Assembly: GCF_026151205.1 (NCBI RefSeq)
Contig: NC_087084.1
Coordinates: forward strand, 12,055,453-12,119,452
Reading direction: 5' to 3'
Length of the DNA stretch: 64,000 bases
From: Bolinopsis microptera
Lineage: Eukaryota; Ctenophora; Tentaculata; Lobata; Bolinopsidae
Numbering within the stretch: position 1 is the stretch's first letter; every line of letters begins with the position of its first letter. The notes beneath the pieces are model-generated. The model searched no databases and was not told where the DNA came from. It saw nothing but the letters and a program-made list of their open reading frames with translations. Of this stretch, positions 1-64,000 are shown piece by piece. The position numbers were made by a program, and so were the translations under genes.

Positions 1-609
1 TGTTACTCTTTTAAACTGGAAGAGCTTCGTCTTGTAGAAATTTATGCTGTACAGTATGACTTTAAGTCAATGGAATGTTTTTAATTTGCGGATATATTCG
101 TGATACGGTAAATGGGGGAGAAAACAATTTGCTTTAAAAAAACGGCGTTGTAACGAAACGGGGTTCACATTTAAGTTTATACTGTTATTCTTATAGCAAA
201 GCGCGTTATAACGAGGTACATCTAACACTATGACATGTTCATCATTCTCATAATCATATGCAATATACATTCTCTTATGAGTAATTATACGTACAGTTTT
301 TCAAACTTTGAATAACAAAGCGACAAATCGTAAGTTATACTTAATCAGCCACGTGGTTTGAGGCAGACGTTAACGGAGGCTTAATTCTGGGGCGCCAAGC
401 TTTTTGGGAGGACACCTTTAGGTGTCCTCCCAAAATATTAATATTAAGGTTAAAAAGTTTAAAAATTCTTATTAAACTCGTTAAACTTCAACTTAAAGTT
501 TATTCATATTATGAGGCAGCAAAACTATCGGGCTGCGATGAATGGGGACTTACCACCCCATGGCAACATTAAAATATAACGACTCTGTTATACATCGCTT
601 CAAGTTGCA
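1..609. other. non-coding, no gene seen
   Basis: AT-rich sequence with no recognisable coding region; the only clear structure is the small hairpin at 402-435. Confidence 0.6.
402..435. repeat. perfect 16-bp hairpin, 2-nt loop
   Basis: TTTTGGGAGGACACCT is followed by TT and then its exact reverse complement AGGTGTCCTCCCAAAA. This is a perfect 16-bp stem in AT-rich surroundings. It could be the residue of a palindromic element or a small RNA stem; nothing shows it is transcribed. Confidence 0.8.
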
Positions 610-1048
610 CTGATATCTGGATATTATCCGGTTGGAAGAGACAAGGACAAGTGAAACAAGGAAGTTAGGAGTAAGGGCAAATTTTCGGCGTCAACGCCAT
701 CTTCAGGCTAAAATTGTTATAAATGTTAGTATATAATAAATGCTTCTATACTAGTTAAAATGCTAAATTAAAATTACACACACTGAATACAGGTTACATC
801 AAATGGTATTATAATACATTACATAATACATTATTGTAATGTATTATAATACCATTTGATGTAACCTGTATTCAGTGTGTGTAATTTTAATTTAGCATTT
901 TAACTAGTATAGAAGCATTTATTATATACTAACATTTATAACAATTTTAGCCTGAAGATGGCGTTGACGCCGAAAATTTGCCCTTACTCCTAACTTCCTT
1001 GTTTCACTTGTCCTTGTCTCTTCCAACCGGATAATATCCAGATATCAG
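610..1048. repeat. 439-bp near-perfect palindrome (foldback element)
   Basis: The left arm begins CTGATATCTGGATATTATCC and the right arm ends in its exact complement. The arms, a little over 200 bp each, remain nearly identical up to a short AT-rich centre near 825-835. The arms contain CCTGAAGATGGCGTTGACG and its complement. Such near-perfect arms suggest recent formation, as a MITE or foldback transposon or an inverted duplication. No coding capacity. Confidence 0.85.
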
Positions 1049-2631
1049 TATTTCAATCATGAGACTAATAAACAGCGAACTACTCCGTTATTTGATGCTT
1101 CAAGTTGCACCTGTGAAAATATTTAAAGATTCAGGCAAGTTTTTAAAACATTTCACTCAAAACTACCTGCAAGCTTAACCCATTAGGGACGATAGGGTCG
1201 TTTACGACCCACCTTTTCTAGAGGCTATAGAGGACAAACCATAATACTAAACGCAACGAATCTTTCGCACATATGCTCAAAATTTATTGGGCTACATTAT
1301 TGACTTTCCAGTCGAGACCCAATTAATTACTAACAACTAAATAATTAGGCTAATTAGTCGTCATAATTGGAAAATATTTCACTTTACTTCTTGCCTTGAT
1401 TGGGACATTAAAACTTTATGTAGGCTTATTTTGTTGAGGACAAAATAGTTGCGGGCAACGATTTCCTTGAGACATATGAAAAGCCCGTGATAATCAGATG
1501 TTCACAAACAGAGCTAGACGCTGTTTACTAACTGCGGTCGCATACGACCCACTCGTCCGGGTCGCAAACGACCCATCACGGTTTTTCGGCTTTAACTTCT
1601 GAAACAAAGACGTTAGGATAAAATAAAAACTGTAGCATAAGTTAAAAACATATGGTCAATACTGTGTAACTCTAACTTTTTAAAAATAAAGAATTTGGGT
1701 CATTAACGACCCACTCGGCTCACTTGCTTATTACTACATATGTCCATGTAACTTCTTGAATTCAGCCTAAAGCATGACATCATAAGTTCAAAATCGCCTC
1801 TCAGCAAGTGATAATCATCATAAACTGCGAAAAATCGGTTAAATGGGTCATTAGCGACCCACTAGGACCACAAAATTGATTAATTAAATATAATGTTGTC
1901 AAACTTTTACAAGTATTAGTATAAAAACATGTTATATCTTGGTCATTACTCCTGTACGTTGATTTAACTTTTAAAATCGATCAACTGGGTCAATAACGAC
2001 CCACTCGGAAGTTGAACCACCTCATCAATTATTATCAGTATCATGCTGTTCCACCATCAAGAAAGACACTCGTAGGTCTTAATTCCACGCAAACCACGGG
2101 TGGCTGACTACTAGCCCTTCTGAGATCCAGGGCCAACTGAAGGGCCGTCATCACTCATCAAAGAGCTGCGAGAATAACACTACTGCATATGCCTGGAGTT
2201 GCGTCCTGACTATAATACTATGGTGCGTGGAAATCTGTACCGAAAGGACCGTGGCCGTGCCGCAAAAGAAAAGGAATCGGCCCTCGTTCCTAACTTGCTA
2301 GGTAATAGCCATGCTGTTGTTGTTGCTTATTAGATTCTGTTACCTTTTTCGTCAATTTCGAATCTTGGTAAACGACCTGCTACAACCCACCGCTTGAGAC
2401 CCAGGGTCCCACGGTGATCAGATCATGTCACTCAAGAAAAATCCCCTGAACGAAGTATACGAGATATCATGTAACCTTGGGTAAATACTGAAAGACGAGT
2501 GGTCAAATTGCATATTCTAATCCAACATGCCAATATGTTTTTTGCATTCCTAGAAAGTACGAGAATAACTAAACAACTGCTGCATTCAGATGGCTACATC
2601 TACAGCTCTGTGAAGAAGGACAAGGAAAAAG

Positions 2632-2656
2632 CCCCCCCCCCCCCCCCCCCCCCCCC
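2632..2656. repeat. C homopolymer, 25 bp
   Basis: Uninterrupted run of C in the centre of the foldback element. It is paired with a G-run about 180 bp further on, in the same inverted sense as the arms. Confidence 0.9.
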
Positions 2657-2834
2657 ATTTGGCTGGCGGTGCTGCAACCTGCAATCTCTCAGACAACTAC
2701 CTCGTTTTGGGTAACAAACCCCGCAACAACGAGGCAGCTTTCAAAACGAAAACAAGTATTACGTAATCGGCCGAGAGGGAGGGGAGTTTCCAAATGATTA
2801 AGCTTGTGTAATTTTGACATAATAGCTATGTGGT

Positions 2835-2852
2835 GGGGGGGGGGGGGGGGGG
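2835..2852. repeat. G homopolymer, 18 bp
   Basis: Uninterrupted run of G in the centre of the foldback element, opposite in sense to the C-run at 2632. Confidence 0.9.
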
Positions 2853-3865
2853 CGTAAAAATTGTCCAATAAGTGATTACGTAATATATGAACGGCCCCTA
2901 AGAAGTAAAGAAAGGGAGCTGCGAAGAGAGTAGATGCAGCCATCTGAAATCTGAATCCAGCAGTTGTATAGTTCTTCTTGGACGTTCTAGGAATCGGGAA
3001 AAGATAGGCATGTTGTTTGCTGTCTCACGACATTACGGTCGTGTACTAACAGCTGATAAACTCACCTACCTATCAATCCAATTCTGCCCATTATTCGTCA
3101 GTCATTGGGTGACGTGATCTGCAGATTACCGTGAGACTCCAGATCTCAGAAGGGCTAGTAGTCAGCCACCCGTGGTTTGCGTGGAATTAAGACCTACGAG
3201 TGTCTTTCTTGATGGTAGAACAACATGATACTGATAATTAATGTCGTGGTTCAATTTCCGAGTGGGTCGTTATTGACCCAGTTGATCGATTTTAAAATTT
3301 AAATCAACGTACAGGAGTAATGACCAAGATATAACATGTTTTTATACTAATATTTGTAAAAGATTGACAACATTATATTTAATTAATCAATTTTGTGGTC
3401 TTAGTGGGTCGCTAATGACCCATTTAACCGATTTTTCGCAGTTTATGATGATTATCACTTGCTGAGAGGCGATTTTGAACTTATGATGTCATGCTTTAGG
3501 CTGAATTCAAGAAGTTACATGGACATATGTAGTAATAAGCAAGTGAGCCGAGTGGGTCGTTAATGACCCAAATTCTTTATTTTTAAAAAGTTAGAGTTAC
3601 ACAGTATTGACCATATGTTTTTAACTTATGCTACAGTTTTTATTTTATCCTAACGTCTTTGTTTCAGAAGTTAAAGCCGAAAAACCGTGATGGGTCGTTT
3701 GCGACCCGGACGAGTGGGTCGTATGCGACCATAGCTGTATCTTTTAAAGTAAACGAGATACAGATTAGCTTTTTTGGATATCTCATTTTTGCTGTAAAGT
3801 GACCTAGTGTGTTAAACGGCATCAAAATCGGCAAACTTTAAAACTCGTCGTCCCTAATGGGTTAA

Positions 3866-4610
3866 ACAATTCATAAATTGCACTCTGTACTGCGTTAGAA
3901 ATGAGGCCTGACCGTCACGTACGTTACAAATTTGGTAACTTTTCAGACCTGTCACCTGCTTCATAGTTTTAAAATTCCCATTAGAGGCTGGAAATATGAA
4001 TTTGCAGTATTGTACGGGGGTTTCTCTCAGACTTCGTACTTTATTTTAGTTGAAAATAGACAGTGATGACCAATGGCAATATTGATTTCGAGTAACCCCA
4101 AGATAAATTTAAAGGTTCGGTAGCTATATTCACCGATGATTCCGGTAACATTCACTGTCCGAATTTAAACATAAAGTAAGTGATATAAAGTAACAACTTC
4201 TTATATTAGTATATTGCTAAACTGTTAAACTGTTTAAGTTTAACATGTCTGCGTTAACGTTTTTGTTCCGTAACCAATTTGCCAGTTCAATTACTTTTGT
4301 CGTGTTTATTGTAAGAATTGTGTTGATTTTATAATTGTTAACGGTATGAAAAGTTCATTTGGAGATTCGGACGATTATCACGGTTATTTTGTTCTGAAGA
4401 GATAATAACATCCTGGATTTGATGTCTCGCATTGTACTAATGTGTCTTTTAGTCGTTAGCTAGCAGTTAAGCAGTTACTTGCATAATCGACTATAATTTA
4501 GGCTTAAATAGTGGGCCTCTTTTCATTTGGTATTACCGATTTTTGATAGATCGGCCTTTACTTTTTGATTAATCTGATTTGAATAACAGCAGACATGAAG
4601 AACTAAGGCA
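3866..4610. other. non-coding, upstream flank of first exon 4611
   Basis: No coding region or repeat recognised. If 4611 is a first exon, its promoter and 5' UTR lie here; no convincing TATA box is seen close to the ATG. Confidence 0.4.
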
Positions 4611-4709
4611 ATGTCGATGGGGAGAGATACTGGAGCTGCAGGCACCCCTGGAGATTATCGTACTATTCCGCATGAGTCTACGACTACTGCTTCATCCATC
4701 ACCGATCAG
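4611..4709 (+). CDS. candidate alternative first exon of TRPM gene (33 aa)
   Basis: An ATG opens a 33-codon stretch (MSMGRDTGAAGTPGDY...) rich in Thr, Ser and Gly that ends ...SITDQ at CAG|GTATGA, a good 5' splice site exactly on a codon boundary. A stop (TGA) lies five codons upstream in frame, so the exon must start here or at an acceptor in between. The phase matches the acceptor of the shared TRPM exon at 60280. No domain; it would be a short flexible N-terminus. It lies about 55 kb from that acceptor, so the intron would be very long. The intron opens with a 24-bp G-run. Coding character is clear by eye for such a short exon, but the link to TRPM is inference from phase and strand. Confidence 0.6.
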
Positions 4710-4729
4710 GTATGATTGAAAATTGTTCT

Positions 4730-4753
4730 GGGGGGGGGGGGGGGGGGGGGGGG
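4730..4753. repeat. G homopolymer, 24 bp
   Basis: Begins 20 bp after the 5' splice site of the first exon at 4611. On the transcript it would be a G-run next to a donor site, able to form a quadruplex. Confidence 0.9.
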
Positions 4754-4779
4754 TATAGTATTCTTCTACCAAAGAATAC

Positions 4780-5760
4780 TATTAGGTTGATCCTCCCTGT
4801 GACCACGAGCTTTCTCGTCTTACTTATAATTCAAAGAATTTATATGTTTGTAGTTGTACTTGTACTAGAAAACCCGTGGTCACAGGGAGGAAGCTAGTAT
4901 TTTTCTAATTCTTTGGCAGTCAGTTTTTATCGCATCCAAAAGTATTCATCCCCAGCGAAGATACAGCCGATTAAAATGTTGCTCGCACTGAACACAACGT
5001 AATACTAATTACCACAAAACCGATCAAAATGTCGCTCGCAAATCTTTGCACGTGCGTGTAACAACCCTCGTTACCATGGTTACTTTGCAACTTCTTATTT
5101 TTTACCTAGTTTGCACGTGGGCGGTCGTACAGCATATATACAAAAATAATTCTTTGAATTATAATAATGACTAGAAAGCCTGTGATCACAGGGAGGAAGG
5201 TAATAATATTCTTTGGTAGTCAGTTTTTATAGCATCAAAAAATATCCGTCACCATCGAGTATACAGCCCATTAAAATGTAGCTCGCACAGAACACAACGT
5301 AATTACCACAAAACCGATAAAAATGACGTTAAAACAATCATTAGTATTACAGGTGCATGTGCACGTTTCAACACCATTACCGCGTGGTTACTATGCAACT
5401 TCCTATTTCCCATCTGATTTGCACGTGGGAGGTCGTACAAAGATAATTCTTTGAATTATAAGTAAGATGTATGTACGACCGCCCACGTGCAAATAGACGA
5501 GAAATATGAAGTTAGGTAAAAAATCAAAAGGTTGCATAGCAACGGTGCTTAAATGAGCACGTGCACGTGCAATGACTGTTGGAACGGCATTTTGATCGGC
5601 TTTGTGGTTATTATATTACGTTGTGTTTTTAAACTTTAAAAAGTGTTTAACATTTAAATCGGCTGTATCTTCGGTTGGGATGGATTTTTTTATGCGATTA
5701 AAACTTTCTTTCAAAGAATACTACTAGCTTCATCCCTGTTACCAAAGGCTTTCTAGTACT
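4780..5760. mobile_element. nested MITE cluster with direct and inverted copies
   Basis: A unit of about 270 bp containing GTGATCACAGGGAGGAAG, TTAAAATGT(T/A)GCTCGCAC and TTTGCACGTGGG(C/A)GGTCGTAC occurs at about 4870-5140 and 5170-5450 in the same direction. It occurs again inverted at about 5465-5760. The outer ends (AAAGAATACTATTAG near 4785 and AAAGAATACTACTAG near 5715) frame the cluster. No coding capacity. Confidence 0.7.
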
Positions 5761-8700
5761 TATATCTTTATATAAATTGTAATATAATATTATTACAAAT
5801 TATTTAATCATATGCAATTTCTTCATTGTCTTGCAAGTATCATTTTGTAATACGTCTTCACTATAAATTAACGCAGTATTATATTTGTATTACATGATTC
5901 TTAAAAAGAAATATAGTAGCTAGACAAAATGTTTCGTCAGCTAAAAATTAAACAATGCAGCTATAAATCACTTTTTTTTGCTAACGTACGTGATCAACGT
6001 ACTTCTCAGCAGTTGCTCATGTAATTCAAAATTGTATGTGCTTAGAATTTAAAAAATCAATCGATACATTCATTATCACGCATGATTGTATGGGGCATGA
6101 TAGTATCATGCTCTATTATATCGGGTTCTATTCACCGATATGAGAGTAATTGACAACTCGCACTTCGCTAACTTTCTGATTACAGTTAAACTTATTCATC
6201 TGATAGTTATCAAACTTTATTCAAGCTTTCAAGGAGACAGTTTCGCCAACTCTGTTTTCTATATCAACTATAAGTATAAGAAGTAAATTAATAAGTATTA
6301 AATATATGTACCAACCTCTGATACATACAGGGTGGGCCATAATCGGGCACTCTAGGTTACTGAGAAATAAGCACAAACCTTTGCACACTGACTTATGGCC
6401 CACTCTGAGCAGATATCAGGGTTTCCTCTAATTCCTAGACAGTTTAGCTGAAAAGTGCAGTACCAGGCTGCAGTCAGGCTGCAGTCAGACGTGCCACACC
6501 CCACTTCTCATTATGTTATTACTATACAATTCCGTCAGCCTGCAAAATCACAAAACTGGGACTGACCTGGCATTTGGTGTGGGTTTCTTCACTTTCGTAC
6601 TGCAAAATTCGTAGCTGCAGATGCCTTACAACTTATGAAAATACAAAATTGAAACTCTTCGAACGTCTCTTATATCCTCCATTCTATTTCTACTAGTACT
6701 ATCAAAGTATCAATGGATTTAAGTGTAGGCAGTTTACCCTTCCCAAGGACCACACAATATCCCAGGCTCTGTGATAAAGCCAGCAGTGCTAAGGTAACGA
6801 GCCTTGCACTTCTAATGTTACTCCACTTATCATGCTACATCATACCCATATTGGCTGAGATATCTCATGTTGTGCCGGTATAGGCACGTACTGTCGTGAC
6901 GGAACATTATGTACTCTGCACATGCACATCTTGCTTTAAAAACTTGGCTGTCAGAAACGCGTACAATTATTGTTAATAACTGCTTCACATTTAGTAGTGA
7001 AGAACCCGAATTAGGACTATGTATTTTATGTAGTATTGGACAATTAGCTGGTCAACATCCTTACTATTTCTTAGTACACAGTGGTGGTCGGTTCTACTCC
7101 CGCTGTAAAACTTGACAACTTTTCTCTGATTTACAGCACCGTCCAAAGAGCGTTTTGTCCGTCTAGCCACCGTATATTCTCCGTCACCAAGCCATCACAC
7201 GTGACCTGAACTTAGTGTTCTTATTGGATGCCACAGTAGCACGTTCCTACCATCTGCCCTCTTATTGGGTGGATTTCAAGGTAGTCTGATGAGGGACGAG
7301 GGGATACCATTTGTTGTCTTGCTATAGTACTTGCTGGTCATTACATGATAATTCTCCTTTTTAAAGATTAACCAGTGTTGACGTTAGTGGAACGGGGTGA
7401 TAATAAAGTAAAAAATATTGCTTTATTACTATTAGTGCAATAAATCCACTCGATAATAAGCCTCATAAGTTGAGGCCTTTAATATCGCGGTCAATACCGT
7501 GGCAATTTGAGAAGCGGTGTTATAAGTTCATGTTGGCTTTTTGTTTGTCAACGATATATTTTAAGGTTCTTTTCACTTTTGAGTTGTTAGTCGGTGGAAC
7601 TGTAATGAGAGTAATAGTTTTTTTGTCTTTTGAAACTTGATTTAACTGAAATTATACAGTGACTAGATCAGTTATTCATAAAGTTTTGATGAAAACTGAA
7701 GACAATTGACGCTTCAACACGACTCAGCGAACAGCTTGGTTACAATTTATCAAACATACAATTGGAGCTAAATTTAATAACTGTGCTGTTATATTTCCAA
7801 GTAAAACGCTCATGTTTCACTGAAGATAAAGCTCGCTGAAACTTTTGCTGAAACATGACCAATTAAGGCTCTGTTTAACTATAACACCTGTAATCTAATC
7901 GATATCTTGTGAACTGTCGTCATATCAGACTGTTATTGCAAATGTAACATTCGCCAAATTATTTCAACGCCGAGGTTTATAAGTCATAAACTGTATAACG
8001 GTATTTAATGTTAAATGTTCAACCAGTCAACAGTTTTAAGCTTCAAGTTTAACGACTGTCTCTAGAATCTAGATTCTCAATATCTTGAAGTTATATTAAA
8101 TTCCTTATTAGTAGCATAATCTTAGCATAATCTATACTTTATACAAAAGCTTGTTGAATCGATTGATAAGACCTTAGACCATAATGTATTTCTAATGACT
8201 TGATAACTCTGTGTCCTGCGAATAAAAACTAATACAACTTCAGACCCTGGCCCTAATCTTGACCCAAAAACTCAACCAACTTTTGCCCAATCAGTCTGAT
8301 TCAGTCTTGTCTTGGATAACAGAACCCTAAAATTTCACAGCACCACATGTGATTGGCATGTGAGTGGGCACTAAATTGGAACAAACCAAGCTGGTACAAC
8401 ATCTGTTAGATCTTTAGATATATGATAAATAAACAATTGAGCTGATCACAATGTGGTTGTACAGTGTTATACTACAATTAACCATTTGATTCTAATATTG
8501 ATGTGACGGCCCCTCTTTTTAAGTTTTTAAGCACTACCGATCAGTTTCGCTGAACTGTTTTCTGACACGTTTAGTTTTTGATAATTTAAAACTTTTTGCT
8601 GGACTTGCAATGATGAAGCTCGAATCCAGGATTTCATATTTACCGAGTCACACTAACTTGGTAAAAACTAAAATGTAGTTCAGTTTTAAAATTATTTGAA

Positions 8701-10671
8701 AGAACTATACTGTCACGTGATTCATTAATCGATCTGAATGGCTAGTGATCACTGAGGACACTATTCAGTGTGCAATGACATATTGGTTTGAGTGAATTAA
8801 GAGTGGATTGTCTAATTTATTTGGGTAATCGATCGGCACGTACCAAAGTTTGATACATTGATACAAGGTTTCGGTTCATGGTTAAAGTACGATCAATTTT
8901 CTCACGAAGGCTATATATTATTCAATTAGTTTTTTTCGTTAAAGATGTGTAATTGGCTTGTTCTGAACCCGACTATTCTCCAACTACAACTATAGAGTTT
9001 TTTATAATCAAGGCGGTTAAGCCACTCGACGAGAAGTTAAAAGCGACTAATCAATGAGTATTAGTAAAGCTTAATTACTGAAATGATGTGGTCGCTCTCT
9101 GATTCCCTGTCAACTGTTCCTATAAAGCTGGACACTACAAGATGTCATCTTCATTCTCTTATTTTCTCCATTTTTCTGACATGTTTTCCTCTACTACAAT
9201 CTGTTCGATCAGTCAAGTTTTCCTTAACTTCAAGTTATCAGCCTTCCAAATTACCATCTTCCTGTCAAACTTAAACAAGATTATGATCACGCTGTAGGGC
9301 AGTTTCTATTAATTGTTATTGAAACTGGGTCTAGTTCCATAACAACCGCGCATTGTGTCCAGCCAAGTTTATACTTGCCTCGTTCTTTGTGTGGCCGTAT
9401 GTCTGGATACTTGTTGAAGATGATCAGACATCAGTACGCCCTTTGTTTGCGCATGTTATCCGCAGTTTAATTTGAGTGAATAATCATTGTATAGTTGAAC
9501 AAAAAGCTAAATTTGTTCAAATTTTCTGTCTTGTATTCGTGACCTGACGCTTAACCACTTCAAGAATGTGGTCAAAATTTGGATTCCTGTTGAATGCTCT
9601 TCGTATATATGTCTTACCACTAAACTGGCCGAATCCAATGCTTTATTCGTGTTTCCATCGAATGGTTAATTATTACTTCTTTTCGACGGAGTTGATGGCC
9701 TTGTCAATTTCGCACAAAAGATCTTAACAAAAGCCTTTCATATTTTTTGCAAGTTGGATACAAATTTCAGATTAATTTTAACATTAAGCTACAAAACAAT
9801 CATTTAATTACTTGTCGAGTCCCGTAAGCTTGCAAAGTCACTCAATGTGAGTAGTCGCATGTTAAAATGCGGGAAATGCTCGCATCAAATGTTAACTGTT
9901 GGTGGTAGAATGTGATTTTACTGACACATAAATGTGGGTAATAAAATTAAAGTGGTAAAAGTTTCTTTTGACCTACTCACTGTAAACCACTTTTACTGAC
10001 AAAATTGATTATTCTATAATGTTTTCTTCAGCTTTCATTTTTGATAATTCCCATTATTTTTATTTAAGGTCCGATCAGGTGATCTTTATCAGTTTTTGAA
10101 TGTGAAAAAAGAATAAGGATTCAAATTTCGATTGATCGCTCACTTATTCTAGATTCATTCTATCAAATCTCTTCCTAGTTAAGTTCCATGGCACGTTTGA
10201 CCCGAATGTTTGACGGGTTGGAAATCACCACACTAATAATATAAATTGTTTAATTGGTCGAATGCACTGTCTTAATAGTATAAAAATAATTAGAAATTCC
10301 TATAAATTTAAACAAATTATATCGATATTTGACACTTCTATTATCAATTGTTATGTTTATAATCTCCATATAAAAGCCTCCACTATGTACCATATTGTAG
10401 TATTATCAGTATAAGTAGTATTAGTGTTAAAAGTATGTAGCAAGACTTCGATACAAGCCGTCAATAGCCACTTTAACTGAACTACTGATAAAACCCAATA
10501 GTTTACATTCCTCTTTTCCTTTCGTTTCTGTTTTTTCGTCCTTTCCTTTTTGTTCTTCATATTTAAATCACGTACGTGATAACATATATCGTATTACGAA
10601 ATTATCGTAATTTCACATCTAACACGGGTATATTCTCGAAGGTGAACTGCGATAGTTGATAATGTTATGTT
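5761..10671. other. long non-coding stretch
   Basis: About 4.9 kb of AT-rich DNA without convincing exons on either strand. It contains one small MITE at 6328-6407. Short open frames here lack good splice sites and coding character. Confidence 0.5.
6328..6407. mobile_element. 80-bp MITE with CAGGGTGGGCCATAA ends
   Basis: It begins CAGGGTGGGCCATAA and ends TTATGGCCCACTCTG, an imperfect terminal inverted repeat. Related CAGGGTG-type ends occur singly near 21986 and 23873. Confidence 0.55.
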
Positions 10672-10731
10672 AACAAAGAACAACAAAGAACAAAGAACAA
10701 CAAAGAACAACAAAGAACAACAAAGACAAGG
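10672..10731. repeat. AACAAAGAAC tandem repeat
   Basis: About six imperfect copies of a 9-10-bp unit (AACAAAGAAC), about 105-165 bp upstream of the first exon at 10837, probably in its promoter or 5' UTR. Confidence 0.85.
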
Positions 10732-10836
10732 AAGATTACCCCGACCCTTGTGATTGTGTTCCTGCTTTGTCAATTGCTAGAAAATGAAGGACATCTGCTG
10801 AGTAATTAGCTAATTAGGTGTAATTATCTAATTAGG

Positions 10837-10929
10837 ATGTACAACAATCACTTTGTGTTTGAGCCCCGGGAAGTCTACAATGCTAACAAGATCCAAACTA
10901 CGATTGCTCCTAAGTGGAGGTACGACCAG
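10837..10929 (+). CDS. candidate alternative first exon of TRPM gene (31 aa)
   Basis: An ATG opens MYNNHFVFEPREVYNANK..., ending ...KWRYDQ at CAG|GTCAGT, a good donor in phase 0. Amino-acid use (aromatics, Asn, a charged end) and the rise in GC over the flanks look coding. The next stop upstream in frame is a TAG ten codons before the ATG, and the A/T-rich stretch between lacks a phase-0 acceptor, which supports translation starting here. No known domain. It lies in the same orientation and phase as the other first exons and the shared exon at 60280. Confidence 0.65.
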
Positions 10930-11199
10930 GTCAGTCCATGTTTATTGTTTAATGTTTAATCTTTCTTCGCTCTTACGAGTGGGTCGATCATATATTTTGA
11001 TGAATGATGATAAACTAATTATGATAAACTAACTACGCAACACTTCTAATCTATTAAATTTATTGAGCTATGTAAGGTATTGTAACGTCCTGTCTATGAC
11101 AAAGGCATATTTCCGAAACGTCGACAACTAATTTGTTTTGAATCACTGAGTGGACTAGACTTTCACTTCGTCACCAACTATCAAAAAAAACTTAATCCT

Positions 11200-13170
11200 C
11201 AATAATTGATCTTTATTATTGTTGATAAATAATGAATTTAATAATTCATTAAATAATTTGTATCCCAAAACTTAAGAATCAACAGGTTGATGGAAGTTTT
11301 CAATCAAAAAATTCCAAAATGTATCATGATATTGCTTAGTTCTTTCGTCAGATAATTGGGTCGGATCCAAACAACATAGGTGATGGCGTTTCTATCATTT
11401 TACAGTTATAATTTTAAAATGTTGTTTATTATCGACCGTATTATCAAACATTTTTGCCATCAATACACTGGACTTACCAGGGAGAAGAGGAAGACCCCAA
11501 AGCAATCTATTCTCGCTGATTGTGCATGATTTATGTAAAAGAAATCTTTATATGAATAATATCTTTGACCTGCATTATCTCCGTAATTTAGCTTATGACA
11601 AATGACAATAGATATTGGCGGAAATTACAATGAAGTTTTTTGATATTTAGTTTTTGTTTTAGGGAAAGATTAGACTTGGGCGTTGTTTTTGAACTATCCC
11701 TTGATTAGAAATTTGATTTAATAATGTTTATTATCGATCGCATTATCAAACAGGATCGTACACACCAAAATTATTAATAAATTAACACCTTAATGTGGAA
11801 ACAAATTGTCCCAGCATTGTTGCAATTTGCTGCATTCAATTTTATTCAGCTCGAAAAAATTACTTTTGTTTAAATTCTCATATCAAGGTCTTTTCTTAAA
11901 ACTGAAAATAAGATATTTATAAGCTTTCCTAGTCTCGAACAAATAAATTATCAGATTCTACTGCTAAAGACAAACCTAGTCGAACAGGTCAATTCTCTTT
12001 ACTTCTCAATATGTGCCCAAACATTTTTCATCTTTTGTATTCGATTCGTTCAGAAAGTTTTACGACATAAAATTTCTTATATAGAGTAATGTTGCTGATT
12101 TTACGTTTACATATTGTTTGGCAGATCATTTGATTCATTTTGCTCTGTCTCTATAGATGTAGTTTCCTATTTTACCTCAAATATCTCCACTAATTTGGAA
12201 TAGACATAACTCATGCTGGCGAGGTTACGTAATGCTAGTATAATGACTATTAAACTTTGATTGTTTTGAGAAAACATATATTAGAAGCTTAACAAAGAAG
12301 ATCGGGTTTGGGACTTATTCATAACACCATTTTAATTGTTTACGACTGACGGCAATTCAGCAATTATCTCATCTGCAATAATTGGTAGATTGGTTTTCAC
12401 TTAAACCTTGGTTATTGTCAACAAAACATATATTAGATGAGAATATCACCATGAATCATTTTCTTGTTTCGTCTATTTTTATACGCTGAAAATAAGAGGT
12501 CCATGTTAAATCCTTAATTAATTTAAGTTGATGAATCGGATAATTGATTAGTTATTATTTATCCCAAAACTGTAGAATCATCAGGTTCATAAAGGTCTTC
12601 AATCAAAAGTTTCAAAACTGTAGCATTATATTGTTTAGGTCTTTCATCAGATAATTGGGTTGGATCCAGACATCATGGGTGATTGGTTTTCTTCCATTTT
12701 ACTGGTACAGTTTTGAAATATTGTTTATTTTCATATTATCAAACAGGATCGTATACGCAAAATTTATTAATAAATTAATACCTTAATGCGGTAATCTGGA
12801 AATATTTTTCAACCTTGAATAGTTGCATAAATATGCTGGTTCATTTTTAATTTTTTCTGCATTTCTATAAATTTAGTTTCCTATTTTATCTCAAATATCT
12901 CAACTTTGAGAGATCATCATTCATCTGATGAATAACCCTAACTCATGCTGGAGACGTTACGTAATGCTAGTATAATGACTATTAATCCTTGGTTGCTTTA
13001 ACTTTTTAAGAAAACATATATTAGAAGCTTAACAAAGAATAACAAAGAAGATCGGTTTTGGGACCTATTCATAACACCATGTTTACGACTGACAGCAATC
13101 CAGCAATTATCTCATCTGCAATAATTGGTTTTCACCATTGTTTTTGCTGGAGACGTTACGTAATGCACTA
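11200..13170. repeat. diverged tandem duplication, ~1.3-kb period
   Basis: The block at about 11255-11470 reappears diverged at about 12560-12750 (shared CAGATAATTGGGT and GGATCCA). The block around 12290-12420 (ACAAAGAAGATCGG, CATCTGCAATAATTGG) reappears at about 13035-13130 and in part at 14352. An old local duplication with no coding content. Confidence 0.65.
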
Positions 13171-13370
13171 GCATGACTAGTAGCTTAATAATTATACCTT
13201 GGTTGTGATAATTGCACCCTTAGACTTGAATCGGCAATTAAACTACTGCACTCACATATGCATAATGCTGGATCAGCAGATATAATTTGTAATATCATAT
13301 AGTCATAATTCGTTACCTATATCATAGTCTGTTCACATAATCTATTCACCTAATGTTATTGTTTCTCCTA

Positions 13371-14197
13371 ACCCCTGTTCCATGCCCAATGAACGATGAA
13401 CGAGGATGCACACGAGGATATGATTTCCATAATTTCGTCGAAATTTCATATAGGTATCCTCGCGGTATCCTCGCGGTGATCCTCGTGCGATCCTCGTGGG
13501 ATCCTCGCGATGATACTAGGGGGTGCAAGATAAAAAATAAACTTGCTCGGATTTTTAAAATTTTTGTACCACTGTTTTCTAGAGACTGTGAGAATTTTCA
13601 CAATACCAAATTTGTCATACCTTTTTGGAAATATCAGTGATTTATTCGAATTTCATCATCGTGCGATGAGGAGAAAACCCTCGCGATACCGTCGCGAGGA
13701 TGGAAATGTCCAATAACTTCATCGCGAGGAAATCATCCTCGTGGGAAATTGTGCACGATGATGATTTACCCTCGCGAGGATGGGTATTTGCGCGAGGATT
13801 TGGAGGCAATATTCGACGAATTTATGGAAATCGTATCCTCGTGCCCATTCTCGTTCATCGTTCATTGGGCATGGAACAGGGGTGTAACTGGACAAAATCG
13901 AAACTATAAAAATTAAAACGAAAACGTACCTAAACTCTACTATACCACTCCGCGAATTATAAAAAGTACAACTGTAGAAAGTCTGAAATTGTTAAAATGC
14001 GATGAAAACCGCCACGCGACGCTAGTTTAAAATTGATCGTCGTGGCATGTTATATGGGTATCATCGCGAGGATCCCACGAGGATCGCACGAGGATCACCG
14101 CGAGGATACCTTTATGAAATTTCGACGAAATTATGGAAATCATATCTTCGTGTGCATCCTCGTTCATCGTTCATTGGGCATGGAACAGGGGTGTAAG
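13371..14197. mobile_element. foldback element with CCTCGCGAGGAT-rich arms
   Basis: The left end ACCCCTGTTCCATGCCC is repeated inverted at the right end (GGGCATGGAACAGGGGT), followed inwards by long matching arms full of CGAGGAT/ATCCTCG motifs. A second copy of the right end sits internally at about 13850-13893, so the element is composite: one left end and two right ends. The arms are strikingly GC-rich for this window. Short open frames here (13346-13640, 13700-13909, 14033-14260) come from the repeated arms, not from a gene. Confidence 0.75.
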
Positions 14198-16271
14198 GCG
14201 GTGTCAGGTCCATTTTCGAAAAATCTTTCGCCATCTAGATTGTCACAATGTATTATGTAAGTTTTACAATGGTACCACCTCCATAAAAATCTTTAAAAAT
14301 CTTATATCACCAGCTCCAGCCTAATGATAAACAAAATTAGATGAGAAAAGCTTCACAAAGAAGATCGGGTTTGGGTCCCACTTATACAAGAATCATTTGC
14401 TTGTTTTGTCTTTTTTCTTACGCGGAAAATTAAAGATTATGAGCAGTAATCTTTTCTTTACGACTAACGGCAATCCAGCATTTATCTTATCTGCAATAGC
14501 CAATAGTTGGTGTTCAGAATGTTTCAGCTACCCTTTAGAAACATGAAGAGCTTGTCACCTTTTAGCGAGTAAAACATGTAATTCTACATACTTTCATAAC
14601 AAACACCACAAACCTTTCCATTTACTCATGACGTCACTCATTTATCAAAAGTAATTTGCGACACAATAAAGCAAATGATTTGAAACATTAACAACATCAC
14701 CATAAGTGTTGGTATTTAAGGAATTTAATTTCATATACCAGTATGTGACAATTCTGCCCTTGCTACCTCCAGCTATAACAAAACTCTCAGGCCAACTTCA
14801 TGGTGTGCGGAGTTAGCATGGTGACGCGGGTATAAAGCTTTTATAAAGCTGATATACATAAAATGATGGAGTAGTATATATATAAAGCTCCTATATATTT
14901 ATATATACAATACAGGACTAGGAGTTATTATGGCATCAATTACAACCACTTGGTTTCCATATACCCTGTACAGGTATCATTGCTATTGCCTGCACCTTCT
15001 ACAATACTGATTACTGCAAGTATTCGTAATTATTACACATTTAATTAAGCTACTGTGTACGGTAACCTTTATATTTGTTATAGATTTCTTCTTTATTTAT
15101 TTAATTATTACACAATAGTTGAGCTTGTCCAACGTCTAACTTGCAAAAGAACGTTTGATTTTTGATGAACGTTTGATCTTTAATGAATAATGTTCGATCA
15201 CTCAAATATCAAATTTGATTTCACAAAGGGTACAGATAAAGTACCGCTTTTTACCAACAATGAAACCTCAAATTCCGAACCTGCAAACCCCGAACGTAAT
15301 AAAATTCGGGCCAAAAATTTTTCGGATGTTTTTGCAGCGGTTAATGAGAAAAACCTTAATCAATTTTATTTACATGTCAAACGTGCATGTCGATGATAAA
15401 TTCCAATGATTATAATATAATCATAGTTGCAGTCCTGATAAATTAACTACATTTGGTCGATTAGTAATTGATCATTTTATGTGATTTAACTTCATGGAAT
15501 TTTAGTAGATACAGCTTATCGTGTTTGTTTCTAGCTTCAAGAAATTAACCATCATTAAATGTAATATCGCGTGGTCTTTCGTGTCCTGGATTATTCATTT
15601 CGAACCACCTAACTTCCGGCATTATTATCTTTCGGGCCAACTTATTCCGGCCGATTATGTTCCAGACCTTTTAAATGCCGGACCTTTTTAATTTCGGAAA
15701 AATGGCCTTTTAAACGGTTCCTATTTGGTCCGGGGTTGGCTGAAGTTTCATTGTATCATAGTTAGATTATTGTCACTTCTCTAAATTCCGTTGTATTGAC
15801 GAAGTTTCATGCATATACCGATACGAAACTGTGAACTAAGTGTGAACTAACAGACTGCAATTCCCGCACTATATAGTGACAACACTATATAGTGACAAGC
15901 ACTTTATAGTGACATGTCACTATATAGTGCGATTAGTATGAACTGCCCTTATGTAGTATGTACCCAAGTACCCACGTCCCAGACACAGTATAACTATATA
16001 GTAGTGTATTCAAATTAATAATTCTGCAATTTTGCTTTTTGAAATCTATAATAATTTTGGTTGTTATATAAAAGGCTCGTATTCGGAAGCCACATACTGA
16101 TTACAGTCGTTAGTCGTAATAGCATCTTCAATAATCGTAATCTATAATTAAGTAATTATATTTATAAAGTTTTGTTAATATGAGGTCGGGAAATATAACA
16201 GTCTCCTACAATACGTGGAAACAGGAAAGCGGCCATATTTGTTGATACCCTAACTTTGTAACCTATAACTG
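14198..16271. other. non-coding, minor palindromic repeats
   Basis: No gene seen. Near 15868-15940 a short motif CACTATATAGTGACA is repeated directly and inverted four times. Near 14830-14910 there are runs of TATAAAGC and TATATATA. Confidence 0.5.
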
Positions 16272-16442
16272 CAGTAAACCCGATTTACTGCGGAGTTCGG
16301 GCGAATAGTAAAAGCCGCGGTAAATCTGAGTCCGCATTAAATCGGGATGATAATTGTTGACATTTATATGTTAATTCCTAATGTGGGGAATTGAAATCGA
16401 GGTTTGCGGTAAATTGAGTAGCGCTAAATCGGGATTTTACTG
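16272..16442. mobile_element. 171-bp MITE (CAGTAAA-CCCGATTTA ends)
   Basis: It starts CAGTAAACCCGATTTA and ends TAAATCGGGATTTTACTG, an imperfect terminal inverted repeat, with further GCGGTAAAT motifs inside. A relative lies at about 58449-58590, so this is a dispersed family. Confidence 0.65.
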
Positions 16443-16469
16443 TATACTGCAGTGTAACATTTACATTAT

Positions 16470-16672
16470 ATGTGTGCACTGTGTGTACTGTGTGTACTGT
16501 GTGTACTGTGTGTACTGTGTGTACTGTGTGTACTGTGTGTAATGTGTGTACTGTGTGTACTGTGTGTACTGTGTGTACTGTGTGTACTGTGTGTACTGTG
16601 TGTACTGTGTGTACTGTGTGTACTGTGTGTACTGTGTGTACTGTGTGTACTGTGTGTACTGTGTGTACTGTG
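16470..16672. repeat. 9-bp tandem repeat (CTGTGTGTA)n
   Basis: About 22 nearly perfect copies of a 9-bp unit. Because 9 is a multiple of 3, every frame stays open and yields artificial repeats such as VCTVCT or QYTQYT; these are not genes. Confidence 0.95.
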
Positions 16673-16737
16673 ATTTAATTAGTAAATACGCAAAAAACAC
16701 TTAAATTTTATTAATAAAATGCAATCATCTGCAACCC

Positions 16738-16905
16738 ATGCCATCATCAATCCTTCAATTCACGCTTGCTGCACTTGCTAACAGAAGGAAAAACGTCGGA
16801 AGATCTGGGTATAATTGGATCGCTAAATTAAACGTAACTAGTATTGATGACTTCCGCATCAATTGTTGCTCGAAACATTTTCAAGTGTGTCGTGGTAAAA
16901 GCAGC
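16738..16905 (+). pseudogene. possible THAP-like zinc-finger fragment
   Basis: The open stretch reads ...WIAKLNVTSIDDFRINCC SKHF..., resembling the second half of a THAP DNA-binding domain (W-x-x-x-[LI] ... C-S-x-H-F). The CxxC first half of the finger is not seen upstream, and no continuation follows. It could be a remnant of a THAP-containing (P-element-like) transposase. The match is short, so confidence is low. Confidence 0.25.
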
Positions 16906-16965
16906 CAACTACTTTTCCCACGTGTTAGTTGGCTTGTTTTAAATATCCCAGGTGCTTGTTTCTGA

Positions 16966-17799
16966 GATTTTGATATTGTTTATGATATCCCCCCTTTCGC
17001 TCGAACAAATAAAAGATGACTTTTGAAAAAAAGAAGACTTTTGAAATATTGATCAGCTCAAAACCGACTTGATTGCACTTTTTTTCCAGTTTTGCAGTAT
17101 CTTTTACATGGCATATGACATAAATGATTATTGGCATGTCTAAATATTTAACAATTAATGTTGGAGTAATACTAATAGCATAAACCTAGCTGATGAAGCT
17201 AATTATTGTATTTTAAATACGTTCAGACCAGCGAACAATGATCAGAATATCTGATGCATAGTGCATACACCAAATCATGATCAGAGTTCCTCTCATGAAT
17301 TTTATACACTGGGTTTGTATTATCGGCGTAGCATCAAGCAGAGATATGACATACCATGAGCTCATGGGTGGAACGAAAATAATATGTTGAACTGATCCAG
17401 TGAGGCCCTGCGTCTACATAAATAATTGATGATAGGTCGATGAATTTATACAAGAAAATGAGAAGATGGGACAGCACATTATGGCCAATTTTAAAGAATG
17501 AAGGCTCAGTTGAGTACTCGCACTCCGTCCGATGTGTAGTGTTTTCTTAAAGTACCAATTGCAGTCATAGAAATGTGAGAACCTTTATTTTTTGAGTACA
17601 ACCAACCGACACAATTGCCACAAATGATTGCAACATTTTCGACTCCTTAAGCCTAGGCAAATATGTTAAACTTTGTCGTGTCATCTTATTCTAATCACAA
17701 TGCTGGCGACCCTGGAGCAAGTGAATATAATTCAGTAATCACCTGATAATTGAAACTATATGACTATCTAATGAAGATCACCAATCTTCTAGACATACC
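16966..17799. other. non-coding, upstream of minisatellite
   Basis: AT-rich DNA with no exon or repeat recognised. Confidence 0.5.
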
Positions 17800-20700
17800 A
17801 TTGCTTATATTATATCACTATAAATATGAGATGCTTCATTGCTGGGATATCACTATAAATATGAGATGCTATACATTGCTGAGATTACTGAGATATCACT
17901 ATAAATACCACCATGAGAAGCTACATTGCTGAGATTGCTGAGATATCACTATAAATACCACCATGAGAAACTACATTGCTGAGATTGCTGAGATATCACC
18001 ATAAATACCACCATGAGAAGCTACATTGCTGAGATTGCTGAGGTATCACTATAAATACCACCATGAGAAGCTACATTGCTGAGATTGCTGAGATATCACC
18101 TTAAATACCACCATGAGAAGCTACATTGCTGAGATTGCTGAGATATCACTATAAATACCACCATGAGAAGCTACATTGCTGAGATTGCTGAGATATCACC
18201 TTAAATACCACCATGAGAAGCTACATTGCTGAGATTGCTGAGATATCACTATAAATACCACCATGAGAAGCTACATTGCTGAGATTGCTGAGATATCACT
18301 ATAAATACCACCATGAGAAGCTACATTGCTGAGATTGCTGAGATATCACCTTAAATACCACCATGAGAAGCTACATTGCTGAGATTGCTGAGATATCACT
18401 ATAAATACCACCATGAGAAGCTACATTGCTGAGATTGCTGAGGTATCACCATAAATACCACCATGAGAAGCTACATTGCTGAGATTGCTGAGATATCACT
18501 ATAAATACCACCATGAGAAGCTACATTGCTGAGATTGCTGAGGTATAATCATAAATACCACCATGAGAAACTACATAATTGCTGAGATTGCTGAGATATC
18601 ACTATAAATAACACCATGAGAAGCTACATTGCTGAGATTTCTGAGATATCACCATAAATATCACCATGAGAAGCTACATTGCTGAGATTGCTGAGGTATC
18701 ACCATAAATACCACCATGAGAAGCTACATTGCTGAGATTGCTGAGATATCACTATAAATACCACCATGAGAAGCTACATTGCTGAGATTGCTGAGATATC
18801 ACTATAAATACCACCATGAGAAGCTACATTGCTGAGATTGCTGAGATATCACCATAAATACCACCATGAGAAGCTACATTGCTGAGATTGCTGAGATATC
18901 ACTATAAATACCACCATGAGAAACTACATTGCTGAGATTGCTGAGATATCACTATAAATACCACCATGAGAAGCTACATTGCTGAGATTGCTGAGGTATC
19001 ACCATAAATACCACCATGAGAAGCTACATTGCTGAGATTGCTGAGATATCACTATAAATACCACCATGAGAAGCTACACTGCTGAGATTGCTGAGATATC
19101 ACTATAAATACCACCATGAGAAGCTACATTGCTGAGATTGCTGAGATATCACCATAAATACCACCATGAGAAGCTACATTGCTGAGATTGCTGAGACATC
19201 ACTATAAATACCACCATGAGAAGCTACATTGCTGAGATTGCTGAGACATCACTATAAATACCACCATGAGAAGCTACATTGCTGAGATTGCTGAGACATC
19301 ACTATAAATACCACCATGAGAAGCTACATTGCTGAGATTGCTGAGATATCACCATAAATACCACCATGAGAAGCTACATTGCTGAGATTGCTGAGACATC
19401 ACTATAAATACCACCATGAGAAGCTACATTGCTGAGATTGCTGAGATATCACTATAAATAGTAAATACCACCATGAGAAGCTACATTGCTGAGATTGCTG
19501 AGATATCACTATAAATACCACCATGAGAAACTACATTGCTGAGATTGCTGAGATATCACTATAAATACCACCATGAGAAACTACATTGCTGAGATTGCTG
19601 AGATATCACTATAAATACCACCATGAGAAACTACATTGCTGAGATTGCTGAGATATCACCATAAATACCACCATGAGAAGCTACATTGCTGAGATTGCTG
19701 AGACATCACTATAAATACCACCATGAGAAGCTACATTGCTGAGATTGCTGAGATATCACTATAAATAGTAAATACCACCATGAGAAGCTACATTGCTGAG
19801 ATTGCTGAGATATCACTATAAATACCACCATGAGAAACTACATTGCTGAGATTGCTGAGATATCACCATAAATACCTACATGAGAAGCTACATTGCTGAG
19901 ATTGCTGAGACATCACTATAAATACCACCATGAGAAGCTACATTGCTGAGATTGCTGAGATATCACTATAAATACCACCATGAGATGCTACATTACTGAG
20001 ATTGCTGAGATATCACTATAAATACCACCATGAGAAACTACATTGCTGAGATTGCTGAGATATCACCATAAATACCACCATGAGAAGCTACATTGCTGAG
20101 ATTGCTGAGACATCACTATAAATACCACCATGAGAAGCTACATTGCTGAGATTGCTGAGACATCACTATAAATACCACCATGAGAAGCTACATTGCTGAG
20201 ATTGCTGAGATATCACCATAAATACCACCATGAGAAGCTACATTGCTGAGATTGCTGAGACATCACTATAAATACCACCATGAGAAGCTACATTGCTGAG
20301 ATTGCTGAGATATCACTATAAATAGTAAATACCACCATGAGAAGCTACATTGCTGAGATTGCTGAGATATCACTATAAATACCACCATGAGAAGCTACAT
20401 TGCTGAGATTGCTGAGATATCACTATAAATACCACCATGAGAAGCTACATTGCTGAGATTGCTGAGATATCACCATAAATACCACCATGAGAAGCTACAT
20501 TGCTGAGATTGCTGAGATATCACCATAAATACCACCATGAGAAACTACATTGCTGAGATTGCTGAGACATCACCATAAATACCACCATGAGAAGCTACAT
20601 TGCTGAGATTGCTGAGATATCACTATAAATACCACCATGAGAAGCTACATTGCTGAGATTGCTGAGATATCACCATAAATACCACCATGAGAAGCTACAT

Positions 20701-21387
20701 TGCTGAGATTGCTGAGATATCACCATAAATACCACCATGAGAAGCTACATTGCTGAGATTGCTGAGATATCACCTTAAATACCACCATGAGAAGCTACAT
20801 TGCTGAGATTGCTGAGGTATCATCATAAATACCACCATGAGAAACTACATTGCTGAGATTGCTGAGATACCACTATAAATACCACCATGAGAAGCTACAT
20901 TGCTGAGATTGCTGAGATACCACTATAAATACCACCATGAGATGCTACATTACTGAGATTGCTGAGATATTACTATAAATACCACCATGAGAAGCTACAT
21001 TGCTGAGATTGCTGAGATATCACTATAAATACCACCATGAGAAGCTACATTGCTGAGATTGCTGAGATATCACCATAAATACCACCATGAGAAGCTACAT
21101 TGCTGAGATTGCTGAGATATCACCATAAATACCACCATGAGAAGCTACATTGCTGAGATTGCTGAGATATCACTATAAATACCACCATGAGAAGCTACAT
21201 TGCTGAGATTGCTGAGATACCACTATAAATACCACCATGAGAAGCTACATTGCTGAGATTGCTGAGATACCACTATAAATACCACCATGAGAAGCTACAT
21301 TGCTGAGATTGCTGAGATATCACTATAAATACCACCATGAGAAGCTACATTGCTGAGATTGCTGAGATATCACTATAAATACCACTA
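17800..21387. repeat. 50-bp minisatellite, about 70 copies, TATA-bearing
   Basis: A 50-bp unit is repeated head to tail. Each unit contains CACTATAAATACCACCATGAG, then AGCTACATTGCTGAGATTG, then CTGAGATATC. The first units (17800-17900) are degenerate. Common variants are GATATC/GACATC/GATACC and CTATAAAT/CCATAAAT/CCTTAAAT. A 9-bp insertion (extra AGTAAATAC) recurs near 19461, 19766 and 20321. Each unit therefore has a TATA-box-like sequence a few bases before an ATG in strong start context, but reading from that ATG stops after about 13 codons. The last unit merges into the first exon at 21392. Confidence 0.95.
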
Positions 21388-21391
21388 GAAT

Positions 21392-21637
21392 ATGAGCAGG
21401 ATGTTCCGGGTGGACACAAGTCACGTGACAGTTGACCACGCCCTAGACCTCAAGTTTGCGGAGTGCCAGGAGTACAACGGGGCAGGAGGTGAGGACACTA
21501 TCAGTCCCCTCACAACCCATATCTCACCTGCTGATAACGTCGTTCCGGATAAGAGCCAGACCTTCCGGTTCAGGACTTTCAACTTTCTGCACAGGAGTTC
21601 AGATGCTGATACACAGAAGATTGTCGAGAACCTTCCA
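21392..21637 (+). CDS. candidate alternative first exon of TRPM gene (82 aa)
   Basis: An ATG opens an 82-codon stretch (MSRMFRVDTSHVTVDH...) ending ...DADTQKIVENLP at CCA|GTGAGT, a strong donor in phase 0. Local GC content and balanced amino-acid use stand out from the flanks. A TAG lies two codons upstream in frame. The start sits only 5 bp after the last recognisable minisatellite unit, whose TATAAATA lies about 15 bp before the ATG, so the array may supply the promoter or 5' UTR. No known domain. The donor is followed at once by an 11-bp tandem repeat. The phase fits the shared TRPM acceptor at 60280. Confidence 0.75.
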
Positions 21638-21648
21638 GTGAGTCAATA

Positions 21649-21727
21649 GCTGTATAATAGCTGTATAATAGCTGTATAATAGCTGTATAATAGCTGTATA
21701 ATAGCTGTATTATAGCTGTATTAGCTG
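21649..21727. repeat. 11-bp tandem repeat next to a donor site
   Basis: About seven copies of GCTGTATAATA, beginning about 11 bp after the 5' splice site of the exon at 21392. Confidence 0.9.
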
Positions 21728-23112
21728 GAATACCAGTATAACCCTAAAGTGGTGTCATGAGACAAACATTTGTTTATTTTGTGATTTTGTCACCACTTAA
21801 TAGGAGTTTAAATTTCGGGACGTAAAGTTCTTGCTCCTTGGCCAATTATTGAGTTTTTAGCACAAAAACTAAATATTGAATAATACAAATACACAAATAC
21901 AATTGAACAATCCGAATTTTAAAATTGATACTAACAGCTAAATTTTAATAATAATTAGAGAACAATACCAGATCACCAAAATATACAGGGTGGTCCAGAA
22001 GTAACTACCCAAACGCAACACTTTAATAACTCACGTGATTCGTATCAGAATTGCTAACAAATTTCAGAGAATATGGGTCAGACTTAAATTTCCTGAAAAT
22101 TTCGTAAAATTTCATCAATTAGAGAGGGCGTGGCACGCCACTCCCTCTTTTTTACTATCATCATGCCATAAGTCGAGGAAACTTTGAGCTAGGAACTCCA
22201 AAGTTTCTAGACACCTTTGGTTTGATAATTGAAGTGCTTTCTCAAAATTTCGAGTTGATTGTTTACAACGAAGCCCAGTTATATTATGACCATTTTAAGA
22301 TCTGACGGATGCATGATCCTGGCACTTAATCAGTGACCTCTTCACTCAATCAATGGCCTGATCGGTTAAAACCTGCTTACAGGACAGCAACTGAAGCGCT
22401 ATAAAGCAATCATCGTATCTCTTATATGTTTCTAACCCAACTCCACTCAACTTTCTTTGATTTTCAAGAAAGTCACTATCAGTATTCACTCAAAGTGATC
22501 AGATCGTCATCCCCCAACATGCTCGGTACCGCCTGATGAGGCTTATTGTTGCACGCTAGCGAATATAAACTCCCGATGAGATCACTGATTGGTTGACGAA
22601 ATCACCGATTAAGTGCCGAGATCACGTATCCGCAAGATTTTAAAATGGTCATAACTCGATTAAATTGTATATTGTGTATTAAATATATATTATACTTCGG
22701 GAAGCGTAGTCTGCACTTTGCTGACTATCAGCCGACAGCAGAATACAAAATGAAACGACGTACTCCGTCGTTTAACTCATTTAATGCTATGTATCCAGGT
22801 ATCCTTTCCTTTACGCACTGAATTTCTTAAAATCAACATTAACACGATTTTAAAATACTTTGAAGTCAACAGTAAATCCATCTTGATAAGTTGATGGTCA
22901 CGTTTCAAGTTAGGCGAGGCATTTGGAGCACGTTTACTTATTTTCCAGGAAGAAATTATAAAATTAGAGGTATTAATTACCACAATTCAGAACATGGTTC
23001 AGCTAACACTAACTTTCAATGCTGTATCTGAATCATAAGAAATTATTTTCGTGCGTGCGTTGATATATTAATTTACTCGTATTTCAATTTCTCCTCTTAT
23101 TGTGTGCATTTA
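21728..23112. other. non-coding; CAGGGTG-type transposon end near 21986
   Basis: No gene seen. CAGGGTGGTCCAGAAGTAAC at about 21986 looks like one terminus of a mariner/MITE-like element; its partner end was not found. Confidence 0.45.
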
Positions 23113-23352
23113 TTGATTCACATATAATTCACATATGATTCACTTATGATTTACACATCATTCACATATGATCCACATATGATTCACATATGATTCACAT
23201 ATGATTCACATATGATTCACATATGATTCACATATGATTCACATATGATTCACATATGATTCACTTATGATTCACATATAATTCACATATGATTCACTTA
23301 TGATTCACATATGATTCACATATGATTCACAGATGATTCACATAGGATTCAC
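23113..23352. repeat. 11-bp tandem repeat (ATTCACATATG)n
   Basis: About 20 copies with a few variants (ACTTATG, ACATATA). The CATATG core makes each unit partly palindromic. Confidence 0.95.
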
Positions 23353-25049
23353 ATGTACGCGATTGATCTCTGATCTGGCCACGTACAAATGGTAATATGT
23401 AACTTCTTGATCCATCACGTGGCTCTAGTAACTGCAAACTGTAATATCCATTGTCTCCTTAAGTCCTTAGTAGCTGAGTACCGTATAATTATTAGTAGTT
23501 GAGTATAACTATTAGTAGTTGAGTATAATTATCAGTAGTTGAGATGAGCTTGGTTAATAAGTCACTTATAGTTTATCGTGTAATCAACAAGGTGTTATTA
23601 CATTACAGAAATACAATTTGAATATTATTTTTCCTCTATTATAGTTGTGATCTTATGATACTTTCAACACTGCTATGTAACAAATAATTTGAGACTAATG
23701 AAGATGACGAACGTCTGAAATTTGTTTCGTTTAATTGAAGTCGTCGTTTCAACTGTCAAGATCGCAACTAAAACAGAGGAGAAATGAAATTTACAATTTG
23801 TTAGCCTAGTCGCCCTTCGTATAATAAAGGTTTTGAATTTTTGAGCCAATGAAATTCGCGTTATCTTGATGCAGGGTGTTCCAAAAAAAGGCGACCAAGT
23901 GATCAACATTCAACGTGTTAATACTTCAAAAGCAGTTGGACACTTAATGTCAGCCTTATTTATCATTTAAGCATTTACGGTGGCTTTATAGTATGACCTA
24001 CCGAGTCCGTGAAAAAAATATGTAGACTTCTATTCGATTCAAAAAACCGTTCAGCCTCTTGTAGCTTTTTACAAATTTTCCAAAATCTGGCTAGTGTTTT
24101 ATGCTTTCGGCTTGTTATGTGCTTATCACAAAGTTAATATTATGTGATTCTTTACCTAGCTTGCGCAATTGCTCAACTATTGCTTCCTTCTCTTACGAGA
24201 AGAAGTAAAACGAATGCTTGTGGAGGGGATGTCGTGCTGGGTAAGTGATTGATCTTGTATGACCACGAAATTTTATCAAAAACCTCACTTGGATCGTGCA
24301 ATGATCAATTTATTGCGGACTTCGCGCGATTATTAATGATTTGGGACCATGTTAGTGGTTTAGCAGTTTGCTAGAACACTTTCACTCTGACAGTTTGTCA
24401 CAAGAAGCACAGGTGCCGACCTGATTAACATATCACTGCACCAACAAGCTGACGGGTGGATCAAATCATCATCAAAATTCGATAAATTGATATAAGGCAA
24501 TAAAAAATTAATATTTCGTTTTCCATGCGAGGTTGTATAGTTAATAAAGTAATAAGTACCTGTCGAATCTTAAATATGTGTATTATAATGACGGATTTTA
24601 ACATTCGTCGTCTGCAATTTAACGCTGCACCCTAACCAGTAAGCTAGTATAACCAGGCAGGCTCACGATCTTCAACTCTTTAATACATTGAATATCATGT
24701 AACATCTAAATTGCGGTACAAATTGCGGTACAAATTGCAGTACATTTAATTGTCAATACTGTTACTCCAGGTTATCCCCACTATACTTACCGATTAGTCC
24801 ACTATTTCCTACTCCAGGTAGCAGTTTTCTATTTTTGTATAACATTTGGTTTTTCTTCCCTCACTTAAATTCGAAGAATCTTACCTCTTCAGTGCCATAC
24901 AGCTATATTATAATAGTTATTTGTGGTGGTTATACACTATCATGCCAGTTAATTGTGATTCTTGCACAATGCATATGCCATATAATCGATAAAATGACGA
25001 TTCGGTCAAACCTCTCTATATAATTACCATGCCTCTCTATTAGTATTAC
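23353..25049. other. non-coding apart from one weak candidate exon
   Basis: No clear gene. Contains a CAGGGTGTTCC-type transposon end near 23873 and three copies of a TTAGTAGTTGAGTATAA unit near 23485-23545. The weak first-exon candidate at 24214 lies inside. Confidence 0.4.
24214..24240 (+). CDS. weak candidate micro first exon (9 aa)
   Basis: ATG opens MLVEGMSCW and ends at TGG|GTAAGT, an excellent donor in phase 0. The stretch is too short to judge coding character, and donor-like sites with an upstream ATG arise by chance in a window this size. Listed only because phase and strand match the other first exons. Confidence 0.2.
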
Positions 25050-25372
25050 ACCGGGTACCTCGATATACCGTGCCCCTTTCGTTTCCCCCAAACGTCTACG
25101 TTTATTCATAAATCAGCTCGTTCTGTGCAAGAAATGTAATTTATCATAGTTTATATCGCATTTTGCTGTGATGTGAGTACGTATTCCATCGCAATACGAA
25201 ACGATACGTGCATATTAGGCCCTAATATTAGGCGCTTCACATGTTATCTGAGAGGATTCAGATACTAAAAATTGGGAATTGGGATCTCATGTCAACCTTT
25301 CTATTGTCTATACCGGGTTTTTTCTATACCGTGCACTTTCCGTCTGATCCCTCGAGAGGCCCAGTATAAAAG
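25050..25372. mobile_element. dispersed repeat, copy A (TACCTCGATATACCGTGC family)
   Basis: Begins near CCGGGTACCTCGATATACC and ends near CCCGAGAGG-like sequence followed by CCCAGTATAAAAG. The second half contains CTATACCGGG and CTATACCGTGC. Related copies occur at 59028-59365 and 60046-60204. Probably a MITE-like family; it lies upstream of the exon at 25611 and contributes a TATAAAAG sequence. Confidence 0.6.
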
Positions 25373-25535
25373 CTTAATAGAGGCTTTACTTGTATAACAA
25401 TAAATATAATCATATAAGAAGGCACTAGTGGCACTATAAGTGAAGCGGCAGGAAAATGACCTGGTAGTAATGACATTGGTAATCGCGGTCCCACTCAAAC
25501 AACCAAGCACTCACATGTCACACTCTTTCTTCCCT

Positions 25536-25554
25536 GCCCTCTCTCTCTCTCTCT
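25536..25554 (+). promoter_or_regulatory. CT-repeat tract upstream of exon 25611
   Basis: A CT-dinucleotide run inside a pyrimidine-rich block lies about 60-100 bp before the ATG. It could be a core-promoter element, a 5' UTR pyrimidine tract, or the pyrimidine tract of an acceptor (CAG at about 25585), but that acceptor would not be in phase 0. Confidence 0.35.
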
Positions 25555-25610
25555 TTAAATGTTAATTCAAAGTCACGTCTACCAGGCCCCTCTCTCACAA
25601 TTACACATAC

Positions 25611-26243
25611 ATGCAGCCCCACAATGGACCATCTCACCACTTCACTGCTGACCGTTTAGTTAGAGCTTCGCCGTGCGATGTTGTTATCCAGAGTACCACG
25701 CCGCGCGGTGGTATGCTGAGCGCCCTTGCTCCTACCAACACCACCTTCATGGAATACGAGACATCTGATCATCCTGGTCCTGCTGTAGAGGAGGGTACGT
25801 TTGAGAGGGTTCACTTCAGTGATGGGGACAATTATAATGACTTTACACAGTTCAATGGTGCGGCTGAGGAGTATACCTCTTCTATATTAACGAACCGGAA
25901 TGTTGGTGGAATTCAACACTTGTACGATCATCAACCGGAAATATATCGGGTTGGTGCCACCCATATTTCTAGAAACGACTCTAATCAGAATGCAATATCC
26001 GCCCACCGCCAATTCAGTGAATTCAGGGATATTCAACAAATAGGAGAACCCAACAGTGAACTGCCATCTGATGACAAGTCCTCGGGTAATCAGACACAGA
26101 AAAACGTTAACGACTGCAACATGAACATCAACCCTGCTTTCATCAACTGGAAGAGAGTGGGGCTCCTCGATCGAGGGATGAGCATGTTGAACCTACACAT
26201 AATGCAATTCACTACGCAGACCTTCAGCACCCTCGCCAAGGAT
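25611..26243 (+). CDS. alternative first exon of TRPM gene, long N-terminus (211 aa)
   Basis: An ATG opens a 211-codon reading frame (MQPHNGPSHHFTADRL...) ending ...TFSTLAKD at GAT|GTAAGT, a strong donor in phase 0. A stop lies upstream in frame, and no phase-0 acceptor separates it from the ATG, so this is a true first coding exon. The protein is polar and acidic (many Asn, Asp, Ser, His), probably disordered for the first ~165 residues, then shows a hydrophobic, helix-like end (INWKRVGLLDRGMSMLNLHI). No known domain or signal peptide. Length and composition make coding nearly certain. The assignment to TRPM rests on strand, phase and the lack of any other downstream gene in the window. Confidence 0.8.
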
Positions 26244-28097
26244 GTAAGTAGCTGTGTTGCTATTGCTGTATTATAATTATGGACATTTCACCTATGGAAG
26301 ATGGCTATGTTAATACGTCATAACTTTTTAGCAAATTTTTCACCCTCCAGCAACATCACTTTTTCAATTGTGCAGTTAATTAACGCCATCATTTTGAAAC
26401 CCCTCCCTCCCAGGGACAAAATAAAATCGCGATTATTTTGGCCAAAAATCACGATACCGCGATTTTTCGTCATTTTTATAACAGACGACACATAAAATTT
26501 GTCGCAAAGAAGGGGGAAAATCGCGATCCCGTACATGCTGCGATTTCCTTTTTATTTATTTGTTCCTGCTCCCTCCCGGCTCCCAGTAATATAAGGTCCC
26601 CACAGAAAGCGCACCTCCACATTGGGTTTTATCGCTGATATTGTAATCTTACTTGGGATCACAATTTTACTGTTTACTGTTGAGACCTTTTTTTTGGGCC
26701 AAACATCGCTCAAAAGTTGTAATTTTAGACAATGTTAACTGCAAAAATATAATAGTACATTAATTTCGTCTGGAGAATTCCTTAAATATGACAACATTTT
26801 GCGATCTGTCTCGTGCACCATGAGCTCCTACAGAATATACAATCTCATTCCTTCCCTGCATGTCTCCCAATCAATTTCAGCAGCACTCAAGTATAATTGC
26901 ATGTTAACAAATATCTTACTTGGAATAGTAATACTCACTTCATGATCAGTAACACTTTCTCCTCTGTCATAGCTATTAGTGATATGACGGTTATGCCATT
27001 TAACGCGATCTTTCAGTTTCCTTACTCATCCCAATATTTCGGCCATCAAAATAAATGCATTTCTTTCGCGCCAAATTTAGGTTTTTTTGTTACATTTGTC
27101 AACTTCGAGTCTGCACATTTCCAAATTTTGAACCTAATCCTAAACTTCTTACTCATTTGTCACTCAACTAAATGAATTACACTCAAGTCGAGCCCTCAAC
27201 TCCAAGATGACCCATTTGACACTGTTCGACATTGTGACCGATTACGCGAGACATATACACTCTCGCCCAGATTGGGTGCTATATTTTTGGAAGTCTTTTA
27301 TCGTGGTAAACCGTTCCTGTGTGCCCCCTACAAACTACAGCTTTTGCCCCCCCCCCCCCCCCCCCCCCCCCCAAAGAATTTTGTAACCCACATTTTTTTC
27401 GCGTCGTCCAAACGTTCTATTGGACGTTTGTCATGTTCTTCTAAAAAGACTTACAACTTGGGAAACTGCTACCCCACTATAATTGGTGCCCCCACCCCTC
27501 CAGCAATATCTTAATCTGGCTCATTTCTTATGTTATTGGCCTGTGAGTGCATGAGTGGTCCCAAAATGAAGATCTTGTAATCCTGTGCCTGAATCAACTC
27601 CTTTTATAATGAGCAAGATCAAAAGTTAACACAGCAAATAACATTATCGTTCATCAGCTAATTATAATCTTAATTTATTTCATTGTTTTTGATATATTTT
27701 ATTGCAATGGATTAAATTTAATACTAATTTGCGAACAGCCACAAATCACAATTGCATCTTTAATTTTAAAGAGAATTGGATGCGCCACAATTATTCATTG
27801 TCATTACTTTGTTGACGGCTGCTCAAAAGTCTGCCGTTCCTTTTTGTTAATGAGGAGAACAATTCAGTTGATCAATTTTGACCAAGTCCACGAAGTATGA
27901 GAATAAGAAACAATTTTTGAACGTTTATACCCACTTCGCAACATGCTCTTAATTGATATATAACTAAAACCATTTGTATTGCCTCATCAACAATAATATG
28001 ACCATAAGTTCAAATAATACAAATGAGTGTTTTCACTTGTTCACCTTCTAATAAAAAATCATTGATGTTTTGTTAGTTTGGTTTCTTTGTGAACGGG
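26244..28097. other. non-coding, contains 26-bp C-run
   Basis: Intronic or intergenic AT-rich DNA between two first exons; the C homopolymer lies at 27347-27372. Short open frames lack splice sites that fit. Confidence 0.45.
27347..27372. repeat. C homopolymer, 26 bp
   Basis: One of five long G/C homopolymers in the window. Confidence 0.9.
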
Positions 28098-28688
28098 ATG
28101 ATGGACACACAGTCACGAACTGCTGTAAGGATTTTTGTTCAGCAAGTGGACAGTACTGTTAATGAATCCGAACGTGGTAACACTAGTTGTCTTCCTATTA
28201 AAGAAGAAGCAGACCTCGTTAGTGTTGTTGAAGATGTAAACTCCATTTTGGATGATAAAGAAGTCAACGCCAATCATGAATCCGTTCCTACCCCTACAAG
28301 TCCTGATCGTGGCCAGAGACGAAACAACAATCTGCCTGATACTTTCAATTCAAAATGTGCGGTTGATAATGATCTGCGGAGAGAATTGATGAGGGAAGTA
28401 ACTAGAAAGTTTCTCAGTAGAACACAGAACAACAGAGGCTTACTTCCTGGCTATGCAGGCCGTCAAACTCAACCTGTTTCGAAGCTTGGATCGTCACGTG
28501 ACCATTCTATCGACCTCGCGAGACGACGTATCTCTCACAGGCGGCAAGTGTCTAGTGATACCATTCTATCAGGTGTATCTATCAACCGCTTCTCAGCATT
28601 GGCTCAGCAGACTGAAATGAGCTTGCGAGGTAAATTGCATTCTGTGAGGATGGCGATGAGGAAGGAGAATGTTATACAAACTTATGAG
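28098..28688 (+). CDS. alternative first exon of TRPM gene, long N-terminus (197 aa)
   Basis: ATG-ATG opens MMDTQSRTAVRIFVQQVD..., 197 codons, ending ...MRKENVIQTYE at GAG|GTTTGT in phase 0. The first ~90 residues are acidic and Asn/Ser/Pro-rich. The second half is strongly basic, with kinase-type motifs RRIS and RRQVS around residues 140-155, and a helical, basic tail (LRGKLHSVRMAMRKEN). No known domain. A TAG in frame about eight codons upstream of the ATG is also a possible phase-0 acceptor, so use as an internal exon cannot be excluded. The ATG near the 5' edge nevertheless favours a first exon. The intron start carries degenerate copies of the donor. Confidence 0.8.
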
Positions 28689-28800
28689 GTTTGTAAAACT
28701 TGCATTTAAAACTCTCATTTAAAACTCTTATTTATAGGTTAAATTAACTCTCATTTATTAGTTTGTAAAAATTTCATCTGTCGGTTCGTAAAATACCCAT
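28689..28800. repeat. degenerate repeats copying the donor of exon 28098
   Basis: After the donor GTTTGTAAAAC come related stretches AGGTTAAATTAACTCTCATT, TAGTTTGTAAAAATTTC and CGGTTCGTAAAATACCC, plus two ACTCTCATTTA-like copies. This looks like an eroded tandem array that includes the splice-site sequence. Confidence 0.45.
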
Positions 28801-29374
28801 CTATCGATGTTAAGAATGCAAACAAGAGACAGCCGATCACGTTTGTCAAAAATAACTATTGAGACCTGTCTTCTAAATACTTGAATCGGTTTTTCCGTCA
28901 TCAAAAATTGTGACGACTTCCATGATCTAGCATCACAGAGAATATGTAGCTTAGGCTATCTTTTTCATAAAGTTGATAATATGATCATTCAAATATATTG
29001 ATATTTCACCAACTTAAATGGGCTGAAAGCTTCTAAATTTGGTGCGTATGTCCAAATATGGCATATATTGTTTGGGTCATAGCTCAGTCATATGTTGTCC
29101 TATTTAGCTGAAAATAAATTATTCAGGAGACCAGTATAACTGTATAACTATAAGAGCATCCATAAGTATGTTTTTTTGCGTTTTTAGGTGATTTGTCATA
29201 ACTGTGCCAAAAACGGACCAAATATGGGCATGGCTGCCCCATGGTAACCGGGCGCCTAGGGTTCATGAACCTCGAGACCCCCTCCTCCTAGAAAAAAATG
29301 CAAAAACTGCTTCTGCAGTGCATTATGCATTTTATTTTTATTTGTGTGTTGGCCAGAATTGTGACGCCAGGTAT
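28801..29374. other. non-coding flank of hAT element
   Basis: No gene or repeat recognised. Confidence 0.45.
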
Positions 29375-29540
29375 GTACATGCTAGGAACCGACCGGAAAT
29401 CCGGCTGAATCCGGTTCCGGCCGGATATCCGGCTTCAAAATCCGGTTCCGGTTCCGGCTCCGGCTGGAAAAAAATTTGCCGGATTTTTGCCGGATTTCAG
29501 TTTTTTTTACCCAAAAAAAAAAATCAAAAAAATATTTTCA

Positions 29541-30330
29541 GCTAATAATGAACAGGGTAGCCTGAATCGTGGAAAAAAAAGTGGTTTTAAGAAAAACTTT
29601 TAAAAAATTTTGACTTAGAAGTTTTTCGGTCCGAGTCGTTCTCGAGACGTACCTCCTGTATCGAGAGCTCCCGCTTCCGAGCTCGTGTTGCAAAGGGGAG
29701 GCCTGCCTTCCGTGATCACATTACCAGGGGAAACCTCGAGTCCAAAATTGTGTATCGAGGGGTAGGTGGGGACTTCGAAAAACCGAAAAAATATTTTCGG
29801 CTAATAATGAACAGGGTAGCCTGAATCGTGGAAAAAAAAGTGGTTTTAAGAAAAACTTTAAAAAAATTTTGACTTAGAAGTTTTTCGGTCCGAGTCGTTC
29901 TCGAGACGTACCTCCTGTATCGAGAGCTCCCGCTTCCGAGCTCGTGTTGCAAAGGGGAGGCCTGCCTTCCGTGATCACATTACCACTTACCAGGGGAAAC
30001 CTCGAGTCCAAAATTGTGTATCGAGGGGTAGGTGGGGACTTCGAAAAACCGAAAAAATATTTTCGGCTAATAATGAACAGGGTAGCCTGAATCGTGGAAA
30101 AAAGTGGTTTTCAGAAAAACTTCGAAAAATTTTAACTTAAAAGTTTTCGGTCTGAGTCGTTCTCGAGACGTACCTCCTGTATCGAGAGCTCCCGCTTCCG
30201 AGCTCGTGTTGCAAAGGGGAGGCCTGCCTTCCGAGATCGCATTACCGGGGGAAACCTTGAGTCCAGAATACAGAATAGTGTATCGAGGGGTAGGTGCGGA
30301 CTTAGAAAAAACCGGAAAATATTTTGGGCC
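29541..30330. repeat. three tandem copies of a ~258-bp unit inside the hAT element
   Basis: Units begin at about 29541, 29798 and 30061. Each starts GCTAATAATGAACAGGGTAG and contains GTCGTTCTCGAGACGTACC and GGGGAGGCCTGCCTTCCG. The first two are nearly identical; the third is more diverged towards its end. Confidence 0.9.
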
Positions 30331-30818
30331 ACCTCCCTGGGCTAGCCCCCGGCTATAATCGCAAAATTGGCAGTATTTAATCTTCTGATTATGAAATACG
30401 AAATATGAAGGTCACGTGTTCAGGGTTTAATTAGCTCATTACTGCAATCATGTGACTCAGCTCTAGACGCCAGACGGTGATTAGTACTGTACTAGACAGT
30501 GCCTGCTTACGAACAACCTTATTAGGCACCTTTGGTTGTAAGTCACGTGACCCAATGATACTCAGACTTGCATGAAAAAAAGGGAATTCGCACAAACGCG
30601 CTCAATCAGGGCCGGGGTCTGGCAGCATATGCCAATTAGATATCATTTCTGATTATTACTCGTCTAGTGTCGTGACTCGTGTCTACTCGTGTTACATTGT
30701 GTCTGCTACGTACTGCTTGTTTAAGCAATATCTAGTAGTAGATAGGAAGACTTGTAAAAAAACTATATCTGTTCGGACGTTGAAGCCGCCCTAAGTCGAG
30801 TCGAGTAGTAGTAAATCT

Positions 30819-30935
30819 AAAACATTGTCCGTCTGGTTGTTCTACTCAGAAGAAAATGGGATCCCTTATGCAAGCTGCAAGAAGTGCTCGATGAAGATTA
30901 GGCGTGGAAAGGAAGGAAATTTTCCGGCAACATCC
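30819..30935 (+). pseudogene. BED zinc-finger remnant of hAT transposase
   Basis: Reads SVWLFYSEENGIPYASCKKC followed by SMKIRRGKEGNFPATSG. This fits the BED finger pattern: aromatic W-x-F, then A-x-C-x-x-C, then basic residues and G-x-x-x-x-x-x-T. The second half, with the H-x(3-5)-[HC] ligands, is missing because the frame runs into the CCGGCAAAAT sub-terminal repeats. It marks the coding origin of the element: an internal deletion left only the transposase N-terminus. Confidence 0.6.
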
Positions 30936-31510
30936 GGCAAAATCCGGCAAAATCCGGCTGCCTTTTATTTCACTCTGAAACCAAAGGTTCCGGTCCGGCA
31001 AAATCCGGCTTGCCGGATTTGAGATCCAAATCCGGCTGAATCCGGTCCGGCAGCCAAAACCCCAATCCGGTCGGTTCCTAGTACATGCAATCAAGGTTTA
31101 GGGACCCGCGCTTAATAACCGTATATATACCTTATCAATTCCGTAATTATAAATTCAATTTCAGCGGGGAATTTCTGTTAGCGAACATCATTGCGTTAAA
31201 CTTTGTTTTGAAGATCAAGCGACCAAATGTCTTCCATGATGATGACTATTATGCCTTAATTGCCAGATGCTTCACCCAGGGAATAATTCTTTTGTTACTC
31301 CATTAATTGATGAATACCAACATATATACTGGCCATTGATCAGTCAGGACGTAAATACCTTGAAATAATCCACATCAGAGATAACGCTTTTATTTTGTTC
31401 ATCCATCTCTTTGTTTGCAGCAGTTTGGAAATTTAACTCGTTGCTTGACGCGCACGTCTGGTATTCAACTGGAAAGCGTTTACTCTAAACCTCGTTTTGA
31501 GTCCCCCTAG

Positions 31511-31522
31511 AGGAAGCCCAAA
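31511..31522 (+). promoter_or_regulatory. possible leader or acceptor edge before exon 31523
   Basis: TCCCCCTAG directly before 31511 is a pyrimidine-rich acceptor-like site in phase 0 to the following frame, four codons before the ATG. It may be chance, since any upstream in-frame TAG looks like this, or it may allow internal use of the exon. Confidence 0.25.
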
Positions 31523-32086
31523 ATGATTCCGCGTAAATCTTCTATGCCTATATACATCCAGAAGGAACGTCCATCATCTCTGGCGGTCGTATTCGAAGGA
31601 TCGGTAAATGAGACACCTGCAGACTCCAGTAAAAGCTCAGTTCAAATCAGTATCAACTCCAGTGAAACTCCAGTAACTGCAAGTGTTCACTCCACTGTAA
31701 CTCCAGTAACTGCAAGTGTTCACTCCACTGAAAGCTTTGAATTGATGAATAAAAGGAAGCACTTTTTGAGGACCCAGTCCAAAGATTCAGCTGATGAAAT
31801 CATGAAGCAGCTACAAGTTATCAGGACATTCAAAAGAGCTGCTGCTCGGTCACCGTTCGACCGTTCAGCCTCAAGAAGCATGCCATCACGGCGGATATCT
31901 GTGCATGATACTACAGTATATGGTTCTAGTAGAGCTAGAGCATCTTTTCCAGATGACATGGGGTCCCGTCTTCAAAGCTTTGCTACGGATTATAATCGTT
32001 TTTTAGTATCCTTGAATAATATATCCGAAAAGCTCATCAACGGCAAAACCTGTGAAGTCACATTGACTGAAGAAGAAGAAAAATCG
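31523..32086 (+). CDS. alternative first exon of TRPM gene, long N-terminus (188 aa)
   Basis: An ATG opens MIPRKSSMPIYIQKERPSS..., 188 codons, ending ...VTLTEEEEKS at TCG|GTAAGA, a good donor in phase 0. Residues about 36-72 form a Ser/Thr-rich repeat (SVHST.TPVTA twice). Residues ~100-140 are basic with RSASRSMPSRRIS, a strong PKA-type site, and the end is acidic. The first residues contain RKSSMP, an R-x-x-S-x-P pattern of the 14-3-3-binding type. No known domain. A stop lies four codons upstream in frame. Coding status is secure; linkage to TRPM is inferred from phase and strand. Confidence 0.8.
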
Positions 32087-34549
32087 GTAAGATTATTTTT
32101 ATAATTCATCAATGCTAAATAAGCACCGACGAAATCATTTCTGTTTTCGAAGCCCACGAAGCAAGCCGTAATCTGAGGATTTTCAAATTAAAAATATTGC
32201 AGAACTACACTTACGTTCCTTTACGATATGCATGAAAATTCGAATCCACGTTAATTAAAAAAGCGATCATAAGCCTTATATTATAAATAAATGAGCAGAT
32301 AAAATTCGAGGAAAATTATTGGGTATAGTGTTCGCTTGCTCAGCTTGTAATCGGAATGTTGAAATTCTGAGCGGTGCTCATTCTAGACGAGGAATTCGGT
32401 AGAGATACCTCCACAATTACTCGCCCAATAAACCTGTAAATACCAGTGTTCAATTAATATTATCAATACGGTTTCATCAACATACCTCCGAATTCCGATC
32501 TTACTTGTACTGTGAACCAAGTCCAATTTATTCTGCCGAATAAACGTATGTATGGCAGTGGGTTAGAAGTAGAAGTAATTTAGCGATGAAGCCTTGAAAA
32601 GTGAAAGGGGCGTTAAAAATTTTAAAAAGGGTAACAAATTATAACGTGTTAAACATTACGTGCATATGCCATGGATAATTATTTATTACCGATGACAAAA
32701 TGCTATCAGTATAACCATAAAACTGAAGGAATGTAACATGATTGATAACCTGACATTCTAGCAACTCCGGAAAATAGGAGGCTACCAATTTATTATACTG
32801 GAGCTGCTGTCTGATCCGGTTTTCAGGCAAACTTCCGGAGATTCAGAGGAGGCAATATCATTACGGGGGTGTTCTGACTAGAGTTACAAGTGACAAGTCG
32901 TGATCCAGAAAGTAGTTGTGTCGTTCATGGTATGTGGTGTTGTGTCACAACTTGTGTCACAACTTGTGTCACAACTTGTGAACAGAAATCGGCCGTACTC
33001 AGAGCAAGAATTATTTTATTATTTATTATTTATTATTTTACACTTTTCCACATATATATAGTGCAATTATAATAAAGTAATAAGAGCTTTATAAGGTATC
33101 CTTTATTATAACAGCTTCTGGAAACAATCATACTTAGACTTAGCGAAAAACTTTATTAACGGATATAGAGGTGTTGGTATTAGTGTTGGATTAGTCGAGT
33201 TGGTACATTGTACAATGTACAGGTCATACTTAGCTTGGTTTCTGTCGCTTGTACGTATAAACCCATCTTGGTAACAGGTGTCATTTAAAATTTTCCTAGA
33301 CAAAAGAACAATCGTCATATTTGGGCAACCTCGTCTTGTAGCTAATGTTGATTTGCTCTCTTGTGACTACTAACCGTATCTTTTAAAACAGCCCAAATTA
33401 GACCAAGGCTCCAGATTCGGTGCATCGTTTAGCCCAACAACCAGTTGTACATTTTAATTTTCAATATTTATGAGCGTACATATGCCACTGTAGGTTTTGA
33501 TATGTCTTAATGTCGTCGTGTTTAATTTGCTTTACCGTGAAGTTACCCCGCATAGCTATTTATTGTTGATAGGTGTTAACAGATTCCTTAGTCTAACCAA
33601 TAACCAACAAACGAGAAAACCTATCTTCATGAATTATCCAAGACAAATTTACATAAAAATTTAGAAAACAGACTCCATTTCAATTAGTTTGGCTAAGTTA
33701 TAGTGGGATACAAACAATTTTTCCGCGCAAATTAAAACCAAAAAGTTTGATTAATTTTTAATGTGTCTTGACAATTGACATGCTTCTGATCGATCAGTGT
33801 TCTCCAATTTAACGTTGTGAAACTCGCCCATCTCTCATTATCTTGGAAGTCATGTGTGTCAAATATGATATTCATTAATGAGGGGACATGAAATTGCCTC
33901 TAATTGCTTCATCTGCGATTCCACGTGAACATTTATCCCGCTTTTCTTTCCATAGACCCAGTTTTCTCTGTCTTTTTAAAATACTCACCATTAATGGGTA
34001 TCAACATGAAAGATGAATGTATAATTATACCGATAGGCTATTGTGGTTGAGAAGACTATTCGATCACTATAAAAAACTTAGTGTCGCCGCAAATCTTCAT
34101 CAACTGCACTTATCAAACTATTTATTTCAAAGATTCATTCTTTCTATTTAAAGCCTTATTACTGATAATGTTAACGATGCATCCTAATTTCCTCTTGTCA
34201 TCCAATAATTGTTAATGGGTGATATAATTATGCTCGCTAATATAACGAGCTAAACTTAATACAGGTACTGTCACTGATGTCCATAACTACATATTTTCCT
34301 GGACCATAGAAAACTCCTATAATCAGTATTAAGATTTGGTGATATAATTAAAACTTAAGTGGGTAATTGAATCAGAAAGTAGGTGCGAAATGCATTCTCG
34401 CTTCAAATTGGTACTTTCTATAGCACTTCTATAAAATAAAAGCTATAAAAATCTTGATTTCATGATATTTGTCATAAATTTTGTTGCGTAAACAAATCCA
34501 GTTTGGTGTGATCTCGATTGTAAAATTGATAAATTAACTGCCCGCTGGA
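32087..34549. other. non-coding stretch
   Basis: About 2.5 kb with no exon recognised; three CTTGTGTCACAA copies near 32945-32980 form a tiny tandem repeat. Confidence 0.45.
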
Positions 34550-34641
34550 ATGCAGCGCCGGATAGCCCGAGGCGATCGTCTTCAACAGTCCTTGGAACAT
34601 CTGCCATTTGTGCTGCTTTCACATGCATTGCCGAATTCAAG
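34550..34641 (+). CDS. possible exon with phase-2 donor (30 aa + 2 nt)
   Basis: In a locally GC-rich patch, ATG opens MQRRIARGDRLQQSLEHL... and runs to AAG|GTAATC. Read from this ATG the donor is phase 2, which does not fit the shared TRPM acceptor. A second frame without an ATG (...SPRRSSSTVLGTS...) ends at the same donor in phase 0. Either this is an unrelated exon, an internal exon with an unseen acceptor, or chance. Confidence 0.3.
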
Positions 34642-35724
34642 GTAATCATTTCCTTTTTTTTAATTTTCGGTATAAGTTAGAAATAGAAACGATTAATAAA
34701 CGAAATTTTTTTTTGCTAAAGGTAAACTTGTGTAATTGTATTAGTGTTTTGGACAAAAAGATATTCTTCACATTACAAAAAGGATCAATGCTATCTTATC
34801 ATGCTTCAGTAATACCAATTTGGCAAAGGACCTAACCCACAAATGTAATAACTTAAGGTAATATTACTCGATCAAGTAATCTATAATATATAAGTCATTC
34901 TTTTAAACCCGAATATTCGCTCAGTATATCAAGATCCTCATCATTAGCAGATGAGACGTCTTTTACGAAAGCAGGGTAGTATATATTAGTCCCAGTTGTT
35001 GGGTATTATTGTTGTTCAGCCAGTAGTCATCCCAGCCACCCAAGATCTTCAGGACAGTGATGGTGCTACTTGTCGGATCCCATATCTGTCCACAAAACGT
35101 GAGAAGCGGTGCCTTCATGTCTCACACTTGTTGACAATGCCACAGCCAATAACTGTCAACCAGAAGAACTGACCGTATTGGAATACAGCTCTCTACAGCT
35201 TTTATAGGTGAATCGTAGCCAGAATAAAGGACGCCGTCCTATTACCTCCGTGCTGGTTACAAAGGAGACGTCATGTTGTGCTGCCGTGAAATTAGATATC
35301 TGACTGCAGAGGTAGCTTCTAGAGCTGGACTGTCGTCTAACATTTTGTGTCGATAATAGGTTGTTAAACATTCTATTTTTGTTTTTTGTCTGGACTTGTT
35401 TGCCGGATGTTTGCTCTGAAAATGTTCGATTTGTAAATTCATGTTTAGTGCTTGCCACTCAACCTATTCATGGAGATTCAACGGTCGATGCCAAGGAAAA
35501 GAGCGTCAAATTGCAGCACTTACTTGTACTTGAAAAGGTCTCCTCCTAGTCATTGGAGTGGCGTCCACTACACAATTAATATTAATTAATGTAATCAATC
35601 GTTATCTCTGGAGCTTTCTGCTTTTCTGGTACAGTGCTTCAGGTATAAAGACTTCAGTCTTCACAGCTCTGTTCTTAGTGCTTGCCTTAAAATGTGCCAG
35701 TATAGTAATTGTTAAAGCTCTCAT
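34642..35724. other. non-coding, patchy GC
   Basis: The stretch 35030-35170 is unusually GC-rich and may be an exon or UTR, but no frame gives a convincing product with good splice sites. Confidence 0.35.
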
Positions 35725-36416
35725 TCTCAGTCTCACAGTGCTCTCAGAGCTCTCATTCTCAGTTTCACAGTGCTCTCATTCTCAGTCTCACAGTGCTCTC
35801 AGTGCTCTCATTCTCAGTTTCACAGTGCTCTCAGAGCTCTCATTCTCAGTCTCACAGTCTCACAGTCTCACAGTCTCACAGTCTCACAGTCTCACAGTCT
35901 CACAGTCTCACAGTCTCACAGTCTCACAGTCTCACAGTCTCACAGTCTCACAGTCTCACAGTCTCACAGTCTCACAGTCTCTCAGTCTCACAGTCTCACA
36001 GCCTCACAGCCTCACAGTCTCACAGTCTCACAGCTTCACAGTCTCACAGTCTCACAGCTTCACAGTCTCACAGTCTCACAGTCTCACAGTCTCACAATCT
36101 CACAGTGCTCTCAGAGCTCTCAGTCTCACAGCTTCACAGTCTCACAGTCTCACAGCTTCACAGTCTCACAATCTCACAGTGCTCTCATTCTCAGTCTCAC
36201 AGCCTCACAGTCTCACAGTCTCACAGTCTCACAGTCTCACAGTCTCACAGCCTCACAGCCTCACAGTCTCACAGTCTCACAGCTTCACAGCCTCACAGTC
36301 TCACAGTCTCACAGCTTCACAGTCTCACAGTCTCACAGTCTCACAGTGCTCTCAGTTCTCTCATTCTCAGTCTCACAGTCTCACAGTCTCACAGTCTCAC
36401 AGTCTCACAGTGCTTG
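35725..36416. repeat. 8-bp tandem repeat (TCTCACAG)n with interspersed TGCTCTCA blocks
   Basis: Roughly 80 copies of an 8-bp unit, broken by blocks of TGCTCTCAGAGCTCTCATT. Because none of the three forward frames contains a stop within the unit, all three stay open for hundreds of bases (SQSHSLTV repeats). These are repeat-born open frames, not genes. Confidence 0.95.
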
Positions 36417-36862
36417 AGGTGCAAATTGTTCTTTCGCAAGTTATTTCTACGATGGGTCGATGGAATTCAATGTGACGTTTGATTAGCTTGGTGTATCGTA
36501 ACGTCAATTCCCAGACATTAGATTGACATGTCAACGAATAAATAGTGTCAATAATCAGTTTGGTCTGTTTTGGTTAATACGGTATCTCGAATCGAATATG
36601 TTTGATTTTGTATAGCTGCTTCTATAAAAGTATAAACGATTTGTTTGCTTGCATAAGGTGGAAGTACATAGGAAATGTAACTAATCTGATCGAAGTACAT
36701 CACTTGTCTCTACATGACCTGAATTAATCAAAGAACCTTTCCCCGCACTGCGGGTATATGACAAGAAGGCGGATCACAAGATACTCACTTTAAGAAAACA
36801 TAATGAACTATAAGTAATAAACTTTCATTTTAAATTATGTCTACAAGCGTCTATATGTTAAA

Positions 36863-37295
36863 GTCAGTATCATGTGATCCACCCTCGTGTCCAACCTTCT
36901 GGGAAAATACCTCCCTTGTGTCCTATGTCCTCGTGTCCTCCGCTATTGTGCCTACCGCCCTTGTCTTCTCAACCCTCGTGTCCGGTTCCCATATATTAAC
37001 ATGGAAACGAAAGTCTTCCTTAGATTCCACATTGTCACATCACTATGTTTTGTTTCAAATTTACACGTGATTAGATCCAATTCTTCGAGCTAAGCTTTAC
37101 CTCAACTAGACTGTTGAGAACATCAAAAAAACTCCTTTGTTCATGTTAAAGTGATTCATGTGATTCGCCCTCGTGTCCACCCTTTTAAGAAAGTACCGCC
37201 CTTGTGCCCTACGCCCTCGTGTCCTCCGCTCTTGTTTCGCCACCCTCGTGTCCTTCGCCCTCGTATCCGGTTCCCTCGCACCATATCACATATAA
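36863..37295. repeat. duplicated (CCCTCGTGTCC)-rich blocks
   Basis: Two blocks, 36863-36990 and 37150-37290, are diverged copies of each other, each built from imperfect 10-14-bp units such as CCCTCGTGTCC and CGCCCTTGTG and ending CCGGTTCCC. Confidence 0.75.
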
Positions 37296-39473
37296 ACCTA
37301 CGACTTCAATCAGGAGGAGTCGTATTCGTCAGTTGTGGTTTTGCTTGCTTGTTCAGTTTCTGCCAAATAACACACTACTTTCAACCGAAGGCTTTACAAT
37401 AACAACTGCATCATTACAACTGTACAATGATTCAAAGAAGCAGCTGTAATACCTATATAGTATGATACATGCAACAACCAAATATCTGTATGCAACGTTG
37501 CTGTTACGTTAAATTTAAATCGCAGAGGGAGAAATTATCCTGAAACGTTTAAAAATGGTTACATAACGTCCAGTTAATGAGCATATCCCTATTGTCTATT
37601 TATAACTGTATAAATTGCAGCATGCACTAGAGATCCTCTGATCAGAGTTTATTAGCTTTCGTTAGGATTACACACAATAACCGAAGACACTTCTCATAAT
37701 TTGTAATGGTTTCGTAATGTCTAATGTCTGACCTTCGCAAACTATTTTTCATAGCTTCCTCTTATAATCTATCACACTCGAAATTAGCGAAGCATTATAT
37801 TCCGGTCGATTAACAGTTCCAAGTCCGAAGATTGCATCAGTTTAAACCATCACAGCTGAGAGTTGAGACACTGAGACAGCTCTAATGATAATTTACGCTT
37901 ATATAATGCCCATTAGATATGGATTATTCGTCAGGTTGTATGCCTTTGATATTTTCCTTTGCTCACAGGTGTATTCGTGCTCAAATCCTAAAATTGTATA
38001 GCAAGCAGAGATGCGAATCATAAGTCACAACATTTTTAAGTACCATGTCCGAGTTAAACCTTTTGTTTCATTATGATTTATGACCTTTTCTTTGAATATT
38101 CAATGCTTTTTAATTATTTGAGGATTGCGAATGGATTGCGCATGATTCTCCTCTCTTGTGCTAGCAATGTGAATCCTGCATTTTTTGACATAGAGCTTTT
38201 TCATTGTGTTGCAAATAGACTACAGTCCATAACAGACAAAACTTTAAATTGTTTTAAAGTTTTAAAACACAACGCAGCAACAAGCAATTAGCATAGTAGA
38301 TACAAAGACATTGAACGCACCCAGGGGTTTAAATATAAACGCTTCACTACCGTCTACTCTAACAGCTGGAGATACGACTACTGTCACTGAGTAGTGAGTA
38401 CTGTGTAGTGTGAGAACTCTGTCGGTGTCTGGGTCCACGAGGTCACATCAGAGGGGTGTCTGGTAGATTACCCGGGTCCCCGAGGTCATATCAGAGGGGT
38501 GTCAGCTCTACTTTTTAGTTAAAACCGGACACATGTCAACAAGGAATCCGACTCTTTGCCCTGTGTTTCAAGCGCCAAAGTCATACTTCTAACTGTTTAT
38601 AACTCCGCAAAGTTATTATCACGTGTTATAATGTATAGGCGTTAAACAGACTTCGTCACGACTAAAACACCCCTCTTGTGTTTATTTGTTGGCCCGTTAG
38701 AACTGTAGAAGAGGTTTTACTTTTTGACTGTTCTAGGTTTTCCCCCGTACACCTGTGTGAGCGTTTTCCTTAGCTTTGCCGGTTGTACCTTGTTCAAGCT
38801 TTTACATTATCACGTTTTGAATTAAACCTGTCAATTTCTGTTAGTTCCTGTCAATTTCATCGAACATTGAACAATCATCGATGTAATATAATTCAAAGCA
38901 TTTTCAACAGCATGGATTAATTATTAATCGATCCATAATAAGCAGCTGAGATTACCATTTTGCAAACGTTTTGTGTCAAAGAGTTCATCTAGATTTTCGC
39001 ACTTGAATGCACGTAATTTAACCCTTAAAGCTATGGCAACGCCTCCAGGACAGTTCGATTGTTCAATGTTCACCTGGACGGTAATTAGACAGGCATAATA
39101 TAAGAATCCTACAGCGTCCAACTTGTCCCAAATTGTTATTTGGCTTATGACACACTATTCTGGCCCCCTCTCAATTACTAACCTACGCTATAACACTAGC
39201 TGTACGTAGTAGCGGTGTGACATTTACTAAGCGTTGTGTTAAATAATTTGTGCTTGGGTATCACACGGCCCTGAGCTTTGCCTCTTGTCTATTGTATGCA
39301 CTAGGACGTGTGCTGCACTCGTCATTGTCGTATCATACGTGTAATTTGGTGCAGTTGCAGTATTAAATTTAATCATGTTTCAAATCTTAAGGTTAACAGT
39401 AATCATGGGTATGACCACAAAATGGGGAGACTCATGAGGGACAGATGATTTTTAAAGTCAGATCTTGAAAACA
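37296..39473. other. non-coding, upstream flank of exon 39474
   Basis: No gene recognised. A ~45-bp direct duplication (GAGGTCA(C/T)ATCAGAGGGGTGTC) lies at 38425-38510. A minus-strand open frame at 38924-39121 lacks an ATG and supporting features. Confidence 0.4.
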
Positions 39474-40121
39474 ATGAGGAGAGGCTCGTGTCCGGATGTA
39501 ATCCATCTCCCACCCACTATATCAACTGTACTACGAAATAGATCTCGGAGCAACGAAGATCACGAAATTGACGACCCAAATTCTGAAATGAACGGAAGAG
39601 ACTTCCCAGCTGTGAGCAAACCACTTTTCGGAGCAACCACCCTCTCCACCAACAACTCCCTCTCTGATCCAGCTCTCTCTGGTCACCTCAGTGTCCCAGA
39701 CAGAGACTCGGTCACCAGGACATTCTCAAACCCTGAACAGAGCCACAATGGTCGACACACACGACCCAAACACAAGGTGTCTCTCAGTAAACAGTTCTGC
39801 AACTTCAGACCATGTGACGACACCATCCTGGAGGAGAGTGTGCTCCAGAATGAGGCTACCCAAGAAGATCTGCAGCTGGGTATGAGAGTCAGACGACATG
39901 CTACCTCGACCCCTAACATTGGGAGGCAGTGTGAAGCTGAGAATTTCTACGTAGACGCCCCAACATTCCACAGTCTGAGGAAAGGATCAGAGCCTGCCAG
40001 GCCCCCTGATCATGGTGTTGTGAGTCACATGAAGCGGTATTCTATTCAGATCAACCACACGCTGGAGAACTTGGGCCACAGATTGCTTGGAGAGCGGAGC
40101 AGCAAGGACGATACTGGCAAA
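39474..40121 (+). CDS. alternative first exon of TRPM gene, longest N-terminus (216 aa)
   Basis: An ATG opens MRRGSCPDVIHLPPTIST..., 216 codons, ending ...GERSSKDDTGK at AAA|GTGAGT, a strong donor in phase 0. The region is clearly more GC-rich than its flanks. The sequence is Ser/Thr/Asn-rich with kinase-type motifs at the very start (RRGS, within R-x-x-S-x-P), at about residue 145 (VRRHATSTP) and near 190 (MKRYS). The last ~25 residues look helical (IQINHTLENLGHRLLGE). No known domain. A stop lies a few codons upstream, with a possible phase-0 AG four codons before the ATG. Coding is secure; membership of the TRPM transcript is inferred. Confidence 0.82.
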
Positions 40122-42086
40122 GTGAGTACGGGTTATTGAGGGTTTCTTGGGATATACAGGTGTTATGTAACAGGTTGGAAACTGTAAATTATAGGTAGAG
40201 AGAAGAATGAAAATCTTTGTAAACTTTATTGTTGCATGTCCCTCGACATATAAGTTGCAATCGGTTATACTAGCTTGATTCGTACGGTGTCCTTTATTTA
40301 TTACCAGGCCTATAGATACTATGTGACAATTGTGAGTACAGGTATATTGGTCACGTGACATGTCGCGCTCTGGCAGCTTATTAGCACACAGACACGCGGA
40401 TAGAGGCTTCCTTTGTGGGACAACCGGACAAAGTCGGGCATCTGAAACGGTCCTTTTTCCGCGGGTTGAAGTGAGAAGTTTTGGTTTATTGGTTGTGTCA
40501 CGTTTATTGATTGTCCCTTTTTCGTTATCTCCGGTTTAATTCTTATTTATCTTTTCTTTAAATTTTATTTACCTCGGCTGAATCAAAATTGTGGAGGAAA
40601 ACATTTTTTGAATGCGTCAAGTTTACGTAAAATTTGAGTTCGTCTTGTCGGCTTCAGATCGTGAAATTGCACGATAATTTCAATCAACTATACCCAGGAT
40701 GCGCTTATTACCACAGATAATTACCGCATCTTATCCTGATGGGAGTATAGTACAGACCGCCTCACAGTTTTAGTCGTCAAGCACAACCTGATTTATACAA
40801 ACCCAAACTTCAATCCTGAAAATTAAACCGGCATAATCATCTAAACTCCCTCACATCCAGATCAGGAATTAGTGATATTCACACGGAGTACCCAATGCCA
40901 ATATGTTTACCGTATTCACGTAAATGGTAAATCTACAAAATCCACCAAGTTATTATATGTCTGTTAACTCCACCGATAGGAACGGTTCACCACGTAACAG
41001 CCACGGACGGTTTATTAATTAATTAATGGGGAGAGAACCGCGGTTAATGAACCCATCACCTGCGGCACAAGTTTGTCAATCTACCTCCACCTACTTCTCC
41101 ATTTGCACGTGTAATGATCGTGCAGGCGACGACCAGATCTCATCCTGTCTAGATTATTTTTGTCCTACGTTTTCCCCTTGTCTCTGGATTCCCTGCTCCT
41201 CACCATGTTCACCATCTTCGACAAATTTCTGATGGTAAGAACCAGTAAGCTAGGTTGTTAACAGTCGGGACGAAAAGGCGATTAGGAAAATCCAGTTAGG
41301 CCAACTGGGGTTTCCTTCTTGTTATGAGCAGGAGGCACGTTATGTTAGCAATAGCTAGCCCATATTAACTACCTTCATGTACGAGGGAATTAGTAGCTGT
41401 TATTACATCTTTATTAAAGTTGGATATTTTGTGAATATTATCCAAATTCCGACACTTTGTTGATTTTCTGCGATGGGAAATTATTGTTACTCGAATTAGT
41501 CAAATTCGCCATCTCGCACAGTTGTGATCATGATCATTTCGAATACTTATTTAGATTGAGCAATCAATTTAATTAAAATAGGCGCGACCTTAAGGCCCAA
41601 TTTTGGATTAATCACTTTGTGGAAGTTAAAGTTTCCCAACTATATATTATAGCTTTATAGTTATATGAAAGTATGAACTATAGTTACACCATACTCATAA
41701 TCATACTCTCGGAAGTGCAGTACAACTATAATATCCAAAACATCTTTATTTCCGACCTCGATAATTATAATTTTCCAAATTTGCATAGTCCGACAGTGAC
41801 TGTTTATTTTGTCAACACATATTTTCTTGAATTTTGGATGCATTCAGTTTCTTGGTTATTGGTTATTGATCGTATTTCTTAATCTAGTCCGGTTGATTTT
41901 ATTTCTATTGTTTTGCTAAGCTCTTTTTTCGGTATCTGATTTTTCAAACGTTTACGAGATCATACATAAAAACTTGATATGGTTAAAATGAATAAGAGAC
42001 ATCACTATTAAACCATAAAATCAGGTGGCTTATGAACGGTGCTCTGCCCAAATTAGAACAAACCAAGAAATATTTCCCGGATATGC
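40122..42086. other. non-coding apart from one weak candidate exon
   Basis: No clear gene. The candidate micro-exon at 41205 lies in a small GC-rich patch (about 41030-41240). Confidence 0.4.
41205..41234 (+). CDS. weak candidate short first exon (10 aa)
   Basis: ATG opens MFTIFDKFLM and ends at ATG|GTAAGA in phase 0, in a GC-richer patch that could be 5' UTR. The frame is closed 30 codons upstream. Too short to prove, but donor strength, phase and strand fit the array. Confidence 0.35.
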
Positions 42087-42193
42087 GACGTCACGTCAAG
42101 TGACGATGGCGTCACGTCAGGTGACGATTATGTCACGTCAGGTGACGATGGCGTCACGTCATGTGACGATGACGTCACGTCAGGTGACGATGG
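42087..42193. repeat. 21-bp tandem repeat with CRE-like cores
   Basis: Five copies of a 21-bp unit containing GTCACGTCAGGTGACGATGG, itself nearly palindromic. The sites TGACGTCA (full cAMP-response element) and ACGTCACGTCA-like half sites recur. As the unit is a multiple of 3, one frame reads SRQVTMA repeatedly, which is not taken as a protein. Confidence 0.9.
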
Positions 42194-45100
42194 CTTGCTC
42201 ACCAGTAGTAAGACAATTGATGGTACACTAGGAAATATTGCTCGCTCCCATCATACTTCTACCGTATTACATGAAACGGGATAGGCAGATTATATGGAGC
42301 TCTCACTAACGAGCTAGAACAAATTTGTCGGAAAATTATTTCTTTGGGATAAAATTTTGGAGATAATCATTTCTTTGTGGAGAGAATCGGTTTCTGTTCT
42401 TTTAATCTGTAATCTCGCACTTTGAACGCAGAATTATTGGTCGAGTATGTTCATGGTGAAAACATTTTTCCCGTCATTATACTGGCTTGTTTAAATTCAA
42501 GATGAAAAATAATAACGAATGTATATTGTATAACTATGTATACTTCGCAGATCTCCAAAGTCAATAAATTAAGTCGTCGATCTATAAATTTTACTTATAT
42601 AATTTGTTCTTCATGTGTTCATCTTTTGTCAGCTGATGTCCAGTGCTTAACTTTCTTTGAAAAACTGAGAATGGCTTCTCAGGTTTTCAATCGAAGTTCG
42701 AATTATATGAATCACGACGAGACCAACTTTAAATTGAAAATTAACCTAACAGAATCTGTTCTAAACCTTATTCTTAAGCTACACATAGAAATACAACGAA
42801 ATACAGTTCAAGTTATTTAAAAACTATATCAGCAGACTCGACTAACTACACAGTTTGACGGACCCGTTGATGAAAACTAGACTGACTCCACAGGGATGAA
42901 TGGCAGGCGAGGAAGAGACAGCATTCAGACGGGAAAAATATATCGTGTCCTTTGGTTTAAAGATCATTTCTGTTGCTTGATTGTTCATTGCGTGCCTGTT
43001 TTAGTTTTTGAGTCGTTCAAACTCCCTTTACAATTACATGTCCTTTGAATCAACCAGAATCATTTCAACCTATCCCTACGAGAATTCTGCTAGGGTTAGT
43101 GAATACTGATTTGGTAATTGGTATTTTGTAATCCATCTGGTCTCTAAAAAGCATTATGATTAATGCGGTTCCAAGTTCACGAAATGGTTCTTGTTCAAAT
43201 CAACAATAATCTTGTTTAAGCACTATTTGACAAGTTTATTTGTCACTTTAAGATTCATGACTTTCTATTTCTAACGTATATTTCTAATATCGAATGTTGA
43301 ACTTGAAATGATTTGATTAACAATGTTTTTGTTGAAGATATCAACGAAGCTGGCAAAAAATTTGTAATTGCAGAAATCCCTGGTCTGTGAAAATTATATG
43401 GCTCTACGAACTAGACCCATCTGACATTTTGTTTTTAATTTGTTTTTAATTTGTGATGCCTGAAGTCCCAATACCTTTTCACAAGTTTAGTGCGGCTATT
43501 GAAACTTTATACTGGGAATAACCAGTAAAAACATTTATCCGACGACATGTCAATAAATTAAGTCCCGTTGATAACAAAAAGTGTTGAACTAACCAACTAT
43601 TAGTTATTACGAATTTGTTTTGACTTTCATGTATTACTATAACAACTTTACAGTGATTATTTAGATTACAGGGAAACTGTCAAGCTTGTCCGGATATCGT
43701 GTTAACAGTTTGAACCCATAAAATAACCTGAAAATCTCTCTTGTTACGTAGCAGTGCTCTGAGAGCCCTCTCTTATTCCATTGTTAAAACAAATTCACCA
43801 GAGCTTCCTTGATGCAGGTCTTTTAAATACTTTGGGTGGCTTCTTCGTCAGCGAAGCATAATTAGGCTCTGAAACTACAACTGTGATCTTGACTCGGAAT
43901 CACGGCGTAGATCTCCTCCATGCTGCTACGAGGTGATACGAAACCAAAGTATCAAAATAGTGCTGGTTGACAGAAATTGTCAAAGCCTACTCGTTTTACC
44001 ATCGTCATATAGCGCCATAGGTTACAAAACATAATTGGTATGAATACATTCGCTTGTAGCTGGTAGAGCAGGTCTAATTCGTGCTTGCTCTGTTGGTTAC
44101 ATCGTATTGGTGGCAGCAGATTTCCTGCTTACCCATTGGCCAATCAGACAATTAGACCAACAAAGAGAGAGAAAGTGAGGCATTTCACTGATACAGTGAA
44201 AACGTGGCCATGGTTATTTTGCTTATAAAGTTATAACACTTCTTACACTGCTTCTAACTGTGCAGTTTTGTAGGCCACCCATCATCTAGAAATTAATTGC
44301 GACTTAACAGCAATGGAAATTAATGTCGTTTACAATTGTAATAAAATTACCGTTATTGCATTGTCATGACTTCTTCACAGTTTAGTATACGTGAACCTGA
44401 TATATTATAGCTAAGCTTATATATTGAAGAAAGAGCTGTAATATTTGCATTAATAAAACTTTATATTGGTTGATACTATCTTTTAACTGGTTAGTGCTAA
44501 TCAACAGCTGCCGTATTGCACGTACTGTCATTTTGGCACCGATGGACTGATTTATATTCCGTTTTTCAGCTTTTGTTATTTTTAACGACGTTACATTTTC
44601 GAGTAAACCAGAACAGATTCTAATCGCTTTCGTCGGGAGAAATCGATGTCGCGTGATCTTTGCCTTATATCGTTAATCGTTATGCTGCAGTGCTCAATTA
44701 AACCACATATTCTATAGCAGCCATGAATCTATATGTACACTAACCATTCTGTGAGCCTCGATCTACGTCTAAAATATTCTGTCAGTATTTTCTTCCAGGC
44801 TCTGCATGTTCAGCTTCACGAACGATTGTTTCATTATACTCACAATCTATAAATACGAGCACATGCAAGTAAAGATCATGACGTTAATGGTCCATCTACG
44901 CTAGACGTTTACATTTGCAACCTGTATAACCATTTCTGCGGAACCACTGAATCATGAGAAATCTAAGTATCTTAAAGTTTTGTAAATGGTCGGATCGGTG
45001 TCTGAGTACCCTGAGTACACATTTCAAAGCTTGAATATTCTGAACCTTGCCAACAATTTTAATAACAACTCCTTTCCAGAATTGCCAACGTTTAATTTAA

Positions 45101-46293
45101 TGGATCACATATAGTCGGGTGCTTAGTTGTTCAGCTCTGCGGATTAATCCAGAGCTTGGCAATTTTATTTCTAGAATGTTCCTTTCTATAACTGTAAGAG
45201 CTTGCTTTGTATCATCTCCTCCTCACAACTTTATTCTCCAGACTTGGCTTCTACATAAATCTTATAACCTCTCAGCGGAACGTTTCTTAATATGCTCTCT
45301 TATAAAAAAGGTCGGCCTACAATTATAGCGGCCTACAATTTGGGTACAGCAGATACAATGAAATATATTAAGAGTACAGAGCATTACGAACCAGCTGGTG
45401 CACCTGTTTAATGATATATGCCAAGCTAATCGCTCTACAGAGTTAGCCAACATTCTACATACGATTATACTCATCTAGCTCGTAGTTGTTATGTAGTAGT
45501 TGTTATATTAAGTAGTATCACTTTGAGTACTGAGCCTATCTTACTCACTTTACATCATAAGTATAACCGCAACCAACTGTACTGTCTTAAGTATAAGGTT
45601 CTGTTCTGATTTTGAATGTGTCCCCGCGACGGTGTTAAATGTTTAGGGTTTTATACGTCTTGGTGCCTGCTGAGTTTCGTGTCTACTAAATTAGCACACT
45701 GTCACATCGCGGTGTTAAAATTACGGCCGTGAAAGGTAGGTTTAATAAAAGGTCTGCATTCGCACCATCTGGCTTTTGTTACCCCATAACCACTAATACT
45801 GGATCTTTCAAAAAAACCGTGCGGACTGCCTGTCTTTTTATAAAAATGTAACACTATCTGTAAGATGTAAGATATTGGTTCAGTCGACCGTCCTGCTGGC
45901 TTGCTTTGTTCGTGCGGCGAGGTGGAGTAATTTCGTGTGACGCTGTAACCCCCCAATATAAAGATAACCCGTTATAGATCCTGTGATACTGATTAATTAT
46001 GTAAAAATCTCTGTTGTGAGCTTTATTGACAGGCCCGGGAAAATTCTGCTGATTGTTGGTTGCACTGCTTGACACTAATAGCCCGTGTAGTTTACTGATA
46101 ATTTTCCTCTCGTTCTACGGTATTGATACAGATATATTGTGTATTGATATATTGTTTATACACTCAAGGTTTCATTGACGTTATCCAGCGATAAAAACAT
46201 ATTCGTGACATTAAATTGATGGTCCGTTTTGGTCCCCATTTTTGCTTTCCTCGGCACCAGAAGACCACGGAAAAGTCCGGATAGTCCGGAAGA
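42194..46293. other. long non-coding stretch
   Basis: About 4.1 kb without convincing exons, repeats or RNA genes. Confidence 0.45.
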
Positions 46294-46425
46294 ATGTACG
46301 AAGAAATGTCTCGGAACACACTGTTTCCGGAGTATTACCAGCCGTACCGACGACATAACGGGGGCGGTGTTATAGTCGCCCAGAATAAGGGCTTCAAGAA
46401 ACATAGACGACGCGGCATCGTCATG
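46294..46425 (+). CDS. candidate alternative first exon of TRPM gene (44 aa)
   Basis: An ATG opens MYEEMSRNTLFPEYYQPYRR, followed by a Gly-rich stretch and a highly basic end (FKKHRRRGIVM), terminating at ATG|GTGAGA, a good donor in phase 0. GC content and aromatic/Pro/Arg use look coding. A TAG four codons upstream closes the frame. The KKHRRR cluster could bind acidic lipids or act as a localisation signal at the channel N-terminus. No known domain. Confidence 0.7.
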
Positions 46426-47439
46426 GTGAGAGTTTTAAAGTCTCGATTTGTCTTCTATATAACTCATTGTTTCTAACGTCCCCAATAAATTTAGAATGAT
46501 ATGATCGATTAAAAATCAGTATTTTTATATCATCTCCTCGATTGATATTTTAGCTATAATTCTTCTTTTAAAAGTTTTGACATCGTTTCTTTACTGGAAA
46601 CCTATTTTACCTTTCCTGCTTTAATATAACGGATGCACGTTCATAATTAATATAAGGTTTAGTTTAACAAACATTTATTTATATTTCCATTCGTACATTA
46701 TACAGTATTTCCGATTTCGTGCGGCTAAAAAACAATATAAGGTTAGAAAAGTCTCTCAAATTAGGAAATTAAGATGTTCTTAATTGTTCTAAAATTATAA
46801 AATATTGGAGCTGTCATCTGTTTCACATTTAGCGTATCCAGCATCACTTATAACCTGCACGATACAAAATCTGCAAATCTCTTGTCCAGCACACCCCTAC
46901 ACCATTGTTCTGCAATTGAATGATGAATCATTTATCGGCTTCTTCTTGACAACTAGACAAAAGCATGCAATTGTCCCACAATTGTCCCACATATTATAAT
47001 TGTCCCATATATAGTGACCTCCTTATCTCCCTCGTCAGGGTTAGATCCGGATAATTAGCGATGTAAAGAGAATCATGAACTTGGACAGATGCACCTTAAA
47101 GGGCTCCAACGTCCAAGCATCGGTAATGAAAGCAAATGATCTAGCATTTATAAAATTTGGCTTACGTCGATCGATAGACATCTATACTAGATGAATATTT
47201 AACATGAGGCAACCAAATGTAAATTAAAGGAGAGTAGATTGGGTGGGTTGATAAATATATTCACAGTGTGTATTGTGTAAGGCTACAAGCCTCCTCCAAC
47301 CCCGCTAATCTACTTCGTCTATTGTGGATAAGAGTCCAAGCTCTTGTTGCTGCTCCTCTGCTACAACACTAACCATTAGGTGGTGGTCTGATTAACCGCG
47401 CCCACGTGCATACTCCCAAAGGTATTAGGGAGGCAATAT
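46426..47439. other. non-coding
   Basis: AT-rich; no exon or repeat recognised. Confidence 0.45.
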
Positions 47440-47745
47440 AAGGCTTTTGTTTGTCACTCAGTGTGAACGTTGCAAGGCATTCGCCTGCCTGTTTTCTTGG
47501 TATCTCGCAAAGATAGTAGTCAAATTCCTTGGATCTGTGACCTGTGTAATCAATTAGAGGTCCGAATAAATTACCAAAGTTTCTGTTTTGTGAGCCACGT
47601 TGTGTGCTGAAGAAGACTAAGCTAGCTACGAGTTGGTATGAGCTCCAGATACGTGGGAGGATTGAACTGGAGACCTCAGAAGAAGAATTCCCTCCAACAG
47701 CTGTGTCTATCTCACTGTTTATCACTTGTGGTGAGAACATGATAT
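47440..47745 (+). pseudogene. decayed Sec24/Sec23-like fragment
   Basis: Across shifting + strand frames one reads TQCERCKAFAC, then PVFLVSRKDSSQIPWICDLC, then LATSWYELQIRGRIELETSE followed by EEFPPTAVSISLFITCG. This order matches a Sec24-type COPII protein: a CxxC...WxCxxC zinc finger followed by the trunk start (E-L-x-x-G-x-I-E...P-P-T/M...L-F). At least two frameshifts separate the pieces and flanking domains are missing, so it is a pseudogene relic if real. The overlapping minus-strand frame (47369-47740) looks like its shadow. Confidence 0.4.
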
Positions 47746-50051
47746 TACATTTTCTCCCAACTCATCGAAATATTCTTAGTTTCTCGGATTTACAAATTTT
47801 GGGTATCATTAGTTAAAAATAGCCATGCTGATCTCAGAACACACACTCACAGGCATAATTCTCGAAAATCTTGGATTCCTGAGTTAGATCGTGCAGGACT
47901 GGTGGCCTAAAAGTAAAATCTGTTCTAAATTAGGATTAGGCCACTCGTCCATTTTTTTAATATACCTAGGTAGGCCAATAGTTCAGTTAGGCCACTAGCC
48001 TCTAGTTTAAGTAAGGTCACCAGACCGAGTACTGCGTCCAAGTTTTATAAAAGAATATTTGGTTGTTTGAAGTCTATAACTGATCACCGCAGCGAAACTT
48101 GCCAAATTTTCAATTTTTTAAATAACAAATTAGCGTTATTGTCTAGTACGCGCTACATGTTAAACGGATGTTTTTTGAGGTGGTGATTAGTGCTGAACCC
48201 TTATACTCGGTTCACATCAGCACTTTCAAACGGGGTAAAACTCAACTCATCGTTTATAGTGTTACCAACTTGTTTTCGCTCTTTCAGCTGGTCTTGTTTT
48301 CAACAGCCGGCTTTTTAGCCTTTATAGTTATACGTTTCCAAGAAAAGTTTTTGAACACACCATCGAACATAAATCGTTTTGTTAACACTTACCGGTTGTC
48401 CCAGTTCTGAGGTTCAACTCATGAAATCTGGAAAATATTTGTATGTAGTTCAACTACATGCAAATATTTCCCAGGTTTTAACCTAAAAAACTGGAACCAA
48501 TAATTCCACTGTTCAAGTCATTCATGTGGCACGGCTACACTTGTTCACGTGTGTCTTTGCAAGAGTTACCATCTCGTCTAGACGGCATTGCAGTAGTGTA
48601 ATTATTTTATTGATTGATTTCTTTGTTTCTTCATTTTTTAATAATTTCTTTCTTTCTCTCATCTGAACAATGTATAGTTGGTACACTTTGATAAAGTTAT
48701 CAGCGTCTATTTCAATTAATTGATGGGAATATACTGAGTACTGACATGAAATTGTTTGACAACTCCAAACCACCTAGTCATTCTGGCGAAGTTAAATCAG
48801 TTAAGTTCTTGCTTCTTCCATTGAATGGGCCTATAAATAGACATTAACCCGAAATCGTTAGCAACTGTATAATACAGCTGTTTAATTGGGAATGATTATC
48901 CAATTATTACTGATTAATTAACATATAACTGGTGGTATACTGCGATCCGGAAGCATTTACTCCACCTCAACGACTGCATGAACAAGTCCCGCGTTATTCT
49001 CCTTTTTATTTTGTGTGTTGTTTAAACCGGTCTAATATGCCCATATATGGTATTGGGCGACTGACGTGCAGCTGATGTGACATTTATAAATTCGTTTTTA
49101 TAGGCCCGTTTGCTCGTTAACTCAAACTGTTACAAAGTTAAAAACTGAATTATCGTCTCCAGTGTTATCAGCTTTTATAAGTTACTATTTCGCGGCTGTT
49201 AACTAATTTGCAGTTGCTATGCATACGCTTAATAATATATTTTATGTTTAAGTTAAACATAAAATATAAGCAGCTTGTAATGAAATTATTTGTTTTCTGG
49301 TTCTAATGTTCCATTATTCTTTCCTAAACGCTTTTTGATGACCAGCTTTGTTCTATAGCGTTTTTTTCGGGTTGATTATTGACAAATGCTACAGCAAAAA
49401 AGCGAGTGATGTCATCAACCAGATAATAACCAGTCCTCCTGCAGTTTTATCAGAACGTTTAGAGCCTTAGTAATAGCAGGACAAGGCGCTTTTTTCATGT
49501 TAATTGTTAGTTTAAAAGACGTTCCGTGAAGGATAGCAATACACCATGTCTATATAGTGTTGCTTATCTGGTTTTGTCTTTGTTTTGTCTTTTTTTTGGT
49601 CTTTTTTTTGTCTTTGTTTTGTCTTTGTTTTGTCTCTCTCATAGGAATATAATCAGGCACATCTTCTTAATTATAATCTATAAATTTTCCGCAAATAACA
49701 GTGCAAAATACCTAACAGTACACATCGCCTTTGCTATGACGTCACATCACACGGTGTGAAGAAATTGCAATCAGTCAAAACCTTGTTTAAAGTTTTACCG
49801 GTGGATATTTTTTGGCTTCTCCAAAACACATGCAAAACTCCTTTTTGTGTCATCACTACTCAATACTCAGATCCCATATGCCAATGTGTCTGTATTGCAT
49901 ATAACTATAACTTATAAGTCAGAATAGATGTATTTCTAACCTTTAGTTTGAAAATATTTGGCACTCCTGCTACATAAAATGCTCTCATGTCTATCCGTGT
50001 CTTGCACTGCTGTAATGTACCCTGGAGTTCATTGTCAGTATTCTTTAAAAG
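47746..50051. other. non-coding, simple repeats only
   Basis: Contains a (TTTTGTCTTTG)n-like tract at 49572-49634. At 49978-50051 an ATG frame ends at AAAAG|GTATGA, a possible alternative donor to the next entry. Confidence 0.4.
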
Positions 50052-50135
50052 GTATGATAGCGACTAGAAGTTGTCCTGATCTCGATTTGCAAAGGAATTA
50101 CTCGCCTCGTGGTGGAAAATATTTCAGAGAGTTAA
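50052..50135 (+). CDS. weak candidate first exon with SCPD motif (28 aa)
   Basis: ATG opens MIATRSCPDLDLQRNYSP and continues RGGKYFRELS to AGC|GTACAG, a weak donor in phase 0. The text looks coding, and TRSCPDL resembles the start of the exon at 39474 (RRGSCPDV). The same frame is open from an ATG at 49979 (MLSCLSVSCTAVMYPG...), giving a longer version. The poor donor keeps confidence low. Confidence 0.35.
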
Positions 50136-50753
50136 GCGTACAGTGATTGAATGATTCTTGTTGTCCGTCTTTTGGCTTTTTCGTTGCATACTTAGCGGAG
50201 ATCAGCCGCGGTTGCTTTTCATCACGGATTATTTTATCGATCTTCTTCTTTGCAGTTTACCGACAATCAAGTCGACCATCTCTAACGGAAATGATATGAT
50301 ATTCAGCACAATTTGTCAATGCATTTACAGGGTTTTGGTAGGCTGTAATCCGGTGTGGAGTTAAGATGCCTTAATAAGTTAATAGGAGGATTACGAGAAT
50401 TTCAACAGAAGCATACCTTGTTTTGTTGAATTTTACCATAAAATGCTGCAGCGAATTTTTAGTGGCAATAACAAACTTTATTGTCGGGGTTTTGTTTGCT
50501 TGCCAAAGCAAATTTCAGAGAATTTTATTGTTCATTCTGCGTTTCAATCATGGCTCAGGTTTTTTCTCGAAATTTTTCGAATCAACAACAATCGTCTCCA
50601 GCATCCACGTTATGTCTGACCAAGAATTTCTGATAAGATGTTTCTATAATGTTTGAACTTATTTTTTACTCCATTCCAACTCATTTTCATGTGATTCTGA
50701 TCACTGAAGCTGGCTTTAACGGTGTTAAAAACCTCCCTTTTGACTGAGGCCGG

Positions 50754-50945
50754 ATGGTACGGCGCCTAATAAGCATGGATTTAAAAGAAGGGGTTCACGG
50801 ACCCTCTGCATATATTTCTGCGTGGCCTCTAACTATAATTATATTCAAACAAACCCTAGTGGGAGACGTCAATAAGTTTATAAATTATCCGAGGAATTTT
50901 GGCAGAGACAAAGGCGTGCAATCCTATATTTCATACCTTATTCAG
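50754..50945 (+). CDS. possible first exon (64 aa)
   Basis: ATG opens MVRRLISMDLKEGVHGPSAY..., 64 codons, ending ...QSYISYLIQ at CAG|GTTTAT in phase 0. The donor is moderate but of the same GTTT type as those at 28689 and 54313. Composition is plausible for protein (GDVNKFINYPRNFGRDKG). No domain. A chance open frame cannot be excluded. Confidence 0.4.
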
Positions 50946-53060
50946 GTTTATCATGTCTAGTCGATATTTAAGTTCAGATCATTGACACAATCTTAGACTG
51001 TTGTTTGCCAAGATGCAAGTAGTCAAACCGGCTCTGCAACTAGCCTACAAAATTATCTAGCTTTCAGGTGATCCACATATTTTGTTACGCTGATATTTTT
51101 GCGTTTATTTACTATCGATCATGATTTGATGCAAGTCAGTACAATGAACCAATAACCTTATAGTAGTATAGCAGTAAATCATTCAAACCATACAATTTTC
51201 TCGGTTTGGCTGAGGGCCAACCATGCGATCGCTTTGTTATATCATCTTTGAACCAGTCCCATTATTATAGATTATCAAAGCTTTTCATTTAGAAGTGAAA
51301 CAAAGCCTTAATGTTATCGTTTCAAGTTCGCATAATTAGGGAAACTAGAAAACGTGATAAAACTGAAAGTAAGGAAAACAACGATTCTCAAAACATTTTA
51401 TTAGTTAATTAGTTAATTGGACACTGTAAAATAAAGAACAACTCCCTTGCTCTGAAATCACTCAGCACTTAGATTTACAAATTAGATTAAATTTACATAG
51501 GACTGTCAATGCATTCATCTCAGATTCTCCGAGCTGAGTTGGGATTGGATTTGTCCGCCTTTATTCATACAATTTGGCGCAGAGAAATGACTTGAACAGT
51601 ATTATATTCCGTGATGGTGAGTCAAATCAATGTGATCTAGATTATCCTTATCGGAGCATGGCAGGTGTGTATGTGTTGTAAGCAGCACGTGTCCCCGACA
51701 TTTATAGGATTGATGCATTCAAATCTCGAAGTTGCATAGCAGACAGCAGTACAAATAAAGAACGTAATGTATACATTTCTAATTTCTAATTTTTAATTTC
51801 TACAGCTGTATACACTGATCTATGTGCTGAGGTACTAAGAAGCGTCTAAATATATTTCAAGTTCGTGAGTGTGCTATTTTTGACCAATTCTTAGTTTCTC
51901 TTTGAGCTAGCTCAATCATCAATGCCGTTGACTTTTTCAATTTTGCTTGCTTCAAAATTGAATGTGATATAGGCACATGTAAGCAAAATGCTGCGATGAC
52001 TGAAAACCTACTGAGATTTGTAAGATCCGACTACCATTTATATTTTATTTGTATTTTTGTAGGATTAGCAGTTCTCGGTCCTTATCCAAACTTGAGAAGT
52101 TCGTTGAATCATGCACCGTTGTATTCCTCAGTTCAGAAGTGACCACAGTCCAAAAGATTTGTTCATTGACATTATAAAGGCGAAAAGGGCAAGCTATCTG
52201 CATTATTCGTGCTTACTATAACTGGGCTAATGGTCTTCCAAATCTTTCAGAAGCCGTGATATAGTCAATTGTCCTTTTCTAATATTAAATGTCCACATTG
52301 AAAAGCAAAGACCGCAAGTCGAGACACACAATTTCATATTCGTTACTTGAATAAATTAATAACTTAATAAGTAGGTAATCGACTTCAAGCTATCTGCATC
52401 ATTCGTGGTTACTACGATTGGTTTAATGACCTTCAAACTCCTTCAGAAGCCGATATATACACCTTGATTAGATAAATAACGCTGATCAAAAATCATGCTT
52501 TTATTTTTTGTTTAAATTTGCATGCTGAGCAGAGCATTTCGTTTCGTTTTCATGGCATCACTCAAAAAATACAGGCTAGTTTAAGGCTGGGTCACGTACA
52601 GTTTGCCCCGCCAATGTACTATACTCCACCCTGCATTCCGTATGTACCTCCAGTAGCGTTTCAGCGCTTTCCAATTAAATAAGGCAGTTGTGAGAGAACA
52701 TTTAATCGGCGGTAGTGTCACCCCTAATTACGGGATAAACACTGCGGGCGGCCGCTAATGTTCGTGTGCGTGTGGCATCTTCCATCTGCTTGTTCTAGGT
52801 TGAGGTATTTTGTTTTACATCTGATTTCTGTTTCTGTATTACTATTAGTATTATATTCATTGGTTCATTATATAAATTCAGTGATTTTAGAATTTTTTTC
52901 GTTTTCGATTTCATAATCTTTCTGATTTATGAGTTTGCAGTTTGGCCCATATATGGCGTCAAACAGTTGGCGTATTTTTTCTTTTTCGTAGTTTTGTTCT
53001 CGTCACCAAACATGAAAAAAGGAAATTCAGCCATAAAAGTGTTGTCGTGGGTGAGATGAG
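50946..53060. other. non-coding
   Basis: About 2.1 kb without exons recognised. Two stretches near 52185-52260 and 52385-52460 (AGCTATCTGCAT(T/C)ATTCGTG, TTTCAGAAGCCG) are diverged copies of each other. Confidence 0.45.
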
Positions 53061-53144
53061 ATGTTCCGTGGTCGTGAGAGGATACCCTCAGTCTGGCAGT
53101 CCAGTCCTGCTCTTCAATACTCCGTCACCAGAACACGGTTCCAG
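53061..53144 (+). CDS. candidate alternative first exon of TRPM gene (28 aa)
   Basis: An ATG opens MFRGRERIPSVWQSSPALQY and ends ...SVTRTRFQ at CAG|GTACGA, a fair donor in phase 0. The exon is distinctly GC-rich for the region and basic in composition. A TGA lies three codons upstream in frame with no credible acceptor between, favouring translation from this ATG. The donor is followed by a 24-bp tandem repeat that re-creates AGGTAC several times. Confidence 0.65.
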
Positions 53145-53199
53145 GTACGATACTGTAACAACTACAATCACGTGACATTTAAGGAAGTAACAACTGCAT

Positions 53200-53310
53200 T
53201 CTGCAAGGTACACTACTCTAACAACTACAAGGTACACTAATCTAACAACTACAAGGTACGCTACCCTTCACTAGCTTACAATGATTGCTCCATACCAGGT
53301 ACACTACCAT
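53200..53310. repeat. 24-bp tandem repeat carrying copies of the donor
   Basis: Copies of AAGGTACACTA...CTAACAACTAC place AGGTA(C) splice-like sites with GT at 53208, 53232, 53256 and 53299, echoing the true donor at 53145 (AGGTACGATACTGTAACAAC). Confidence 0.75.
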
Positions 53311-53585
53311 CAACCATGACTACTAGTTTAAAAGAATTGTTATGATAACTACAAACAAAACTGTTATTTTGTCTGCATGTCAACCCCTCGTAAAATTGCC
53401 CTGAACCACAATTATAGACTATAGTTATACGAACTTTTCAATTTCGTGGAATTTTTAGTGGCAGTGCGAATGACAAGCACTGCTGACAAACGCGACTCAA
53501 GTTACTTATAACTAAGTTACTGACCTACTCTACGCTGTACACATATATTGAATAATACTAATAATAAGTATCTGGAAAAGGAGGA

Positions 53586-53739
53586 GAACATCAGGCAAGT
53601 TTCCACAAATGATTTTTGACAATAAGCAATAATAAGCGCTTTTTTAATGCTAAAAAAGCGCTTATTTTGAAAACCGATTATTTTACGCCAATAGACGGTC
53701 CCGATTAAAAAATCATTTGTGGAAACTTGCCGAACATCA
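53586..53739. mobile_element. 138-bp hAT-type MITE with 8-bp target duplication
   Basis: The element 53594-53731 has ends GGCAAGTTTCCACAAATGAT and its exact complement, with an inner palindrome around AAGCGCTT. It is flanked on both sides by GAACATCA (53586-53593 and 53732-53739). Recent insertion judged by the perfect duplication. Confidence 0.9.
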
Positions 53740-54264
53740 TGTCATACAATAATATTGTTATATATAATAACCTACAGTTATACACAGATAATAACTTATT
53801 TATTAAATAAGCAGATTCTAAAGTATAATAAGTAGCTGGCAAAGGAGGAGATCTTGTAGTGGAAATTTGTTGGCACTGGACATCGCGGCTCTCACAAGGT
53901 GAAAGTTGGGAGATTAGTTGGTCGGTGATAACTTATGCGCAATTAAACGATTTAACAATATACCTTGCTGCAGAAGCCGCACAAAAGTTCTATCCGTTTA
54001 ACTTTTCTAAGTGTCGAAAGTAAAGTTTACCAGCTCCCAGGATTTTGATAAGCTGAATTGATTGTATGCTGGCATTGGTCGACGGATATGACTTCGCTTT
54101 TTAAACTTTGCAAAAATGTTGAATAGGTATCCCACTATTATAGACTGTTTCAGACTAGTATTCGAAAAGATCGCACCTTAGTTAAGTTAATAAACTTTAT
54201 TTAACTGATTAGTAACCTCCGTCCTTATGTTGAGTCTGCTATTTTCATTTTGTTGTTTAGTTTC

Positions 54265-54312
54265 ATGAGACGTAGGGCTGGTGTGACTGATGATCCTTTG
54301 TCCGCCGAAAAG
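54265..54312 (+). CDS. candidate alternative first exon of TRPM gene (16 aa)
   Basis: ATG opens MRRRAGVTDDPLSAEK and ends at AAG|GTTTGT in phase 0, sharing GTTTGTAAAAC with the donor of the exon at 28098. Short, but composition (RRR, DD, P) and the donor are convincing together. Downstream lie ~30-bp repeats that copy the donor. Confidence 0.55.
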
Positions 54313-54450
54313 GTTTGTAAAACACAAGGAAACATTTTCGCGGTTTTTTTGAAGCTCAAGAAAATATGTTCATGAGTTTGTGGAACGTAAGGATTTTTTA
54401 CCAGGTTTGTGAAACATGATGAAATGTTAAATAGGTTTGTGCAATACACG
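54313..54450. repeat. ~30-bp degenerate repeats copying the donor of exon 54265
   Basis: AGGTTTGT(A/G)AAACA-like sequences recur with GT at 54313, 54376, 54405 and 54435, about 29-30 bp apart in the last three. Confidence 0.65.
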
Positions 54451-56784
54451 GCAAATAAAATGTTGTAACGGTTTCGAGCAGAGTTCTAATTAAAACTGAT
54501 GGATATTGTAACTTTCTCAGCTTTGAAAATCCTCCATAACATATTCTCTTTGCACTTTCCTACAATTTCAAGACTCAACTTTGTGAAAAGTTGTATTTCT
54601 CCATTATGGAAAACCTGTCTAGTTCTGCAGGTACAGTGGTGTTTAAGTGTTTAAACTAAACAAAAGAGCACGAGCACTGATATATCACTTTATGCCGACA
54701 AACGTCTATAAATAGTATAACGACTAACGTCTAATTACTAACGTCTAACTGCTAATGTCTGCAAGGGCAGTATTGTTTTTGTACTATATTTTATCTTATT
54801 ATGTCCTTATCATGTCGACAGTGGCTTCTAGCTAGACTGTGAGAATAAGTAATGGTTTGACCTGATTATCCGTGGGAAATTAGTGGACGTGACGTGAAGC
54901 TGAATATGTCTTGTAGCTTTTATTGCTATCAATATCATATTTACGTTTTACCTTGAAAAATTACTCCAAGTATGTGTGAGCTAAGGCGTTAAAATTTTCC
55001 ACTGACATAAAATAAAGGTTCTACTGTATTTATAATTTTAAAGGTTACTAGGTTAATGTAAAATATTGAAGTGAAACCTGCACTTTCGTCGTTAAGGATA
55101 AGCTGTGTTTTTAAACACCCCAACTTCATAAGTGTATTTTAGTTATAGCGGCCTCTAAATTGGCTGTGAATACTTCAGCCGTTAACTGAATGTTGCAACG
55201 TGTGATGGAAAACCGAAAAACGTATACCTTTTAAGCTTTTAAAAGTTACTAGCTGCTTTGCTACTATTTTCCACCATTATTTTTCGCAAATAATGATTAC
55301 AATTACATTATATAAATGACTGTAGCTACAAAAATTGCCCTTTTCAATCACGAGATAAATTAATTAAAAACCTCATCGCTTTATTATTTTAAAATTTTAA
55401 GCTCATTATTACTTTATAAGGCTTTCAGTGGAAAACAACTGCAGTGCTGCTGTATAAGGCATTCAGACAACATTTAATAATCAATAACATTTAACTAATC
55501 AATATTTTCTGTGGAATAATTAGTAAGTTAAAGCAAAACGTGTAAAACGAGTCGCGAGCTGAGTTGCATCCAAGATTTAATGCCCTTTGTAATAATATTT
55601 TGAATAAATTGGTACATTGACCAACATAATTAAACAGTTTAATAAATTAACCTACCATTTACGTAATTGTACTTGTAGCTTACCTGATATCAGATATGAA
55701 GTACATAATTCACCTGAATAGCAGCGCCAAGTAAGGATTACCACTTTTTAACTAATTACTAGTCACTTTAAAAAATACTTAATAACTGAAATTTAAACGA
55801 GCTTGTCTGGACCGTAATCAGCATCAAGTATTAACAAAAATCTTGTTCGGACCTTCATTCACTTGACAAGCAACCGTATGCCACAGCGTACGCTATGCAG
55901 TATGCAAGTGACTTAGTTAAAAACAAACTACAATATTCTCACAATAGATGAAAAAGCACGAATCATTCGATTGAGCGCTCTGCAGGTGAGGGCTCTATTT
56001 TTTCTGAGGGCTGCCATTTTCTCTGCCATATTATTGTCTTAGTGTCTGTTACTAGGGTTTTCTCCTCTGCAATTTATGAGGGATGAGACAGAGCCGAGGT
56101 GATTATAACGCTCTCAAAGGCCAAGATTCCACAAGTCTCTGGAGAGGTCTTCTCACCTCAGCTTTCAAAAAGGTCTGAATTGTTCTCACTGTGAGATTTT
56201 AATGTAATACGCTGAGAATATATTGCTTTGCGTTGTTGTTGCACAGCTTATGAATATTAAACTTGACCATTTGTGCATCTTTATGGAGGAAATTTGTGGC
56301 GTTCAATTTGGTTGAATCACTCATGCAGCCCACCATTTCTTAACTTCACATTTTTCTCTCCGGCTAACTTATAGATATCTCAATCATCAATCCGGCAAAT
56401 CCTAAATCAACTAATAGTAATGATTGCCTAATAACAATTCGTTCCCGACGTCACACTACATTCCCACAATTCCTCAGCCCTTTCCTCCCAGTCCAATAAA
56501 CCTTCCCTCCTCACATACCACAGAAATTATTTAACCTTCATGTAACGCATTTCCTGGACCAATTACCCGCCGTCTAATCGGGCAATCAATCGATCCGGAG
56601 ACCACCCTCACTTCATGGTGTGTCCAATTAGCCACTCGTGGTGTTCAAAATAGAATCATATATTACACGATTCCCTGTTTGAGTCGGAGTTTGCCTGGTT
56701 TGATGAAATTCAGGACCTGTATTTGCGAGGTTTATATCTTACGTGCGCTGATTGAGCTTAATCCTGATATTGTGCTGTTGCTGA
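54451..56784. other. long non-coding stretch
   Basis: About 2.3 kb, AT-rich, no exon or repeat recognised. A GC-richer patch at 56440-56650 lies just upstream of the exon at 56785 and may contain its promoter. Confidence 0.4.
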
Positions 56785-56859
56785 ATGATGTCGTATGATG
56801 GCAAGAAGGGTTTGTTTCACGATCCTATAGCTTCAACATTGGCCAAATTAGCTATGCAG
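56785..56859 (+). CDS. candidate alternative first exon of TRPM gene (25 aa)
   Basis: ATG-ATG opens MMSYDGKKGLFHDPIASTLA and ends KLAMQ at CAG|GTAAAG, a good donor in phase 0. A TGA stop stands immediately before the first ATG in the same frame, so this exon cannot be read as an internal exon and must start translation here. The helix-like end (STLAKLAMQ) resembles the end of the exon at 25611 (FSTLAKD), which may be chance. No domain. Confidence 0.7.
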
Positions 56860-57680
56860 GTAAAGGTTTGTTAAAGTCTTTGATTTTATAAGTGGTTTAG
56901 TTAGAAACAAAAACTAAATCCTTATCTACGTTATGCATCAAACGCTGCTCCGGAATTGAATGAGGACACAAGCACTCAAATAATTAGACATCAAAGGAAA
57001 TTTTGTCCAAGTCAATTAACTGTTATTAATATTATCTTATATTAACCTCGTAGTTAAAACCTAAATATTAAATTCTTCCAATCATCATAGATGTAGTGCA
57101 TTCAGTCCATAGGTGCAAATTTTAAATTTTGTTGATTTCATCTGACCGCCAACTTCTTGCCACCATTATTTCATCGAAAAAATACCGGGATCGTAAATTC
57201 TTTTGTCTTGTATCAGTTCGATTATCGCATGGTTTGCTTTTGAAAAATTTAGTCATAAAAGCATGCTAAACTCCAAAACTTCTTTCTCCTTAACAACAAC
57301 TAATCGAAGGAGGAAAAAATTTAAAGTATGTGATTTTATAAATTTCTCCGCTGTAAAAATAACTTGGCGGTGGTAAGACAAGAAAATCTCGAAAGAACCT
57401 GTAAAATGGTAAGTTCTAATCTGTTGGTGGTCTTTACAGATACTAATTTACCAATCATTACGTACTTTGGTCTGCGGTCGGCCGGGCTAACTGCAATTAA
57501 CTTTAACCATTCCATCGGCTATTGCTCGGAATCAATGCTAATCCAAATCCCGTACTAATAAACCGATACTACAATTAAAACTATGCCGATTGATTTTGCT
57601 TTGTAGAGGCAAATCATAGACCATATGTTTCAACCGTGCAGACCACATCTCAATTCGTTGTAACATTCAAACGTACAATA
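56860..57680. other. non-coding intron-like stretch
   Basis: No clear exon; an ATG|GTAAGT at 57406 would give a one-residue exon and is not called. Confidence 0.4.
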
Positions 57681-57761
57681 ATGTACAAGTTTCTTGAAGA
57701 TGTCTCGGGAAAAGTTTTTTGCTCTGTTTTAATGCCTAGTAACCTGGTAAATTCTCTTTTT
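57681..57761 (+). CDS. possible first exon (22 or 27 aa)
   Basis: ATG opens MYKFLEDVSGKVFCSVLMPS and continues NL to CTG|GTAAAT (exon end 57746) or five codons further to TTT|GTAAGT (57761); both donors are phase 0. Coding character is fair. An alternative is a chance open frame. Confidence 0.4.
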
Positions 57762-58448
57762 GTAAGTTCCACATCTAGATATCATCATCTTGATTACCAG
57801 TACGCGTTAATTTGCGAACAGCTACTTTTACTGTTGGCTATATATCACAGTATAGATATGATACTAGTTTCTGCGGCTAGTGATCACATATTGTAGCTAA
57901 TAAAACCTATTGTAGTAGTTAATTGGTAAAATTGCTGAATTGTGGGAGCATGACTGATCAGTGAGCTTGACGAGGCAAAATATCACAATTGAGAAATATG
58001 CTTACTATAATCACTAGTCAGTAAGGCATGGAATTTTCAAAAGTATTTCTCGACGGAATATGGTATTTATATTAACGAAACTAGACTTGCCGCCAATTTT
58101 GGAACACTAAAAATAGCTGATATTGGGACAGGCCCTTTTCAGAGGTTTCACAATTACCAAATTGCAGTGTTCGAACAGTCTCTATACGGTCTACGACCAT
58201 CAAGAAAAAATTGGATAATTGTGAAACCATTGAAATGGGCATTGCCCAATATGAGCTATAGTTATGAGTGTTGGTGACAAGTCTAATTTCGTTGATACAA
58301 GCCAAAAGTACCATATGCCAGCGGATCCTAAAAACCAACTCTTCCTCCCGTGATATATACGCTTTTTCTATAATAAAATGATCTTTATCTATACAAATTA
58401 TTACAAAAGCCGCTTTAATTGGTGACAGCACATGGTCAAAGAACTACA
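57762..58448. other. non-coding; minus-strand open frame not called
   Basis: A 116-codon minus-strand frame at 58081-58431 has no ATG at its start, no recognised domain and no splice support. Confidence 0.35.
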
Positions 58449-58590
58449 ATAAAAGCCTGATTTACCGCGGAGTTTGGGGAAAAGAAAAAACCGCGGTTAA
58501 TCGGGGTTTGCGGTTAATCGGGGTTCACATCATACCTGTTAAGCACAATTTGGGAAAAGGATATTGTCGCGGTAAATCAAGGTTTTACTC
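58449..58590. mobile_element. MITE related to the one at 16272
   Basis: Contains CCTGATTTACCGCGG at the left and CGCGGTAAATCAAGGTTTTACT at the right, with internal GCGGTTAATCGGGGTT repeats, matching the family at 16272-16442 in diverged form. Confidence 0.55.
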
Positions 58591-58784
58591 TGTACAAAAC
58601 TAATAAGTATGACACCTGTAAATGACTAATCATTACTTAATAAGCTTATTGTCATACAAATTAACCATCACAAAGCGAAGTGGCCAATGAATAAGATCCA
58701 TATCTTTTAGTAAACAGATTCATGATACGTTGGCTTCTGTATTACTAAAATGAAAGCCTGATTGCGTGTGTACTTTTACCTACA

Positions 58785-58880
58785 ATGTTTAAAAGTGATG
58801 ATCTTGTTTCCAAAATGTACGAGAGACTCGTCGCTACTAGAAGGGCCAGTGATTTCGTTCTTTCGTTACTCCGTCTAACT
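58785..58880 (+). CDS. candidate alternative first exon of TRPM gene (32 aa)
   Basis: An ATG opens MFKSDDLVSKMYERLVATRR and ends ...ASDFVLSLLRLT at ACT|GTAAGT, a strong donor in phase 0. The peptide is amphipathic and helix-like, typical of a coding exon. It is the closest strong first exon to the shared acceptor at 60280, with a 1.4-kb intron, so it may represent the proximal promoter. Confidence 0.7.
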
Positions 58881-59027
58881 GTAAGTTTGTTAGAATCTTC
58901 TAGATGATATTTCATCTCAAAAATTCGCAGTGAGAGAACGAGGTCAGTATTATCACAGATACTATTACTAGCAGTGTAGTATCTGTACAGTAAAACATTT
59001 TTATAAGTTTATCGTTCCTCTCGAGTT

Positions 59028-59365
59028 TCTAGACCGGGTACCTCGATATACCTGGTCTCTTTCTTTCCCCCAAACTTTTGGTCAAGTATAAGATTGTGTT
59101 TTTATATTTTGCGAAAGTAATATGTGATTTTTCAGTGTATTTGATGGTAATTTGAGTACACATCGAGCTGTATATTCCATCGCTATACGACAGACACCTG
59201 CATAACTATAAGGCCCCTTATAAATGGGGTATACCGTATAATATGACGATTGACAGGTTATTTGAGAGTTTGAGAGGCTTCAGAATTGGAATCATTTGAA
59301 CCTCTCCATACCGGGATTTCTATACCGTGCGCTTTTCGTTTCCCCAGAGGAGCCCGGTATGAAGT
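59028..59365. mobile_element. dispersed repeat, copy B (TACCTCGATATACC family)
   Basis: Starts ACCGGGTACCTCGATATACC and ends ...CAGAGGAGCCCGGTATGAAG, with CCATACCGGGATTTC inside; same family as 25050-25372. Confidence 0.6.
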
Positions 59366-60045
59366 AGTTTGACTGTATAATTTCACTAAAAATGAGTTTC
59401 GCCGAGGACCTCAAGTTTAAATCTCCATCTCGTACTACAGTATATTAGTACGTGCCGTCTGGCTAGGACAAAAGACTGCATTTCGTACTGCAGTACGTGC
59501 CGTCTAACTAGAACGACGACCGCATCAAATACTGAGAAAGGTCCGTCTAGCTAGAACAAAGACTCAGTCTCTTAATCGGTTGGAGTCTGAAAAGAACAAT
59601 ATTCTGCATATAATAAAAGTCTAGTGGTGTTTAATAAAGTTACAGTAAATTACATTTTATTGACGAACCCTTCTCTATCGTGATGTAATACTTCAAACAT
59701 AGGGTGCACCCCCAAACTTAATAATATTGAGATCTTTTGAGAGCTCGAGCCTCGAAAGTAAAAAATACTTATCGCACGAACTTGTGTCGGGTGGGGAGCG
59801 GCGCAAATTTTTGTTCAACCCTCATGTCAAAGTTAACAAATCGCCTACTAGATGCTTTATAATTAGGATTTCTTCCTTTTCCGCCTATCTAAACTTTTGG
59901 TGAATTATGTGATAGGTGGATTTACATCTGTATATATTACTCTTTATTGTCATTTTTGAATGAAGTTTGTGTCCAATGTTATACATCGCGTCAATAATAT
60001 GTAATCAAAATAATTGAAATGAGAGATATTCAATCTAGATAATTC

Positions 60046-60204
60046 AGAATCACTCTATATACCGTGCCTCTCTATTATACTGAGTACCTCGATATACCGA
60101 GCTTCTTCTTTCACCCAAACTCTAAATAAATTAGCATGTTATCGGCCGATTTGTACTGCAAGAAATGTGATTTGTCATAGCTCCCCTGGGAGGCCTGGTA
60201 TATA
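60046..60204. mobile_element. dispersed repeat, copy C, abutting the shared exon region
   Basis: Shorter copy of the same family (CTATATACCGTGCC, GAGTACCTCGATATACCGAG, AAGAAATGTGATTTGTCAT). It ends GGGAGGCCTGGTATATA directly before an ATG at 60205. Confidence 0.55.
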
Positions 60205-60279
60205 ATGTTTTACAATAAAAGCGAATTAGAAATCCCATTCTTAAACAGTTATTCAAACATAACCAAGGCATTATTTCAG
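60205..60279 (+). CDS. possible alternative in-frame start joined to the shared exon (25 aa)
   Basis: ATG at 60205 opens MFYNKSELEIPFLNSYSN... and reads without a stop through the acceptor CAG into the shared exon at 60280. If transcription starts in or near the TATATAATG end of the adjacent repeat, this would give an unspliced minimal N-terminus. The alternative, favoured here, is that it is intron sequence ending in the acceptor TTATTTCAG. Confidence 0.35.
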
Positions 60280-60418
60280 AGGACATTCGACGAATGGGTA
60301 GTGAAGAACATCCAAGTTAGGGAGTGCTACAAGTTCGTTAAGGAGAAAGATGATGTGGATAATGACCCTATCTGTCATTGCAAGAACAAGCTCTCGAAAC
60401 ACCCTAAGCTTAGTTCCG
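60280..60418 (+). CDS. TRPM: TRPM channel, first shared exon
   Basis: After acceptor TTATTTCAG the exon reads in phase 0 RTFDEWVVKNIQVRECYKFV, then KEKDDVDNDPICHCKNKLSKHP. This is the signature start of the TRPM homology region: W-x-x-x-x-I-x-x-R/K-E-C-x-x-F, followed by a C-x-C cluster and H. TRPM proteins are tetrameric cation channels with a large cytoplasmic N-terminus. The donor is taken as TCCG|GTTCGG (phase 1); a second candidate six bases later (60424, G|GTTTGC) gives the same phase. All upstream first exons end in phase 0 and can join here without changing frame. Confidence 0.93.
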
Positions 60419-60497
60419 GTTCGGGTTTGCATCTTTCTTTATTTTAAGTTCAACTTTTAACATTTTTGTGGTAATGATTTATAGATCCACTGGTAGG

Positions 60498-60660
60498 CAG
60501 TGGTGTAACAAAAAACTATGGGGGCCCGGGGGGGGGGGGGGGGGGGGGGACTTTCTGAAATGAAATTTTGTTGTTTGTTTTTAGGACATTTTTGAAAAAC
60601 CTTTGTAGGGGCGCCACTAAATTTGAGGGGGGGGAACCAAATGGTAACGTTACGCCACTG
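60498..60660. mobile_element. 163-bp MITE with CAGTGGTGTAAC ends and G-run
   Basis: Starts CAGTGGTGTAAC and ends GTTACGCCACTG, flanked by similar octamers CTGGTAGG and CTGGTGAG. It contains a run of about 20 G near 60528-60549. hAT-like; it lies in the intron after the first shared exon. Confidence 0.7.
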
Positions 60661-60845
60661 CTGGTGAGAAGGTGAACCATAATTTTTTTGACTCGTGACA
60701 GCCATTAACGAAACAGCTTACATGCCTTGACTTGTGATTAATTGACTAATTGATAAATTGACTCATTGACTAATTGGCTAATCACTGTCACGTGTTTTGG
60801 TTTACCTACCTACCAGTCTCCAGATCCCTTGTTTGCTAACAACAG

Positions 60846-60992
60846 AGTTAAGTTACGTATCACGTGATTACGGTTCCAACATTGCCACAGAATACATCCG
60901 GCCTCAAAATTCGGATGGAAAATTACATGAAGAGGTTGAGATCGAAAACCATAAACCGCGGTGGCCGTCTAAACAACCCCACCCTCACTCCG
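60846..60992 (+). CDS. TRPM: TRPM channel, second shared exon (possible cassette)
   Basis: Opens with two bases completing a Glu codon after acceptor AACAACAG, then LSYVSRDYGSNIATEYIRPQ and ...EVEIENHKPRWPSKQPHPHS, ending TCCG|GTTCAG in phase 1. Its length (147 bp) and equal phases mean it can be included or skipped without a frame change. Position and the RWPS stretch suit the poorly conserved linker of TRPM N-termini. The donor is unusual (GTTCAG); TCCT|GTAATT at 61004 is an alternative in the same phase. The first shared exon ends at the same CCGGTTC sequence, and the two intron starts are similar over ~60 bp, hinting at exon duplication. Confidence 0.65.
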
Positions 60993-62083
60993 GTTCAGCT
61001 TCCTGTAATTGCGTTTGAATCTTTCTAAAATCACCTTTTAACTTAACTTTTGGTAATGAAAAGATTTATTTCTTTGCTGAAGTCTGTAAGTGAGCGTTTA
61101 AAACTTCACAGCTCGTCCTAATCATTACTAGTAAAACAAAGTATTTAGTAAAACAAAGTATTTAATTATTATATATTATTATAATACTAATCTTTACACG
61201 CGCCTATGTAATCTATGATAATATAAACGGGAACATTTTAATAAGAGACCAATTATAAGAGATCATTACAATATGATTGATGGCGTTATAACACTTATCA
61301 CCAGTCTTGAGGCTGTATAATTTATAATTTTATAACTTCTATATAAGACTGGTTTAAAGTTAATCATTATCATACTATAAACATATAAAGCGCTAAAAAA
61401 AACCTCTAACTCTGAGATCTGACATTATGAATTTGTAGTAGGTTCAGAAAGCGATATAGTACTGTATACTAACGCAAGCGGTAGAGTAAGATGGCGCCTA
61501 GCGCCGCCCCAATACAAGCTCCCTAGTTATGATCGTGAGTCACATGCAGAACAAGTGCAAAATGCAAATGCCAAATTGTATGTCATCTATATATCTCTTT
61601 ATGATCCAGATCAGTTATGTATGGAAATTGATTCGTTTCGAGTACCAATTATAGTGCCTGGGTTTTTCTTTAAAATGGGAAATAGCCGATTTAAGATGTG
61701 CATGATCTAAGATAAATGCAAGTTTTAGTCTAATTTTGATCTGCGATCAAACTCCGTGAAAATTTTAAACACTTCCTCTTCCTCCTATTGCTTAGACCTC
61801 TTAAATCTTTTTGATTTGGTACCTTTTTGATATCTGTATCATGACTCTTATTTCTGATTTTACATTTCCGTTCATTCTGTGTTCATGCTGCATCCTAACG
61901 TTTTAACAGTGGTTTTAGAGGAATTCAGTCAAAATAGCACCTACTTATAATAGGGCCCCTACAGTCACCATGTCCAAACTGTAACACTTTCATTTCAAAT
62001 CAATTTTGGTGCTCCAATCTAGCCTTGGAACCAAACCAATGAAATAACTTATTTTCACGAGGAAGAACGAGAATATTTTTCAG
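60993..62083. other. TRPM intron
   Basis: About 1.1 kb intron, AT-rich, no repeat or gene recognised. Confidence 0.6.
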
Positions 62084-62181
62084 ATTTTATGGAGATGCCA
62101 GAAGAGTCGTCGTGGACACAAAACGACAACACTATGCTCACAAAAAACAATGCTTTCGGAAAAATCACATTCGACGTTGAG
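62084..62181 (+). CDS. TRPM: TRPM channel, shared exon with AFGxIxF motif
   Basis: After acceptor ATATTTTTCAG the exon reads (D)FMEMPEESSWTQNDNTMLTK then NNAFGKITFDVE, ending GAG|GTCTGT. TRPM proteins carry the same order, a Trp, a spacer, then A-F-G-x-I-x-F, just before the LSDAT domain. The exon enters in phase 1 and leaves in phase 0. Confidence 0.88.
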
Positions 62182-62296
62182 GTCTGTACAGAAACTGCTG
62201 TTTCTACTTGAACTTCGACTTGATAGATGGCTTGTTTTACAAAATCATGACATCCTCATTTAGTGACTTAATTTTTTAATTTTTCTAGTTGAGTAT

Positions 62297-62356
62297 ATAA
62301 TTAGTAAGTCATTAGTAAGTAATTAGCAGGTAATTAGCAGGTAATTAGCAGGTAAT
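62297..62356. repeat. short tandem repeat (AATTAGCAGGT)n in TRPM intron
   Basis: Five or six 10-12-bp units (AATTAGTAAGT, AATTAGCAGGT) just before the next acceptor; each carries an AAGT/CAGGT sequence resembling a splice site. Confidence 0.8.
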
Positions 62357-62375
62357 TTATTGAGCTTGTTGTCAG

Positions 62376-62487
62376 GAGTGCTCAGAGGAAGCGCAGTATA
62401 TGAGAATAGCTAAAGACTACAGTGAGAAACCAAGAATTGAAATCCTTAAATCTCTCTTCGCTGATTTCTGGAAACTAGATGAACCAG
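62376..62487 (+). CDS. TRPM: TRPM channel, shared exon before LSDAT core
   Basis: Reads ECSEEAQYMRIAKDYSEKPR then IEILKSLFADFWKLDEP, ending CCAG|GTAAGA in phase 1. This matches the TRPM pattern [QK]-Y-x-R-[VI]-x-x-D-x-x-x-x-x-I-x-x-L-[LM]-x-x-x-W-x-L-x-x-P that precedes LLISV. Confidence 0.93.
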
Positions 62488-62649
62488 GTAAGATTAGATT
62501 GCAGCTTTTACTTTCATGTTCTTGGCATGTTTTCTTTCTTTAACAGTTTAGCCATTTAACAAAACTTAATTTGTGTTTTTCTAAGCTTTATAATTAGATT
62601 ATTAAATGCAGACAGTTTGACATGAGAAATTAACATAAATACATTTCAG

Positions 62650-62783
62650 ACTTGCTGATATCAGTCTCTGGAGGAGCCAAGAGTTTTAACGTACCTCAAG
62701 ACATCTGTGCTTCCTTTCAACAGGGACTGTTAAACGCTGCCCGGTCTACGAGAGCCTGGATTATTACTGGTGGACAGCATTGC
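62650..62783 (+). CDS. TRPM: TRPM channel, LSDAT/SLOG domain start
   Basis: After ACATTTCAG reads (D)LLISVSGGAKSFNVPQDI, ...FQQGLLNAARSTRAWIITGG and QHC, ending TGC|GTTAGT in phase 0. LISV-x-G-G-A-K-x-F and AW-[IV]-[IV]-T-G-G are the nucleotide-binding loops of the LSDAT (SLOG) domain, which in TRPM2 binds ADP-ribose. Where most TRPMs have G-[SG]-H-T/S this protein has GQHC. An intron hexamer array starts just after the donor. Confidence 0.96.
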
Positions 62784-62787
62784 GTTA

Positions 62788-62795
62788 GTTTCACA

Positions 62796-62887
<92 letters not shown>
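62788..62887. repeat. hexamer repeat (TTTCAC)n directly after a TRPM donor
   Basis: About 16 copies of TTTCAC begin within a few bases of the 5' splice site GTTAGT. The unit is a multiple of three, so the exon frame reads on as an artificial FTFT tail. Confidence 0.95.
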
Positions 62888-63299
62888 AAATTTTATAGTA
62901 CAATTTGTTGAAGTTTGATTAAGTCGCGTGCTGTAATTGAGTCTTCTTTAACGATTAGGACATTAGGTATAGAAAATTGTATAAATGACGATTGTCGCGC
63001 GAATACATGCTTTCAACAACAAAAAGTTCAAAAATCGGACGAAACAGTATACGAGCAAAGTATCATGATATTTAATAGTATTCAACTTGTTGTTAACTAT
63101 ATTAGGAAGCCTAAAAATATAATTAAATTAATACATTATTAGAACATTGTCATCACTGAGTCTATTCAGAAAAAAATTCTTGAAAGAATCATTATAAATT
63201 AGACTCATTAACACAACACGACTTAATCAGATTAATCAAAGTTATAAAGTTAATTTTCATAGTCTATAATAGTTAGTTAATCAATATAAATATTTGCAG

Positions 63300-63437
63300 G
63301 GTGTTATGAAACTAGTTGGCGGTGTAATAGGACAAAGTATTTCAACTACCAGAATACCTACCATTGGTGTGGGTAACTGGGGTAAGACGTGGAAGAACAA
63401 CCTGCTGGTTCACAATAGAAGTGGTCATTACGGTGGG
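63300..63437 (+). CDS. TRPM: TRPM channel, LSDAT domain, GVMK exon
   Basis: Reads GVMKLVGGVIGQSISTTRIP, TIGVGNWGKTWKNNLLVHNR and SGHYGG, ending GGG|GTATGT, phase 0 at both ends. G-V-M-K-x-V-G and I-G-[VI]-x-x-W-G are highly conserved TRPM segments that line the LSDAT nucleotide pocket. Confidence 0.96.
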
Positions 63438-63756
63438 GTATGTAAATCTCTGCTTCACTGCACTTGTGATTCATAAATATTAGATGTTCTAATTAGTTGC
63501 AGTTAATTTTTGTCGTTCTTCGATTGATCCTTCGTCTTGTTTTTATCACAAATTAACTGACTTAGTGCGAATCCTTAATTTTGCTTAATCAATTAAATTT
63601 GTATTTTCTCCAATTCATTGTTCATTGCACTGCATATGTTCCAAATATTTCTCCAAAAATATCTCCTTTCATAATAATAATAAATATAAACTCATGTTTA
63701 ATGTATATTAATTGTTTATCTCTTTAACTGATGATCTTAACCTGTTCCCTCAGCAG

Positions 63757-63847
63757 AGAGAAGCCACAACGTACCCAATAGAGCCCCCTGACAAGGGTTA
63801 TGCCACTCTTGACCCCAACCACACTCACCATTTTCTCGTGGATGACG
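63757..63847 (+). CDS. TRPM: TRPM channel, LSDAT domain, HFLVDDG exon
   Basis: After CTCAGCAG reads REATTYPIEPPDKGYATLDP then NHTHHFLVDDG, ending GACG|GTTAGT in phase 1. L-D-x-N-H-[ST]-H-F-[IL]-L-V-D-[DN]-G is a TRPM hallmark. The tandem CAGCAG acceptor could add one Gln (exon start 63754). The gene continues beyond the window; its ankyrin-like, transmembrane and coiled-coil parts are not here. Confidence 0.96.
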
Positions 63848-64000
63848 GTTAGTGCTCCCCAAATTCTGCTTCTAAGATGACTGCCAACTTTTAACTGCAT
63901 ATATTTTCTTGTTTTATTTTCACATTTTGCTCCTTTTGGTCAATTTGAAAATGTTATACCCAGCAGACTGGTGACGATTTTGATCATTGCAATTTAATTC
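63848..64000 (+). other. TRPM intron, cut by window end
   Basis: AT-rich intron beginning GTTAGT; the next exon lies outside. Confidence 0.8.

Follow-up and report, generated by a model that had tools for sequence, protein, structure and literature searches.

The best-known clusters of variable first exons are those of the vertebrate UGT1A and protocadherin loci, where the exons are copies of one another. Among the TRPM channels of vertebrates, TRPM6 has alternative 5' exons (a, b and c) and TRPM3 has N-terminal variants, with about three short exons. The variable exons of UGT1 are described as similar to each other, almost identical in length, and accompanied by a conserved upstream motif (PMC1885805), and TRPM3 is described as existing in multiple splice variants (PMC11339754). 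Among the literature matches listed, whose titles and abstract openings were searched, nothing concerned alternative first exons of a ctenophore TRPM gene or an N-terminal array of this kind for TRPM2. The term "alternative promoter" is absent from the main text of a paper on chromatin loops in Mnemiopsis (PMC12221973).

We analysed a window of 64,000 nucleotides from the ctenophore Bolinopsis microptera (contig C13, positions 12055453-12119452) within an assembly of 264.65 Mb in 232 contigs, which served for all genome searches. The features of the locus are collected in Table 1. The locus probably holds one gene, for a TRPM2-like channel, in which five or more alternative first coding exons are each predicted to be spliced into a shared exon at 60280. 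An array of alternative first exons feeding one TRPM gene had been proposed in the original prediction, and this is the best reading where five of the exons are concerned and plausible for another two, but the twelve exons first proposed were an overcount. For the number of alternative N-terminal tails, the best reading of the sequence is at least five and perhaps about ten.

In layout, the locus resembles UGT1A and the clustered protocadherins, with a same-strand array of large variable first exons, a constant region behind it and one joining phase, all read here from sequence evidence. The organisation originally likened to those systems is recovered at this level only. The exons in the window are not recognisable copies of one another, range from 82 to 216 codons in length, and have neither a shared upstream motif nor a known domain. 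The likeness to TRPM6 and TRPM3 lies in a TRPM channel with a swappable first coding exon, in frame, before the conserved N-terminal region. The roughly three short exons of those genes contrast with at least five candidates here, four of which have 188-216 codons, in a ctenophore TRPM2-like gene with a NUDT9-H region. The constant part of the window gene is a TRPM2-type channel, like the TRPM2 proteins with NUDT9-H in structures 6co7 and 6mix, which we take to be those of Nematostella and human.

Table 1. Features of the candidate first-exon array and of the TRPM gene. Positions are window coordinates except for the upstream neighbour; candidate exons are graded as described in the text, and a slash marks the exon end in donor sequences.
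Feature	Position	Strand	Codons	Evidence and remarks
Citrate synthase-like gene	~15 to 11.7 kb before window	+		upstream neighbour of the array and TRPM locus
Moderately supported short first exon	4611..4709	+	33	phase-0 donor CAG/GTATGA; combined codon and donor score 9.0; codon z 2.5
Moderately supported short first exon	10837..10929	+	31	phase-0 donor CAG/GTCAGT after 10929; combined codon and donor score 10.5; codon z 3.0
Strong candidate first coding exon	21392..21637	+	82	codon z 5.9; phase-0 donor after 21637; stronger phase-1 donor after 21488
Strong candidate first coding exon	25611..26243	+	211	open frame 236 codons; codon z 5.9; phase-0 donor GAT/GTAAGT
Candidate first coding exon, strong by length	28098..28688	+	197	open frame 210 codons; codon z 2.0; weak phase-0 donor GAG/GTTTGT, score 1.1
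Candidate first coding exon, strong by length	31523..32086	+	188	open frame 197 codons; codon z 2.5; phase-0 donor TCG/GTAAGA
Strong candidate first coding exon	39474..40121	+	216	open frame 227 codons; codon z 5.8; phase-0 donor AAA/GTGAGT
Weak candidate	46294..46425	+	44	codon z 1.6; near genomic background
Weak candidate	53061..53144	+	28	codon z 1.4; near genomic background
Weak candidate	54265..54312	+	16	donor score 1.3; codon z 2.4; near genomic background
Weak candidate	56785..56859	+	25	codon z 1.8; near genomic background
Weak candidate	58785..58880	+	32	codon z 1.5; near genomic background
First shared (constant) TRPM exon	60280..60418	+		phase-0 acceptor, phase-1 end; tblastn with C11 paralog; 3' end by eye
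TRPM constant exon 2	62084..62181	+		sequence, boundaries by eye; homologous to an exon of the C13 paralog
TRPM constant exon 3	62376..62487	+		sequence, boundaries by eye; homology
TRPM constant exon 4, SLOG-domain region	62650..62783	+		sequence, boundaries by eye; homology
TRPM constant exon 5	63300..63437	+		homology to TRPM paralogs, boundaries by eye; LSDAT_euk E 0.07, below cut-off
TRPM constant exon 6	63754..63847	+		sequence, tblastn; boundaries by eye

Exon 60280 is preceded by ...TTATTTCAG in phase 0, and its first residue is where tblastn homology to the TRPM paralog on contig C11 sets in, which agrees with its original description as the first shared TRPM exon with a phase-0 acceptor. 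From this point on, the exons align in order to the C11 paralog (tblastn), and the gene continues past the end of the window to about 80.5 kb on the window scale. Among recognised exons, only those of TRPM lie on the + strand from 60280 onwards, as expected from the original observation that no other gene is visible downstream. The SLOG region is represented by exons 62376-63437, which align to the frame of the C11 paralog that carries LSDAT_euk at 6.6e-46. Several exons align to the Ion-transport pore region of the same paralog, and Ion_trans itself scores 23.1 bits on one exon of the window gene, just under the 25-bit cut-off. The C-terminal NUDT9-H region is found in frame 75652-76119 (window scale), which matches TRPM2 structures at 2.4e-14 and the ADP-ribose pyrophosphatase 1q33 at 8.5e-11, and which has no Pfam match at E 0.1. 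On these homologies, we identify the window gene as a TRPM2-like channel with a NUDT9-H-type C-terminus and a conserved part that starts at exon 60280. An in-frame ATG at 60205-60279 opens 25 codons that run straight into this exon, a possible extra proximal start without splicing.

All twelve + strand ATGs of the original prediction are present, and from each an open frame extends to a phase-0 GT. These frames, the phase-0 donors available to them and the common gene downstream can be read directly from the DNA. That the stretches all end in phase 0, as was also proposed, is borne out in that each has such a donor available, but 21392, 25611 and 28098 hold higher-scoring donors in phase 1. 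Phase-1 donors thereby outscore phase-0 donors in three of the five strong exons (7.0 versus 3.4 in 21392, 3.9 versus 3.7 in 25611, and 3.8 versus 1.1 in 28098). Use of the phase-0 donors by the candidate exons is likely from sequence, and shorter or differently joined forms of 21392 and 28098 are possible because the phase-1 donors there score higher. These two phase-1 donors lie at window positions 21489 and 28630.

The long frames exceed chance expectation. Four frames of at least 190 codons are present in the 60-kb upstream region, all on the + strand, where the Markov mean is 0.05 (200 replicates; largest chance frame 216 codons). This count covers both strands with two tandem arrays masked, and the long frames were identified whether or not they had a start codon. 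It upholds the original view that the four stretches of 188-216 codons are not accidental. A codon model was trained on seven glutamate-receptor and TRPM frames from the same genome and used to rank all frames in 103.8 kb. Exons 39474 and 25611 come out on top, and 21392 is fifth, after two exons of the upstream + strand neighbour, a gene that we take to be citrate synthase-like. Exons 28098 and 31523 are outside the 60 best frames listed and have absolute codon scores near zero. For comparison with the codon z values in Table 1, which are relative to local DNA, three TRPM exons give 3.7, 2.7 and 2.2. The genome contains 32 glutamate-receptor matches (PF10613), several as single frames of ~900 codons and some clustered on contigs C3, C6, C8 and C12. 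For one glutamate-receptor frame, the closest solved structure is the ligand-binding domain of ML032222a (4yki, E 9.1e-121), whose ML prefix denotes a Mnemiopsis leidyi gene.

Phase and strand were compared among candidates defined as ATG-to-donor frames of at least 16 codons with a donor of at least 3 bits. There are 15 such candidates in phase 0 on the + strand and 4 on the - strand, against a Markov mean of 4.75 and a maximum of 10 (60 replicates). The corresponding numbers for phases 1 and 2 are 6 and 5 on the + strand and 1 and 3 on the - strand. At a combined codon and donor score of at least 8, phase 0 has five candidates on the + strand (39474, 25611, 21392, 10837 and 4611) and none on the - strand, with a Markov null of 0.17 per strand that falls to 0.03 at a score of at least 10; these thresholds were fixed ahead of the scan, at a time when the codon scores of all twelve candidates were already known. 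A laxer count, with thresholds picked after the candidates had been seen, gives 12 in phase 0 on the + strand. The null yields 2.0 by this count, and each of the five remaining combinations of strand and phase in the window yields 2 or 3. As controls, we took twelve strand-phase sets from two 60-kb stretches chosen arbitrarily in the same genome, which were left unmasked and include genes. Per set, the number of candidates ranges from 4 to 10, that of high scorers from 0 to 3 and that of lax scorers from 4 to 11. All three counts for the window (15, 5 and 12) are higher than in any of the twelve sets, the lax count (12) only just. On the basis of this control background and the phase-1 donors, we grade the coding stretches as five strong, two moderate and five weak. 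The dozen or more N-termini originally proposed are not sustained, since five of the seven short candidates hardly stand out from ordinary DNA of this genome.

A Pfam scan of six of the twelve candidate exons gave nothing above cut-off, and no similarity among the five strong exons is significant after correction for 10 pairs, in line with the original statement that the stretches share no domain. The best of the 10 pairs is 28098 with 39474 (local score 54, p 0.009 uncorrected), a weak similarity that is possibly a trace of exon duplication; the other nine pairs have p >= 0.139. No exact 7-mer is common to three of the five 300-bp regions upstream of the strong exons. In the genome, 25611, 28098 and 39474 each match only themselves, as does 21392 (searched as DNA only). 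Exon 31523, which contains a 33-bp (11-codon) tandem repeat, gives one full match, to itself, plus six weak, partial matches whose E values are no better than 0.56. A transposon origin of the long exons was considered and rejected, as a second copy was not found and there is no domain. The tails of the five strong exons consist of 41-55% disorder-favouring residues and 17-26% Ser+Thr, with residue classes that, like the splice-site weights used throughout, were untrained. An RRxS motif in the tails reached a total P of 0.043 over the five exons and is not claimed.

A 50-bp tandem array of ~70 copies occupies window positions 17872-21385 and abuts exon 21392; its units contain TATAAATACC and an ATG. 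When a 201-bp piece of this array was searched against the genome, all 21 matches listed fell within that single array. By eye, the ATGAG of exon 21392 lines up with the ATGAG of the repeat unit. An identical 20-codon frame is present in inverted orientation at 1724-1783 (-) and 3483-3542 (+), and because the same frame recurs inverted, these look like repeat copies and not candidate exons. Rfam and tRNA searches found none.

The alternative that survives best, although we think it unlikely, is serial or cassette splicing, in which an extended N-terminal region would begin with one or two genuine first exons and include several of the long exons as internal exons in phase 0. The phase-0 donors would keep such a transcript in frame, and a fair phase-0 acceptor is present for 31523 (at 31511), with weak in-frame acceptors in 25611 (two) and 28098. 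In the interval between the upstream stop and a point 120 nt beyond the ATG, one or two phase-0 AGs scoring at least -1 are present in each of these three exons, but also in 43% of random stretches. There are none in 21392 and 39474; lacking a usable phase-0 acceptor near the 5' end, these two look like true first coding exons. The position of the ATG also speaks against internal exons, as it lies at most 16 codons from the upstream stop in every strong exon. The chance of this in all four long frames, if they were internal, is about 0.016, or 0.006 with 21392 added. The best reading of these sequences is that at least two of the strong exons are independent first coding exons, with serial splicing possible for the other three.

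Less likely again is that TRPM is not the gene to which some or all of the long exons belong; they might, for instance, be part of nested genes that run parallel within the long first intron of TRPM, and be joined to unrecognised exons. In the ctenophore H. californensis, 2357 nested intronic genes are reported, many of them parallel to their host (PMC8527503), and the stronger phase-1 donors of three strong exons also favour this reading. Against this, no further cluster of exons turns up between TRPM and the citrate synthase-like gene, either in the codon scan or in the lists of + strand frames, and the excess of phase-0 candidates matches the phase of the TRPM acceptor.

Since ctenophores use spliced leaders widely (PMC8527503), the N-termini might also be set by the choice of trans-splice acceptors on one long pre-mRNA instead of by promoters, which we regard as quite improbable. 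The same source reports a spliced leader on 56% of Iso-Seq reads from H. californensis and the leader motif 491 times in the M. leidyi genome. In the window, the count of the motif is at chance level, and its single exact site is unlike the published leader. The best acceptor scores in the 200 nt before the ATG are -2.8 for 21392, 0.8 for 25611, -1.4 for 28098, 6.2 for 31523 and -0.1 for 39474; random places have a median of 2.1. At this distance, 31523 alone does better than random, and an acceptor farther upstream is possible. Least probable is an array that is mostly chance, in which a single real first exon lies among open frames that run into a GT by accident: counts in ordinary DNA of the genome are comparable for the short exons, but the expectation of 0.05 for the four long ones and a codon z of at least 5.8 in each of 21392, 25611 and 39474 count against it.

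The paralogs of the window gene offer a comparison within the same genome. A second TRPM gene on contig C13 lies ~2 Mb from the window gene, on the - strand; its identity to the window gene is 59% over exon 63300 and 69% over exon 62650. In this paralog, the sequence that corresponds to exon 60280 (AFEQW...) starts four codons past a phase-0 acceptor, and one strong first-exon candidate lies 24.0 kb upstream (74 codons, phase-0 donor AAG/GTAATT, codon z 5.1 over the first 73 codons). Because of this phase-0 junction and upstream candidate, both genes are compatible with a far-off first exon that is joined in phase 0. The 40.8 kb upstream of this paralog, the single one scanned, contain no array comparable to that of the window, and the lax count on the strand of the gene is 3 in phase 0, 3 in phase 1 and 1 in phase 2. 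The other TRPM genes of the genome are one on C11 and two on C3. The C11 paralog has the TRPM2-like entry 6co7 as its best solved-structure relative; it is nearly intron-free, with 1386 codons in a single open frame, and the window gene is multi-exon. Two TRPM paralogs have tails without an evident intron ahead of the conserved part, of ~50 residues in the C11 paralog and ~210 residues in another, both counted from Met codons picked by eye.

We favour one TRPM2-like gene with alternative first exons, and infer that these exons are transcribed, spliced into exon 60280, selected by promoter choice and functional. Each would contribute a start codon and 82-216 residues of N-terminal tail with no recognised domain. 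The phase-0 donor of each exon would be joined to the phase-0 acceptor of exon 60280 across an intron of about 20 to 39 kb. The simplest reading is that the cell would choose the tail through the transcription start site, by means of alternative promoters. With the rest of the channel unchanged, the tails would probably affect how it is trafficked or regulated, or which partners it has.

A broader reading can be put forward only tentatively, and we are more inclined to doubt than to accept it. It holds that about ten unrelated, separately promoted tails are available to a ctenophore TRPM2-like channel, that the array arose from recruited new coding exons rather than by tandem duplication, and that one pore may serve many cell types with differing targeting or gating. 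The array bears on how single genes serve different ctenophore cell types.
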